Assembly (NCBI GenBank): GCA_017506865.1
Contig: JAFCMP010000536.1
Span: 1,674,001-1,738,000 of the forward strand
Length of the DNA: 64,000 nt
Direction of reading: 5' to 3'
Origin: Tribonema minus
Lineage: Eukaryota; Sar; Xanthophyceae; Tribonematales; Tribonemataceae
Of the stretch, positions 1 through 64,000 are shown one piece after another. A program made the position numbers and the translations under genes. Every line of letters starts with the position of its first letter. The stretch's first letter is position 1. The notes under the pieces were generated by a model. That model did not search any database, was not told the DNA's origin, and saw only the letters and a list, made by a program, of their open reading frames with translations.

Positions 1-61
1 CCACAGAGCATATGACAAGGCTTATTGCACAACTGCCTTAAAAAAGAGTCCAAAGCAGTAC

Positions 62-3000
62 CTTTGATAGCACGTTGACGTGGGGCAGCTCCAGGCGCAT
101 CATGGACATGAGCGACACCAGCACCACCGATATGAACCTGGATGCATCACTGCAGCAGCGAGCAACGGGCATAGCACAAAGCACGCACTCCTGAGTGAAA
201 GGGTGACAACGTCAACACCAACAGTGCAGCACGCATTCGAGTGTGAGATGAGGTGCTTGCGAGCGCAACTTCGCAAATCACTAAACAAGCTGACAGCATT
301 CAGCAGAAGTTGGACAAGGGCAGCGACAGTACAGTAAGTCATACCATGTACGACATCGACATGGGCGCAGCGCGGCAGCACGTGCACAAAAGTCTGGCAT
401 TGCCCCCAGCAACCTCAACCATCAAACATCATTGCGCAACAGCAGTGCACGATGCCCTCGGCATGGCGATCCACCGCCACTGCTAAAAATATATAGTAAT
501 AACAACCTCAGCAGACCACTGCCGGTGCCAGCGACGCTGACCGAAACACTGTGTAGCCGTGAAACCTCTTTCAGCACGGAATACTGTTATTTTGTTCCTG
601 TTGAAATTGGTGCAATGCTGATGAGCATGGCATCTTGCTGAGCATGGTATTGGGCACGCTGCATACCTACATACCTGCAGTGATACGCGTCAACCAGGTG
701 CACCGCTGGCGACAGCGCGGACGGCGGCGGCAGCAGCGGCGCAGCGACGAGAGAGAGAGCGAGAGGAACGCAGAGTCAGTGCAAGAACGCTGTGAAAAAC
801 TCTGGGGACTGCACCTGCGCTGCGCCTTTTGAGCGTTTGGTGCGGCACGCAGCCTGCCAGCGAGTTCACGAGCTCACGTGCATGTCCCCGAGACCTCTGG
901 ACACTGCATCACTTGCGAGAAAGTGCCATGCCGTCAAGGTGGAGCAGCGTGCACGCCGCTAGGGGTGGGTGGCGAGCGCGCCGTGGGGCTACGCTCTGGC
1001 TACATGCAAACCCTCCGTGATATCATGACGCAAATGCAAACACCCAAAGCGCTGGCTCACCAATGCATGTGAGATTGAGGAGATCTTGTCGTATCCGAAC
1101 ACATTGGCGTGATTGTTGTTTCGCGGTGTGATGAGTAAGTAGCCTACTGCGCAAGCCCGGCGAGACGGCGTGCCGACATCACGCTCAACTCAGCCACGCA
1201 CACGCAGTATCAGTATGAGGAGGAGAGTATGACTCTATGTGCATGAGGGCACATCTACTTCAAGAATATTTGTGGGAGGCACAAGCGAGCGTTTCACGCC
1301 AGTGCCATGCCTGCAGAGGCACGTAGTAACGCTCGTCCGCTGCGTAAAGCCGTCCTCTGTTGTGGCCACCTGCGCAACTGCCGCAACTGCACATTCTTTG
1401 TGTCACGGTTGTGAAGGTAAATGTGCGCGACGGATTGCTCCAGCCTCACGTGTGGTGCGCCGCTGACACGCCCTTGGGCGCTGTTGAACTTACAAACTTC
1501 AACAGGTGCACAGCTGCACACCATGCGACGCGTACCTGTGAGCCTGTAGTCGTGCTTCTGCAGCGTCTGCACAATGTTCTGTATGCACGTGTAGTGCGTG
1601 AACAGCTCCACCTGACAGAGCGGACACACAAAGCAGTTAGGCTGTGTGAGACACGCTGAACTTGGTGCTCTACCTCAATGTTAAGGGACGTCGATTCAAG
1701 AAGAGAATGCGCACTTCAAAGCACACGAACGCAGCAGTGGCAGGACATCGTGTGGGCTCCATTGAGGGAGGTACGCGCCCTATGCTCAGGTACAGCACAA
1801 GCCAGCGGCCGGCAGTCCGGAACACAGACGCGTGAGAAAAACGATGGGGCCCTAGAAGGTTAGTGACGGGCATGAATGAAGGTGGGCACCGCCCATGAAG
1901 ACGTACCGTCACACAGACAGAGTGCAAATCATGAGCGCTGGTCACATGCGTGGGCTGATCAGACTGTGGCTCTCCCACATGCGTGGGCTGATCAGACTGT
2001 GGCTCTCCCACTCCTTGCACCGTGCTCACATGACATGCTGTTTGAAAGCGTGTCATGACCGTCGCACAACTTCTCGCGTTGTCTAGCTACGCGCGCAACT
2101 GCAAGTGAGCAGTCATGCGCACGCCCACACACGCCGCATTGCACAGGTCTCAAGCGCTATGTACGAAACAAAATAATTCGAACATCGCTCCTCATTCTAA
2201 CTGTGCGTGTGCTGCAGTGTCGAGCGCGTTGGAGCACCTGCCTGGCCGGGGAAGTCAAACAGCAGGTACTTGGCCCTGTGCGCGCGCAGCTTGTCGAGCA
2301 GCCAGTCCAGATTCTTCTCCAGGAACTCAATGCTGTAGATGATGGCGCCGTTCGGGCCCAGGCCGAGTGTGCTCATCACGCCCTGCACGGTGATTATTCG
2401 GGACGATTGCGGTCATCGCACACATAAGGGAGGAGCGCATTGTGTCGGCGTGTCATGACGCCCGGACGATTGCAGCAACTGCACACTTCAAGAAGGGTCG
2501 CATCGGGGCGGTGTGTCATCACGCCCCGTGCGATGAATTGGGACGATTGCAGTAATTGATTCTTGCATTGTGTCAGTTGCGCCGGCATGACTCGGCAGTG
2601 GTGCTGCACAACATCAACGCTCAATTGTTGAAATATAGACCACTTTCATATTTTGGTGTGTGTGTTTTGAAGTATGATCCAGCATCAGCGCTCATCAGGT
2701 CGTACGTGATGCCCTTTTCGCCAAATACACCGAGTAGGCCCCTTGAATGATGCAAATGGGTGTGGATGAAAAAAATTGTGAAATTTTGAACTTAGCCACA
2801 AAGCCTTCTGAAAACCATTTGAGATATATTGAAAAAATACATGTGGCAGAAAGGCATCGGTAATGTGTCGGAGGACACGAGAAAAACAGAAAATGCACCA
2901 GAAATGTTGCCTCTTGCCAAATGCATTTTCCACGAAAAAAAAACCTTTCTCCAACTTCATGTGCAGACTTACCTAGATATCTTTGAGAATGGCAACTGCA

Positions 3001-5279
3001 ACATGGTTATGGTTGTCTTCATTTCTTAGCCAAAGTGTTACTGGTCGTGTTTCTGATCTGCCGTGGAGCCTACTGCAACATGGTTACGCTTGTCTTCATT
3101 TCTTAGTCAAAGTGTAACTGGTCGTTGTTCTGGTCTGCCGTGGAGCCTGCGGGCAGCCTGCGACAGGTGCACCCTCTCTCCCTGTGCATTTGCGTGTGTG
3201 CGTCTTAGGTTTTTCAACACTGGAGGCGCTGACAGCAGTGCTCCAGCGCCGTGCTCGAGCTTCAACCAGCAGTGCTCAGCAAAAGATCAGGCGGCACACT
3301 TGTAACCACACAGCGCTGAGCCTGTGGTGGTGTCGTTGGCACCTGAGCAGCAGCGCTCGACATGGCGGCGGCGGCACAGCTGGCCCGGCGGGCAACAGCG
3401 TGTGCCGTCAGGTGACATCTTTCTTCAGGGTGCAATGCACGACGCGACGGAGGGGCGGCGGTGCAGTTGCCCCTGCGGAAAACAGCGCGATTCTACAGGC
3501 AATGGTGATGATGACTTGCAACTTCAAAGTGCAGTGCGCGACGCACCTCCAGCGACACCAGGTCTTCGATGTCCACCGCAGGCTTGTAGGGCAGTCTGCA
3601 AGAGCGGTGCGCGATCCGCACGCCGTGAGCGCCGTGAACTGATCGATGATGAGCGTTGCCACCTGCTGAGCGCTGTGATTACATCGAGGAATGACTACAG
3701 GCGGCAATTGCAGCGCAGGAGCATCACCGCCTGATGAGGGCTGTGGCCACGCTGAGAAATTAATTGGATTGCAGGCGTCAGTTCTGACGCAAGGGCACTA
3801 CTGGACGCTGGCAATACAGCTCAGAAGAACAACTGCGGGCAGTATCACACTGAGCGCCGTCTGGTGTTGTTGGTGTTGTACTTTGAGCTTCGGAGCGTTG
3901 TCTTGACTGGCACTGGAGGTCGGCTTCGGCACCTTTGATTCTGAGAGACGATGACAGCAGGCAGTGGCGCCGCAATGGCAGTAATGGCCTGCACAAGCAG
4001 GTCAGCACTATGTAAAATAGTGACTATTGCAATACTGAGGGACTTGGGGAGCTCTTGATCAGCGCTTGAAAGTTCAGCTGACACTTACGCTTGAGAACCT
4101 GATCGGTGGTGCAGCAAGGGGAGGTTTGAGGCTTTGGTGGCAACGGCAGCGTTCTCACACACTTTCTTTCCTTAAGGCTGTCAGGACCATGTACATGTTG
4201 AAGCCTTGGTCAGCACTTACAATGTGCTGACATACCCGCCAACAAAGCTGGAGGCGTCTCCATGCGTGATGATCAGGTTGCGCTATGTGGCATGCTCAGC
4301 GAGTTGTTGGGAGTGCTTTGCTGAGCATCGCTCGCAATACGCCTCATCACACACTCCAGTGCTCCGCATATGTTGACTGAAGCACTTGGCGCGGCGCACC
4401 GCAAAAGGCATTGCAGCTGCCAGCTACTGCATGCGAGCACACTTGCCTAGTTGCCTTCACTCAACAAACTCCCTGACATGCACGCCAGACACTCCCTGTG
4501 TGGGCTTGTGCGCCAGAAACAGGTGACGTCAGCCGCCGCTGCACCCAAGGGATGGCGGAGCGCTGTCATGTACTGCAGCGGACTCATGTGCATACATAGA
4601 TGTGCGCCGCGCCAGAGACGCGAATCTCACCTCTCGCCATGATTGGCAGGGTCCAGATTGATTATCGCCACCTCTCGTCCAAGTGCCCTGCACTCAGGCG
4701 CCAGGCGAAGGACGCGCACTGTTGTCAACAATGATTTAGGCGTAGCATAGAACGAAATGTATCAATAAAGTTTGCACTGAAGTCTTCAACTTGTGGTTTG
4801 CAGAACCTACTCATTCAGGCCCCAGGCTAAGGACGCGATGCCTATGTCAACGATCTGCGTGCTCACGTGACTTCTAATCGACAAACTGATGGCCAGTAGT
4901 CTTGAAACTTGCTTCCTGAACCAGTAGTAACTGGCGAAGGAATGTAGCGCGCTGACTGAGAGGGAGGGTAGCTGCCAAGCGCATCCGATCTGATTTCTGA
5001 CATTGTGGGATCCTGATTTTGGTGATTGATCGTGCAATTCTTCTGACTCCAGCAATTGGAACCTTGATTGCTGCGTGCACGCCACCTGCTTTGATGCCTT
5101 CATTAGCTGCAGAGCGTGCATCAGCAAGCTGGGGTCGCCAAGACTCGTGTTTCAACAATTTCTTACGTGAGGTACTGCGACATCCCGTGGCAGAAAGTCG
5201 TCTTGCCAGATCCAGGCGGCCCCACCACGATCTGGCCAAAGCAAGGCAGCTGGTCCTCCTCGCCACCATCGTCAGCCAT
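62..5279 (-). CDS. GPN2: GPN-loop GTPase 2 (3' end outside the window)
   Basis: Seven exons on the minus strand: 5279-5167, 4687-4631, 3595-3547, 2382-2242, 1611-1536, 705-675 (31 bp) and 149-62; the last ends at a donor, so the C-terminus lies left of the window. Phases agree throughout, giving 185 residues against roughly 310 in known GPN2. Walker [10 protein letters not shown] is at residues 20-28, NLDPAN follows, the family-defining GPN tripeptide is at 82-84 within GLGPNG, and DFPGQVEL spans the exon 4/5 junction at about 116-123. [11 protein letters not shown] precedes the expected base-recognition motif in the missing exon. GPN proteins are cytosolic GTPases involved in RNA polymerase assembly and nuclear import. 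GPPGSGKTT and FPGQVEL favour GPN2 over GPN1 or GPN3. Exon 4 appears to end at a GC donor (CAG|GCAGGT), because only that keeps the reading into VELFTHY. Confidence 0.88.
1943..2008. repeat. Perfect 33-bp tandem duplication
   Basis: Two identical 33-bp units, 1943-1975 and 1976-2008, lie in GPN2 intron 4. Identity implies a recent event. Confidence 0.9.
2360..2560 (-). repeat. Acceptor-junction array, GPN2 intron 3
   Basis: Three diverged copies of the junction that opens exon 4. The real one is at about 2365-2405; others are at about 2447-2475 and 2510-2555. Each pairs an exon-like GGCGTGATGA word with an upstream GCAATCGTCC word. They suggest local tandem duplication of the intron/exon edge. 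Confidence 0.55.
2996..3149. repeat. 77-bp tandem duplication
   Basis: Two near-identical units start at 2996 and 3073, inside GPN2 intron 3. Each begins CTGCAACATGG and ends near CCGTGGAGCCT. No coding content is seen. Confidence 0.85.
4631..4860 (-). repeat. Duplicated acceptor region, GPN2 intron 1
   Basis: The polypyrimidine/acceptor stretch just upstream of exon 2 (4690-4737) recurs, diverged, at about 4812-4857, roughly 120 bp further into the intron. Shared words include CTTCGCCTGG-like and GTTGACA-like strings. The copy is intronic and has no adjoining exon sequence. Confidence 0.55.
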
Positions 5280-5472
5280 AACCTCTCCTATGAGTTCAAG
5301 GCTTGATTTTCCGGACTAGATCTTCAACATCGGCTTGAAGTTAAAAGTTGCAGTTCTGTTTGCGACCAACTTAAGAAGCCTAGGAGCCGTTCTTTGTTGC
5401 CATTTACAGCAAGCAGCAGCTATCGAAAAGCAGCAGCAGTCCCTTTAATCAACTTATCTTGAGGATCTCACC
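5280..5472. promoter_or_regulatory. Shared upstream region of a divergent gene pair
   Basis: Only 193 bp separate the start codons of GPN2 (minus, 5279) and the plastid protein (plus, 5473), so both promoters and 5' leaders must lie here. No clear TATA box is visible. It contains CTTGAAGTT-type words and CAGCAG-rich sequence near the plus-strand start. A bidirectional promoter is inferred. Confidence 0.5.
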
Positions 5473-8400
5473 ATGCGCGTGGCTGCAGTATACGCCGCTG
5501 CTCTTCCGGCCGCCGCCTTGGGCTTCGTGCGTCCTGCGCTTCTTGGCCGACAGCTCAGCAGCAGGAGCACCACCACCAGTAGCGCGTCACGTGCCTGCTC
5601 TATGAAGGTGGACACGAGCGGAGAGTGGGCGGGCTGGGAGTGCCGGTTCTCTCAAGTTTCCGGGCAGAGGATGAGCATTCCCGAGGACTACATCCCCGAA
5701 TCCCTCAGAGAATGGGATGTGCCAGGTGCTGTGGATCTTTCTGCTGCAGTGGATTCGCATTGCATGTGACTGCACATGCACATCTGATTGTGGAAGACCG
5801 TAGCCAGGAGCTGTTTGTTGGCAAAGCGCTGCTGTTGGTTACTGACCTTGTGCAGAGGGGCCGTACCGCGGCTGCACGGCATCTTTGTTCTCTTTGTGTG
5901 TTCTGAATGAGCGTATTCGCTCTCTGTTGCCTGCCGCTCTATGTTGCTACTCAAGTGCTTTTGAACTAGCTTTTCAATGGAAAAGCATTGTGTCACGTCC
6001 ATCTTAGTGCAATGATGGAATCATACGTTGGGCTGCTGCTGACCAAGTCAACTGCTGCTATCTGCGCTCTTGTGAAGCACTCGTGTGTCCTGTACAGCAA
6101 GAGACTCAATGCAGCGTCATCGGCAGATACATCAACATAAGTTCTTTGCAGCAAGTAAATGTGCACTGCCTCGCCCGCTTATGTCACACTCACTTGCCGC
6201 TCACACTTCAAACGGCATTTGTTTGCGCCGCTGCTCGCGCTTGCGCAGTGTGGGGGTTTGAGGTGCTCCACAGCGAGCGGCTCACGACGGGTGCGGGCAA
6301 TGCGGAGCTGTACCGGAGGAGGGCGCAGGTGTACCCTGAGACGGGCTGCGCGCTGGACCATTTGTCTCTGGTGAGCGCGCGGTGCGAAATGTTATTATCT
6401 CAGTCTGTGGACATTTCTCGCTAGTTATTCAGGGCGCAGAAAAGAAGTACTATATGTATTTATGCATTAACTTTTATACTTCCATTTAATTAAAAAATAA
6501 AATACAAGAGGGCGTGCGCGCTGGACGACTTGTCTCTGGTGAGCACGCGGTGTGAAGCCTAAAGGTGGCCTCAGTCGGTGAACGTTTATTGGTAGTACTT
6601 CAAGCTGAACAACTAGTAGTACTATTGTGTATACGTGTATATTCATGGAAGCTTGATAATTCACTTAAATGAAATAAACGATGGGCTGCGCGCCAAACCT
6701 CTTGCCGCTTATTTAGCGCGCGGTGTGAAATGTGATTATCATCTCAGTCTGAGAACACATTTCAAAATTAGAGTGCAGACATTGTGATGCTACTCGTAAA
6801 CTTCGAAGTCCGGAATTATGCATGGAACTATCATAATTGAACTCAATGAAGTAGAAGACGGGCTGCGCGCTGGACCACTTGTCTCTGGTGAGCGCGCGGT
6901 TTGAAGTTTAATGGTGGTCCCAGTAGTTAAATGTTTGTTGATAGTATTTCAGGCTGAAGAAATAGTAGTACTGTATACGTATTTATTCATGGAACTATCA
7001 TATTTCAAATGAAATAAAATAAAAACAGGCTGCGCGCTGGACCACTTGTCTCAGGTGAGCGCGCGGTGTGACATTTGATCATGATCTCAACTGGCAAACA
7101 ATTATTGATAGTATTTCAGAGTGCAGAAACAGTGATGCTACTGGGTATACCTGTTTATGCATGGAACTATCATTATTGAATTCAATGAAGTAAAAGACGA
7201 ACTGCGCACTGGATCACTTGTCACTCGCGAGCGCGATGTCTGAATGTGATGATAATCTCAATTAGTGAACACTGGGGTAGGTAGGGATTCTGCTGAGTAC
7301 GCGTATTTCTGCCAAAAATGTGCTAATTCAGTTTATTTGAAGTATACAATATTTGAATAATTTATCTTCACAGCCATATTTGACAAATCGTATTATGCTC
7401 GCTTGTAATGAATGTGGTGAGGCAAATGTCAGCTGAGCATTCGCCTGCAGACGGTGGCACGGAGGCAATGAACATAAATTCTGAAGACACGCAGGGCGCT
7501 TCTGCGGCGTTCATCCCTGTAGCGCTTCGCCTCACAGCGCCTGTTCAACGCCAGGCCGGTGTTTACGGAAGCGCAGGCTACCACTGTTGCAAGCAGCGTT
7601 TGGATACGCAGCGCGGCCCCCACAGCTGTGCTTCCTGTGTGCTTGATCGTAGTGATTGCCGAAATTCAGTGTGTGCCGTGGTCGCTGCGCTGCAGCGCCG
7701 GTGTTGTGCTGACTCAGTGTCCCCTTGGCGCGTCGTACCTGTGAGGTGTGACTCGCACCCTTGTGCTGCCCTGCGCTCTTACATCAGTGGTAGTAAAGTA
7801 TTTACCACTCCCATGGGCGTGTAATCTCACTGAGCGTTGCAGTCCAATGCATCATCGTCGTTGCGCGCAAAACACAGCCGCCGCCGCGCCGGCGTCCCTG
7901 GCAGCGCGCGACACACATTGTAGAGGGGCGACAGCTTTGCTGTCAGTCGGAGCTCCTCAGCTCGCCGTTCAGCTTCACAGCAGCAGCGTCATCACAGCGT
8001 CGCGCGGCACGCTGCACCCATCGCGCATTCAGCAGCGCTCATGCGCGCCATCCCGCCCGTTTCATAGTGGGGAGCGCAACGACTTGACGGTCAGTTGGAG
8101 CCACGCAGTTCGCTGCCCAGCTTCGATGCCCCATGACATTATGCACCGCACGCGATATCATCACACACGCAGTACACACTCAAAACCGCCATCTCGCCAC
8201 GTTTTTCTCCCGCGCGCGCACAGGAGATGCGCGCCGCGACCATCCCCCTAACCCCCCCCGACGCCACCTTCCTTGAGCTCCCCGAGGGCAACGGCTTCGC
8301 GCTGATCCAGAAGGCGCCCTTTGGCGGCTCGCACACGCTCGAGCTCGTCGCCGTGAGCAGCAGCGATGCTCAGCGCCGCGTGCGCCTGCTGGCCACGGTG

Positions 8401-9698
8401 GACGTCGCGAAGCGCGCGATCACGCGGCCGCTGACAGTGGCCGTTGAGCGCTGCTACGCGAGTTTTGACGATGGCGCGCTGTACACGCACGGCCTCGACA
8501 TCAAGACGCTCACGGAGACGCTCGGCGCCAAGTGCTTTGCGGAGTACGAGGAGGCGCCGGAGGGCGTGGCTGCGGACGGTGCGTGCGTGCGTGCGTCGAG
8601 CGCTGCTGCTGCTGCTGTCGGTGGCGCCGTGTCGTGTGTGTGGGACTGACCGTCGTGCTCATACGAGGCCGCGCCTGTGCTCGTGCCGCGCGAGTGGATA
8701 CGCGCACTGCGCCATTTCACAGATGTGTGCTGCTGCACGAATGTGCCCGCAGCGTGGGCACTGCACACCTGCGCAACAGCTGCAGGTCTGCAGTGCGTGT
8801 TGTGGTGCCATGCAGCGCAGCGCTCATGCCGTTTGCATTTGAGGAGTTTGCGCATGAGTGCACCACGAAGCTCGCCATGCGGTCACGCGTTTTCGGCAGT
8901 GGCGCTCATTGTGCGGTCCTCGCGGCGATCGCCAGCCGCCTGCCTGTTGTCGGCGTGGTGCAGAGTGTGATGCGGCCTCAGGCACTGCCGCGGTGCATGA
9001 GCGAGGCTCTCAGGGGCAGCGCTCAGCACTTGCTCAGCTGACCTGAACTTTCCGTACCTGCCACGCGACTCTGCAACTGCTCTCATTGCAAATTCAGTTG
9101 AGGGCCGAGGCGAGCGCTGCTGCTTTGACGCGTCGGCCGCGGCACTCACGACCCCGCTACGCGCCTGAACATCTGGCATGAAGGGCATGGCCAGCGGATC
9201 AGCATACGGGTCAAGGCCATGTCACTGCATCTGTGCAGTGTCATTGAACAGGACTTCGAGGGCTATTCTTGAGGAAATGTTCCGTCGCCTGATTCCACGC
9301 GGAAAGAGGCGCAGAGGGCCTCTTCAGCCGCGGTTGCGCCGTCTTTTTCTGCCCGTCTCGCACTCCCCCCCCCCCCCCCCCCCCCCCCCCCGGGCTGCTC
9401 AGTTCACTACGCTCTCGCTTACCACCCCCCCCTGGCGCATGCTGTCATCGCAGGCGCCGACGTCGCGCTGGCGCTGCGCGGCGGCGTCACCGTGCGCGCC
9501 GCGTCCTGGGACCGCATGAAGGGCGCGTACCAGGCCGGCGGCGGCGACGGCGGCGGAGCGCTGACGTGGGCGCTTGAAGTGACGCTCCCCGTGCAGGGCG
9601 CCGCCGCCGCTACGCAGACTATCGGCGTCGCCTTCACGGAGGCGGGCGAGGCGCGGCTGCTGTCCGCCAAGGGTGCGGCGGTGGCCGCGGCGGCGTGA
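5473..9698 (+). CDS. Plastid-targeted protein of unknown function
   Basis: Four exons: 5473-5725, 6249-6370, 8224-8578 and 9454-9698. Phases close and give 324 residues ending in TGA at 9696-9698. The N-terminus is a signal peptide (about residues 1-17) with LGF|VRP at its end, then a Ser/Arg-rich transit-like stretch to about residue 42; this two-part leader is typical of complex-plastid import. The mature part starts near SGEWAGWECRFS, continues with IPEDYIPESLREW and VYPETGCALDHL, then a long beta-rich region and an Ala/Gly-rich tail. I do not recognise the family; the aromatic, Gly-rich start could suit a lipocalin-like barrel, but this is a guess. Intron 2 (1.85 kb) holds a six-copy array of the exon 2 edge. 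GPN2 lies head-to-head upstream. Confidence 0.75.
6343..7270 (+). repeat. Six-copy exon-edge/donor array in intron 2
   Basis: Units start at 6343, 6510, 6683, 6860, 7027 and 7198 (spacing 167-177 bp). Each opens with a version of the last coding bases of exon 2 (for GCALDHLSL) followed by its donor and about 130 bp of AT-rich intron. Copy 1 is the real exon end. Copies 2, 4 and 5 keep a GTGAGC donor; copies 3 and 6 have lost it. Copies 2 and 4 share intronic details, as do 3 and 5, suggesting growth by duplicated dimers of about 345 bp. Confidence 0.85.
9365..9391. repeat. Poly-C tract (27 C)
   Basis: An uninterrupted run of 27 C on the plus strand lies about 60 bp upstream of the exon 4 acceptor of the plastid protein gene. 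It may be part of its pyrimidine tract and is also a likely site of length error. Confidence 0.9.
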
Positions 9699-11298
9699 GC
9701 GCTGCTGCGGCGCGAAATCAGTGCTCAGCGGCGGGGAGGAGTGCGGCGAACGGCGGTCGGCGAGAGGCGAACGGCATTGCGCTGCGGCGGCAGCGGCGGC
9801 GGCGGCGGCGGCGGCAGCAGCAGCGGCGGTGGCGTCAGCGCGCAGCTGTCACCGCGCCTGCGGAAGCGCGCTGCGGCAGCTGAGGGCTGCTGCTTGAGGG
9901 CTCAGTCGCGGCAGCGGGTCAAATGCGCGCTGTAGATCTCTTCAGCAGTGCAGAGGCGTGTGACAATGGCGCAGATGCTTTGAGGGGGGGGGGAGAGATA
10001 ACCATTAGCGCTGGTGAAAGCGCGTGTGTCAATTGCGGGGGATCTTCGGTTTACAGAGACAGCGGGGAGGTTAACTTGGTCCATGCGGAAGCTGCCGCAG
10101 GGCGAGGAGTGATGTAACTGCCCCTCAACTTTGCGGAGCATTGTCATGCACAGGGGCGCGTGGCGGACAGCAGACTTCATTGGTGACCGGGAGCAGTAGT
10201 CAGGAGCTTGTGGTGCCTTATGGTGTATATTTAGATGTGCCAGCTGCGTACGCCGCAGCGGCGGCATACATGACTTGTTGATACAAACACAAGAGGACAG
10301 TGCCCAACTGCATGTATAGAGGTGTACATACCAGGGATACCCATTTGAATAGTACCTTCTTCAGATTATAAATATTGTAGTTGTTGAGAATTGAGTATCT
10401 CGCTGCTCGCGTACAGTACGCATGATGCTCTTGCTGGCTGCGTTCGTGCTGTGGCCTTGCTGGGTAGGTATGCATGTGTCGGCTGACGCACCGGGGCTCG
10501 TTGCTGTTGAAAGGGGGACTCTCAATGGCTGAGGTCAGGGCTAATGACTAGGTGTGGTACCACCATTTTGACAGTGATGTGCATGTGGCATCTGCTTCAC
10601 ATATCTCAGCACTCACAGAGAGTGCATCAGCTTGTTCAACAGTTACCAGTTACCAGCAGTGCGTTCAACAACAGTTCACAACGCCAGTGACTACATTTCA
10701 TGTATGGCATAAGTTGCTTGTCTTTGATACCAAGCACCTGTCTCAAGAGCTCAGTCAGATGTGCGCTCTTGCTGCAGCGCAGTCAAGTATTAGCGTAACT
10801 CGACGTTAACATACAGTAGACACATTTGTTTTGGGGAATAGAGCGCAAACAAGCCACCCCACTCGATGAGTATAATATCGGAGTGGTCGTTGTGGTGTCA
10901 CTCACAATACGACAAAGTCCAGCAGTTCGAGCCAGCCCCGCAAACGCAGTGCCCAAACCTGATGCCAGTTTGAGCCAGACCTGCAAATGACTTGTTGGTC
11001 AACCTCATACTAGCACAATGTTAAGCACATGGCTCACAACATCTTTGCAACCTCTTTTCATTCCCCCCCGAGCTGACGGCAGAGAGTGCACTGCACGGCC
11101 AGCTCTGACGTCCGCTCTCACACTGCCAGTGCAGACTCAAATTGGATACTGAAGTTTTCAAAGACGACGCCTACATAGCCCGCATGATGGGAGGTCTGTA
11201 TAATAACATGAAATGTATGAAATGATCCGCACACTTTCAATCATATTGGCAAAGCTTCCCCTGCCCATGGGGCTGGAGACCTTTCCTTTTTTTTCAAT
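9699..11298. other. Intergenic, no gene recognised
   Basis: Between the plastid protein stop and the minus-strand membrane-protein gene. The first 200 bp are CGG/CAG-rich low-complexity sequence. I see no convincing exon on either strand; open frames here are short and compositionally biased. Confidence 0.5.
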
Positions 11299-11727
11299 TC
11301 ACGAGGTTGAGCAACCTCTTTTGCGCCGGGCGCAATTCAGGCGTCGCCGCGGCGGCGGCAGGGGCGCGGGAGAGGGCGCAAATGTGCAACTGCCGATCAC
11401 TCCGCTGCTGCTGCTTCTTTGCTGCAGGAGGACAGAGGCAGAGAGGAGAGCAGCGAGCGAGAAGATACCGAAGGCAATTTCAGCGCCACGCTGCAATCAA
11501 GAGCAGTAAGCTCGGCCTGTGCTCCAGAGCAGGTCCAGGTGCAGGTGACAGACGATCTCAAAGTGCGCACAATCATTTTTATGATTTACAGCAGCAGTCA
11601 TTGAAGAGCACAGGGCGCAGAGAGCACTATCAGATGAGCGCTTACGGCCGCGACCTCCCTCAGGGCAACGTCCTGGAGGCGGAAGCGGTTCGCGACTTCT
11701 TGCACTGCGAGCTTGAGGTCTGTGTAG
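11299..11727 (-). CDS. 3' exons of an unidentified membrane protein
   Basis: Two minus-strand exons fit together: 11727-11646 (entered in phase 2) and 11490-11299, ending in TGA. They are joined in phase 0 by an intron with a GTAAGC donor and an ATTGCAG acceptor. The first encodes YTDLKLAVQEVANRF and on to REVAA, an amphipathic helix-like segment. The second starts RGAEIAFGIFSLAALLSASVLL, a clear single membrane-spanning helix, then a Ser- and Pro/Arg-rich cytoplasmic-like tail. The protein resembles a tail-anchored product. Upstream exons are not secured; a coding-looking stretch at 12211-12160 (minus, LGGRYEDVTLIPFHAAG) could belong here but would need a weak GC donor. Family not recognised. 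Confidence 0.5.
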
Positions 11728-13929
11728 CTTAGGGCGATGCAGCAGATCCGCAAAATGGCATGACGCACGCCCCAGACGCTGAAGCGATGTCTGACAATGG
11801 CACTACACAAGGGCGCTGGCACCCGGAATCAGCCCGGTGTGCTGGGAGGCATTCGTGCCGTCCTTTTGGGCAGCACCATAGACAAATCGCTGCTGCTCCA
11901 AGGCGCCTTCTGCTGTTCAGATGACGGTGCTCTCTGTGCTCTACTGACTTATTAGGTGGCGGAATAGAGCCCAGAGGTACCAAGGTGCCCATAACATCAA
12001 AACAATATTTGTTTTGCACAGGACTAAATAGGGGGGGCACCCTGGCCTGGGCTGGTAGCGAGCAACTGCACACAGTAGCCATCAATCAGCTACTGTAGGC
12101 AAACCAAACACTAGCTGACACATCGGACATAGGCCAGGCTTCTTTAGCCTGGATTGAGAACCTCCTGCGGCGTGGAAGGGGATCAGGGTGACGTCCTCGT
12201 AGCGGCCCCCCCAACCTGCTGCCCTCGCAGAGGCCTCTGTGGACACCGCGTGGTTGCCTCACGACAGATCCCTGGCATTGACGGCGGTTGGCGATGTTTA
12301 AGCAATGCTGAATCGCAGGAGGGTAGCACTTTGTGTTTTCCCTTCTCTGGGGTATGGGGGTACTTCCGTCATTTCCATACTTTCCGGGCCGTCCCTATGT
12401 CCGATGAAAGCCGTAGCAAATGCAGCTGCTTGTGTAGGATTGTATAGTCCCCCCCGCTATGGTCTCGACCTTGCTGTGGTGCGGGGGCTTGGTGGCGAGC
12501 CCTGGCCAAGCTTGCTGCTGTACCAACAGAGACCCGGGTAGGTGCATCATGGCCTGGCCTGGGGAAGGGACATGGGAGATATGGGAGGTGCACCTGTACC
12601 TACCCCCATGGAAAACTTCAACTTGAAGGTGAGATGTCTACACATGTTGCAGACTTCAATGCTACACACATGCGTGTTGCCACGCACCAATGCAGGGTTC
12701 ACCGCACTTGTCAACAAACTACAGTTGGACGGCCTCGTTGCGCCGTATTCACATTTTTAGCTGCGTTTTTCAGCTACATGCGTGGATGTGTACTGACCAT
12801 GAAATTAGTGCGCAGACAACAGTTGGTATGACCGTTGGACCGTTGCTTAATTTGATGTGCACTTTTGCCTTGTGTTCAGGAATGATGTGCGGTTTTCTCA
12901 GCATGCAGCCACAGTTTGCAATGAATGATGCGAACGCGAATTGAATGTGATGGCATCTTGAAGCCTTGAAGCCTTTGATCTTGCAGTGATCATCAGCAGT
13001 GTGGCACCAGCTATTGACTGACAACGCTTCCGATCTCATTTTGCGCCGTTGTGTACAGGTGGCAAGCTCATATGTCAGCCAGGCAGCAGACCCAGGCGCA
13101 AGGGGAAGGGGCTTTATTCGGGACTAGTGGAGGGGGTGTTGTCAGTTGCAATCAGCCGCATAGCGCTATGACAGTGATGATCGTCGAGATTGTGTGGTCA
13201 AGAGATTGTTCGCCACTTCTGCAATTGGGCACATGAGTTTTCTGTTGGCTCAGCTCTGCTGCGAGGTGCTGTTACAAACATCAATGATGACGATGCAGTC
13301 AAAGGAGAACTGGAAGTTTTCTTGTGAATATCAGAGTCATATGTTCTGTTTCCATTGTGCTTGTGCTCACTTGTCTGAGATTATTTCACAGTGCCACGCG
13401 TGAGGGCTGAGACATGCTCCACCACACCACTGCTTTCAAGAGTTGTGACAATCAGCTTGCCATGAACATATTTGCTGCATTTGCTTGCTAAATCGGCGGT
13501 GGTGGTGAGCAATTTGTATGCGCACGTGGATACTGTGCGTAGATGACATCCACTGTAGCCATTGCACCCTGTGCTTGATCGGACAGGTGATCACCATTGT
13601 GTATCCGCAGCAATGAAGCACGTAGACTGGATGGCAAAGGCTGCTGAGTGTTAATATATAAGTATTATTAGTTGGCAACAAGTAACAGCGGTCTAAGATA
13701 TTCATACTCCAACAGCGTCTGCTTTTGGGAGCGAGTTACATACTTAAAGTAACGGCAAGTGCAGCTGGCACCCTGCTCTACAGCAATGTTTGGTTGCAGT
13801 AGGTCTGGGGCCCCCGGCAAAGGTGACAGGCCTGTGTCATTTGTATGCTGCCTGTGTTGAATTCCTTGAAGGCAGTGAACCACATTGCGGACGTTGAAGT
13901 GCTCACTCTTGAAGTACAGTTCCAATTGG
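11728..13929. other. Mostly non-coding; one exon candidate
   Basis: Apart from the possible minus-strand exon at about 12211-12160, I see no supported gene in this 2.2 kb. Open frames are short and not conserved-looking. Confidence 0.4.
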
Positions 13930-14055
13930 CGATGTCGTGCAGAAGTTATTGTCAATGCGCATTGAGACACATTATCACCCAGTATATGTAGACTGTGGTA
14001 GCAACCTTGCCTTGACATCAATCAACCCACCAGGCTATTTTGTGTCCTAAGCGAG
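13930..14055 (+). mobile_element. LINE 3'-tail fragment
   Basis: Contains GTCAATGCGCATTGAGACAC, a TAGACTGTGGTAGCAA-like word and a final CCTAAGCGAG, matching the order of motifs in the better-preserved LINE tails at 14508-14577 and 54265-54375. It is probably a more diverged 3' end. Confidence 0.5.
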
Positions 14056-14331
14056 GATATCAAACCAAACAGTGACGCAGCCTAGGCTGCTGCGTTGACG
14101 CAAGCTGTTCGGTTGCATAGGCACCCGGCCTCTCGGCAAGCGCCACATGGCGCACCCCTTGCGTGTAGTGTAACCCATGTCAGCAGTCGGAAGGGGGCAC
14201 ACACAGGGATGAGGATGTACTGGGGAGGAATATGCCATTTGGCGATGTTGTTTTTAAAAGTCAGTGTCAATGCGCATTTGTTCACGCTGTTACCATGTAC
14301 TTTTATTACCATGTACTTGTGTATACCATTC

Positions 14332-14577
14332 AGCAGCGCTCCACATGGCGTACTCCGGCCGTGTCATGACCCACATGGCAGAATCCAGGGGGGGGCCGCA
14401 CATGGAGGAGGACGTATGGGGAAGATCCCGAGATGCCATTTGGCGGCGGCGGCGTTTCAGTGGTTGTCGTTGAGACACTTTCAGACTGTCACACGACATG
14501 TGAATTCCGTACAGCTAGATGCCAATCATCTGGGCTTTTTCGCGCCCTGAGCGAGTTTTAATAAGAAGTACAAACAT
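14332..14577 (+). mobile_element. 5'-truncated LINE copy (3' end only)
   Basis: Closely matches 15621-15862 from CAGCGCTCCACATGGCGTAC to the terminal CCTGAGCGAG and AATAAgAAGTACAAAC tail. Only about 245 bp of the 3' end survive. The next LINE copy begins immediately afterwards in the same orientation. Confidence 0.8.
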
Positions 14578-15862
14578 GCGGACGATCGCCACAGCTGCCG
14601 CATCCCTACGTGCAGCAACAGGTGACAAGCTGGAACATACACTGCCACCAGCGCTAACGCCACTGCAGCAGCAACCACCTACGCAGCAGCCGCCGCTGCG
14701 GCCGACAGCAGGTGGTGGCACTGGTGCGGAGGCTGTTTGCGTACTTGACGCCAGTGCGCTGCAGTTGCAGTGTAGCCTGAAGCGCCCCAATCAGAGTGCG
14801 CTTGCAGATGCCGTCGCTACCGAGCTTGCAGATAAGGTGGAGGCGGACCTGCAACAGCTGCCGCAGGGCACGCAACGCACGCAAGCACTTGCTCGATTCC
14901 GGTCGCAGCGCCACATGCACTCGATCGGCATGGCATTCCTCAACGAGCCCATGTACTCCACAACGGCTTCGTTCCACGGCCTATCCTGGCAACTGGCCGT
15001 CAAACGCGCCATCGGAGTAGAGGAACAGACGACAGGCTGCAAGCTGTGCGGGAAGTCGCCGGGCGGCACCCTGCATGCACGGCTATGTCAAGCGCCACGC
15101 GTCAAGGCGCACGACACCATCGTCCATAATAGCGGCAAGAGGGCCACGTAGCGCATCCTGCGGCAATACCTCAAAACGGGACTGGTTGACGAGGACTACA
15201 CGCCGTTTCTGGGGTCCGCCGGGCCGCCGGGGAGTCGCAGGATGGACATCGTGCTGCCTGCCGACGCCTTCCCGGTGACCGGCTACAACGACCCGACACG
15301 CCACCTACCGCTCATGGTGGACGTTACCTGCTTCGAGGCACAGGTGGCGTCGCGGGCGGCGAAGACTGCAGCAGACCCTGAGCGATGCTGCCGCGACCAG
15401 GAGGCCGCCAAGACTACCCACTATTCTGGTCATTATGATCAGAATTGCTACAAACTTGCCACTTTGGCAATAGGGTCATTTGGCAGCATCGGGGAGCAGG
15501 GGCGGAAGCTGCTGGAGGCTGTGGCGACGGAGTATGCCAGCAGGATGTCAGTGCCCGGAGGAGCGCGCCCTAAAGCTCTCAAGGGCATCGCCCTGGCGCG
15601 CTTGCGCTCGGCACTGTCGGCAGCGCTCCACATGGCGTACTCTGGCCGTGTCATGACACACATGGTAGAATCCAGGGGGGGGGGGCACATGGAGGAGGAC
15701 GTAGGGGAGGACCCCGAGATGCCATTTGGTGGCGGTGGCGTTTGAGTGGTTGTCGTTGCGACACTTTCAGACTGTCATACGGCATGTAGATTCCTTACAG
15801 CTAGATGCCAATCATCTGGGCTTTTTCGCGCCCTGAGCGAGAATTAATAAAAAGTACAAACA
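14578..15862 (+). mobile_element. LINE copy encoding the ORF2 C-terminal domain, one in-frame stop
   Basis: A plus-strand frame runs from about 14575 to 15745, broken only by TAG at 15149-15151. It encodes an Ala/Pro/Gln-rich linker, then a zinc-knuckle-like CKLCGKSPGGTLHARLC (about 15042-15092), RRMDIVLPADAF (about 15236-15271) and IGEQGRKLLEAVATEYASR, features seen at the C-termini of algal and protist LINE polyproteins after the reverse transcriptase. The reverse transcriptase is absent, so this is a 5'-truncated copy. It ends with AATTCCTTACAGC-like, GCCCTGAGCGAG and AATAAAAAGTACAAAC, also found at 33418-33490. The stop suggests a dead copy. Confidence 0.8.
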
Positions 15863-17002
15863 CCATACCTCACGCCCAAAATAATTTAAACTTTAAAAAA
15901 AAAAACAAAATTTAGCGAAGCAGTCTTGATCACTTAATTGTGGAGAACAGCGGGCCCATTGTCCCAGCAAAATGCAGGAGTGGTCGCCGCTCATGGCGGA
16001 TGCATTTTTGAAGTTGTTTGTGTGCAGGTGTGACCTCAATAGCATGGGCAATTTCTTGTCGTACTTGAGCAGCAGTTGACGTGAGCAATAGGCGGGTGCA
16101 GATGGCGTTTTGATGCATTTGTCAGGCATTGATGGTTTCTGTTCATGATAACCAGGGTGCGTTTGCGGGTATATACGTGGGGTGACATGCCACGTACAGT
16201 TGACGGCAGTATGCATGAGCGGTGGCATGCCACGTACAATTGACAATGGACACCTGCGCCTTGCCGCCCTGGGAAGTGTTTGCTCAACAACGACGCGCAA
16301 GCTCATGCTCTGTGCTCAGCGCTGGTCGCAATGGCTGATGTTTGGGTAGCCTGTGCTGATATTTGCGCCTCCAGTGCACATGGTTCGTTTGCTGCGATGC
16401 AAATCATGTGCAGGGGAGTGTTGGATGTGGTAAGCTGTTGTATAAACCATCTGCAGGGAGGAGTGTGTGCCCTTCTTCACGTCCTTCCAGTGCTATGTTT
16501 TCTGTGATGCACATCACATGCAGAGGTGAGTGTTTGCGGTCCGCATATCGACGAAGCTGCAATACAATGACACTTTCAGCACAGATGGACCCAGGCCAAA
16601 CACACACGTGCACACACACATACACACACACACACACGCGCGCGCACACATCCCTTCAGTCTCCGCCTCTGTACAAGTTGTGTGTGAACATTGATGAATG
16701 TGTGCTTGGCAGCCCCAACGTACTCAAAGAGCAATCAACCGCCGTACAAGGGTGTGTCAGCGCAACCGTGCGCCAGGCCCCTGTGCCCTGTGCCCCTCAA
16801 AGGGGTGCGCGAATGCGGTGCGAACGCACCAGATTCGCCGACAGCGCGGAAGTGCGCGCTGATGTGATCTTTAACTTCAACAGCGCCGCTGGTGGCGACA
16901 GCAGAGCCCTGCCCCCTGTCCCCTGGCCCTGCAGCCCAGAGCCACACGCCTTAACACATGGTGGTGCTGTGTCGCAGCTCTGCACCACTCTCAAGCCACG
17001 GA
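15863..17002. other. Non-coding stretch with a CA repeat
   Basis: Holds a (CA)n/(CG)n microsatellite at about 16598-16650 and a short repeated word, GCATGCCACGTACA-like, at about 16186 and 16228. A 249-codon plus-strand frame (16363-17112) looks spurious: it runs through the microsatellite and lacks recognisable motifs. Confidence 0.5.
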
Positions 17003-17140
17003 ACCATTCCCAACAGCGTGTTCCCGAGCACTATTCCGCCGGGCTGCAGCGCGGTCAAGCCGGGGAACCATTCCCCCAAAGCGTGTTCCCAAGCCGGGGA
17101 ACCATTCCCTAAAGCGCGTTCCCCAGCATCATTCCGCCGC
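17003..17140 (-). repeat. Array at the 3' end of the hemerythrin-like gene
   Basis: The stop-codon region of exon 5 and its immediate 3' flank (17100-17140) recur at about 17003-17047 and partly at 17065-17096. Shared words are AACCATTCCC and TTCCGCCG. Here the array sits at a transcript end instead of an intron. Confidence 0.65.
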
Positions 17141-20100
17141 CACGGCGACCTCGGGCTCGCCCTCGAGGCAGCGCGCGCGCGACGCAAAGAGCGCGCGGCG
17201 CCACGTGGGTATGAGCGCGCGCGCAAACGCGGGGACGTCCTTGCGGAAGCGCGCGTACTCCTGCGCGTTGCCGCTGATGGTGTCGTACATGGCGACCATG
17301 AGCACCTGCGCGCGCGGCGGCGAGGGGCGGCGGCAGCGGCGGCGGACGGGGGGCGAGAGTGCGATGCCGGGGGGTGAGAGTGTGATGCCAGCACAGTGTG
17401 ATGCTGACACGAAACACAAAAACAGGGAACGACAGCGGCCATGGTGATGACGGCGTCAGTGTGTGGCGCCGGTGATTGGGGCAGCAGCGTGGGTAGGCAC
17501 GCCATTGGCGTGCTGAGCACGAGAGCATGGACGTCAGCGTGACGGGTGGCGGCCGCAACGCGGTGTCACAATGACCATGACAGATGCGGCAACCGGGGAA
17601 ACAGCTACAGCATAGCTGCAACACGCAGCCGATGCGATCAATAATGAGGTCGGACGCCAAAGTTTGAGCGCCGGGACAGCCAGGCATCAAGTGCAGTGCC
17701 CATGTATGCACTGCCGCCTGGTGTTTTTGTACCAGTACCCAGCGGCTGGCCTCAGATGGCTGCATTGCAAAGATTGTGGTTTCTGAGCCTGATTGCAGTC
17801 GGTTCCCGCCGGTGGGCGCGACTGGCAGAACTGTAACACTGCTGCTGTATGCATGTAAAATGCTCACAAGAGCCACATGGTCTTGGCAGAATGGCATGCT
17901 ATCCTAGGTCTGCAGCTGTTGGTTGCTACCATGCAGGGTCTGACTGGCTACAGTTACCGAGCAGGGTCACCGCAGTTTCCCGAGAAAATTCCGGGTATCT
18001 CCGTATTTTCCTGGTCTTTCCATGTTTCTCTCCAGAGCTTGTTTTCTTCTCAGAGCATGCTCCGTTTGCCCATCTATCTCAATTCAATTTTTCTTAAACA
18101 ATCCTACAGCCAGAGCCTCTCTTCGTCCTTTGTGCCTTGCTACGTTGGCTTGGCATCCTCGCATGGAGCTCTAGCTGCGCATTAGTCATTCCGACAGATC
18201 TGTCACTGCGTCGACGTGAATATGGAGTACAAACAAAGGCAGCTGCAGTACAAGAGTGGTGAATCGATCAAATTCCAATGCTGCTACATCAGCTTCATAC
18301 ACCAGAACCATACTCGAAGTTTGACTACGGATGATGATGATGAGCTTTCATGTGTTCTTGGAGCACATATATTTTTACAAACCCATGCTTCTGGGCATGG
18401 CCTTGAAGTTGAAGCTGGTTGTCATGACGTTTTGAAGCTACTCCAAACCGCTTTTTACGCCAGATGCTGAGGTTCGTGCTAGTGTTTGTCAGCCTACCTT
18501 CGTCGGACGATTGATTAGTTTCTTAATCAACAAAGGGCAGGTACCTATTGGACTTTGATGTTTCAGCTTACTCACCTGGCTGTCAACAAGCCCCAGACTC
18601 GCAATGACCTTGGAGTTGAACTTGTTCTGCGTGGCCCTGTCCACGTACGCCGCCACGTATGGCATCAGATACCCCTCCTGCCCCCGCTGCAAGCTGAGCG
18701 TCTTCCTCTCCAGCTCGCCCGTCAGATCCACCACTGCCTTGTAGGCGGCCTGCCCTGCCTTGCCCGGCCTGAGCAATATCCGAGGGGAATGCACTTATCA
18801 GTGATAACTCATAGTATCCTGCATGTATGTATGTGACCTCTCCAGCTCGCCCGTCAGATCCACCACTGCCTTGTAGGCGGCCTGGCCTGCCTTGCCCGGC
18901 CTGAACAATGGCAACAATGCAGTTATCAGCAATAGCCCAAATTACACTGTATGTATGTAAGTGGCGTCAGTGTGTTACACCCCCTTGCCCAGCCTGAACA
19001 ACGGCCAAAAAATGTAGATACCCGTGAAGGCCCACAGTATACTGGATGTGTATGTGTGGCAACAGAGTGCAAAATTGCGACTTACACCCCCCAGCATCAG
19101 TGAATGTATACATGTCGCGTCAGTCTGTAAAGGTTGAAAGTTGCGCGCTCAGACAATGCAGCTGTCGGTACTCGGGCAACATGGTCAGTGTAGTAATGGT
19201 GGGCGAGTCATCGTACTGCAGACCCCCATGAGCTCGTACCACCGTACTTGAAGTAGTGTACTTCCTACGACGTACCACTACATACGAAAGCGCATGTCAT
19301 ACTGTCACACGATAGTGCATGTCATACTGTATCATGTGGTGGTTGCAAAGAAACAGCAGACGCTGTCACGCGTCGCTGTGAGGCGTGCCAGGCTTTGATA
19401 TAAGTGCCTGTAAAAGCATTTACATCTTAGTACTATGTAGCTTCAATGCAAGGGCTTTTGAGGGCCTTCAGATATTGGTTCCTACTAGCAGCTAGCTTCA
19501 ATACAAATGCTTGTGCGGCCCCTCACATAATACTTCCCTAGCTGCCGGCGTGCAATCCCCTGCAGGTGTAACTGACAATGTGACAGCACTGCCCGGGCTT
19601 GTCCAGACATCACTGCGAGCAATGCTCGACCAGCGCCTCATGGCTGCAGTGGCGCACAATTTGTCAACATTCCTCGTCTCGATCATATGCAATCAGACAA
19701 TTTCAACAGATCGCAACTGTGCATGTAACCATGGCATACGGCGTGTGCCGCTGCACGCAATAGTGCGTCACTGTGCGCAACGGTGCCTCATTGCGGCAAT
19801 GCTCAGCAAGGCGGAACCTCAGTCATCACTGTCATTAACCATGCCACCGGCCGACACACAGCTGCGAACCGCGGCTTACCTGTTCAGATCCTTGACAGCT
19901 GTCCCGAGCCTGGCGCCGATTTCTCTCAATTGCCGCCGCTCCCGCTCATACTCCTCTAGCACGACCGCCACCTGATGGACAATGCCGCAGGTGCAGCAAT
20001 GACATTGAATTGGCGATACATGAGCTGATGACACAAACGCCGTCAACTGTGAGCGTACAATCAACTGCGGTATTCCGTGCCAAGGCCAGCTGTCAAATTT

Positions 20101-21970
20101 GCGGTCAGCGCGAAGGGACAGCGCTTCACTTAGTTCACCTTGTCGACTCAGACGCAGCTAGACCACACGCGCAGAGTGGTCGCGCTTGAGAGCGAGCATG
20201 TGCGCGTGCGGACATGTGTCTCAAGTACCTTGAAGTATGCAGTATCATATGACTAGATGTCATACCGTCAATCACGTGCAAACTGAGCGGAGAGGAGCTC
20301 ATTCAGATGCTGCGCGACACCCAATGCATTGATACCACCTGAACCACCACATGACATTACATATAGCTCATTGGCCTTGAAGACAAAATTGAACATCCTG
20401 CTGTAGTGTTGTGACCATGGTGTAATGTGAGCATTTCCACTCAATAACACATGTCATCTGGCTGTCTGTAACAAGTGCCTGCATTACTGTCCAACGCGTC
20501 ACTCACAATTTGAAACACGTCCCTGCTGCCACACTACTTGTACTTCAACATGTCAGCCACCTCGACGTGACGGCCGCGACGCACCTCCATCGGCAGGTTC
20601 TGCCGCAGCCACGGGAAGAACAGCTCCATCTCGATCTTGTGCAGCTTCACAAAGACGAACGACCACACATAATCGTAGCACTTTCCGAGGCGCGCCGGCA
20701 TCTGCTCCTTCGCCGCGCTGCTCCGCGCCCCCGCCGCCACGTCGCGCAGCCTGCCCGCCTCGCGTATCGCCACGCGCGTGTGCCACCGCCAGCCGTTGAT
20801 GAGGAACTCCCTGTCCTCGGGGGCGACCGGCGCTGCCTGCGAAGGAGTGCGACGGCATGCTCAAATTCAACACAATGCGGCGGCATAATCAACTTCAACA
20901 TGGTGGTGTCGTCGTTGCAGATCACTTCCGCGAAGCGGACGGTGTTGACTGTGCAAAGGGGCGTGCGGCGGCGTGCTCAACTTCAACAAAGCGGTTTCGT
21001 CGGTGCAGATCACTCTGCTGCGAAGGAAACGGTGTTGACTGCGGGGACATGGAAGATGCACTTTGGTGCAATGCTTCGGGTGCAATCCGATGCCATCAAC
21101 ACGTGACGTGCCCTCAAGCGACACGCCAGTCGCGCGCCGCGCATGGAGGAGTTGAGGAGCCGGAGGTTCAACTCAAATACGCGCTGCATGGTACCTGAAG
21201 TATGTCTCGTGTGAATGATGTATTTGAATAAACGTAATTTCATTGCTGCAAGAAATGGGGAAAATGAGAGCCAAAGCGCATTTGAGATGTGCACCAGAAA
21301 AGGTGCACACGCACACCTCGGAAGATACAATGTGTTGTGTCATCAAAGTCGTTAGGTCCAAGGTCAAAGTGCCCACATCTGCAATCCATGTCATGACTCA
21401 CAGTTTTCGTGCTTCTGTAACAGCAAAGTGAAGCATTGACTATTGGGCCCAGCTGTGGCAATAGCAACACTGCCTGAAAGTCGAGCCAACCGCAAGAAAG
21501 CCTGAAGCTAGCTTCCGCCTGCAATTTGCTGTGATGAAGCCCCTACAGCTTCTGCTGGTAATTTCAGCTCTCAGGCCCTAACAGGATCATGCCCAAAACC
21601 CACATGTGTGCAATGGGCAACATGCGCTGCTGTTTTGCATGATGGCACCCACCTGGAATCGTTGTGAGTGCACATCCAGATCTGCCTCTTCTGAATACGA
21701 CATGACGTGTACTCGCAGCTTGTCCAGCTGCCCCCGCGCCCGCTGCCGCCAGCCGCCACTGCTGCCCGGCGCCTTGCCTTTCACCACCGACGCTGCGGGT
21801 GCACCCAGGCCGAAGCCTTGAAATGACGGCACCATGACAAGCACCGCCAGGCATGCAAATGCGAAAGACCTGCTTCTCAGCACATGCCGCATGCTGAGCC
21901 CGCGCGGCACACCGTCGCGAGGCTCTTGACCCGGCTGCTGCTGCTCCTGTGCCTGCGCCTGAGCCGCCAC
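17129..21970 (-). CDS. Membrane-anchored hemerythrin-like (HHE) protein, probable
   Basis: Five minus-strand exons: 21970-21653, 20836-20561, 19971-19880, 18768-18576 and 17305-17129, phases closing to 351 residues. An N-terminal Gln-rich stretch is followed by one hydrophobic segment (about residues 34-56, FAFACLAVLVMVPSF), a likely signal anchor. The rest is helical. GWRWH (H125), VKLHKIEMELFFPWL (H172, E175), VLEEYERER (199-210) and EGYLMPYVAAYVDRATQNKF resemble the helix motifs of the hemerythrin HHE cation-binding family, which binds a di-iron centre in a four-helix bundle. Not all canonical His are present (the third helix shows E/Y where H is usual), so iron binding is uncertain. The exon 2 donor at GAG|GTGGCT is the least certain edge. 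It is divergent from the gene at 22186. Confidence 0.6.
18708..19010 (-). repeat. Acceptor-side array, intron 3 of the hemerythrin-like gene
   Basis: About 64 bp of exon 4 plus its acceptor (18708-18772) recur almost unchanged at 18839-18903, inside the intron. A shorter third copy (CTTGCCCAGCCTGAACAA) is at about 18985. Flanking intron sequence is copied too (TATCAG and TGTATGTATGT words). Unit spacing is about 130 then 95 bp. Confidence 0.8.
20818..21060 (-). repeat. Acceptor-side array, intron 1 of the hemerythrin-like gene
   Basis: The exon 2 acceptor region recurs as diverged units at about 20903-20985 and 20995-21050. Shared features are CGTCG-TGCAGATCAC, GCGAAG-ACGGTGTTGACT and CTCAACTTCAACA words. 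Confidence 0.55.
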
Positions 21971-22185
21971 GATTTTGGGCAGGCTTTAAGGTGCGTGCCA
22001 CCACCTTGTCGACGATTGTGCTGGCGTTCTACAGGCTGCACAGGCTCCCAAGCACGTACTCTGCGTGACCTTACTCCTCTCTCTCTCTTTCAAAAAATGT
22101 GTATGAGTCACGACTTCAAGTTTCACTTGACGTTGGAGCTTTCGAAAGCAGAAGCAGCCCCCCGCGCGTGCTGCGCTGCGCTCTC
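21971..22185. promoter_or_regulatory. Shared upstream region of a divergent gene pair
   Basis: 215 bp separate the start codons at 21970 (minus) and 22186 (plus). The region has a (CT)n tract at about 22078-22091 next to AAAAAATG, and ACTTCAAGTTTCACTTGACG just upstream of the plus-strand start. A bidirectional promoter is inferred from spacing alone. Confidence 0.45.
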
Positions 22186-25100
22186 ATGAAGCTCGGCGAC
22201 ACTTGCGTGCTCTGTGCTGCAGTGCTGGCTCTGGCCACACAATGCGCCGCATTTGCGTTCACGGCATCTGCAACGCGGTCAGCACAGGCACATGACGTGC
22301 ATCATGCACGAGCCGCGACGCAGGCAGCAGCCGCCGTGCACTGCCTGAATAGCCGCGCATTGAGGGCGCCCCGGCGGCTTCATTCTTCAGCTGATGATGC
22401 AAGCTCGATCACAGCGGAGCAGGAGGATGAGTGGGCTGAGACAGGGCGCAAAGGGAGGGTGCTGAAGCGGAAGAAGGACGTGCCTGCTCCGGAGTACAGC
22501 CCAGAGCAGGTACAAGACATGATCGTCACCTTATCAAAGCTATCATCCACTCGATGTCATGGTATTCATACATGTCGGTTCCTGCCTGGCGCAGATGACC
22601 TGAAGCCTGTGCTGGGCGTCAAGTGTTTAAATGTGACTTGCATGCATGGCGTGGCTTGCGCTCTGCCAGGTGCATCACACAGCAGGAGCATGTGACACAT
22701 CCAGCTGCCATTGCCTTCTATGCCTTCTGAGCTCAAGCTCGCTGGTAGCGCTAGAAATTGAGTTCAGGCTGCTGGAACTGCCAGCAGCTCTGCTATGCCA
22801 CCAGGCTGGCAGCTGTATGGCTGCCGCATTTTTACATGTTTGCTGAAGACATGTAGGTGAAGGTTGTGATTCTTCAAGATGGTTGGCAATGGTCTCCATG
22901 CATCGTTGTACGAGTATTGGGAGAGCATTTCTGAAAGGCGAAATTTTCCATGCCAGCGTCCGTCCCCCACAAGTCTGCTGTCATCAATTCCACCATGTTG
23001 TTCCAAGCCCTTCTCATAAGAAAGGAAGCGGTATATGACTAGCAAGGTGTTGCCTATACCATGCTTGCTGCTAACCACAGGTTGAAATCAAGTAGCATCC
23101 CACGTCATTTACTTGCAGTCACCCGCAAATTCATCGACACCTCTGGTACAATGCTGGGATGCACTTCATGTGAAGTCATCGTCACCACGGTAATAAGCCT
23201 GCGTGCTGCCCGGAAGCACAAACTGTGATTTGATGCTTGTCAAGATGCGCATTTGGCGCACTGCTGCACGCATGCCACAGTATCGCGCCCAGGCGTACAG
23301 CGGTGAAGTTCAAGTTTGTACCACCCGCTCATCCCCTTTGTCATTTTAGTGTTGGCATCATTGCGCCCGCTGGCAAAGTGTCTGGTCACAACCCTCGCGA
23401 TGTTCGCGCCGGTGCCACGCGGTGACGTAGATGTGCGATGAGTCGCTGCGCCCACTGCAGCTGCGTGGTCACTCCGTTTGTCCTGTACCCATCACCACCG
23501 TCACATCCGCCCAGCAACTCTCTCAATCGTGACCCGTGTGATGTCATGATGCACGCCGTGTCATGACTCGGCGTGCGTGTTCCTGGTCATGCCCCCCCCC
23601 CACGCGCTGCTGCGCCTGTGACGACGACGCAAGTGTGCGACAAGGTGCTGCGCGCGCTGCAGCTCAATGACAACTCCATGTCGCGGCGATGATATGGAAG
23701 TTTCATCACTGCGCATGTCCGATGCCGCCGTTACTGTCCTCTTGCAGCCAGCGGCAGTGCTCACCCATAATCTTTCACGACACCCACATGCCATTGCCCA
23801 GAAGTAACAGGGTGCAACGTGCGCTCTAGCTCGACGCACGATGATTACGGCGCGGCGGTGATGTTGAAGTTTGCATGACAGCGCATTTCCGTTCCCACCG
23901 TTGCTTTCCTGTTGTATCTTAGTGCATGCTCAGCTGTGACCCCCATGATAAACGCGCGCCGACACCCGCGATGACGCAGGTGTGAGGCAGGACGCTGCGC
24001 AGGCGCTGGAGCTCACATCATTACTCACTCACTCGCGTGGCGTCAGCAGCCTTGCATTTGCCAGCACAGTTCTCGGTCACTGACACCCACGGTCATGCGC
24101 ATTCCCGGCCATGGCCCCCCTCACAACAACGCCTGCATGCGCCGCCGCGCCCGTGGCGGTGACAATGACGCAGGTGTGCAACAAGGTGCTGCGCGCGCTG
24201 CAGCTCAACGACGACCTCACGCACGGCCACGGCGCGGCGGCCATGGTGAAGTTTGCATTACAGCGCGCATTTCCGTCGCCGCTGGTACCCTCCTCTTGCA
24301 TTCGCCAGCGCTCTTCTCAGCTGCAACCCTCACGACACCGACGCACTGACGCCCGCAACGACGCAGGTGTGCGACAAGACACTGCGCAGCTGCTGCAGGT
24401 CACATCATCACTCACTCACTCGCGTTGCATTGCCAGCCTCACATTCGCCAGCACCGTTCCGCCCTTGGCCATGCACATTGCCGGTCATGACCCCCGTCAC
24501 GGCACCCGCGTGCCGACACTCGCAATGACGCAGGTGTGCGACAAGGTGCTGCGCGCGCTGCAGCTCAACGACGACCCCATGCTCGACTACGGCGCGGCGG
24601 TCATGGTGAAGTTTGCGTCGCCGCTCAACGCGGCGGCCGCGCTCACGCCGTCGCAGTACGGCGGCTACCTGCGCGCGGGCGAGTTTGAGGTGCTGCTGGA
24701 GAACAGCCGCTTCGGCCTCAGCGGTCCCCTGCGGGTGAGACGCCCCGCAGTGCTGCCTGTCGTACGCCTTGAAGTTGTGTGCTTGCTCTCTACAATAGGG
24801 GTCGATACTGAGGGCATGGGCCTTGAAGTCATGTGCTTGCGTTCTACAATTAGGGTCGACACTAGGGTAGTTGATGAGCCGTTGTGCTGCCTGTAAGGAA
24901 CCGTTGGACCGAGCGCCTGTGAAGCTGAGCAACTTCTGGCAAACCCTCAGCGCGGTCTGAAAATGGGTTCGGCGCGCCGCGGTGCCGCTCGTTCATTGCG
25001 CTGTCGCCGGTGTGCCGGACGGAGTGCTGTGAGCATGCATGCTCAAGCTGAATATCACAGCAGTTCTTCGATGAGCTGATTGGTTTGGTTTTTGGTGTTC

Positions 25101-25667
25101 TTTTTTGTACAGCTACCCGGTAAAGTACCACACTCAGGTTGCTCAGATGCAGCAGCAATCGTGCAGTGCTACTGGAGCGCGTTGTGTTTGGCATCCGGGG
25201 ACTGTCACACGTGACATAGGCTCAAACTATTTCAGGGAAGATTTATGAACCAGGTTTAGGATCATGCAGTGGCCATCATGCGTGCATGCAACGTGAAACT
25301 TTTGACGCACAGCAAATGTAACTGAACCCGGTCCCGGACCAAATTGGATGCAGCGCCTGAATCTGAGGTCTTGAATGACTAATCAATCTAAAAATCTGTG
25401 CAATGGCATCATGATGATCCTTCACAATGTGAGCTCAGCCTGCGGCCTACTGAGACTGTGGCAGGCCCTGAATTGAATTTTCTGTGCACCGGTTGTACCC
25501 TCCTGCAGATGGCTGAGAGTGGCAAGAGGTGTGTCCAGCGCGCAACGGTTGTGGGGCCCCCTCCCGCCCTCACCAAGTTCGAGTTCGACATTCAGCTGAG
25601 CAGGACAGATGTGCCGGAGAAGGGAGAGTGCTGGCTGATTGACACTGTTACACGGCACAGCGTCTGA
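22186..25667 (+). CDS. Plastid-targeted protein, possibly NTF2-like (DUF4864-like)
   Basis: Three exons, all phase 0: 22186-22509, 24534-24734 and 25509-25667; 227 residues ending TGA. The leader has a hydrophobic core and the motif CAAFAFTASA (about residues 21-30), an Ala-x-Phe site for complex-plastid import, followed by an Arg/Ala-rich transit-like region to about residue 70. The mature part carries a charged stretch (ETGRKGRVLKRKKD), then VCDKVLRALQLNDDP, a FASPLNAAAALTPSQYGGYLR segment split here by me for length at FASPLN and GGYLR, and near the end KGECWLIDTV. The order helix, FxSPxN, LL and CWxID recalls DUF4864-type members of the NTF2 fold; this is an impression, not a match. Intron 1 (2 kb) holds a six-copy acceptor array. 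Confidence 0.65.
23627..24640 (+). repeat. Six-copy acceptor/exon-edge array in intron 1
   Basis: Units begin near 23627, 23805, 23975, 24169, 24363 and 24528 (spacing 165-194 bp); the last is the genuine exon 2. Each has a version of GACGCAGGTGTGCGACAAGG and, in the longer copies, GCTGCAGCTCAACGACGA and GGCGCGGCGG. Copies at 24169 and 24363 keep an intact CAG acceptor; the 24169 copy reads through about 30 exon-like codons. Confidence 0.85.
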
Positions 25668-26682
25668 CCTCGCGTGGCATTGGTTGTTGCCGGCGAACAG
25701 GTCGCAGGAGGTACCACAGTGACTGAGTGGCGCAGTGACTACTGTAGTGCAGTAGCAGAGACTAGAATCACCATGATCATCATGATGATGACTCAGGTCG
25801 GACATGACATTGTGCCGCTGGTACTATAGTATGATTGCAGCACGTGAACATTCAGTTTGCATCAGCAGCAAGACTCAGTTTGCCTCCAATGATCACGCTC
25901 AGCTCATGATTTTGCCATCAGTGAGCATACATGATGACCGGATCTGCTTTGCAGCAGTCTGAATGCTTGAGCGCAAAATGACTGCGCTGGCTGGCGAGTC
26001 GCTGACTCAGACTCTGAGTCAGCCTGAGAGTGACCGGTTACGCCCACGCGCAATCTGTCAGTGAACGTGAAGCACAATTTACACATTCGATACAATGTTC
26101 TATCACACAAATTGAATGCATCCTCATGTCTGCCATGATCATCATGAAGTTCGCAGCTGCAGTGTGACATGATGGCGCACTGTAATTGCTATAGCAGCTG
26201 CCAGGTATACAAACTGAGTGCATAATATATTCACAAGCCTCTGAGACTTCAAGTAGCGCAGCAGCACATTCCTTTCAAGTTCATGATCAATATTATACAG
26301 CACGGAGGAACAGGGTAAGCGAGGATAATATCCGTGATTAAGAAACTCACACAAGGGAGGCACCAGGTATTAAGGGCCACAGCAACTGCACCTAGGAGTT
26401 ACACTTGAAGTTGTGAACTAAAAAAAAAGGGGGAGGGATGCGGTCGATATCCCGCACTATCATCATCCAGCCTGCATGTGCGTGTACTGCACTGAAAACG
26501 CCCATGCCTGACTGCACTGAGATTGCCTCTGCCTAGAAACAATCAAGGTCATCAAAAACTTTTTCACTTATTTCGGGGGGAGTTGTGCCGAGGTTGCTCG
26601 GCTAAAACAAAAAGGTGAAACCTCCGAGGCAACAGATCTTCACAACCATACCATCACTGGAGCGGCGACGCGAGAACCGACG
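25668..26682. other. Intergenic, including the SGNH hydrolase leader
   Basis: No gene recognised. A repeated ACTCAGACTCTGAGTCAG palindrome-like word is at about 26005-26022. The last 100 bp before the ATG at 26683, from about 26570, are probably promoter and 5' leader. Confidence 0.4.
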
Positions 26683-28324
26683 ATGCAAGCACGGCTACTG
26701 GCGCTGCTGTGGCTGCCGCTGCTCGCGAAGCATGCCTGCGGCGTGACAGACCAGGTCCAGGTAGCTATAGTAACACATTTTACCCGTCACCCGCCTCAAA
26801 AAAAGTAGAACGAGCTGAGCTGCTGCTCTGCGTTCGGTGGAGTAGTTCCATGACGACGATAAACATTACCTGCGGTTGCAGTATGCGCACATGTATGACC
26901 CTTTGCCTTTCATCTTCTTGCAGGCTCACAAGATCAGCAAGGATGCTGCAATCAAGGCGAAGGCGTATTCGAAAGCTTTTCTGGCTGACATGAAAGCCAC
27001 CTACGCAGCCGACCTGCGCGTGCCAGACTGTAATTGCCTCAAGTACAGAGGCAGCAGCGCCGACGTGCAAATGCAGAACTTCTTTCGCAAGTGCGTGACT
27101 CCTGGGGCAGTCATCAATGTGGGCATTCTGGGAGGAAGCATCTCGCAGTTTGGCTACGGGTACCAGGTCACCTTCATCAAGCAGCTGGCGGAGATGTGCC
27201 CATCAGCCGAGGTTAAACTGTACAACGGCGCTCGTTCTAGTACTCCATCGATGACACTGGGGTACTGCGCGGTCACTGCCATGGGGGGGCCCAGCGAGCT
27301 TGATCTGTTCATCTCTGAGTTTACGTACAACGATGGTGTGAAGGTGAGCCATTACACTGGCCTAGTACTACCTCCCATTGCTGTAGTGCCACATTCAATC
27401 CAGGAAGTCCAGGTTTGCTCGAAAAACAAGTGCCTTGCAAACTTTGCAGTTGAGAAGTTATAATGAAACTTGAAGCAACTTGCAGTACATTTCGTAACGT
27501 GTGCCATACTGTACCGTCAAGATAATCTGCATGCCGCAGTCGCAGCACCACAGTGTCACATCACCAACACATGTTTGCATCCATCTAATAGTACTGCTAG
27601 TGCACACATTTTTCAGCTCCAATTGCATCCATGGCACCTCAAGTTTAATCGCTGCCTCTTCAGTCCATGATGCACGGCGTGCTGAGTGCATCCTGCCATC
27701 GCAGCAACACTTTCCTGTCACAGTACGGTACTGCTCCTGCCTTCAAATTGCTGCCTGTGTCACAGTGTGTTCCTTCTGACTTGACGCTGTTTTCTCGTTG
27801 CATGCCTGCCACCACTCCCCCAAATCCACAAATCCACTGCGCAGTACACCACCGACGGCGCGTTCAGCTCGCTGCCGTACGAGCTCATGCTGCGCAGCGT
27901 CCTGACGGCGTTCCCGTACTCGCCGAGTGTCCTGACGCTGCACTTCTGGGGCCTCGACTTCACGCACAAGACGCCCCAGGCCGCGCTGGTCAAGCTCGCG
28001 CGCCGCTACAAGGTGTCAGCGCTCAGCATCCGTGACGTCATCTGGCCCTACTACACGGCCGGCCGCGACCCGTACGGATCCAAGGACAAGTGTACCATAG
28101 ACGGGAGGCACCCGTCGCTCGCCGTGCACCAGCTCACGGCGGATCTGCTGCAGACCCACTTTGTGACCAGGTTCCTCGCGTGGGTCGACTCCGCGATCGA
28201 CGGCACGGCGAGCACGACCGCGGGGAAGAAGGTCGTGGCGCTGCCGGACGCGGAAAACGCGCACCTGAACACGTACAAGCTGAACGAGGTGAACGCGTTT
28301 GCTGTGAACAGCTGCCTGACCTGA
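26683..28324 (+). CDS. Secreted or lumenal SGNH/GDSL hydrolase
   Basis: Three exons in phase 0: 26683-26760, 26924-27343 and 27845-28324; about 325 residues. The first exon is almost wholly a signal peptide (MQARLLALLWLPLLAKHACG). The donor could also be 26755, removing two residues. Exon 2 carries the nucleophile block NVGILGGSIS (Ser98) and YNGARSS, matching the Asn/Gly blocks of the superfamily. Exon 3 ends with IDGRHPSLAVH, where Asp252 and His255 form the DxxH block V. SGNH enzymes are serine esterases/acylhydrolases acting on lipids or O-acylated glycans; the substrate cannot be told from sequence. The N-terminal region before the catalytic fold contains CNC and another Cys, possible disulphides. 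No exon-edge array was seen in its introns, unlike most neighbours. Confidence 0.85.
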
Positions 28325-28905
28325 ATTTGATTGTGACCATAGCACCCGCTGCGACCAGCGCCGCTTGGAGGCAAGCGCTGCTGCTGCCTGCTGAATCGTA
28401 GCGCCAATGTACGCGCTACGTCAGACGCGAGGGGGGCGCCGCGTGAGCACAGTACGCTCCGTCTGCCTCTTTGCGCGCAGCGGCATGTGCTATACTAGAT
28501 ACCCAATGAGCTGCCAGTGCCGTTGCTGATCCAATGACACTTGACAGAACGTGAGTCGCCATCGCGCATGCGAAGTGCCGCTGCGTGTGAGTTCTGGCGC
28601 TCTGCGCTTGCTAAGCAGCACTCCAACGCGTCAACAAGCAGCTGTGGTCATGTAAAGCGGGAGCATATTGTTAGTAAATGCCAGCCGGACAAATGTCTGT
28701 GGCAGCCTGAGGCCAGCCTGCACACTTGTGTGCTGGACTGCACAGTAGCTTCATCGCCATTATCGGCCGATGACAATGTCGTGTGTAACAGCGAACCTTA
28801 CACGCAGCTGGCTTGCGCTGACTGACGACTTCTACGCAAAACCCCTTCAGTTCCTTTTCCAGACTGATCACCGTGACCCCCCATCAACCCCACCCCCTAT
28901 CACAG
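28325..28905. other. Short intergenic or 5' region
   Basis: Lies between the hydrolase stop and the acceptor before the next coding exon. No convincing exon is visible; a non-coding 5' exon of the following gene may be here because CACAG at 28901-28905 looks like an acceptor. Confidence 0.35.
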
Positions 28906-28911
28906 GCCAAA

Positions 28912-31314
28912 ATGGACTGCGCAATCGTGCCCATCATCGACCGCGGCAACGGCGCCGCGCCAACACTGCTGCCCGGCAGCACAGGCTTCGTCGTGAAGGA
29001 GGAGAAGCTCTTCTCGTGCGCGGCGTTCACTAGCGCCGCGCCGCGCGCAACCGTCGAGGTCACGACCCAGACGGGGCGCATCTTCATCAGCAACTGCAAC
29101 TTTGCGCTGGCGGCGACGGAGCGCGTGTACGGCGCGGAGGCCGCGGCCGCCGTAAGCCTGTATCGGGTGAACGCCAAAGGGAAATGGCTGCCGCTGGCGC
29201 TGCGGCAGCTGGTGGCGGGGATCCCCGAGGGGTTCGAGGTGAAGCCGCCGCTGGACCCGGGCACGTACACCATCGGGGTGAGTGAACTGGCTGGATGCCC
29301 AAGGAAATGAGAGCATGCGCGGTACACGGTGCGCGAATGATTTGCAGCTGGCGCTGTGGCAGCTTGGGACGAATCAGCAGAGAGGTTGCAGGTAAGGCTG
29401 TCGCTGGACTGTGAAGATTAAACTGGGGCCTGCTTTTCAGTACGTCCTGGTTTTGCTGGTGTTGCATGTAGTCAAAGAGCATGGTGATGCCAGGGGGCAG
29501 CATGTGGGCGGATCGAGGTGAGGCGAGGGCTGCGCCTTTGTACGGCGTGAACCGTATGGGACCTGTGTACACAATAACCTAGCACATTTATTTTGTGGTA
29601 TTCCTGAATGGTGGAAATTCACGACGTGGCAACTTGCAGCAGGATGAATGCGTGAGGGACGTCAATGGAGCCGCTTCTGGATCCGGGCTAGCAGACAAGT
29701 GTCGCCAGTAATGTGCATGTGTAGATTTTCGTGTCTTGTGTGCATTTTTCGCGTCATACCAAAGCTGCATGACAATTACAGTCCCATCAAATCCAATACG
29801 TCAGTACGTTGCATGATGAGATTGCTATTCTTTTTCTCAGTCATTTCAAACGTTGACGCTGCAGCAACCCTCTTCAACACCATTTTAAGGAATTCAGTGT
29901 TGAAGCTCGCTGCTCAGGCCAGCCAAGTGCATAGTTTCATGGATACATGCACACCCTCAGGCTCATGGCATGAACCCCTGACTTTTATGCTCTCCTTACA
30001 GTGGACTTCATGATGAGCTACGTGTGTGAAGGTATCCAGTGATGCGGGGTGCAAAAGTGCTGAGGCGACATTGCCCGACTTGGGTGGGGGAACCCCATCC
30101 AGTGTGCGCAATACATACAGTGTACCTGTTCATGTACGCTGTGTCACAGAGCTGCAGAAAATCCACTGCCGGCCAAAATACCACAGAAGAGCCTCGCTGA
30201 ACGCTGTCTCCGCCACTGCCCCAGGACACGGCGTGCTATTCTTACTTCGGAAGCCCCCTATTGTCCCAATGAGTTTGGGGCGCAGTCAACTTGAAGTACG
30301 CAATGACTCGTTGCAACAAACCCACGTGCAATGCTGTGGACAGCACAGCGTTGATTATAACAACAGCTCAGCTATTGATCGCCATGTTCGCCGGCCCAAA
30401 GTCACCACGCTCATGTGCTGCACGTGCACACTCCAGGGCCTCAGCTTTTGCAACAGCCTGTACAGCTGTTTAAAGTTCAGTATGAGACACATCAAGATAA
30501 CCTAGGCTTGCTTCGTGCTTATCCTTTCAATGCTTCGTGCTTATCCTTTTAATGAAATGATAAGCACTTATCCTTTTAATGAAAGGATAAGCACGAAGCA
30601 AATTGGCTTTCATAATCCCACATCGCAAAAATGGTCGTGGGTGGCGCAACTGCGGACATGGCCAGGCCCTTAGGCTAGCTCTTTCGTCCCTTGATTGCAG
30701 GTGTCCCTACTGTTGATGTGTATCGCACTTGTGCACCCGCTGAGTCAGTGAACACCCTGGAGTTTTTGTTAGGTGTCACTGACTTGACTGTTGCTCTTGG
30801 TCATGAGATGCGGCCAGCGTTGGGGCGGGGTGTAATTCGCTTTGCCATCAACAATAGACGAAGCGCAGCATAGAATTAGCACCTAGGTTTCTTGATGCAA
30901 CGGTTATTTCTGGTTCACTTCAAATCTAGGGGCATAACCTTGCTGTGTTTTTTTTGCCAGCTTGCTGTTTTTTTTTCGCCAGCTCTTCATTTTCCAGCTC
31001 TTCGTCTATCATTACTGTTGAAACAGATGTTTGCAGCAACACCTGCTGCTCCTCGCTGTATGGTGTTCGGCTTCATCATGACACCGTGACTGTGTCAAGT
31101 GTTCGTATGGATCCCATGTTTCTGTAATGCAGTCTCATTCTGACAGATTCCTTGTGCACTGGTGGCAGTACTCTGAGGATGCTGTACATGTACTTCCAGC
31201 TAAAGCCAACCCTGCTGCTGCTGGTACTGTCCACCTTATTTGCAGATCACGAAGAACCCCAGCTGCGCGGGTGCTGCATGCACACACGGCTTTGTAGCCA
31301 TTGGTGGTCTTTGA
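28912..31314 (+). CDS. Protein of unknown function, two exons proposed
   Basis: Exon 28912-29277 (possibly starting at the acceptor, 28906) encodes MDCAIVPIIDRGNG, GFVVKEEKLFSCAAF, VEVTTQTGRIFISNC and EVKPPLDPGTYTIG, and ends at GGG|GTGAGT. A matching phase-0 acceptor (TTTGCAG) at 31245 opens a short exon, 31246-31314, reading ITKNPSCAGAACTH and GFVAIGGL before TGA. Joined they give 144 residues, beta-rich with several Cys and no membrane segment. ATG at 28912 is the first in-frame start after the acceptor, so the 5' leader would be spliced. The 2-kb intron holds a foldback element at 30508-30602. No family recognised; extra exons may be missed. Confidence 0.5.
30508..30602. repeat. Foldback/hairpin element
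   Basis: Arms of about 22 bp (30508-30530 and 30579-30602, built on GCTTCGTGCTTATCCTTT and its complement) enclose a second hairpin whose arms are GTGCTTATC and GATAAGCAC. The same GTGCTTATCCTTTTAAT word occurs on both strands. It could fold into a long stem; it resembles a tiny foldback transposon or a structured RNA. Confidence 0.75.
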
Positions 31315-33417
31315 GCCCATCAACAACGGGCTTTTGGCATGTGCACGCCATTTCATAGACGACCAAACGCGTTCCTGCGATGTTTGGAGGCGTGCCTATG
31401 AGGTGAGTCGTAGTCTCAGTAGTCGACCTTGACTCGTTTATCTACAACAGCATGTGACTATACATGACAGCATGATTATTGAAGAAACAGCTCCATGGTG
31501 AAATGGTGTGACACCTTGTTGGTGATTACATAGGCCTGGCTTGCAATGTCACAGTCCCTGCTGCAAGTGGTCTAAGCGTTTATTTTCAGCACCAAACGCT
31601 ACTGAGGCAGAGCATTTGTTAATGACATATACTTCAAAGTATCAATAATTTCGGGGAGCACTTCTTGTATTTTGAGAGCCCATGTACTAGTAGGCAGATG
31701 ACGATCTGCTTGCATTAGGCATTTCGTATCTCAGAGCTGCTTACACTCTGCAGGTATCGAAGATCTTTTGATGTTTATTGAATTCTCAGGCTGACCTGCT
31801 GCAGGCGGCTTTTGATCTGTAAAGATATTTATGCAGGCCCCCTGCGGGCATCTCGACAAGAGGCTCAGGCTGGCACATTGGATTTAAAAGTGCAGCTAAT
31901 TAAAGGGCGAAAATATTTATGTTGGTATGCTGACTTCGGCTAGCCTGCCCGTGTGGTCTCCGCAGGAATGCGCGTATGCTGGCAGCGGCGGCGACTCTAT
32001 AGCCATTGCCAAGGCTGCTAAGGCGGCACTATGCTGCAGCAACACGTTCAGCTCATGCTTAGGGTTAGGTGACGACCAATTGTGCTTGTGGTGCACTTTG
32101 ACGATTTCCTGCAGCTCTTGTTGAGCTCCAGCTGCTGTATTGTTATTGTGGACTGCCAGTGCAACGTTCGGATATTTGTGTCATTCCTCGCAGTAGCAGA
32201 ACAGCGTCTCGTGTGCAGCCCCTGACGAGCTGGGGGCCGTGGTATTGCCATTTCGCGGCACTTGTCAAATGGGTTCACACTTCGGATTCCGCTGTCCTGA
32301 TAGTATTTCGCCCTGCTCTAATTGCCAGCCTCGTTTGTGAGACATCGATGGTGTCTTTGCAGTTTGTGGCTATGCTCGTCGAAGTGCACCTTGTGAGTGT
32401 TAAGGCACTTGACTAGGTGCTCGTGGCCATCTACAACATTGTCCCAGCGAACGATGACTCTATATAATATCTCTACACGTCCTTCATTCACTTTTCTTTG
32501 CTGATATTCTGCACACTTATTTTTTGCTCAGTTGCCAGCGCACATACTATGTGGTACAGAAGCATGCGCGTAGTGCACAGACCGATTCACTGCATGACAC
32601 TGCCTGTTGTCATCAGTGCACATGACATTGTCTGAAGTCCAAGTTGGCTCGCCGTCTACCGTGACCTTGGTGCAGTGTACATGTGCAGCTGCAGTTTGAC
32701 CAGGATACCATTAGCATCATAACTTATTGAATGTACTACAAGTTTGGCTGCAGCTGCCTTGCAGGGCTGACGTCTAAACCTCCGCTTTCGCGTTGTAGAG
32801 GTTGCACCTCTGAGTCACCAATTATGCCATTTCGCCCCCAGTGAGCGGTTTGAGCCAAGGCGCATGAGGTGCAACTATGTTGACACTGTGGCACGAGGGT
32901 TCAATAAGTTGCACACGTTTCGCCTGCGGGCTGAACTTTGTTTTAAATTACTAATAGCCTCAAAGTAGGGGGGCTATAGACACCTTGCGCCCCTATCGAA
33001 AACCGTGCGTGAAATTGAATGTCATAGCAAGCTGTGCAGCGTACACCACACCCGTTTTGGTTCGGCTTACTTGTCAATGAGTGCAAAAGTCCACCGCATC
33101 GGATGCGAGAATGTCAGCATGTGTGCAATGCCATGTACTACCACTCTTCATTATGAGGTTTCTCCTTGCGTCGCAAGTCGAACAATAGAATGCGCCTATG
33201 CCCAAACACTTGATGGCCGCTAGACCTCAGGCTCAGGCTGTTGCCAAGACTCAGCTACCATAAATAATTGCAGCGTGACACTGTGGTCACTGGCAGCCAT
33301 GACGGCCTGAGTGACACTCAGTCTGTCCGTGTGCAGAGTCTGATGAAGTGCAAGACAAGAGCAGCGCCAATGCAGCGCGCTCTGCTATATATAAATTGTC
33401 AATACTTCGAAGTAGTA
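31315..33417. other. Mostly non-coding; one Cys-rich exon candidate
   Basis: The only coding-looking stretch is about 31966-32122 (+), after a CCGCAG acceptor, giving ECAYAGSGGDSIAIAK and then CCSNTFSSCLG to a stop, with nine Cys. No partner exon was found. The remainder has short biased frames only. Confidence 0.35.
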
Positions 33418-33490
33418 GATTCCTTACAGCTAGATGCCAATCATCTGGGCTTTTTCGCGCCCTGAGCGAGAAATTAATAAAAAGTACACA
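33418..33490 (+). mobile_element. LINE 3'-tail copy
   Basis: Nearly identical to 15790-15862: CAGCTAGATGCCAATCATC, GCCCTGAGCGAG, then AATTAATAAAAAGTACA. Only the last about 70 bp are present, so this is a very short 5'-truncated insertion. Confidence 0.85.
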
Positions 33491-33528
33491 CGACTTGTAG
33501 TACATGCCATATCTCCTGCATCATGCAG

Positions 33529-33546
33529 GCCCCCCCCCGGGGGGGC
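33529..33546. repeat. C9/G7 palindromic tract
   Basis: A run of C directly followed by a run of G, just downstream of the LINE tail. It can form a strong hairpin and may be hard to sequence. Confidence 0.8.
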
Positions 33547-34177
33547 GTACGGCCATACGCAGTACCTCGAGGGATCACAACCTAATAGTATAATATTAGT
33601 AAGTACCTAGGAGTTCCAAGCTGTACGTACTACGGCGTATCCCAGCTATAACTGCCTGACCTGATTTTCACATCGCACGTCAAATTCAAAACATCCTTGC
33701 AACTCAGGCTGTTACAGCTGCCAAGATGCCGCATGACATTCTTTGGCCATGATGTCGTCCATAAGTGACCTTCAATGCAGTGAAGATGCAGTTTGGCCAT
33801 GTCGTCTGAAAGTGCTAAGTGATCTTCAATGCGCATCTGCAATATTGTGACGCTTTTTCGCACACCTCTCATATACAATATTGAGATGCTTTTTCGCACC
33901 CCTGTATGTATTACAATTTCATTTTATGAATAATATATTAGTTTTGCTGGTATTGCAACAAAAAAAACCCTCTTCATGTGCATGCGCACTCAATGCCGCA
34001 TCGCCCGGCCCCCTTCTCTGAAGCGAGACTTGAAAGCAAACACTCGGGCTGTAAAATTTTCCCTCTCCACACTCAGTCTGGCAGTTACTAAAGTTACTGT
34101 AGTACTCAGTCAGGCTACCATGGTGTACCAACACCCCACAACCAAACCCTACTATATATACTATAGTACTACACTAA

Positions 34178-34390
34178 GTAATACCTCAAAACAGCAATGG
34201 TGGATGAGGACTGCACGCCGTGTCTGGATCTGCCGGCCCGGGGCGGCCGGTTAGTAGCAGAATGGACATCATGCAGCTTGCCGACGCCTTCCCGGTGACC
34301 GGTGACCGGTGACCGACTACCACGATCCGACATGTCAACTACCGCTCATGGTGGACATCACCTGCTTCGAGGCACAGGTGGCATAGTGGG
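34178..34390 (+). mobile_element. Decayed LINE ORF2 C-terminal fragment
   Basis: Aligns to 15163-15350: AATACCTCAAAAC, GACGCCTTCCCGGTGACCGG, CCGCTCATGGTGGAC and TGCTTCGAGGCACAGGTGGC words in the same order. It carries a local triplication of GGTGACC (34296-34316) and frame-breaking changes, so it cannot encode protein. Confidence 0.85.
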
Positions 34391-34953
34391 TCGTTCACTG
34401 TGCATGTCACTGCAGTGCCGGTGTGTCTGACTGTGTCTCTGAGACTCGATTGGCAAGGAAGCGACATCAAAAGTTAAAATTTAATATGCTAGAAAACGAC
34501 ATGATTTACAGCCAAGTTGAACAATAATGATCAGCCCAAACGACACTCAGTCTGTTGAAGTATCTCTAAACCAGAACTGTTTTTTGAATGATTATCTGGA
34601 GTGCGTGGAACACCTTGTTGACAATCATTATGTTAGGTTTAATAATTGTGCAAGACTCATGGTGTTGTGCGGCAGTGGGGCGATGGCACAGCCTCAAAAT
34701 TGATTTTACTGTGCCAAAGTGTGTGTGTCCACTGGTTCAGAATTCGGCCGGTTGTTGCCAGACTGAGTTTTGCTCTCACTGGCGGTCCGGGACTGGCTCT
34801 CGCTATATATAGTTCGAACCCGTGTTCGACTTAGCACTGCAGGAAATGAGACGGCAGCGGTGCAGTCACGGTGGTGAGGCTATGCAAAGATCAAGCACAC
34901 TCAGAGATTCAGCAAGCAGAACTTCTTGAAGGTCCTGGAGTACGGTAGTACCA

Positions 34954-35411
34954 GGTTGATTTGCGAAAAACGGGACCTGTATTCAAAACGGGACCCACAG
35001 GGGTGAACTCTGCAAAAGGACTTCTCTCAATTGTGATGACAGGGTGTAATAGTCATGCCTAGAAACAAATAAATACAAAAAAGATTTATTGTCTGCGCTC
35101 AGGATCTTGAGATATACCATGTTGAACTTGGACTTGAACTTTTAAGTTCAACTGTGAAGTTTGACTAAGTACAGAAGTTCAACTCCATATTGAAGTTTTA
35201 AATGTGCTCAGTGCTCATCATGGTATCCTAACCAACTTCAACACTGGTCCCTCCACCTAAAAACTTCAACATCATGTTGAAATTCAGCAGCGAACGCTGG
35301 CAGGGTTCAACGAAGTTCAACCAGTCTGAGACTTAAAGTTTGCCAAAGTGGTTTGAATCAGATGCTGGGTCCCATTTTCCAATTCAGGTCCCGTTTTTCG
35401 CAATTCAACCC
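34954..35411. mobile_element. MITE-like element with about 47-bp inverted termini
   Basis: 34954-35000 and the reverse complement of 35365-35411 match over GGTTGA-TTGCGAAAAACGGGACCTG-ATT and AACGGGACCCA-like segments, with few mismatches. The 458-bp element has no coding capacity. Its interior is packed with TTGAAGTT/AACTTCAA words. Outer flanks GTACGG (left) and CCGTAC (right) are also inverted, so the termini may extend further; no clean target-site duplication was identified. Confidence 0.75.
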
Positions 35412-37049
35412 TTACCTGTGCCGTACAGCTTGCGGGTTATAACAAACCAGTCTAAGAGCACAGTCTGAGCGTGTTGGCGGAACGCCAGCCAGCGACTCGA
35501 ATGCAATGCGCGCCCAGGTGTTGCCGACAGTGTCGATACAACGCATCTCCGACTCGGAGTCGGTAGTACCTGTACGACATTGAATGTGGGAACTGGGGCC
35601 CCAGGTGCGCCAGTCTCCTGTTTGTGTGTGTGTGTCGTGAATACATTATATGTCGCTGTTGACTACCCGTTGGCGACCTGCTCCTACTATTACCTCGACC
35701 CAGCAACTCCTGACAGTGTGTGCCGTGAGAAAGCGGGTCCACCGTCCCATACCAGCCCACTGGCACTGGCAAGTAGGCCACCGAGGTTGGCAAGTGCTGG
35801 GGGACATGCTCAGCTACCCTGAGTCTCACAGGACCTTTAAGTCTTTTAAAGGCTGAGGTTCAGGCACAAAGTTGTCATTGCGATACGTCACGGTCAATTG
35901 TGCCTGTTGCCGGTGTAAAAGCGAATAGTATGGCTTTTTCTCATATGCGCAGCGCCCAGCGCCCCTCGAGAGGGCATCGCTGAAGCCTGCAATATCATGA
36001 TGCACATGCTCGCAATTGTACCTGCAGCTTCATGCTGGCGTGCACGCGTCCCTACTACTAGGGCTCGACACAGATCATGGCCTTGGACGGATCATTCAAA
36101 AGTCACGGATCGAACCACTGATCTTGATTTGATTCACACCCTCCAATCTCGTGAAGATTTGATTCATGAATGATTCTCCAGGGGGCTGCCTGCCTGCCTG
36201 CCTGCACTGATTTAATCCCGTGATTTTTAGAAACACCCGTGGACAGACACGGATCAAATCTCAGCGGTCTAATCGCCAAAAAACAAGGCCTTGGCGCCAG
36301 TGTCAGACTATAAAAGACGCCGTGCAGGTACTGCAGGTGATCACTGAACATGATAGCCGCTGCCTTCCATCGCTTCCTGTAAACACCTACTTGCACAGCG
36401 CAGTTCTGCTGGTCCACTGGCAGAAAGGCCCTGTGTCAACATTTGTTTTCGGGGGGGTGAAGCGACCTCAGGACCGACCCCTGGGCTGATAATGCCCAGA
36501 GCCTCCGAGGAGTCCCCTGCACTTCCCCCCCCCTTTCCTCCCCCCCTCTCTCATGACCAGGAAAAGGGAGGGTCACCACGGTGGATGGGACATTCAAGTT
36601 GCTGAAAACGACTACTAGTAGCTTCTTTGATTGTTGCTCGCTGTTGGTCGTGCTTCCGCAGCAGACTGGCCCATCCGCTAAAAAAAACAATCAATGGTGC
36701 TGCGCCAGATAGTGCCACAGTGTCCTTGCACTTTTATAGAGATTCTTGCTTAGAGCACGACAAGCCCATGGCCAGCTTGCTACCAGCCTGAGGATCTACA
36801 TGACATTGTGTTTCGAGAAAGCTCGAAAGTGTCTCAAAGCGCATTGCCGATCATATACGATATCGGAACTAGATCAGAATCTGGACTTCATGGCCACCAG
36901 TGACTGGGGATGTAACAGTTCCGTTTCGTTCACTCATGCTTGTGCGACCCACTGCCAATGACCGCCCGGGTGCGGCGCCCATGTCCAGTATGGCAGCAGC
37001 CACGGTGATTTTGGTTGCGATCTAGACGGGTGGGGCATACAGGGCGAGG
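35412..37049. other. Non-coding stretch
   Basis: No gene recognised. Contains a (CTGC)n run at about 36183-36206, several poly-C/poly-G tracts near 36455 and 36527-36548, and TTGATTTGATTC-like repeats near 36125-36165. Confidence 0.45.
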
Positions 37050-37129
37050 TGTGCCCATGGCGGTGCAGTGACGTGAGCCCCACCTCCACGCATGCGATCA
37101 GCTGCCCCAGCCAGCACATACGGGGGCAC

Positions 37130-37640
37130 AACGCGACACACACTGCCCAAAAGCGGTGCCTGCAGCGCATCTTGAGACAGCATCATGTCTCTATTGTCCG
37201 CAATGAGGACGCTAGCGTCTTCAAGGTACCAGGGTATCGGGCGGACACAGTCATTGACCCAGGGTGTCTGCACGTATGGACTTGTATTTATAAAGGCCCA
37301 AGGGAGGCCGGGTGTCTGCACTTTAGCAGTGCATACCGTAACAAGGGAATAGTGCTAGACACAAGTGTGCGCGCGCGCCCACAGCGAGCTCGTACCTGAC
37401 AGGCAAAACAAATGCCTCGAACACGGACGGCTATGCTGCTGGGGTGGGGGAGGACGCGAAGGTCAAGCACCACACCGGCACCTTGATGTCATCTGGGCTT
37501 TTGTGCCATTCGTGCAGGAGTCGTACGGACGGCTGGGCAAGCAGACAAGCCTTTCTGTTAAGGAGTTGGCAATGCACTCAGCACTGTGCTCAGGGGGGGG
37601 GGAAGGCAAATGTGTTACGCAAGGCCGGGTTAGCTAAGCG
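37130..37640 (+). mobile_element. Frameshifted LINE C-terminal fragment
   Basis: One frame gives KRCLQRILRQHHVSIVRN and VPGYRADTVIDP, another YLTGKTNASNTDGYAAGVGEDAKVK (cut here at TDGYAAG), and a third IWAFVPFVQESYGRLGKQ with VKELAMHSAL. These occur in the order seen at the C-terminal end of algal LINE ORF2 (RADxVI, then FVPFVxETYGRLGK). Frame changes show it is dead. The end is similar to 41846-41996. Confidence 0.6.
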
Positions 37641-38058
37641 TCAGATCCTCATTGATAACGTGTTTGCACTACACGGTCAATGACGAACAGAGCAGACAGC
37701 ACACTGACACCTCACAGCACCCCTCAAGCAAGTGTGTGTGTGTTATCAGGCTATCGCTCACTCTGCAGTGACAGAAGAGGTCACCCAAATCAACCAACTA
37801 AAACCGCCAATCCAAGAACTGTCTTGGAACTGTTCCAGACTTGAAGAAGAGACAAGTTGAACCAGGTGGCACCAATCCAGTGGCACCACAGTCACCCCCC
37901 CTAGGGCTTTGCTAGGCCCGAGAACAGGGGAGCAACCATGACTTCACTATGCCTCATTACGACACGACACAAGTGCAAGACTTGCACACTAGAACATGTG
38001 AACTGTCTCTCACCCAGCGCACATGTGCTATGCACGAAGAACACACATGAATGCTATA

Positions 38059-40403
38059 CTACTGCGATGCAATGCCCTCAAACGCTGCAGCCTGTGTCTT
38101 GCTACCACACAGAAACCAACTGCCTTGCGTTGACGTAGGCCCGGTGCCATACGTGTCAGCGCTAAGTGACAGCAAAGAGTACTTGCCCTCATCAACCCAG
38201 AACACCCTAAGACGCGGTGCCTGTTTGCGTGCGCGGGCTGCGGACTGCACTATGCCCACGACCTCCCCCTCATGCCACTGTGTATACACTGCACCGTCAG
38301 AAGCAGTCATCTGGTATACCACCATGATCTGCATACCCCTGACAGCGGTGCTGAGCAATGCCTTGCTACTGGGTGCCGACATGACAACATGCGTGCCGGG
38401 CGCAAGCTCGTATGACCCCCGCCCACACACAGCTAAGACGCCTCCGATGCCACGCTGCTTCTCCGCCTTGCGCAGCTCCCGCCTGACGACCTCCGTGCCG
38501 GCGCCGTTGATCGCGAAGTCGTCGCGCAGGTCGGCGGCGCGGCTTAACGTAGTCCAGTACTCGTGCAACGCCGCAGGGCACGCGTCCATGTTGAACGCGT
38601 CCTCCCAAGAGTTGGCAACGTCGCCCTCCCAGCGTACGAGGTACTGTAGGCGCTGCCCGCGGCCGCGCGCCTCCGCAACAAGGCGATGGCGCAGCACTGC
38701 CTCCACTCCATGACGCTCAGGGTCGGCGATCACGTCATCAGCAGTGAGTGAGCCGGGCGATCGGCCGTGGCAATGCTTGGCAAGCAGGTAGCGGGCAAAG
38801 CCGGCCGGTAGCGTGCCGGGCGGTCCCTCGCTGTCATTGGTGGGGTCACGGCACAGCTTGACCAGGTTGCGCGTGACGCGCGTGGGGCCCTCCTTCATGT
38901 CGATGACCAGCACACCAGATTGCACCGGCTTGCCGCTGAAGACGCTTGGGCCGACGGCAAGGACCCGATAGGGGCCCTGCCAGCGGTCGAGCAGCTTCTT
39001 GCTGAACAGCATCCGAAGTGGCGTGCCGAACGTAGATGAAGTCCGGTCGAGGTCGATGTCGCCGGCGGCAGCATGCGTGCGCGGCGCATGGTAGTACCAC
39101 ACGCGCTCGCCTGCCGCGTAGTGGGTGCGCAGGCCAAAAGCGCGCGCCAGCGCCTCGTTGTCCCGCAGCACACGGGCGCGGCACAGTGGTCGACGGCGAG
39201 GGCGATGTCAGCGTAGTGGCGGAGGCCCTCCGCCATACCGCCGGCGCCGCAGTAGACCTCCATGGCGCGGGGGCGGTCGGCATGCTCACGGTGCATGTCG
39301 TCGGCAGGTACACTGCAAAGTGGAACCGCCTTGCCGAGCACTGTGCCACGTGGCAGGCTGAATGGAACGTTGGCGCGCTGCTGCAGGAGCACTGGCTTGG
39401 CAAAGGTGCCCGTAGCTAGCTCCGTGCTGGCAACAGTATCTGCATGTGCTGCTGACACCAGGACCTGTACCATCTGCTCTACCGGGGCTTGCACTGGTGT
39501 TACGCCGTCTGCCTCCATGATCTGAATCCCCACTGGTGTGGCGGACTCGGCAGGTGTCTCCGGTGAATGCGCGTCCACGCGCACTACTGCCACCCACTGC
39601 TTGTCAGTGTCGTATGCATAGCAAGGGGGCGTAGGAGATGAGTAGGCTGCAGAGTCGCTTTGTGTGGGCTGGGCCGGTGGATGAGCGCTGCCGAACTTGT
39701 ACTCAGTGCTGCCAGGTGGTGGGGACTCGTCGCTGCCAAAGCCATACAAAGGTGTGTTGACGGCGGTCCAGGGGTGACGGTTGATGAAGCCACGCCCCAG
39801 AATGAAGTCGTACGGCAGGTGCGGTACCACAAGCGCCATGACGGGAGCTGAAAGGCCATGCGTGCCGACTGCGCCAAACTGTAGGGCCACAATGATGGTG
39901 ACCTTCTGCGGGGCAGCACTGGTGTCTATACCGGCAATGCTGCGCGGTGCAGTCAGCTTGTGGACGTCGGCACTGTCAATGGCACCACCAGCTAGTAGAC
40001 GCTCATAGCAGCGCTGTGAGATGGCAGTTACTAACGCACCAGAATCCCACAGGCTACGCTTGATGAAAGACGACCGCTGCGCGCGGGCCGAGCGCAGCCT
40101 ACACCTGAAAAGGGAGTTCAAGTCAGCATGCACAGAGCCGTGCAGCTTGCCTGACTCAGCTTGCTGTGCCAGTGGAAGTAGCTGCGCCTCCAATGCCACC
40201 ACCTCCGCGTAGTACTGAAAGATGGCAGCGTCGCTAGTACCCGGCCCGTGCGTGCGGCTCTCTGGTGTGTAAAGCGCTGAGATGAGGCCGTTGACATACG
40301 CCGCGACGCGCGCTGCGTCCACCGCTGCCTCTTCACGCCCCAAGCTGTCCAAGCCGTCTTCCGCAACATCGGCCAGCGTAGTGGAACCCTCACTATGATG
40401 CAA
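38059..40403 (-). mobile_element. Internally deleted Ty3/gypsy-type element with protease, methyltransferase start and chromodomain
   Basis: Two overlapping minus-strand frames. Frame one (40403 to about 39185): an N-terminal region, then a retropepsin-like protease with WDSGALVTAIS and later LPYDFILGRGFINRHPW, a Pro/Ser-rich spacer, and MEVYCGAGGMAEGLRHYADIA, which looks like motif I of cytosine-C5 DNA methyltransferases. Frame two (about 39190 to 38059): LRDNEALARAFGLRTHYAAG, WYYHAP, then LLDRWQGPYRVL (integrase GPY/F module), a chromodomain with QYLVRWEGDVANSWED, and an extra C-terminal domain ending near YGTGPTSTQGSWF. Reverse transcriptase, RNase H and most of the integrase are missing; the two frames meet near 39180-39195. 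No LTRs were found. It is therefore a non-autonomous or dead copy. Confidence 0.75.
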
Positions 40404-40419
40404 CTTGGTGCAGCACCTG

Positions 40420-41869
40420 CCGCATTGGCCGCTGCCACCGCCATTGCCGCTTTCGCAGCCGGCACGGTTGCGGCGCCGCCTGCCGACGCTGCTCCTGTTG
40501 CAGGTGCTGCAGCAGCCCTTAGGCTAGTAGGGCCTGTAGCAGCTGTGTTGCCTATGCCCGCAGCCGCTGCTGTTGATGCTGCAGTAAGTGATGCCGCCGA
40601 GGCCACTTGAGGTGCAACATGTGCTGCCGCTGCTGCAGCAGCCTCTGATGCTGGAGCAGCTGCTGCTGCCGCCGCTGCTGCTGCCGCCGGAGTAGTTGCG
40701 CCGTGCGCCGCCGCTGCTGCTGCTGCCGCTGGTGCCGCCTGTGCTGCCGCCGCGGCCCCTGATCTAGCGGCAGCTGCGTCGTGTGTTGCCGGAATGGCTG
40801 CGCCATAAGCGCGGCCAGCCGCTGATGCAGTTGCCGCTGCCGGAGCGGTCGCGCCTCCACTGGCAACCGCCGCTGCCGCTGTAACAGTTGCCGCTGCTGA
40901 TGCTGCTGGTGCTGGTGCTGCTGCCGCTGCTGCCGGTGCCGCTTGTGTTGCCGCATCCTCAGCAGCGTTGTCTGCAGCCGCTTGAGGAGCCGCCTGCTGC
41001 AGCACCCCCGCCCATCCAGAGAGTGCTGGTTGCAGCGCGTGCAACGTGCCCGCCACATACGCAGCATCAGCGATGTCGCAGGCGCTGGTAATGCCAAGGC
41101 CGCCATGCCGTGTTGGGAGTCGCGCTTGCTGTAAGGCTGGGCCGTGCGCTGCCAGATGGAAGTGGGCCCCACTTTGCTCAAACTGGCGCCAGGTCTGGCC
41201 TGGTGGCTGCAGGCCCATTGAGTGCTCAAGCACCCACTGCGTGACCCGATCCCACTCCTTGGCGGCTGGCGCTGTCTGCGTAGTGGGAATGGTGCGCAGG
41301 CAGTACGTCATGCGAGGCACCACGCAGTAGCGCAGTAACCTGAACATAGCCCTCGGGGATGTCAGGCGCGCGCATCGCTCTGCAAATCGAGCCCCTGCCT
41401 CGCCTGCACCCGCTTCCCTGCGCAGCCATGCGTCCACAAAGCTGCTGTGGCCCACCGGCACCCCCAGCAACACAGCTCCACGAATCTGATTTTCATCCGT
41501 ATCCCCCACGAGCTGAACGCCCAGCTGCTGCAGCAGTTGCCGCTCGTGGTCTGTCACCACATGCCCCCTGCCAGGCAGCGCGCGTGACTTGGTGAGGTTT
41601 AGCTCCAGCCCCACCTCCGCAAAGTGTTGTTTGAGCTGCGCCACCGCCTGTATGTCATCCTGAGTCAGCGTGCAAGCGCCTGTTCGGACGTTGGCATCGT
41701 CCATGTAGGCGCCCATCCGCCTCCGCGTGCGCTGCGCGGCCGCCGCCTCATTGAACCGTTTCAAGCACTGAGCAATGGCGCCGCAGAAGAGCATCGGTGC
41801 CGCGGGGTCCCCCTGCTTAAACCCGCGCTGAGACATATGTGTTGTACGTACGGCTAGGCAACCACACAA
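40420..41869 (-). mobile_element. LINE reverse-transcriptase fragment with Ala-rich extension
   Basis: Minus-strand frame from 41869. RGFKQGDPAAPMLF and MGAYMDDANV are the palm motifs of non-LTR reverse transcriptases (the YMDD catalytic box), followed by thumb-like sequence with GVPVG, LLRYCVVPRMTYCLRT and RHGGLGITSACDIADAAY, characteristic of LINE ORF2. From about 40985 the frame becomes more than 60 percent Ala, encoded by a GCN repeat, until about 40440; it then overlaps another frame of the gypsy-type element. The fingers domain and endonuclease are absent. It is a truncated copy abutting the gypsy-type element in the same orientation. Confidence 0.85.
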
Positions 41870-41996
41870 TTTGTAAGCTGCTTGTCAAGGAGATGCCAGT
41901 GGCAATATTGCACTCAGCACTGCGCTCAGGCGAGGGGAAGACAGACGTGTTGCACAAGATTGCCAGTGGGCTTGCAAGCGTAATATCCTGAGGCTC
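41846..41996 (+). mobile_element. LINE C-terminal fragment, opposite strand
   Basis: Reads YVRLGNHTICKLLVKEM and ILHSALRSGEGKTDVLHKIA before TGA, similar to YGRLGKQ...ELAMHSAL in the fragment at 37130-37640. Only the last about 50 codons remain. It overlaps the start of the minus-strand reverse-transcriptase fragment, so the two insertions are inverted relative to each other. Confidence 0.55.
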
Positions 41997-43332
41997 ACTG
42001 ACTTGACGATGTCGTGGGCGCGGGAGTTGGCGGAGCGCGCTGCATCATGGCGTACGTGCATGCAGCGCGGATGCTGCGCTGATGGTGTCCAAGCTCCAGG
42101 GGCGCAGTGCGACTATGTAGGTTGGGGTCTTTATGCATGTAAGTCTACTGTAACAGTTACTGTACCACATCAACAAACTTCGTGCACGTCTACTTGCAAT
42201 TACTGCTGCCGCATCGCGTGGTTACTTGTGGACTTGTATTTATTCACCCGCTGGGCAAATGATTATATCGCGATGTGTTCACGATGTTGGGACAGTTATT
42301 GGTTTATAAATAATAATAGAGCCAGGATTCCAATGCCTTAGCAAGCATATAATCGGTGTTGCAGCTTCAGGATTGGGAACAGTGCCGCAAGCCAAGCCTT
42401 TCTGAATATCTGGTGCTGAGCATCTGCACCAGGTCATTGCTATGCTGGAGCCATTGATATTGATGGCATTGACATCGGATTCGGCAGAAGTTGAAAAAGT
42501 GTGTGGCGCCCCGACGTCCGCGTGACAGACCAAACTGCAACAGAACCAGCGGGCACACTTGCAATGTGGACAGCAGCAGCATTGTTTTGTCCGCACTCGC
42601 AATGTGGACAGCAGCAGCATATCGGCAACCAAGAAGAGCCACGTCTGCACTTGCAGCAGGTGTCAGGAACAGGCAACAGCTCACATTCACGACCATGCAC
42701 AGCAAGTACAACACCTTTGCAACGTGGTCTATCGTACGCGCAGCTCGCTAAAGCATCTAAGCCACGGTAGGCGCAGCGCAGGCCACAGCCAGTGCCGGTC
42801 ACCCCTCTTTCCCCCAAAATTTTGTGTCCCCATCCTCCCCCTGACAGTCTTGTGAGTAGCTGAATGGCTATTGGTGGCAAGCTGCCGAAGGCGTCGCATG
42901 TGCAGGTGCACGTGCTGCTGCACTCAACACTGCCTGAGCACGAGACTCGCTAGCAGTGCTCACAACATCGTGTCTGTGAGACTCCCGCAGCCAATTGGGA
43001 ACCACGTGGTGTGCGACGACAACCCAAGCCCTGCCCTCGCCCCCCAAAAAGCCTTTCAACACCTCAACGGGCCGTGCGCGCCAGCACGTAAAAGTCTGCC
43101 ATACTGCAGCAGTGGCCAAATGCGTGTCCATCGCAGCAGCTGCAGCAACTGTTGCAGCAGCAGTGGCCAGCTAGCCGCAGCACGTATGCTACAGGTGCCG
43201 CAACGCTGTATCAACGGCTGCGGCGACGGAGGCGGCGGCAGCGCCCCCCCCGCCGCTCTTGCGTGCGCCATCGTCGGTGCAGCGCACGCAGCAGCGCGCG
43301 CGGTGCACAGCGTTCAACGAGCACACGCCGCG
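41997..43332. other. Intergenic, short tandem repeat inside
   Basis: No gene recognised. An imperfect duplicate of CGCAATGTGGACAGCAGCAG lies at about 42561 and 42599. The right end lies downstream of the sphingomyelin-synthase-like gene and should hold its 3' UTR. Confidence 0.45.
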
Positions 43333-46300
43333 TCATACGACCAGCAGCCGCGAGGCGCCCCAGCCCTGTCGCGACGTGGGCAGCACGAGGTCCTCGTCTG
43401 CGGGCAGGTCGATGGTGTCCTTGCGCGTGTTGCGCAGCTGCTCGTCGCTCAGGCCGCCGCCCTTGGCGCGCGCCGCCCAGCCGTCTTGAAACCTATCGCC
43501 GCAGGGTGCGGTGTGACACCAGTGAGCCGTTGTAAGAGTAAGTAATGCAGATGTAAGTTGTTTGTTTTCATCAATGACTTCTTACACCCTGTGAAAAATG
43601 CCGCCGCACCCGCTTGGTAAACACTGCTCGAGCGCGCTGACATGTTTATGGCTCTGTGTTGTTGCACCAATCTTGAAGATCCGGCAGCATCCTACGCCCC
43701 TGGGCATGCTGATGGGCCGTGCGGCAGCGCAGGTAACTGAACCAGCGCCATGAAACTGCAACTCTGCATTACATACATCCCTCGCAATGTATCATGCTTG
43801 CACCACATGGCAGCAACTGCATTTCAGCATGACGCCGCATCCTGCAGCATGTATTTCGTGAGTGTGGGGCCACCAAGCAATGCATACCTGTGGAATGTCA
43901 GCCACGTCACCAGGATGGCAATCTGTGTGGCGGGGGCGCAACAGAAGCGGCAAACACGGGTGGCAAAGAGCACTGATGAGCAAGGCACTTATTTGCAGCA
44001 GTCTGGTGTGAACAAATATGGCGAGAGATGATCTGCAGTAAAGGCCTGGCTGCATCAGCGCTCAACTGCAGGTTCTACAAGGGCTTGCGCTGCAGACCAC
44101 TTCCAGCTGGAGGTACATGTGCGCGCAGCACTGCGGCAAGCAAGCGTTGGGAGCGAGAACAATGATACTTCGGAGTACCAGTCAATTTAGGGGGTATGTA
44201 CGTATGCATGAGCCCAGTGCCCCCGCTCAAACCGTGTATTTCCACACTGATACTACCCGCGACAAGCAGTGCAAGGCATTGACGGAAAAGAATGCACCAC
44301 ACACAGACGCTGAGCAGCCGGCGCATTCCGAGCAGTGCATCGCTCACCGCAATGTCGATGGTGTAGTGCTTTCGCCCGGCGAGCGCCAGCAGGCACATGC
44401 TTGCCACGTACATGAACCCCAGCACGCTGGCCACGGCGTACCCGCGCCGCCCCTGGAATGTCTGCGGCGCGGTCAACATTGAGGCACTGGTGTGAGGTTC
44501 TACTATCGCCACTGCATGCTGTATGGGGCAGCGCATGCTGGTGCTTCTGTGTGAAGGTGCGCTGTTCGTATAGTACGTCATGTATGCTGCATGGTGATTA
44601 ATAATTATGGTATGCGGCGTGCGTGCTCAACATACTTGACAAGTTGCGCTGCGAGAGCCTTGAGGGTAATGCGCCGCACTGAAGCGGCAGCCAGCTAGTA
44701 TCAATATGAAAACAAATCAAAAGATCGCAGAGCACTAGGTGGCAAGGGATGGTTAGCCGCAAGTGCCTTCCACCAATAACCGTGGTTGCCGCTGCTGCAG
44801 CAATTGGCAATATAGCGCAACGCGTAAATGCTGAATTGCAGCAGCACTCTCAGTGTGGTGGCCACAACGACGAAAGCCAATTCTGCCCCACAATGCCATC
44901 GCACAGGCCCATTCTGACTTTCACCGGAACACCCACAAGCGCGCAGCCCAACTTTCAAAAAGGTGTGATGCACTTTGAGTAATCCATGCCCGATGAGCAG
45001 CGCGACTCACGTTACTCACACCGCAGCACTGTGCGCGTAGTGACTGGCACAGCGCAAAATGACATGCCTGAACTCCTACTTGAGCGCAGTTTAATGAACG
45101 ACGTCACGTTGAATTGCACGGTGCTGCAGAATCGTGACGAGACAATGACGACGACACACACTTCAGTACACTGTTAATGGCAATGACTCATTGCATACCT
45201 TGACCAGACACAGCATTGTCATCGTGGTGAACGATGTGTGCCCGGAGAATATCAGGTCTCCGCACGTGGTGTAGTCCCCCACCATCGGTCCCATCCGAAT
45301 CGCAATGTCGTGCCAGCCCTGCGGCGGGTGGTACCCCTGCGCATGCACACATTTAGGGGGGGGGAGCAGCGCTGGCCGCTCAAAATGTGTAGATGCCTCT
45401 TGTGGCCGTGGACATATTTCAAGAAAATTGTATGTGCTTGAGTTCGCTAGTAGCACTTGGGCTAGTTGTCCGCACTGCTCCCAAGGGGTGATGCATACCT
45501 GTGAGGGGGAAGACAGCTGCACCTGTGTCACAATGACATCATACGGCAGTCCTGTTCTTGCTAATAATCATATCCAACTCTACCACAATCTTCACCGGTT
45601 GATACCCATGTCAAGCACAGGACAAGGGCGGTACGCCAATGGTGCGGCATGACGCTAACCTAGTGCGGCCTGTAAAGCACGTTGACGACGCTCAAACACA
45701 GTGCGGCACCACCGCTGTTGCATGCGCCCCTATCTGCATCACACATCATTCCAGCCACGCGCTGTACTAATGATATGCACTGGTCGATTGTAATTTTTGA
45801 AAATGTGTCACTGGCATGCACAAGGCACACAAGCAGGGCTGACCTTGCCAAGCAGCTGCCAGCATGCACCTCGTGTTGACGAGCGTACCGGCGAGCGTTG
45901 CTGCCGGCTATCATGGCGCCACACACACCGCTGAGTGAACAACACAATATAGCCACACATTGTGACATGGTGCCATTCCCTGAAGTAACGCCAACGCCAA
46001 CTGTTTCGCTTCAAAAATCTGTGAGACCCACTTAGCTTGAGATGTTTAAGCTGTGCGAGTATGGCACCCTAAAGTAACGCCAACGCCAACTGTTTCGCTA
46101 CAGAATTATGTAAGACCCGGCATTGTTCCAGATGTTTAGGAGCTGTGCGAGTTGAGCGCTGCACCCACCTCAGCGCGCATGCAGTGCGGCGCCGGCCCCG
46201 GCAAGCTTGTGAGCGGGATGGTGGACCCGCGCAGGAAGTAGACCAAGGCCACGCACCGCAGCCAGCTCACCAGCACCTGACATCTGTGATGGTGAAGACA

Positions 46301-49300
46301 TGGATACACAGATGTACTCACCGATTAGCAGCGGGCATACTGGCAGTGCCAAACACATTCAAATATGATGCCATGAGTACCACATTTGAGGCCCTCAATG
46401 GTTGAGTGTCACCTGTGTATCTGGAAACTTCATGTTCATGTTCAGCGTCCGGCATCTGCGTGTCATATATTGCAAAGTGCGTTTCGAACGTTTACATCAT
46501 GCAGCGTCTGACCAGCTGAACACCTCACAACCTTTGAAGTAACTCCGGCACCTGACGCGCGCATCACGCACGGCACCAGCAGTGCGAGCAGTGCGTCCAC
46601 CAGCATAACGCTGTATGGCTACTACAGCGACGTCACACGCCGCTGCTGCACCATATACTGGTCAAAGCTGGCGTCTGTACCCTGAATCAGGTGAAGATGC
46701 AAAAGCAGGAACATGCCTCAATCATCATCATGATGGGCTTGTGCAGGCGCAGCGAGCGCAGCATCAGGTGAGAAGGGCATGGCCTCGACCGTGCACATCG
46801 GTGATTAGGTCTCCATGGCAAACCATCAGACAATATTCACTTGTACGTGGTTGCATAGCTGTCGTGAAGTGCGTCAGTGCTCGCCTGCTGAGCCTCACCA
46901 GGGGCAGAGCGGTCAGCAAGCGCAACACGAGGACGGCCAGCACTGCTTGGCCAAGCGCATCGCTGGCCAGTTTCACGTCCCACATGACTGCGCTACCGCA
47001 TGTATTATGTGATAGCAGCATGTGCCAACGGTGCACCTAGAGTAAACGAAGCGATCAGACTTGTCAGGCCTTTTGCATGCAGAACCAGTGCTGCACGCGC
47101 AGCACCGCCATCGCCTTCGCAAGCGCACTGCTGACAGACACCAAGCCATAAATCCATCGACCGCACCGGTGAAAGCATGACCTCAATCCACGGGGGCGCC
47201 GCATGCATACATCAACTTCTACTTCAACAAGTATATCTGAGCATCGGTGTGCTGGCTTGATTAGCCTCCGCACGCAGAGCGAGCGCAGCATGAGCACACA
47301 GCAGTCCCCCCCCCCCATACACTCCTACTTCTGCCTCAACCAAGTGTACTTCTATCTGAGCGCTGTCACGCACCTTATGGGCGTCCGCAGGCACAGCGCG
47401 CGCAGCACAGGCAGCGCAGGCGCCGTCGCCACCTCCACAGACGGGCCGCCCTGTAGCTCCACACACTGCTCCGGCATCAGCACGAACTTCAAGTTGTGCA
47501 GCGTCGCACACATACTTCCGACTTATACTGCAAAGTGTGCACTCACGCGCACCTGATCGGCCGCCGCATGCACAGCGAGTCCAGCACCAGCAGCGCAGTA
47601 ACCCGCCCAGCTGGCGCGTTGCTCAGAGGCAGTCCACACCCCTAACATGGTGCAGCGCCGCGTGCATACTTCAACTTGAGGTTTTTGCAACCAGTCAAAG
47701 CATTACGCTCACCTGATGGGCCGCCGCACGCACAGCGAGCGCAGCACCAGCAGCGTAGGCTGCTCCTCCACAACCCCTAACGTGACATGTGCAGCGTCGC
47801 ATTTGTACTTCAGCTTGAGGTTTTCACAACGGTCACGGCGTCGCGTTCACCTGATGGGCCGCCGCAGGCACAGCGAGCGCAGCACGAGCAGCGCAGGCAC
47901 CGCCTCCGCGAGCACGTCGCTGACGGGCCGCCACGGCGAGTCCACGCGCTGCTCCGCACGAGCTCACAGCGCTGCGTGCATACTTCAACTTGAGGTTATC
48001 ACGAACAGCCACTGCGCGCTCACCTGATGGGCCGCCGCAGGCACAGCGAGTGCAGCACCAGGAGCGCGGGCACCGCCTCCGCAAGCACGTCGCTGACCGA
48101 CCACCGCGGCGAGTCGACGCGCTGCCTCTGCACCAGCATCACCCTCAAATCATCCAGCGCCGCATATGTATGTACATACTTCAACCTGAAGTTTTCAGAA
48201 CAGCCGCAGCGGCGAGCTCACCTGATCGGCCGCCGCAGGCACAGCGAGCGCAGCACCAGCAGCGCGGGCACCGCCTCCGCGAGCACGTCGCTGACAGGCC
48301 GCCACGGCGAGTCGACGCGCTGCTCCGGCACGAGCATGAAGCCGAGGTCGTACAGCGGGCGCGCGGGCGTGTGCAGGAACGTGCACAGGTTTGCGCTCAT
48401 GGTCACGTACAGGCCCGCGACGGTGAACAGCTCGAGGTTGCGCAGGACGGCGCAGATGGCGGACGGCGCGACGGCGTGCACGACACGGCGGCAGTAGAGC
48501 ACTGCCGCGAGCCAGAGGAGCCACAGGAGGAGCGCGCGCCGCGCGAAGAGGTGGTCGAGGTCGCGCGGCGGCACGCTCCCCGCGCTGCACACGTGCTGCC
48601 AGAAGACGTACCTGCGCGCGAGAGGGGGAGGGGGTTGGGGGGGGGGGGGTGTCGGTGAGGCGATGTGGGACACAAATGGGGCTGCGTCACGTTTCTGGAG
48701 TGGCCGCGGTGAGCGTCACTGAGCGAGCGCTCTTGTTGAAGTTGAAGTTGTGAAAGCGAGCGCTGTACGCCGCGCAATGCGATGCTGTGACGCGTGAGTG
48801 TTGATGCAGGCAGGGGCGCGTGAGGACGCGCTGCGTGGTGCGTCGCCACCTACACATGAAGTCATCGGGGCGTTGTACAGTGAGCGGCGTCGGAAGTCAC
48901 ATGAGGGCACTGCTGCATGGGTTGTCAGAACATTGCAACTGAGGGAGGGCTGTGCTGCGAAGCACGGCGAACTGTTGCGGGTAGCAACGCCTCATGCACC
49001 TGATGTGAGCAGTCGGCTGCTTCAACAGTTGGAGAGATGCAATAAGGCATGCTCGGCTCTGTTGCCAGGCTATCAGAAGCCAAATTTTGTGCAAATATAG
49101 CCTTCGAGAGGTGATTGTGCTGTACTTATGGCATATTACTAGCCTACTTCCATTTGCGCGCACGTGCTTGCTTGTGACATCACCATCACACTGATGACCA
49201 AGTGGCCAGGACAATGTGACTGGGCAGTGATAAATCCTGTATTTGCTACCCGCCATCAGCTCCATGAAGTTCAGAGGCAGCGCGTCCGCGGCGCTGCGCA

Positions 49301-51572
49301 CATGGCTGCAGCAACCGTGTTGTCACATTGATCAGTAATACATACCTACTGTCATTGCTACCCTGCCATCAACTTGATGAGGTTCAGTGACAGAGCGCCC
49401 GCGGCACTGCGCATCAGGCGGCGACAGATCGTGTTGTAGCAGTGGTGGCCGTTGTCATGTGCACTAGGCCATTCCATCTGAGCTAAAACTTTGTTTCTCA
49501 CACTGACTTCTGGTGACCTGCTGGACGTACTCTGGCATTGCGTCAGTGATTCAAGTACTTCGACGTAGCATATAAGCAGGCATTGAAAGGCATACAGTGG
49601 GCGCGGCAATCACTGTTGTCTACATATGCCAATTGCTGCAAAAGCCCAATATACGACGTGGCGTTCTGTTGTCATTCATGTGTGGCTTCTTGGAGCTCCT
49701 CGTTTGTGTACACCGAATTATCATCCGCTCTCTGCTGTGAAAGGCGTGCTTGATGGTCTAGGATACCGTATCAACCATCAAGCATTCTGGCGCACCACAC
49801 GAGTGGCACCGTAAACGGGCTTAGGAATGACTGCAATGATGAGCTGACGGCGCATGTAGGCTGCAAGCTTTTCTGAATGGAATGAAACTGTCTACAGTCC
49901 AAGGACTGCAGCAATCTGCGTGCTGTGGACACATTGCAGATACACTTTTGTTGCGGTGGCCTCACACAGAAGAAGGTCATACGACTTTCCTTGCTGATAA
50001 CAGTACTTGCGCCAACACTCTGGTCTGTTACAAGTTGAAGTGCAGCATGCCTTTACATCTGCCGGTGGTGTCAACCGCGATGCGCTCGGGCGTGCTTGAA
50101 TTCTCAAGACAAATGCAGCTCTTGCTGAAATGCTATGCTATGTTGGTGTAGGCTGTTTGGCAGGATGACTCAGGGTGCATCAGACCACAGCCTCACTGAC
50201 ACCAACATGCGCAAAGAGCTGCGATCCTGCGGAGCTATCTCACGCAGAGCATCAGCATTCAGAGGTGGCCAGGTAACTAACGAATGTGCTGCAGGATACT
50301 TCGAAGTATGACTCGTATATGCCTTGTCTGACGGCAGCACCGTGGCCAGCACGTACTGGCATGGATTGGCGCGAGTGCAGGGCGACAGGTGTCCCAAGAC
50401 AGCGTGCATTGTTCATGAGAAAGAACATAGCTACAGGCTGTGTGGTTCACCTTGTAATTATTGTGATGCTCAAAACGTAGCCAATTACGGAAGCTAAAGC
50501 GATGCAGTGCTGCAGTGCTGCCAATATGTGACAACCTACTTTTTCAATGAGAGGATGGTGATGTATGCAATGAAGCCATGTAATGCAGTGATTGTGTTGA
50601 AACGTGTCAAACCATCTGATTCACGAATGTATGCTGCAGCACTTGCGGACGCATGTGTGCATGTGTACAACGAGACTGCTGACCACTACTTTTCATGACA
50701 TCACTGCAGACTGCATTCGAAGACCACATCAACTTTCCGCTTCCTCTCTCGCCATGTGTGTTGGCAATGTTACCACACCGCCCTAAGCCAATTTGCATGT
50801 CGAACCGCCACAACATTTATGAGTTCAGGTGATGATGACTTGCTCAACAGCTGCCTGAAGCTTGGCGCAATACTGGCATCTTGATTGGGGTACCATGCAG
50901 GCCAGTACCAGCGTGCCGCTGGCAGCAACTGCCATATGCTGTTTGTCCATTGACGTAGGTGGACATTCAAGCGCCATCAATCCATGTTTGCGACCCGCGT
51001 GCATTGCTGTTGATATGAATCTGTCAGTACGAGTTCAACACGTGCAATTCCAGCACTGAACGCCTGGGTACTGTAATTTGTGCCAACAGACCCGGACAAC
51101 GATGTGCCAGAAAAGTTGCCACAGATTCATGGAGGAAACACACCTGCCTGTTGTTTACAGATGCAGCTGATTCTAATATGCATTCACGCAATGTCGCACT
51201 GATAGCTGATACTAGGTCACCAGCGACTCACCAGAGGAAGGGCAGCTGTATAGCGGTGGGAATGCCCACGATGAACCACCCCGCAAACGACAGCAGCTCC
51301 GCCACGCGGGCCCTGAGTCCAGGGGGGATGCCACCCGGACAGCACAGCGTCAACCACTCCCCCTTCTCTATGCCCATAGAGATCTCCTGCGCCGGGCTGT
51401 AGGGCACGTCCAGCAGGGACAGCTGCTGCCCATAGGCGCCTGCTTCGGGATCCTGCAAGCTCTCCAGCTCTACGTCGCCATTCACGGGAGGACTGGCGCC
51501 ATTGCTGGCGCTAGAAAGCCCTCCCCATCCCAGCTGCCTCTTCGCTGCTCCACGTCCAAAGAAGCTGGGCAT
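43333..51572 (-). CDS. Sphingomyelin-synthase-like PAP2_C membrane enzyme
   Basis: Seven minus-strand exons: 51572-51232, 48611-48222, 46283-46169, 45336-45199, 44461-44348, 43922-43888 (35 bp) and 43492-43333. Phases close to 430 residues. The hydrophilic N-terminus is followed by several membrane helices (LLSFAGWFIVGIPTAI; LLLWLLWLAAVLYC; LVSWLRCVALVYFLR; VASVLGFMYVASMCLLAL). Catalytic motifs of the family are intact: CGDLIFSGHT at 307-316 (His315), then KHYTIDIA at 359-366 (His360, Asp364), i.e. HxxxD as in human SMS1. Such enzymes transfer a phospho-head-group to ceramide (sphingomyelin, inositol-phosphorylceramide or related lipids) in Golgi or plasma membrane; the exact product cannot be deduced. 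A charged, cytosolic tail ends the protein. Introns are large, with a seven-copy array in intron 2. Confidence 0.85.
45960..46150. repeat. Tandem duplication of about 88 bp in intron 3
   Basis: AGTAACGCCAACGCCAACTG plus TTTCGCT occurs at about 45984 and 46072, with similar GAGATGTTTA/CAGATGTTTA and GCTGTGCGAGT words downstream. It lies directly next to exon 3's donor but does not copy exon sequence. Confidence 0.8.
47250..48360 (-). repeat. Seven-copy exon-edge/donor array in intron 2
   Basis: The genuine exon 2 end is at 48222. Equivalent exon/donor edges recur at about 48024, 47851, 47713, 47553, 47374 and 47256 (spacing 118-198 bp), each carrying a copy of the coding sequence for LVLRSLCLRRPIR; nearer copies hold about 100 bp of exon. 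Copies at 48024, 47851 and 47713 keep CAG|GTGARC donors. Unit ends contain CATACTTCAACTTGAGGTT. Divergence increases with distance from the real exon. Confidence 0.9.
49255..49445 (-). repeat. 124-bp duplication with coding-like content in intron 1
   Basis: Two copies on the minus strand read RSAADALPLNFMELMAG (about 49305-49250) and RSAAGALSLNLIKLMAG (about 49420-49367). They could be remnants of an exon, but phases do not fit between exons 1 and 2, which join without them as FLW|YVFWQH. Confidence 0.55.
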
Positions 51573-52045
51573 GGCAGCGGCGGCGTCACCGCCGGCCTCC
51601 CTCCTGCGCTATGCACGGGAGAAGGCAGGCCGCGCTGCGTGCTGCTCCCTCCTTTGTGAGCGTGCTCTTTCAAACGTCTAGAGTGACTAGCTTCGCCCCT
51701 CTGTTGGCGTCACCTTTGTATGTGATAGTCCTTGCCTATACGCCTCACGAGGCCAAGCAAGGCCCGATTGATTGCGTGCGTCGGCTCAAAAAAAGTTTGC
51801 CGCTGCGTGACCCAGGTGAGCGCTTAAGCGAGGGCCTCGATTCCAAAGTTGGCACAGCCTGCGTTGTTCCTCCCGTCAGCCACCGGTGTGTTTGTCCTGC
51901 ACGCCAACGCAACTGCCGTCGCCGCAGACACTGAGGTCCTTCTCTTACACTCCGCAGCATTAAAAAATAACCGGCACGACTCCACAGAGTGTGCCAACTG
52001 TCGGAAGATTGACCACTGCTCAGTGGCAGGCGAGCTGTAGGCAGG
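51573..52045. promoter_or_regulatory. Upstream region shared by a divergent gene pair
   Basis: Lies between the start codons of the sphingomyelin-synthase-like gene (minus, 51572) and the coiled-coil gene (plus, 52046). No TATA box stands out. An open plus-strand frame at 51611-51934 has no family signature and is treated as leader sequence. Confidence 0.4.
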
Positions 52046-53934
52046 ATGTCGGTAAGCAAGCATTATCACAAATCAGTGCGCAAGTTGATTGTCAGGCAAG
52101 TCACGCCGCACGGCTTCATCATTTAATTGGAGCTCACGTCTCCTTGGCCTTCTTCTCGTTTTCCACAGCAGGAGGAGCAGGTGGATCAAGCTAAGTACGC
52201 AGAAATGGAGCAACGGGTTGCGGTAAGAGATAGTGGTTTGTGCCCATCTCGCATGTGTGCCTGTCGTCTGAGGTTCGGATCATGGATCACTTTTTCTTTC
52301 ATCAACACTAACTTCAACTCTCTTCCTTCGCCTTCTTGCTGTTTGGGACTGCAGGCATTGGCCGAGAAGCTGTCAGAGGTAAGAGTTTCTTTCATGAACA
52401 ACAGAATGATTTGACTGTATTGCAGCAGCCGAGTGTCACTTGATGTTTTCCATTCACGGCACGAGTTGCTCGCATGTAATTGGGCCATGCAGAGCTGAGC
52501 AGAGTAATACAAGGAAGGAAGGCGTTGGCCAACTCTTAATTGCGTTTACCAGTATGTGTACACTGGCCAGGAAACATACACGCCATCAGATTCACGCGTA
52601 GGTGCCCATCGCTTGTTTCCCAGGCCCTACTGGTGTTGCATCAGTCTGCTGCTACAAGGGTGCGGGCTTGCTTGCAGCAGGCACCAGCGTCAGAGCCTGA
52701 TCAGACACGTTGATTGTGGGCATTGCTGCTGCCAGTTCTGGTGCACGTCCTGCCACTTTCCCTTCGCTGGCTGGGCACAAGGAGGCGTCAGCTGCAAGTG
52801 AGGGCAACCGCCAAAACCGATGAACTGAAGCAGTGCAGCACTCCACCACCTGTGAGCATGTTTTGACAGAATTCTTTACCATCAGATGACGATTTTCTTT
52901 GCCATCAAACCCATAATGGCACTGATTGCATGCGCAGCTTGAGGGGATTACGGGACCGGGCGGCGAGGCGAGAGCAGCAGCACGAGCAGTGTCAGGGCCA
53001 GCTGAGGACGGCGATGCATTGCGAGCACAGGTGGCAGCGCTCAGTGAGGAAAACGCCAAGCTCAAAGCGCTGCTGGAGCGCAAGGATTACAGGTGCCTTG
53101 AACCACACTCTGCAAACATCACAGCATGAATGGCTCTACTGTCGTAGCAAGGTGGGCAGCATGTACTTCATCTGTAGTGAGAGCGATGGAGGGCTGGAGG
53201 GGGGTGGGGTGGGGAGGGGGAGGGGATTAGTCATGTCAGCACAACTGGAGGAGCAACACTGAGGAAACTACGGGTGTGATGATGGGCCAATGCCTCGCCT
53301 GCCGCATTGGCCTAAAACACTTGAATGAAGCAGCAACATGAGCAGGTCATGAGTTATCAGTGGCTGACATGACAAGCACGAATGTGAATGGAGGCGATGC
53401 TCAGGAGTAGCAGCAGGGGAGGCGAGGGGGGGGGGGAGGGGGCATCAAGTGTTGGTACAGGCAGCGGAGGTCATGGCATGAACGAATTGCAGATGACCAC
53501 AGGTGTTTCTGCTCTGCTAGTATATGGCACCATTTGTCGAAGCGCTGCCACCATTGGGTTTTCAGGCAGTGTCCACATCTACACAGCTTGTATTCAAATC
53601 AAGGACCGCACCTGGTTGAGCCAGTCATTGTGTACAAGCGTGCGAACGCCAGCCAGCAGAGCGTCAGATTGCCAAGTCAACCTGCCGAATCAACAATCAT
53701 TGTGCATACTTGTGAGACCCTGAAACTATGGTGTTTGTTCTGTGATTGTCATATGGTTGACCTTTGCATGCTGTGAATGCAAGGCTGTGCTTCTCTGAAC
53801 CGGTGAGGCGCTTGACACTACTGGCAGCATCTCATCCACTGTGCCATTGTGGTGTGTATTGCCGCAGGATCAAGCACCTGATCAAGTGCTTAGAGGAAGA
53901 GGAGGCCAAGTCACCGCCGCCCGCGTGCTCATAA
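52046..53934 (+). CDS. Small coiled-coil protein (101 residues)
   Basis: Five coding exons with agreeing phases: 52046-52051 (only Met-Ser), 52169-52222, 52355-52378 (24 bp), 52938-53092 and 53868-53934. The product begins MS-QEEQVDQAKYAEMEQRVA, then ALAEKLSE, a Gly/Ala-rich linker, a leucine-zipper-like ALSEENAKLKALLERKDYR and IKHLIKCLEEEEAKSPP before the stop. Almost all of it is heptad-patterned alpha-helix, without signal or membrane segment, so it is probably a soluble oligomerising or adaptor protein. I do not recognise the family. The two-codon first exon is the weakest part: it rests on ATGTCG|GTAAGC and the in-phase CAG acceptor. Confidence 0.6.
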
Positions 53935-54264
53935 CATGAGCATCTTTGTTGAATACATGCATTTCCCCATTCAGTTGCAAGTGTCGCTCATGCACGCCCT
54001 TCTCATGCTGATGCCTTCTCGATTATGCACATGAAGTTTTCCTGGCATGTGGTGACCACACCTGGTGAGAATCCACATTTGTGTGCCTGGCATATCTGTC
54101 AAGTCTTGTCCTGACACTGGGGAATGCTGATCAGTCCACTCTCGGCTGTACACTCTGCGCAGCGTGTGTCGAGCTTTGTCCTATCACTGATTGACACAAA
54201 CTCTTCCGTGTGGCAAAGTTTGTGGCGGAACGCCAAGCGCCACTTTTGCTTTCGCGTGCGTACC

Positions 54265-54375
54265 TGATCGTCAATGCGCATTGAGACACCTTCGAGTTTT
54301 CACAAGAGAGACGTGTAGATTCTGGTAGCAAGCTATGGATCTACCATCTGGGCATTTTCACAGGGTTTTTTTTTA
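54265..54375 (+). mobile_element. LINE 3'-tail fragment
   Basis: GTCAATGCGCATTGAGACAC, TAGATTCTGGTAGCAAGC and CATCTGGGCATTTTCAC occur in the same order as in the tails near 13950 and 14508, ending in a T-rich run. Only the tail is present, within the 735-bp gap between the coiled-coil gene and RPA2. Confidence 0.6.
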
Positions 54376-54669
54376 GTGAGGATTCATCCTTAAGTATGTG
54401 CTCTTGGGGAAGCTTTGACCTCCTTGCAGAAGGAAGGTGCAGGACCAGAGGTTATGTCTCATCAGCCTGAGGTGCAGCACTGTTGTGGCCTGAGCATGTC
54501 GTGCTTGACGACATCCAAGAACTGGTATGAGAGAGGGTTGCAATGATCGACTGAGACTCGTTACAGTCTCACAAATGTTCAACTCTCACTCGCGCACCGC
54601 GCGCGCGCCATTTCTCGCGCCAAAAAGTGCGCCAAGTGCTCGGGCAGAAAACTCACAGAGAAGGCAGCT

Positions 54670-57600
54670 ATGGCGTTCAATAATGGCGGCGGCTTCGGCG
54701 GGGGCGGTGGTGCTGGTGGTGGTGGCGGAGACGGTGGTGGCTTTTTCTCATATGGAGGCGCCAATCCCATGGGAGGCGGCAATCAAGGTGAGCCACCTTC
54801 GCCCTCATGATTACCGCCACGGCCGAGCATGAGCTTCGCAATGATGCGGTGTCATCGCAATTTTTCCTCTTTCTTGGCTGTGCTCAGGCTGTGACAGCGT
54901 GCATGCATAGGTGTGCAGGCTCGCAAGAAGGTCGTCGTCGCGATTCAAATTCGATTTGAACCCAGACTCACAACTTCTACCGCCTGTGTTAGCGGCATAC
55001 AGGAACTATGCACCAATTCTTCCAGCCGAGATGTTGTATTGGCTGAAGGGAGCAAGCCACTTGAAGCCGCAATCAAATATGCATATAGACCCAGGGGCGT
55101 GCCACCAAAATTCAGCTTCGCTAGGCCCATGGCTGGTGCTGCTGAGTCATTAAGCACTGATCCTGTCACGATGGGTGGCTGCGACTGCTCTTGTGTTTGT
55201 ACGTTTTCAAATACAGCCTCAAGATGTCGCGAGTACGCAACAGGTTCGGCAAGTCACTAGTGACAGGCAACAAGTGAGGGATCACAACTGCTGTCATGCA
55301 GCTCCAGTGCGCGTTGAAGACAACAGCTGGTGGTGTGAACTGTTGACGGGCTGTCTGCATTGAGTGACACTCTTGATCAGCAGCAGCAGCGGCACAGTGC
55401 AGCCCTCATCAGCATCTGTCTATACCTACATACTATGCAGGCGGGGGATTCTTGTCACAAGGCGGGGGCACACAAGGCGATGGCATGCTGTCGCCGGGGC
55501 AGGGGCGGCCGTCGCGCGAAAAGCAGTCCATCATGCCCCTCACTATCAAGCAGGTGCTGGAATCGCAGCACGACAACCCGGATGACAAACCCAAGGTGCG
55601 CGGGACGTTGTGGCGGAAGTATTGAACTTGGGTGCGCACTCCAGCACTGCAGTGCGTCATTTTGTCATGAAGGCCACAGCAGACCAAACCGCAAGCCTTC
55701 GCCAGATGCATCTACGTGCCTGTTGCACTGCCTTTGTTCAATCAGACAGATGGTGGCTAGCCCGGCTGCACTGGAGACGATTTGGTGGACCGGCTCGGAA
55801 CTCGACAAATTTGAAATGTGCGGTGTGATTGCCGCGCATCTTTGTCAGAGTTGTAGTGCTTGCATGTGGAGTGGACCATGGACGTTCTGCGTCCGACTCC
55901 AAGTAATCCTCAAGCGCTCTCTGCGCCCCCCTCCCCCTCTTCCCCCTTTCAATACTTTGCACGCTGCGCGCAGTTATAACCTGTACGGGCAGATTCACAC
56001 GTACTTCCTTTATCGCGTATTCACCATTCAGTACCAGCCAACAGATGAGGGACATTATCGTGCGTCGCGGATGCCCACGCGCACCGCTCAACGTACTCAA
56101 TCTCTGCATACATGCCTACCCAGGTGAATGGCGTTGAGGTGACGCGCACCGCTCAACGTACTAAATCTCTGCATACCTGCCTACCCCAGGTGGACGGCGT
56201 GGAGATAGTGCACGTGCGGCTGGTGGGGTGCATCATTGACATCAACGAGCACTCCACGAATGCCGTCTTCAAGATTGAAGACGGCACGGGGCGCATCGAC
56301 GCCAAGGTCTTCATCGAGCAGGACGAGTCGCAGCTGCAGGTCAGTTGTACAGCAGCGCTCGGCGTCACCTAATAATGTGGTTTATCCACCACATCAATAA
56401 CATAGGAATAGTGCGGTAGTAATGGAGCATCTTGGTGTATGTGAACAAGTGCAGCGCGAGCCGCTCTTCATGATCCCCAGTCCTGGGCCAGAAATCACTT
56501 CGAAGATAGCACTGTCCCTGAGCCAGTTTCTTCACAGTGTTACACTCAAATGTGTGCACTACTATTAATTGGGGGTCTGTCACCTGCATTGACAAATTCA
56601 ACCAGCACCGTGACCTCAGCGCCAACGCAACATCCAGCAGCATCGAAATGAACTTCTTTGAACTGCTGGTTTTGCAATCAGGACTACTTCAATACATGCT
56701 TTGAAATCTTAACATGGAGTGTCACTCCATGGCAGTAGGCAACGAAGCACAGTGGCAAAAGGTGGCCTCCAGCTGTGCATACCGGCAGCGGAGAAGCAGA
56801 GGGGCAGGCCATATAACAACCGTGCTAGTCACATGAGAGTGGATGTTCATAGGCATACGAAGGCTGCCATGCCGTCACGCGTCAGGTTCGCAACCGCCAC
56901 GATCGTTGCTCACACCTCCATGCCATCTCTCGCAACACTCTAATGCTCTGAAACTGCTGCCATGCAGCCAGCAGTGCAACGTTGACGTTGATCTTTAATG
57001 ATCAATAACACTGTGGCGTCCTCATTGCTCATGGCACTCACCCTACCCCCTAACCCTACATGCGCGCAGACGGAACGGCGCTCGCGGTGTCGCGAAGGCG
57101 TGTACGTCGCGGTGGTGGGCCAGATCAAGCGCTGGCAGGACAAGCTGCATGTACACGCGTTTGACATCCGCCCGCTGGAGGACACCAACCAGGTGGGAGC
57201 GTCACGCTTGAAGTTGACGAGGGGTCGTCGCGAAACTGACCAAGGTCATGTAGTGGCGCAGTGCTCGGCGGCAGTGGTTGTATGCGCACGCGCGCGACGT
57301 GTGCTTCTTTGAGGGCAGCGCGCAGGGGATATGCATACCCATACATACCGGGTAGGAAGCGTCGCACATTAGTCGTACTTTGACAGTGGCACAGTCATGA
57401 GGGAGGCTGCACATGGATGTGGTGAACGCCGGTGATACATTTGCAGGGGTATGTACGTTTGGGCTTTTGACGTGCGCTGCGCAGCGCGGACGCGACACTT
57501 TGAGTTGACAACGGTACGCGGTCACCGAAGCAAGAAGGGTGCGCTGCTCTGTTGCGGCAGTTTCTGTCTGCTGCAGAGAGGATTGGCTGACCTTGACTTG

Positions 57601-60563
57601 CGAGCCAGTGCAAGTATTCCTGGCCGGTCCATGGACGCGCGCGCGCCTTCACAGCAGCCCATGCTGCGCGCTGCGGCTGCTGACCGCAGCGCTGCTGCCG
57701 CCACCGCGCGCGCGCTCTTGCGCAGCACTCACAGCAGCCCATGCTGCGCGCTGCAGCCGCCGCCCGGGCTCTCGCGCAGCGCAAGCTGCACTCGCTGGAG
57801 GCGATCTACTTGCACCCATCTCTGCGGCCCCTCATGCTGAGCGCTGCCGCCGCTGACCGCAGCGCTGCCACCGCTTTCCCCCGCGCCCCACCCCCGCAGA
57901 TCACGCAGCACTTCCTGGAGGCGATCTACGCGCACCTCCACAACACGCTGGGGCCGCTGCGCAAGGCGCCCGGGGGGGCGGCTGGGGGCATCGGCGGCGC
58001 GGCGGGCGCGCAGCCCATGGCGGTGGCCAACTACGGCTCGCCAGGGTTCGCGCGGCAGGGGGGGGCGGCCCAGCAAGGTGGGGTGTGGGGTTTAGAGTTA
58101 GCGCTGAACAGGGCTGTATATGCAGTTGCTGGGGGAGGTGTAGAGTATGTGAGGGTAAGGGCGAGGGTCAACGTCGAGGTCAGCGGCAGGGGGGGGGCGG
58201 GGCAGCAAGGTGGGGCGTGGGGTCTTGGGTTGGCAGTGAGCAGGGCTGATTGCAGGTGTTGGGGGGGACGTAGCGTGTATGAGGGTTGGGGTCAGGGCGA
58301 GGGTCAACGTCAGAGTCAGCGGCAAGGGGGGGGGGGGGCAGCAAGGTGGGGTGCTGGTTCTGGGTTGGCAGTGAACAGGGATGAATGCAGGTGTTGGGGC
58401 AGATGTAGAGTACATGAGGGTTGGGGTCAGGGTGAGGGTGGATGTTGGGGTCAGAGGCACGGGGGGGGGGGGAGCAAGGTGGGGCGTGGGGTCTAGGGTC
58501 AGCGCTGAGCAGGGCTGCGTGCATGGGGATGTCGGAGGTGTTCGGGGCCAAAAGTCAAGCGTGAGGGTTGATTCCAGTGGCCGTATGAGTGGGGCTGATT
58601 CAGGATAGCGTACTGTGGGATGCGAGCATGAGGTTTTGTTCCAGGAGTCGTGCCCCCCCCTGCCCGTGTGCATGGCGAACTGCGGAGCCGTGTGGTTTGT
58701 AGTGGCAGCGCGCATCCAGCAAGGCCGCATTCGGGGCACAACAATGTCAACAAGCAGGGCCCTGGACTGATGAGTTCGCATTCGGGTGAGGGTCAGCGTT
58801 AGGGTCAGAGGCAGGGTCAGGGTGCAGCCGACTCAACGGCAAGACTCGTTGCGTATTCAGATAGCAGTTAGGCTTGTTGGCTTCCTTGGACTCGCCATAA
58901 CTCGACATCCGCAGGTTTAAAAACTTGAAGCTTCAACCGCTCGTCAGCTTCATACGTCTGTACAACTGGTTTGAACAAGTTGAAGTTACCACTTTCGTCA
59001 GGTGCACGCTAGCCCTGCTGCGCACCACCAGTGCACCGCACTGTATGTACCCCGTGGGCGGCTGTGAGCTCACTGGAAGGCCGCCGTCTGGCTCAATTTA
59101 TGCGCTGCCATCTGTTGAGAGCGCCCCTGGAGTGGTGTCATCTGGAGTCAATCTGAGCGCTGCCGTCTGATAGAGTTGAGCACTGCCACGCCTTCCGCAT
59201 GCAGTTGCGCCAGCTACTGTGGCCTCACGCCGCTCTGAGCTGCGACAACAGTGCATTGGTCTGCAACACTAGCATGATTTATGTTGTACAGTGTGATACT
59301 GCAGTTAGTTGGAGGCTCAACTCCAATCTGAACTGTTGTTTTTTCCGCTTGAGCTACTGCAGGCAACTACGGTGCCTTCAATGGCGGGGGTGGGGAGATG
59401 GACAGCAACAACCTGGCGCCCCTGCACCAGAAGCTTCTCGACATATTTCAGGCGAGTGCACCGGCGCTTTTCAGTCTTTTGCCGCAGTCCTTGAGGCCTG
59501 TGCTCGCAGCAGGGTCGTGAGAAAGCGTGCGCACGAAATAGTGTGTGTGGCCCCCTTCATGTCACGCAGCTCTCCGACGACGTGCCCCTCCACACACGTC
59601 TCATCATGCCCGAAGCTTAATGCACAAACGCCTCAATCAAGCCAGGCGCGTGCCAGCGGCACTTTTGATCTCTGCCGAGCTCTTGCTCGCATTTTCCAGT
59701 GGCAGGCTCTCATCCGCAACAGTCCATTTTCTCGGTAGTCATGGATTTGTGTACTCATTATGTACTTGTGTGTACTCAATGCGTACTTGTGTGCACTGCA
59801 CACCGCAGGCGGATACCAACCCGCATGGCCTCAGCCTGGACTATTGCGCGGACGTCCTCAAGCCTCAGGGGATAGGCTACGATGACATCAGGGTAAGCAG
59901 CGGCGTATGTGACAACAGCCGGGTGCTGGTGCGCTTGAGGTGTGGTTGACATTGAATTGGCCATCACGAAGGCCAAACGGGGACCTCTGCGATGCACGGT
60001 TGTGAGCAGAGTATCAGACTATGTGTCGCTATGGAGGGCACTTCACAATGAAAACAGTTGGCTTGACAGATGGGGTAAGGGTGGTGTGAACAGCCAACGT
60101 ATTTACAGCTGGTTTTTAATCACACAGGATGGCGTTGTTATTCCGGGTGATATGATTGCTTTGAATATCTGATGAACCCGAGAGAGCCGCTTTGAGTTTG
60201 TCAAATGTGCCATGGCAACAGCTGTCATAGTCACGCACCTGCAAAAGCCATGGAGCTTACAGGTGCTGCATGCAAAGCACTGGCGGCGTGTCATATCTGA
60301 TGTGTCAGACAGTGGCGCAAACACTGAAGCTGTGGAGACTCAACGATCGACGTTTGCTTCTGCACAGTCACATCGCGCAATCTCGACGAACGAGTGGGAT
60401 TTACGTCTAAGCATAAGCACACCTCGTTACTTCCCTGATCAACGTCTCCCTGATCAACATCTCATCATTGTGCGCTGCTCTGCAGGATGCGGTGGTCTAC
60501 CTGTCCAGCGAGGGTCACATCTACACCACGGTGGACGACTTCCACTACAAGTCCACCACCTGA
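54670..60563 (+). CDS. RPA2: Replication protein A 32 kDa subunit
   Basis: Eight exons: 54670-54787, 55441-55595, 56190-56339, 57070-57192, 57900-58077, 59363-59451, 59809-59892 and 60486-60563; phases close to 324 residues. A Gly-rich N-terminus (MAFNNGGGFGGGGG) is followed by QSIMPLTIKQVLES, the typical entry to the single-stranded-DNA-binding OB fold (about 75-200): VHVRLVGCIIDINEHST, VFKIEDGTGRID, VYVAVVGQIKRW and HAFDIRPLED. A Gly/Ala-rich linker (about 205-250) leads to a C-terminal winged helix (about 265-324, LLDIFQ, GLSLDYCADVLK, DAVVYLSSEGHIYTTVDD) that binds repair factors. RPA2 acts in the RPA heterotrimer in DNA replication and repair. It is longer than the about 270 residues of animal RPA2 because of the linker. 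Exon 6 appears to use a GC donor (CAG|GCGAGT). Junction arrays occur in introns 2, 4 and 5. Confidence 0.93.
56078..56208 (+). repeat. Two-copy acceptor array, RPA2 intron 2
   Basis: Units start at 56078 and 56143 (65 bp). Both contain CGCACCGCTCAACGTACT, a pyrimidine tract, CCCAG and an exon start: the first reads VNGVEV, the second (real exon 3) VDGVEI. Both acceptors look usable. Confidence 0.85.
57649..57960 (+). repeat. Acceptor/exon-edge array, RPA2 intron 4
   Basis: CTGGAGGCGATCTAC of exon 5 (57915) recurs at 57795, exactly 120 bp upstream, within a diverged copy of the exon start. GCTGACCGCAGCGCTGC occurs at 57679 and 57852, and TCACAGCAGCCCATGCTGCG at 57649 and 57730. Confidence 0.7.
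58060..58500 (+). repeat. Four-copy donor array, RPA2 intron 5
   Basis: The exon 5 end, a G run then CAGCAAG|GTGGGG, lies at 58071 and recurs at 58203, 58339 and 58472 (spacing 132-136 bp). Between them run G-rich intron units with GTTGGGGTCAGGG and GAGGGTCAACGTC words. Each copy keeps a GT in donor position. Confidence 0.88.
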
Positions 60564-61557
60564 GCGCGGCGCGAGCTGCAGCAGCGGCAGCGACACGGCA
60601 GCAGCGGCGCGGCGGCAGCGGCGCGGCGCGCGCGCTTGTACAGAGAAACGCAGACAGCGATGGGCAGCGACATGTGCCCACAATGCAACTACTTGTTCTT
60701 GATGTCGGCGTTGCGCTTGTCACGGCGTGCCTGCTTGTCGCTGCATGGTCGTCACTGGCTGCATGATAGTTTCTGCATTGTGTGGCCAAGTGCGGGCGAG
60801 GCCACAGACCCCAAGCACGACAGTTCAGAGCGTATGATGGCGCCATTGTGCTGTCAATGCACGTCTCAAAGCACTACAAGTTACAACACTGCGGGCACCA
60901 GATTGATGGCCACACATGCATCAGCTGCGCACAAGTGCAGGCAGTGATTGCCAGTTCATGGCGACCTGAGAGCAGGCAGCGTGCATTTACGACTCAGATA
61001 CTGAGGCAGCAGCAGAACAAGGTCATGCCAAGCCCGCGCACGCACCAAGAGGCCGTCCTGCTACCTGCCCACGCTTCTTGCGCACTCCGCAAACTGTATG
61101 CTTCGTACAACGGCACCACCTGGCTGATATGGCCAGGTTGTCAGCACCCATCTAGCAGACTACTGAAGAAACGTAATTTCAGAACGGATCACACAGAGCG
61201 GCTGTCGACAACACCACACCACCACCAGGCCGCCCGCCCTAACCCCACCACACGCTTGGGCAGCTGTCACACTGAGGGCCTAGCTACAGGTGCCTCACGG
61301 CAGCGCAAGAGTGGCATCTTACCATGGGCATGTACAAAGCCTATGTGCAAGCGGCAGCGTCTGCGCGCCATCCCTCGTGCGCGCCCTTCAATGTGCCAGC
61401 AGCGACCCCCCACCCCGAGGTTAGGAGGCTTCGGCCATGCGCTGATGGCTCGAATGCGTCACTACTCAGGATGGCTAGAAGCGAGACCAGCCGCCCACTG
61501 GTCTGGGGTCCCTCGCAATGTAGGTACTCTGAGCCAAGCAGGGCTGAGGCGCGCCCC
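60564..61557. other. Region between convergent RPA2 and copper-transporter genes
   Basis: Should contain both 3' UTRs. A 259-codon plus-strand frame (60782-61561) is open here, but shows no recognisable motif, and its tail overlaps the copper-transporter stop on the other strand; I treat it as probably spurious. Confidence 0.4.
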
Positions 61558-62943
61558 CTAGTGGCAGTGCTCCACGCGCGCTGCCCCTGCCGCCGCCACG
61601 CCGGCGTCGAAGCACAGCCACTGCCCCGCCGCCCACCCCGCGAGCAGCGCCACGAACAGGCCGCTGTTGAACGTCATGGCGACGAGCATCAGCAGCAGCG
61701 CGAGCGCGTAGCCCGCGGTGCCCGCCGCGACGAGGCGCAGCCGCAGGCGCCGCAGCCGCGGCGGCGCGCCGGCCTTGGCGGCGCGCAGCAGCGGCGCCGC
61801 CAGCACGCCGGAGCCCTCGTCCATAAGCGCAGAGAGGTCCTGCTGCTGCGCCTGCACCTGGGGGCGCGGCGGGAGCGGGCGGACGGGCTTTCAGTGCACC
61901 GGTATGTATGCAGTCGTTTTGCGCCGTGAGGAATGGTGGTCGCACGCAGCTGTGCAGGCCGCTGCTTGAGAATGCAGAGGGGTGCTGCGGCCTTGCGCAG
62001 CAGCGGCGCAGGCAGCAGGCTGAAGCCCCTGGCGGTGAGCTGGGTGAGGCGGTGCTGCTGCGACTGTGTCTATTCTGCGTTGAGTGTCTCAAGCGTACGC
62101 AGTGCGGTGAGTCTGTGGTAGCTGCGCCTAATGGGGCACTGCGCTGTGGCTGCCGGGCTGGCAGCCTCGCGCAGCAGCAGCGCTATCATGCAGTGAAGTG
62201 ACCTGTCCATGAGCACTTGTATCGCTGTTAATGCTGAGGGGCCTGGGAGTGTGCGCATGTAAGCCCGACGTGATGGCCCATCGCGTAGAGACCACGGACG
62301 AATCACAGTTGAGACTGCAGATGACCATCTCTGTGCGGACATGCGCACTTGCACAAGGCTTCTCGGTGACATTGGTGCACGAAAACGGTGACATTGGTGC
62401 ACGAACACTTTTAGTGTTCACGCGCTCATGCAATATTCCTGCCTGATGTTTCGCACAACGTTACACACGTTGACGACGGTTGCTTGAGCATGTAGTTGAG
62501 AAAGGACTGGCCAAAACGGGCACTGACAGCAGCGTGGACTTGACATACTAAAGTCCACTTTCACATCGCCAAGCTTACAAGAAGACAGAACATGCTCATA
62601 TCTGGGAGGTCACACCACTGCTTTTCGATGCAATAGTCACCTGCGCTGCTCTGCCCGCCACCAGCTCCTGGGTGTATCGCATCTCCACGCTCCGGATGTA
62701 GTGGTACAAGACGCACAGCGCCACGATCGTCAGGCAGCTCAGGGCATACTGCCACCTGGTGGTGACGTTCCAGAAGTCCCAGAGTATTTTGACCTTGTAG
62801 TCCGTGAGAGAAGAGAACGTCATCGCCATCCCACCCATGTCCATGTCCGGCATGTCCGGCATGTCAGGCATATCGGGCGTGTGCGTGCTATGGATGTGCC
62901 CATGCATATGCTCGTGCGCACCGTGCATCATGTGGTCGTGCAT
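61558..62943 (-). CDS. Ctr-type copper transporter
   Basis: Two minus-strand exons in phase 0: 62943-62641 and 61857-61558; 200 residues. The extracellular N-terminus is rich in Met and His (MHDHMMHGAHEHMHGHIH, then a tandem PDM repeat and MDMGGMAM), as in high-affinity Cu(I) carriers. Helix 1 follows near residues 70-90 (ALSCLTIVALCVLYHYI). After a cytosolic loop, helix 2 carries the diagnostic MxxxM (M158, M162 in LLMLVAMTFNSG) and helix 3 the GxxxG packing motif (G175, G179 in AGWAAGQW). The C-terminus ends near EHCH, a Cys/His copper-binding tail typical of the family. Trimeric Ctr proteins import Cu(I) at the plasma membrane. The gene converges on RPA2. Confidence 0.93.
61785..62190 (-). 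repeat. Acceptor-side copies in the copper-transporter intron
   Basis: GCGCAGCAGCGGCGC and following words of exon 2 (about 61795-61860) recur at about 61995-62075 and, shorter, near 62170. Spacing is about 200 and 175 bp. Divergence is high, so this is weaker than the other arrays. Confidence 0.5.
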
Positions 62944-63457
62944 CGTCCTCTCAACCGTAGTAACTGACGCGGGATGCCTTCTCTCTCTCTCCCTCCCTCC
63001 CTCTGCAGTTTTGAGGGAACTTCAAGCTCTTGAAGTTCTTCACTCACTTGAAACAAGTTGAAAGCAGCTGCGCTGCCGGAGTCCTGGGTCGTAGACCAGA
63101 CCCAGACCCAACCCGGGTTTGTGTGCGGCTGCGGCTGAGCAACGCGCTGCTATACATTCATCAGCACCTGACTTCAAGGCGTGTAGTTAGAAAGTGTGTC
63201 ATGCAGAGCATAGTGCATATAGACACAATATCATTAGCGACGGCTCCCATGGCAGAGCATCCTATTCCCACCCAACTACAGCTACCACTACGACGACTGC
63301 AAACCCTCCCCCTGCAGTTGCGGAAGTCCCAGCAACTGCTGCACTGTAATCACACTCCAGCACACATGTCCGCCCTCAGCTCGCGGGCGACACTTCAGCG
63401 CCATGGTGGTTGCAGCAAGCCCCACAATATGGTGCCGTCACAGTTAGGTCCGGCAAA
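62944..63457. other. Upstream region of the copper-transporter gene
   Basis: The minus-strand promoter should lie here. A (CT)/(CCCT) tract is at about 62981-63004, and clustered TTCAAGCTCTTGAAGTTC and CTTGAAACAAGTTGAAAG words follow at 63017-63063. No gene is recognised. Confidence 0.45.
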
Positions 63458-63489
<32 letters not shown>

Positions 63490-63661
63490 CAAGCGCGCAG
63501 GCATAACGATTTCCAGCCCCCCTTGCATCCTGATACGGACAACACTCCAAAGGAGTGGTTGTAGAACATGGGCGCCCTTACTCTATCGGCCCCAAGAAAG
63601 TGCCTCTGCATGCAGGTGCGGAACAAATGCAGGTCCTGCTGCTGCTGCTGCTGCTGCTGCC
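63458..63661. repeat. Two CTG microsatellites
   Basis: About ten CTG units at 63458-63488 and about eight at 63636-63660. They fall inside a larger repeat and give spurious poly-Leu, poly-Ala or poly-Gln frames. Confidence 0.85.
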
Positions 63662-63990
63662 AACGAGTCCACAAGCGCGCTCCAATCCTTAGCGCCGCCC
63701 GAGCGCTGCTGTTGCTAGCAGCAATCCCACAAGCGCGCACCGGCCCCTTGCTCTGTCCTCCACATCTGGGCAACACTCCAGGGGAGTGGATGTATGTAGC
63801 AATCCTGGGCGTCAACAGGAAAGTGCCTCTGCATGCCGCTGCCGACACTCCAAACGCGCTCTACTTCATAGGTCCATCCTGAGCTGCCAGCGCAGCTGCA
63901 GCTGCTGTCGTCGATCCCACAACCGCAACCCAAACAGCCACAAGCTCCGTCGTCTGCATGTGAGCAACGAAGTTATGGGTGTGCTGCTGC
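63540..63990. repeat. About 231-bp tandem repeat at the window edge
   Basis: CAACACTCCA and GGAGTGG words at 63540 and 63771, AAGTGCCTCTGCATGC at about 63597 and 63826, and CCACAA(G)CGC words recur in the same order. Two diverged units are visible and the array may continue outside the window. Confidence 0.7.
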
Positions 63991-64000
63991 TGGTGCTGCT

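Follow-up and report, generated by a model that had tools for sequence, protein, structure and literature searches.

Why would the end of an exon, together with its splice site, recur inside the intron next to it? The question arises from a 64-kb stretch of DNA (the window) from the yellow-green alga Tribonema minus. An initial annotation of this sequence listed eleven arrays or duplications anchored on exon edges and proposed either a process that grows introns outward from exons or a function such as redundant splice sites. Local direct duplications are indeed present at the places it named. We therefore asked which of them copy an exon edge by searching for the terminal 40 bp of each exon in the adjacent 1.3 kb. 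The chance level came from 883 pairs of probes and other introns, of which seven reached a score of 26 and none reached 30. Edges within RPA2 come from an exactly mapping deposited protein, and those elsewhere in the window from ab initio prediction, with one exon read by eye. The copied edges and their exons are as follows.

6249–6370, + strand: exon (ab initio prediction) with its 3' end repeated in the array at 6343–7272
6343–7272, + strand: donor-side array of about 30 bp of exon end, the donor and about 140 bp of intron; edge score 59
18576–18768, − strand: exon (ab initio prediction) whose 5' end, in gene orientation, is copied
18705–19069, − strand: acceptor-side array with a shift of 132 and about 64 exon bases per unit; edge score 75
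23618–24616, + strand: acceptor-side array, shifts of about 167–193 and multiples; edge score 75
24534–24734, + strand: exon with a copied start, boundaries read by eye; predicted by the gene finder at 24399–24723 instead
47196–48340, − strand: donor-side array; edge score 70
48222–48611, − strand: exon (ab initio prediction) whose 3' end, in gene orientation, is copied
54769–60560, + strand: RPA2 gene (replication protein A 32 kDa subunit), eight coding exons, reference gene
56077–56204, + strand: 65-bp duplication in two copies, spanning the acceptor of RPA2 exon 56190–56339, with 15 exon bases
56190–56339, + strand: RPA2 exon, exact mapping of deposited protein P0001
57649–57899, + strand: intron stretch in which the start of RPA2 exon 57900–58077 recurs in degenerate form; edge score 40
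57900–58077, + strand: RPA2 exon copied on both sides, exact mapping
58052–58523, + strand: donor-side array of about 131–135-bp units across the end of RPA2 exon 57900–58077; edge score 37

Seven of the eleven listed intervals thus hold a copied edge. Six do so by score (6343–7270, 18708–19010, 23627–24640, 47250–48360, 57649–57960 and 58060–58500). The seventh, 56078–56208, is a copied acceptor edge by virtue of a 63-bp tandem match at 90% that includes 15 exon bases, with an edge score of 17. In the array at 6343–7272, several copies with shifts of about 167–177 reach into the intron. The array at 23618–24616, read by eye, repeats the intron end with its AG and as many as about 80 exon bases, with some copies partial. 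The array at 47196–48340 has six copies with successive spacings of 117–198 bp, counted from the donor at 48221/48222. The remaining intervals fared worse: 2360–2560 (score 25) and 61785–62190 (score 24) lie within chance, the repeat at 20876–21041 within 20818–21060 (score 17) is intronic and about 40 bp off the predicted acceptor, and 17003–17140 (score 18) is a predicted CDS end with no splice edge. The statement that most genes of the window carry such arrays was too strong, since the confirmed edges there number seven, in five gene models.

The observation is nonetheless largely real and extends beyond the window. Reference edges were taken from three genes whose deposited proteins map exactly, which makes them independent of the gene finder. 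The deposited histidine-kinase protein P0028 includes three copies annotated as in-frame exons (51, 51 and 24 bp), and removing these with their six edges left 98 edges, 91 of which could be tested because windows of 40 exon bases were required (score 40). Of these terminal windows, 22 recur in the adjacent intron; an early count at score 36, with the six copy-exon edges still included, gave 34 of 104. Exon-end probes from the same genes matched none of the 883 probe/other-intron pairs. Copying falls off quickly within the exon, to 4/71 for windows 40–80 bp from the edge (p 0.001 against terminal windows) and 0/47 at 80–120 bp. Copies are confined to the near side, with 21 there and none on the far side in 68 far-side intron tests. 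The absence of far-side copies (0/68) and of copied windows at 80–120 bp also disfavors duplication of whole exons with both edges, as in mutually exclusive exons. As a separate observation, a few duplication clusters cover whole small predicted exons. Arrays are less common away from edges: GC-matched interior windows, with exon copies excluded, are copied in 33/367 cases (Fisher p 2e-4 against terminal windows), which also disfavors GC-driven duplication.

Placement of the duplications leads to the same result. Along 264 kb of the contig that holds the window, an edge is spanned by 51 of the 91 duplication clusters scored, whereas random placement would give 12.9. The 91 were scored from 112 clusters after leaving out 21 that lay inside an exon, covered several edges or held the edge between copies. 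The predicted exons of non-reference genes were first cleared of 28 that lay inside clusters and were probably copy-exons. Within the three reference genes, 17/25 clusters span an edge against 5.7 expected; here 10 more clusters were set aside, and copy-exons were kept among the exons. Exons with kinesin homology on three other contigs show copies at 8 of 26 edges; one kinesin locus (L025) had no predicted exon and adds no edge to this count, and another locus (L022, GC 0.715) was dropped as probable bacterial contamination. One measure counts against an edge preference. A plain coverage count places 26/104 reference edges inside a duplicated segment; the corresponding fractions for interior points, gene by gene, are 0.11, 0.27 and 0.19. 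This is little contrast, although these interior points include arrays grown from edges. Copies at CDS ends (3/23) are too few to restrict the effect to splice edges. An ordinary intronic minisatellite located independently of gene structure is contradicted by the placement test, the edge test and simulation, the little contrast in coverage notwithstanding.

Combining these observations, we favor, at a probability of roughly 55%, short tandem duplications whose breakpoints prefer splice junctions and which are tolerated as the outermost site is spliced, with pooled copies decaying almost neutrally. Direct tandem duplications with shifts mostly of about 65–280 bp would be frequent in the T. minus genome. 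One breakpoint would preferentially fall near a splice junction, mostly 20–60 bp inside the exon, and the other about 100–200 bp into the intron, so that each event would set the exon end, its splice site and some intron beside itself within the intron. The duplication would be tolerated because the spliceosome could go on using the outermost site (the first donor or the last acceptor), presumably the one spliced in vivo, leaving the mRNA unchanged. Repeated events would build arrays at donors as well as at acceptors, and copies within the intron would decay largely as free sequence while the true exon takes mainly synonymous changes. Of this scheme, the position bias, the near-side rule, the spacing and the nearly neutral pooled decay are observed directly. 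The favored cause of the breakpoint bias would be replication-fork stalling and template switching where transcription pauses at splice sites. A model of edge-anchored duplication gives copy frequency and first-copy distance about right, but it misses on other measures. It predicts an intron flank identity of about 0.80 (observed 0.64), a correlation between exon-part and flank identity of 0.37–0.58 (0.06), copied intron windows at the edge at 0.165–0.371 (8/86) and copied interior 50-mers at 0.204–0.385 (0.126).

Spacing and intron length bear on what such a process would do. First copies are found a median of 173 bp from their edges. This distance suggested a nucleosome-length origin, which is not needed because interior shifts have a length-weighted median of 192; unweighted, the two distributions differ (KS p 1e-4). 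All three frames are represented among the first-copy distances, which disfavors frame-preserving spacing. Because copies lie outward of the exon, the process would add intron outward, as initially proposed, and this part of the claim is carried by many genes, by concentration at edges and by the failure of both random placement and uniform duplication with neutral decay to reproduce the pattern. The growth itself is less evident: reference introns with one copied edge have a median of 714 bp (n=20) and those with two 646 bp (n=7), only modestly longer than the 593 bp (n=25) of introns without a copied edge. A junction motif as trigger is disfavored, as none of the AACTTCAA core, telomere-like and CATGCAT words was enriched at copy starts; the AACTTCAA core occurs in the 60 bases before copy starts at 0.133 versus 0.080.

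A bolder proposal, which we hold tentatively, is that a DNA-copying process targets splice junctions, with splicing- or transcription-coupled template switching, perhaps joined by exon-templated conversion, writing exon edges into introns. If so, the introns of this lineage would grow outward and carry graded fossils of past edges.

Somewhat less probable is gene conversion, by which the exon would repeatedly re-template its copies so that exon-like parts stay alike while flanks diverge. Intronic copies compared with one another (115 pairs) have a median identity of 0.80 in exon-like parts against 0.625 in flanks, exon and flank identity are uncorrelated, and exon parts carry fewer indels (7 in 1085 aligned bases versus 66 in 2581 intron-part bases). 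However, exon identity is biased upward here because the search that recovered the copies used exon probes. Where both parts could be aligned (15 pairs), substitutions amount to a divergence of 0.098 for exon and 0.194 for intron sequence, a ratio not distinguishable from the 1.59-fold expected under simple decay (p 0.28). Against edge-anchored duplication, an anchored alignment gave flank homology not above the 95% null in 42% of 156 copies (in reference genes, 47% of 43), though at least one copy, read by eye, is homologous further out. The flank comparison behind the identity medians and the missing correlation overstated the exon/intron contrast, because it passed over flanks whose homology lies further out. 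Conversion also leaves the concentration of births at edges unaccounted for.

Could the pattern reflect survivorship only? Random intronic tandem duplications might be neutral wherever they span an edge and stay visible longer there through the constrained exon. We consider this unlikely. It fits the roughly twofold slower divergence of exon parts in the 15 pairs, the resemblance of edge distances to length-weighted interior shifts and the little contrast in coverage. Simulations of survivorship, however, gave mean exon-terminal frequencies of 0.04–0.09 against 0.242 observed, and exon/interior ratios with means of 0.45–0.50 and a maximum of 1.47 in 180 replicates against 2.18 observed. Another simulation kept the ratio at or below 0.5 over 36 parameter sets, against 1.92 by its own measure. 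The within-exon fall-off (window 0–40 over 40–80) was 4.3 observed versus simulated means of about 2.2–2.4, although single parameter sets of the other simulation come close.

Less likely again is that the copies are redundant or decoy splice sites or alternative exons kept by selection, the functional reading of the initial annotation. Its attraction lies in GT/GC or AG being present in 134/165 copies whose edge was reached, in the three annotated P0028 exons, and in a median acceptor score of 5.15 versus 4.05 in neutral simulation. Yet retention of splice dinucleotides, counted over reference and predicted edges, matches neutral expectation (78/93 donor and 55/69 acceptor copies, versus 0.81 and 0.78), as do mean PWM scores, which disfavors maintenance of splice sites. 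Pooled over 34 copies, annotated copy-exons included, differences number 52 synonymous and 74 non-synonymous with 4 stops. The synonymous fraction of 0.413 equals the 0.412 expected for a free copy beside a constrained exon, disfavoring coding maintenance for the pooled copies. First-copy distances fall in all frames, and some copies have stops or broken donors. Since neutral decay fits the pooled substitutions as well as the loss of splice sites, there is no support for redundant splice sites being maintained. Some copies may be in use, since the 23 with at most 10% difference show 31 synonymous versus 23 non-synonymous changes, above the neutral 0.41. An assembly artefact, in which two haplotypes or noisy reads were joined at exons, is the least probable reading: diverged haplotypes would still align at exons and alleles would also suit this synonymous excess, but arrays have five or six copies of graded divergence, some copies carry stops and broken sites, the arrangement is outward-only and rates are similar on four contigs.

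Roughly one in four of the exon ends tested have decaying copies of themselves, splice site included, in the neighboring intron. This points to a duplication process favoring splice junctions. So many independent events touch two open questions, the growth of introns and the placement of duplication breakpoints, and make it possible to ask whether DNA breaks or is re-replicated at splice junctions as a result of splicing or transcription. They also carry a warning for annotation, because copies resemble exons and the deposited histidine-kinase model includes three of them.

How does this pattern compare with known systems? Tandem alternative splice sites (NAGNAG, GYNGYN) repeat sites near one edge, 3–4 bp apart, whereas in T. 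minus the median distance to the first copy is 173 bp and the copy takes in exon sequence. Zhuo in 2007 reportedly described human introns arising from tandem arrays. Among the matches listed, with subscription papers outside them, titles and the starts of abstracts do not describe the T. minus pattern, which is not proof of its absence from the literature. Introners are likewise a genome-wide process making intron sequence, and PMC9860276 mentions their insertion in nucleosome linkers; the words “Tribonema” and “tandem” are absent from its main text. Unlike introners, which are sequence families across many genes, each T. minus copy is its gene's own exon edge, and no family spread over many genes appeared among the 883 probe/other-intron pairs of the three reference genes. 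Human segmental-duplication genes have internal tandem repeats at exon–intron boundaries that can change splicing. Such human cases concern recent paralogs and novel introns, and the portion of PMC2812944 consulted does not state a genome-wide breakpoint preference at splice junctions.

A further related system is intron gain by tandem duplication, exemplified by ATP2A1 (Hellsten 2011, as described in PMC2891723), potato RdRp (PMC4974935) and cases in Drosophila (PMC2891723). There too, as far as the excerpts consulted go, the duplicated segment carries splicing signals (PMC2891723), and T. minus shares its direct copies, here on the near side only and with splice signals in 134/165. Those excerpts describe a new intron or intron position created in single genes. 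At the mapped T. minus edges, in contrast, the deposited exon structure holds and the copy sits in an existing intron; the three P0028 copy-exons, if real, would imply new introns. In T. minus the duplicated edge itself turns intronic, and it does so at about one in four tested edges.

Tandem duplication in Tribonema minus, a xanthophyte and stramenopile alga, is direct, near-side and biased towards exon edges. This reading comes from about 300 kb of assembled genomic sequence of one species. The genome spans 158 Mb in 554 contigs, and to the window (C533:1674001–1738000) we added the 200 kb that lie upstream of it, giving 264 kb (C533:1474001–1738000) of one contig. Three genes on this contig supplied reference edges: RPA2, the 32 kDa subunit of replication protein A (8 exons), P0021, a cyclic-nucleotide-binding protein (19 exons), and P0028, a histidine kinase (28 exons), with 52 introns among them. 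The RPA2 model from the window agrees with the deposited T. minus protein in every one of 284 residues (100% identity and coverage), and the deposited T. minus proteins of P0021 and P0028 map exactly. A gene finder trained on these Tribonema sequences supplied predicted exons and edges, among them 26 edges on three other contigs. Checked against the mapped RPA2 protein, it found 11 of 14 intron-facing edges and added a few small false exons.

Three P0028 exons are themselves copies of adjacent exon edges and yield repeated peptides in the deposited protein. These intronic edge copies annotated as coding exons lie, relative to the window, at:
-169984..-169934, copy-exon of 51 bp
-174361..-174311, copy-exon of 51 bp
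-175730..-175707, copy-exon of 24 bp
Removing them from the final counts left 49 introns and 98 edges (the clean set).

The initial annotation had listed eleven intervals in seven genes as tandem arrays or duplications anchored on exon/intron edges. Tandem Repeats Finder and self-comparison bear out local direct duplications at these places, and the copying of an exon edge stands for most of them. When the terminal 40 exon bases were searched in the adjacent 1.3 kb, six of the 11 intervals passed, and 56077–56204 is a clear two-copy duplication carrying only 15 exon bases. The remaining four are not confirmed as copied splice edges: two are at chance level in the 40-bp search, one is intronic, about 40 bp off the edge, and another sits where a CDS is predicted to end. 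Duplications away from predicted edges occur in the window too:
1943–2011, duplication off predicted edges
2995–3148, duplication off predicted edges
24766–24867, duplication off predicted edges
45978–46152, duplication off predicted edges
49237–49437, duplication off predicted edges

Edges are favored. Of the terminal 40-bp exon windows in the clean set, 22 of 91 recur in the intron next to them (donors 13/45, acceptors 9/46), compared with 11/87 for exon windows at 20–60 bp, 4/71 at 40–80 bp, 2/54 at 60–100 bp and 0/47 at 80–120 bp. Copies were found in the intron adjoining their own edge in 21 of 68 cases and in the intron beyond the exon in none, and terminal exon probes matched other introns of the three genes in 0 of 883 pairs. 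Within introns, 73 of 658 interior windows are copied (33 of 367 when GC-matched and not exon copies), as are 8 of 86 windows touching the edge. Across the 264 kb, 51 of 91 clusters span an edge against 12.9 expected by random placement, a test that leaves out 21 other clusters. On the three other contigs, 8 of 26 edges of predicted exons overlapping kinesin matches have a copy. By a cruder measure, the share of points that fall within a duplicated segment of any kind, edges (26/104) differ little from interior points (0.11, 0.27 and 0.19 in the three genes). We prefer the exon-window test because interior points include arrays that began at edges.

With its exon under constraint, an edge copy stays recognizable longer than a copy that is purely intronic. 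In our simulations tandem duplication was uniform, sequences underwent substitutions, indels and deletions, and exons changed only synonymously. The ratio of exon-terminal to interior copies never exceeded 0.5 across 36 parameter sets (1.92 observed on the same measure) or 1.47 across 180 sample-sized replicates (2.18 observed). The bias is thus not only survivorship. When duplication was made to prefer edges and to take in 15–80 exon bases, the simulated copy frequency and first-copy distance came close to those observed.

A larger set of 377 reference and predicted edges, searched at a slightly lower score cut-off, gave 103 with a copy. The first copy lies a median of 173 bp from the edge (quartiles 148 and 221.5), with none closer than 60 bp. 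Shifts are shorter in interior duplications (median 112, n=27). For an event that spans an edge, however, they have to be weighted by length, and this raises the interior median to 192. Nothing special is therefore required of duplication length; what stands out is location.

Once formed, copies decay close to neutrally in pooled data. Across 34 copies and 1483 bases, annotated copy-exons included, exon and copy differ by 52 synonymous and 74 non-synonymous changes, with four stops; the synonymous fraction is 0.413, against 0.412 expected for a free copy and an exon accepting only synonymous change. Synonymous share varies with age, which is at odds with a neutral mixture: in the 23 copies that differ by no more than 10%, synonymous changes outnumber non-synonymous ones 31 to 23, against 21 to 51 in the remaining copies. 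GT or GC is kept in 78 of 93 donor copies and AG in 55 of 69 acceptor copies (neutral expectations 0.81 and 0.78). PWM scores are in line with the neutral simulation in their mean, although the acceptor median is above it (5.15 versus 4.05). First-copy distances spread across the three frames. Together, these data count against a maintained role for most copies, although some single copies may be spliced. In predicted introns (C533 264 kb plus 10 kb of contig C150), about 19% of donors are GC instead of GT, and RPA2 uses a GC donor at 59452.

Edge-anchored duplication misses some features. Intron flanks at copies average 0.64 identity to the flank of the true edge, whereas the edge-anchored simulation gives about 0.80, and flank identity does not correlate with exon-part identity. 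Interior and edge intron windows are also copied less often than in that simulation. Part of this misfit is methodological: one apparently unrelated flank is homologous further out, and in 15 pairs with both parts alignable, divergence is 0.098 in the exon part and 0.194 in the intron part, a gap compatible with simple decay. At 7 in 1085 bases versus 66 in 2581, exon parts carry fewer indels, which would allow for the exon occasionally converting a copy.

Where transcription pauses at splice sites, forks or breaks would undergo template switching or slippage; we favor this origin of the edge bias because donors and acceptors are alike affected and breakpoints cluster within tens of bases of the junction. 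Duplications would be tolerated through continued use of the outermost splice site. None of three words tested at copy starts marks them. In the non-coding parts of C533:1474001–1738000, telomere-like words (CCCTAACCC 54 times against 0.7 expected) and the word AACTTCAA (121 times against 15) occur in strong excess.

The sampled sequence holds other features, in window positions unless a contig is named:
14330–14576 and 15617–15862, 247-bp direct repeat (91%) around open frames; with the related pieces, possibly a mobile element
33415–33491 and 34180–34390, pieces related to the 247-bp repeat
30508–30601, imperfect palindrome, 77–86% match to its own reverse complement
38059–41884, minus strand, retroelement, its open frames matching reverse transcriptase and chromodomain
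C1:50001–60000 (locus L022), set apart from the rest by GC 0.715 and long open frames; the assembly probably took in a bacterial contig here
C101:1042300–1046600 (locus L025), one kinesin match with in-frame stops and no exon by the gene finder; possibly a pseudogene or a gene-finder limit

Among the literature matches listed, none describes an edge-biased, genome-wide version of such duplication. The nearest published cases consulted are intron-creating tandem duplications (PMC4974935, PMC2891723) and internal tandem repeats at human exon-intron boundaries (PMC2812944). Introners (PMC9860276) differ in kind from the Tribonema edge copies.
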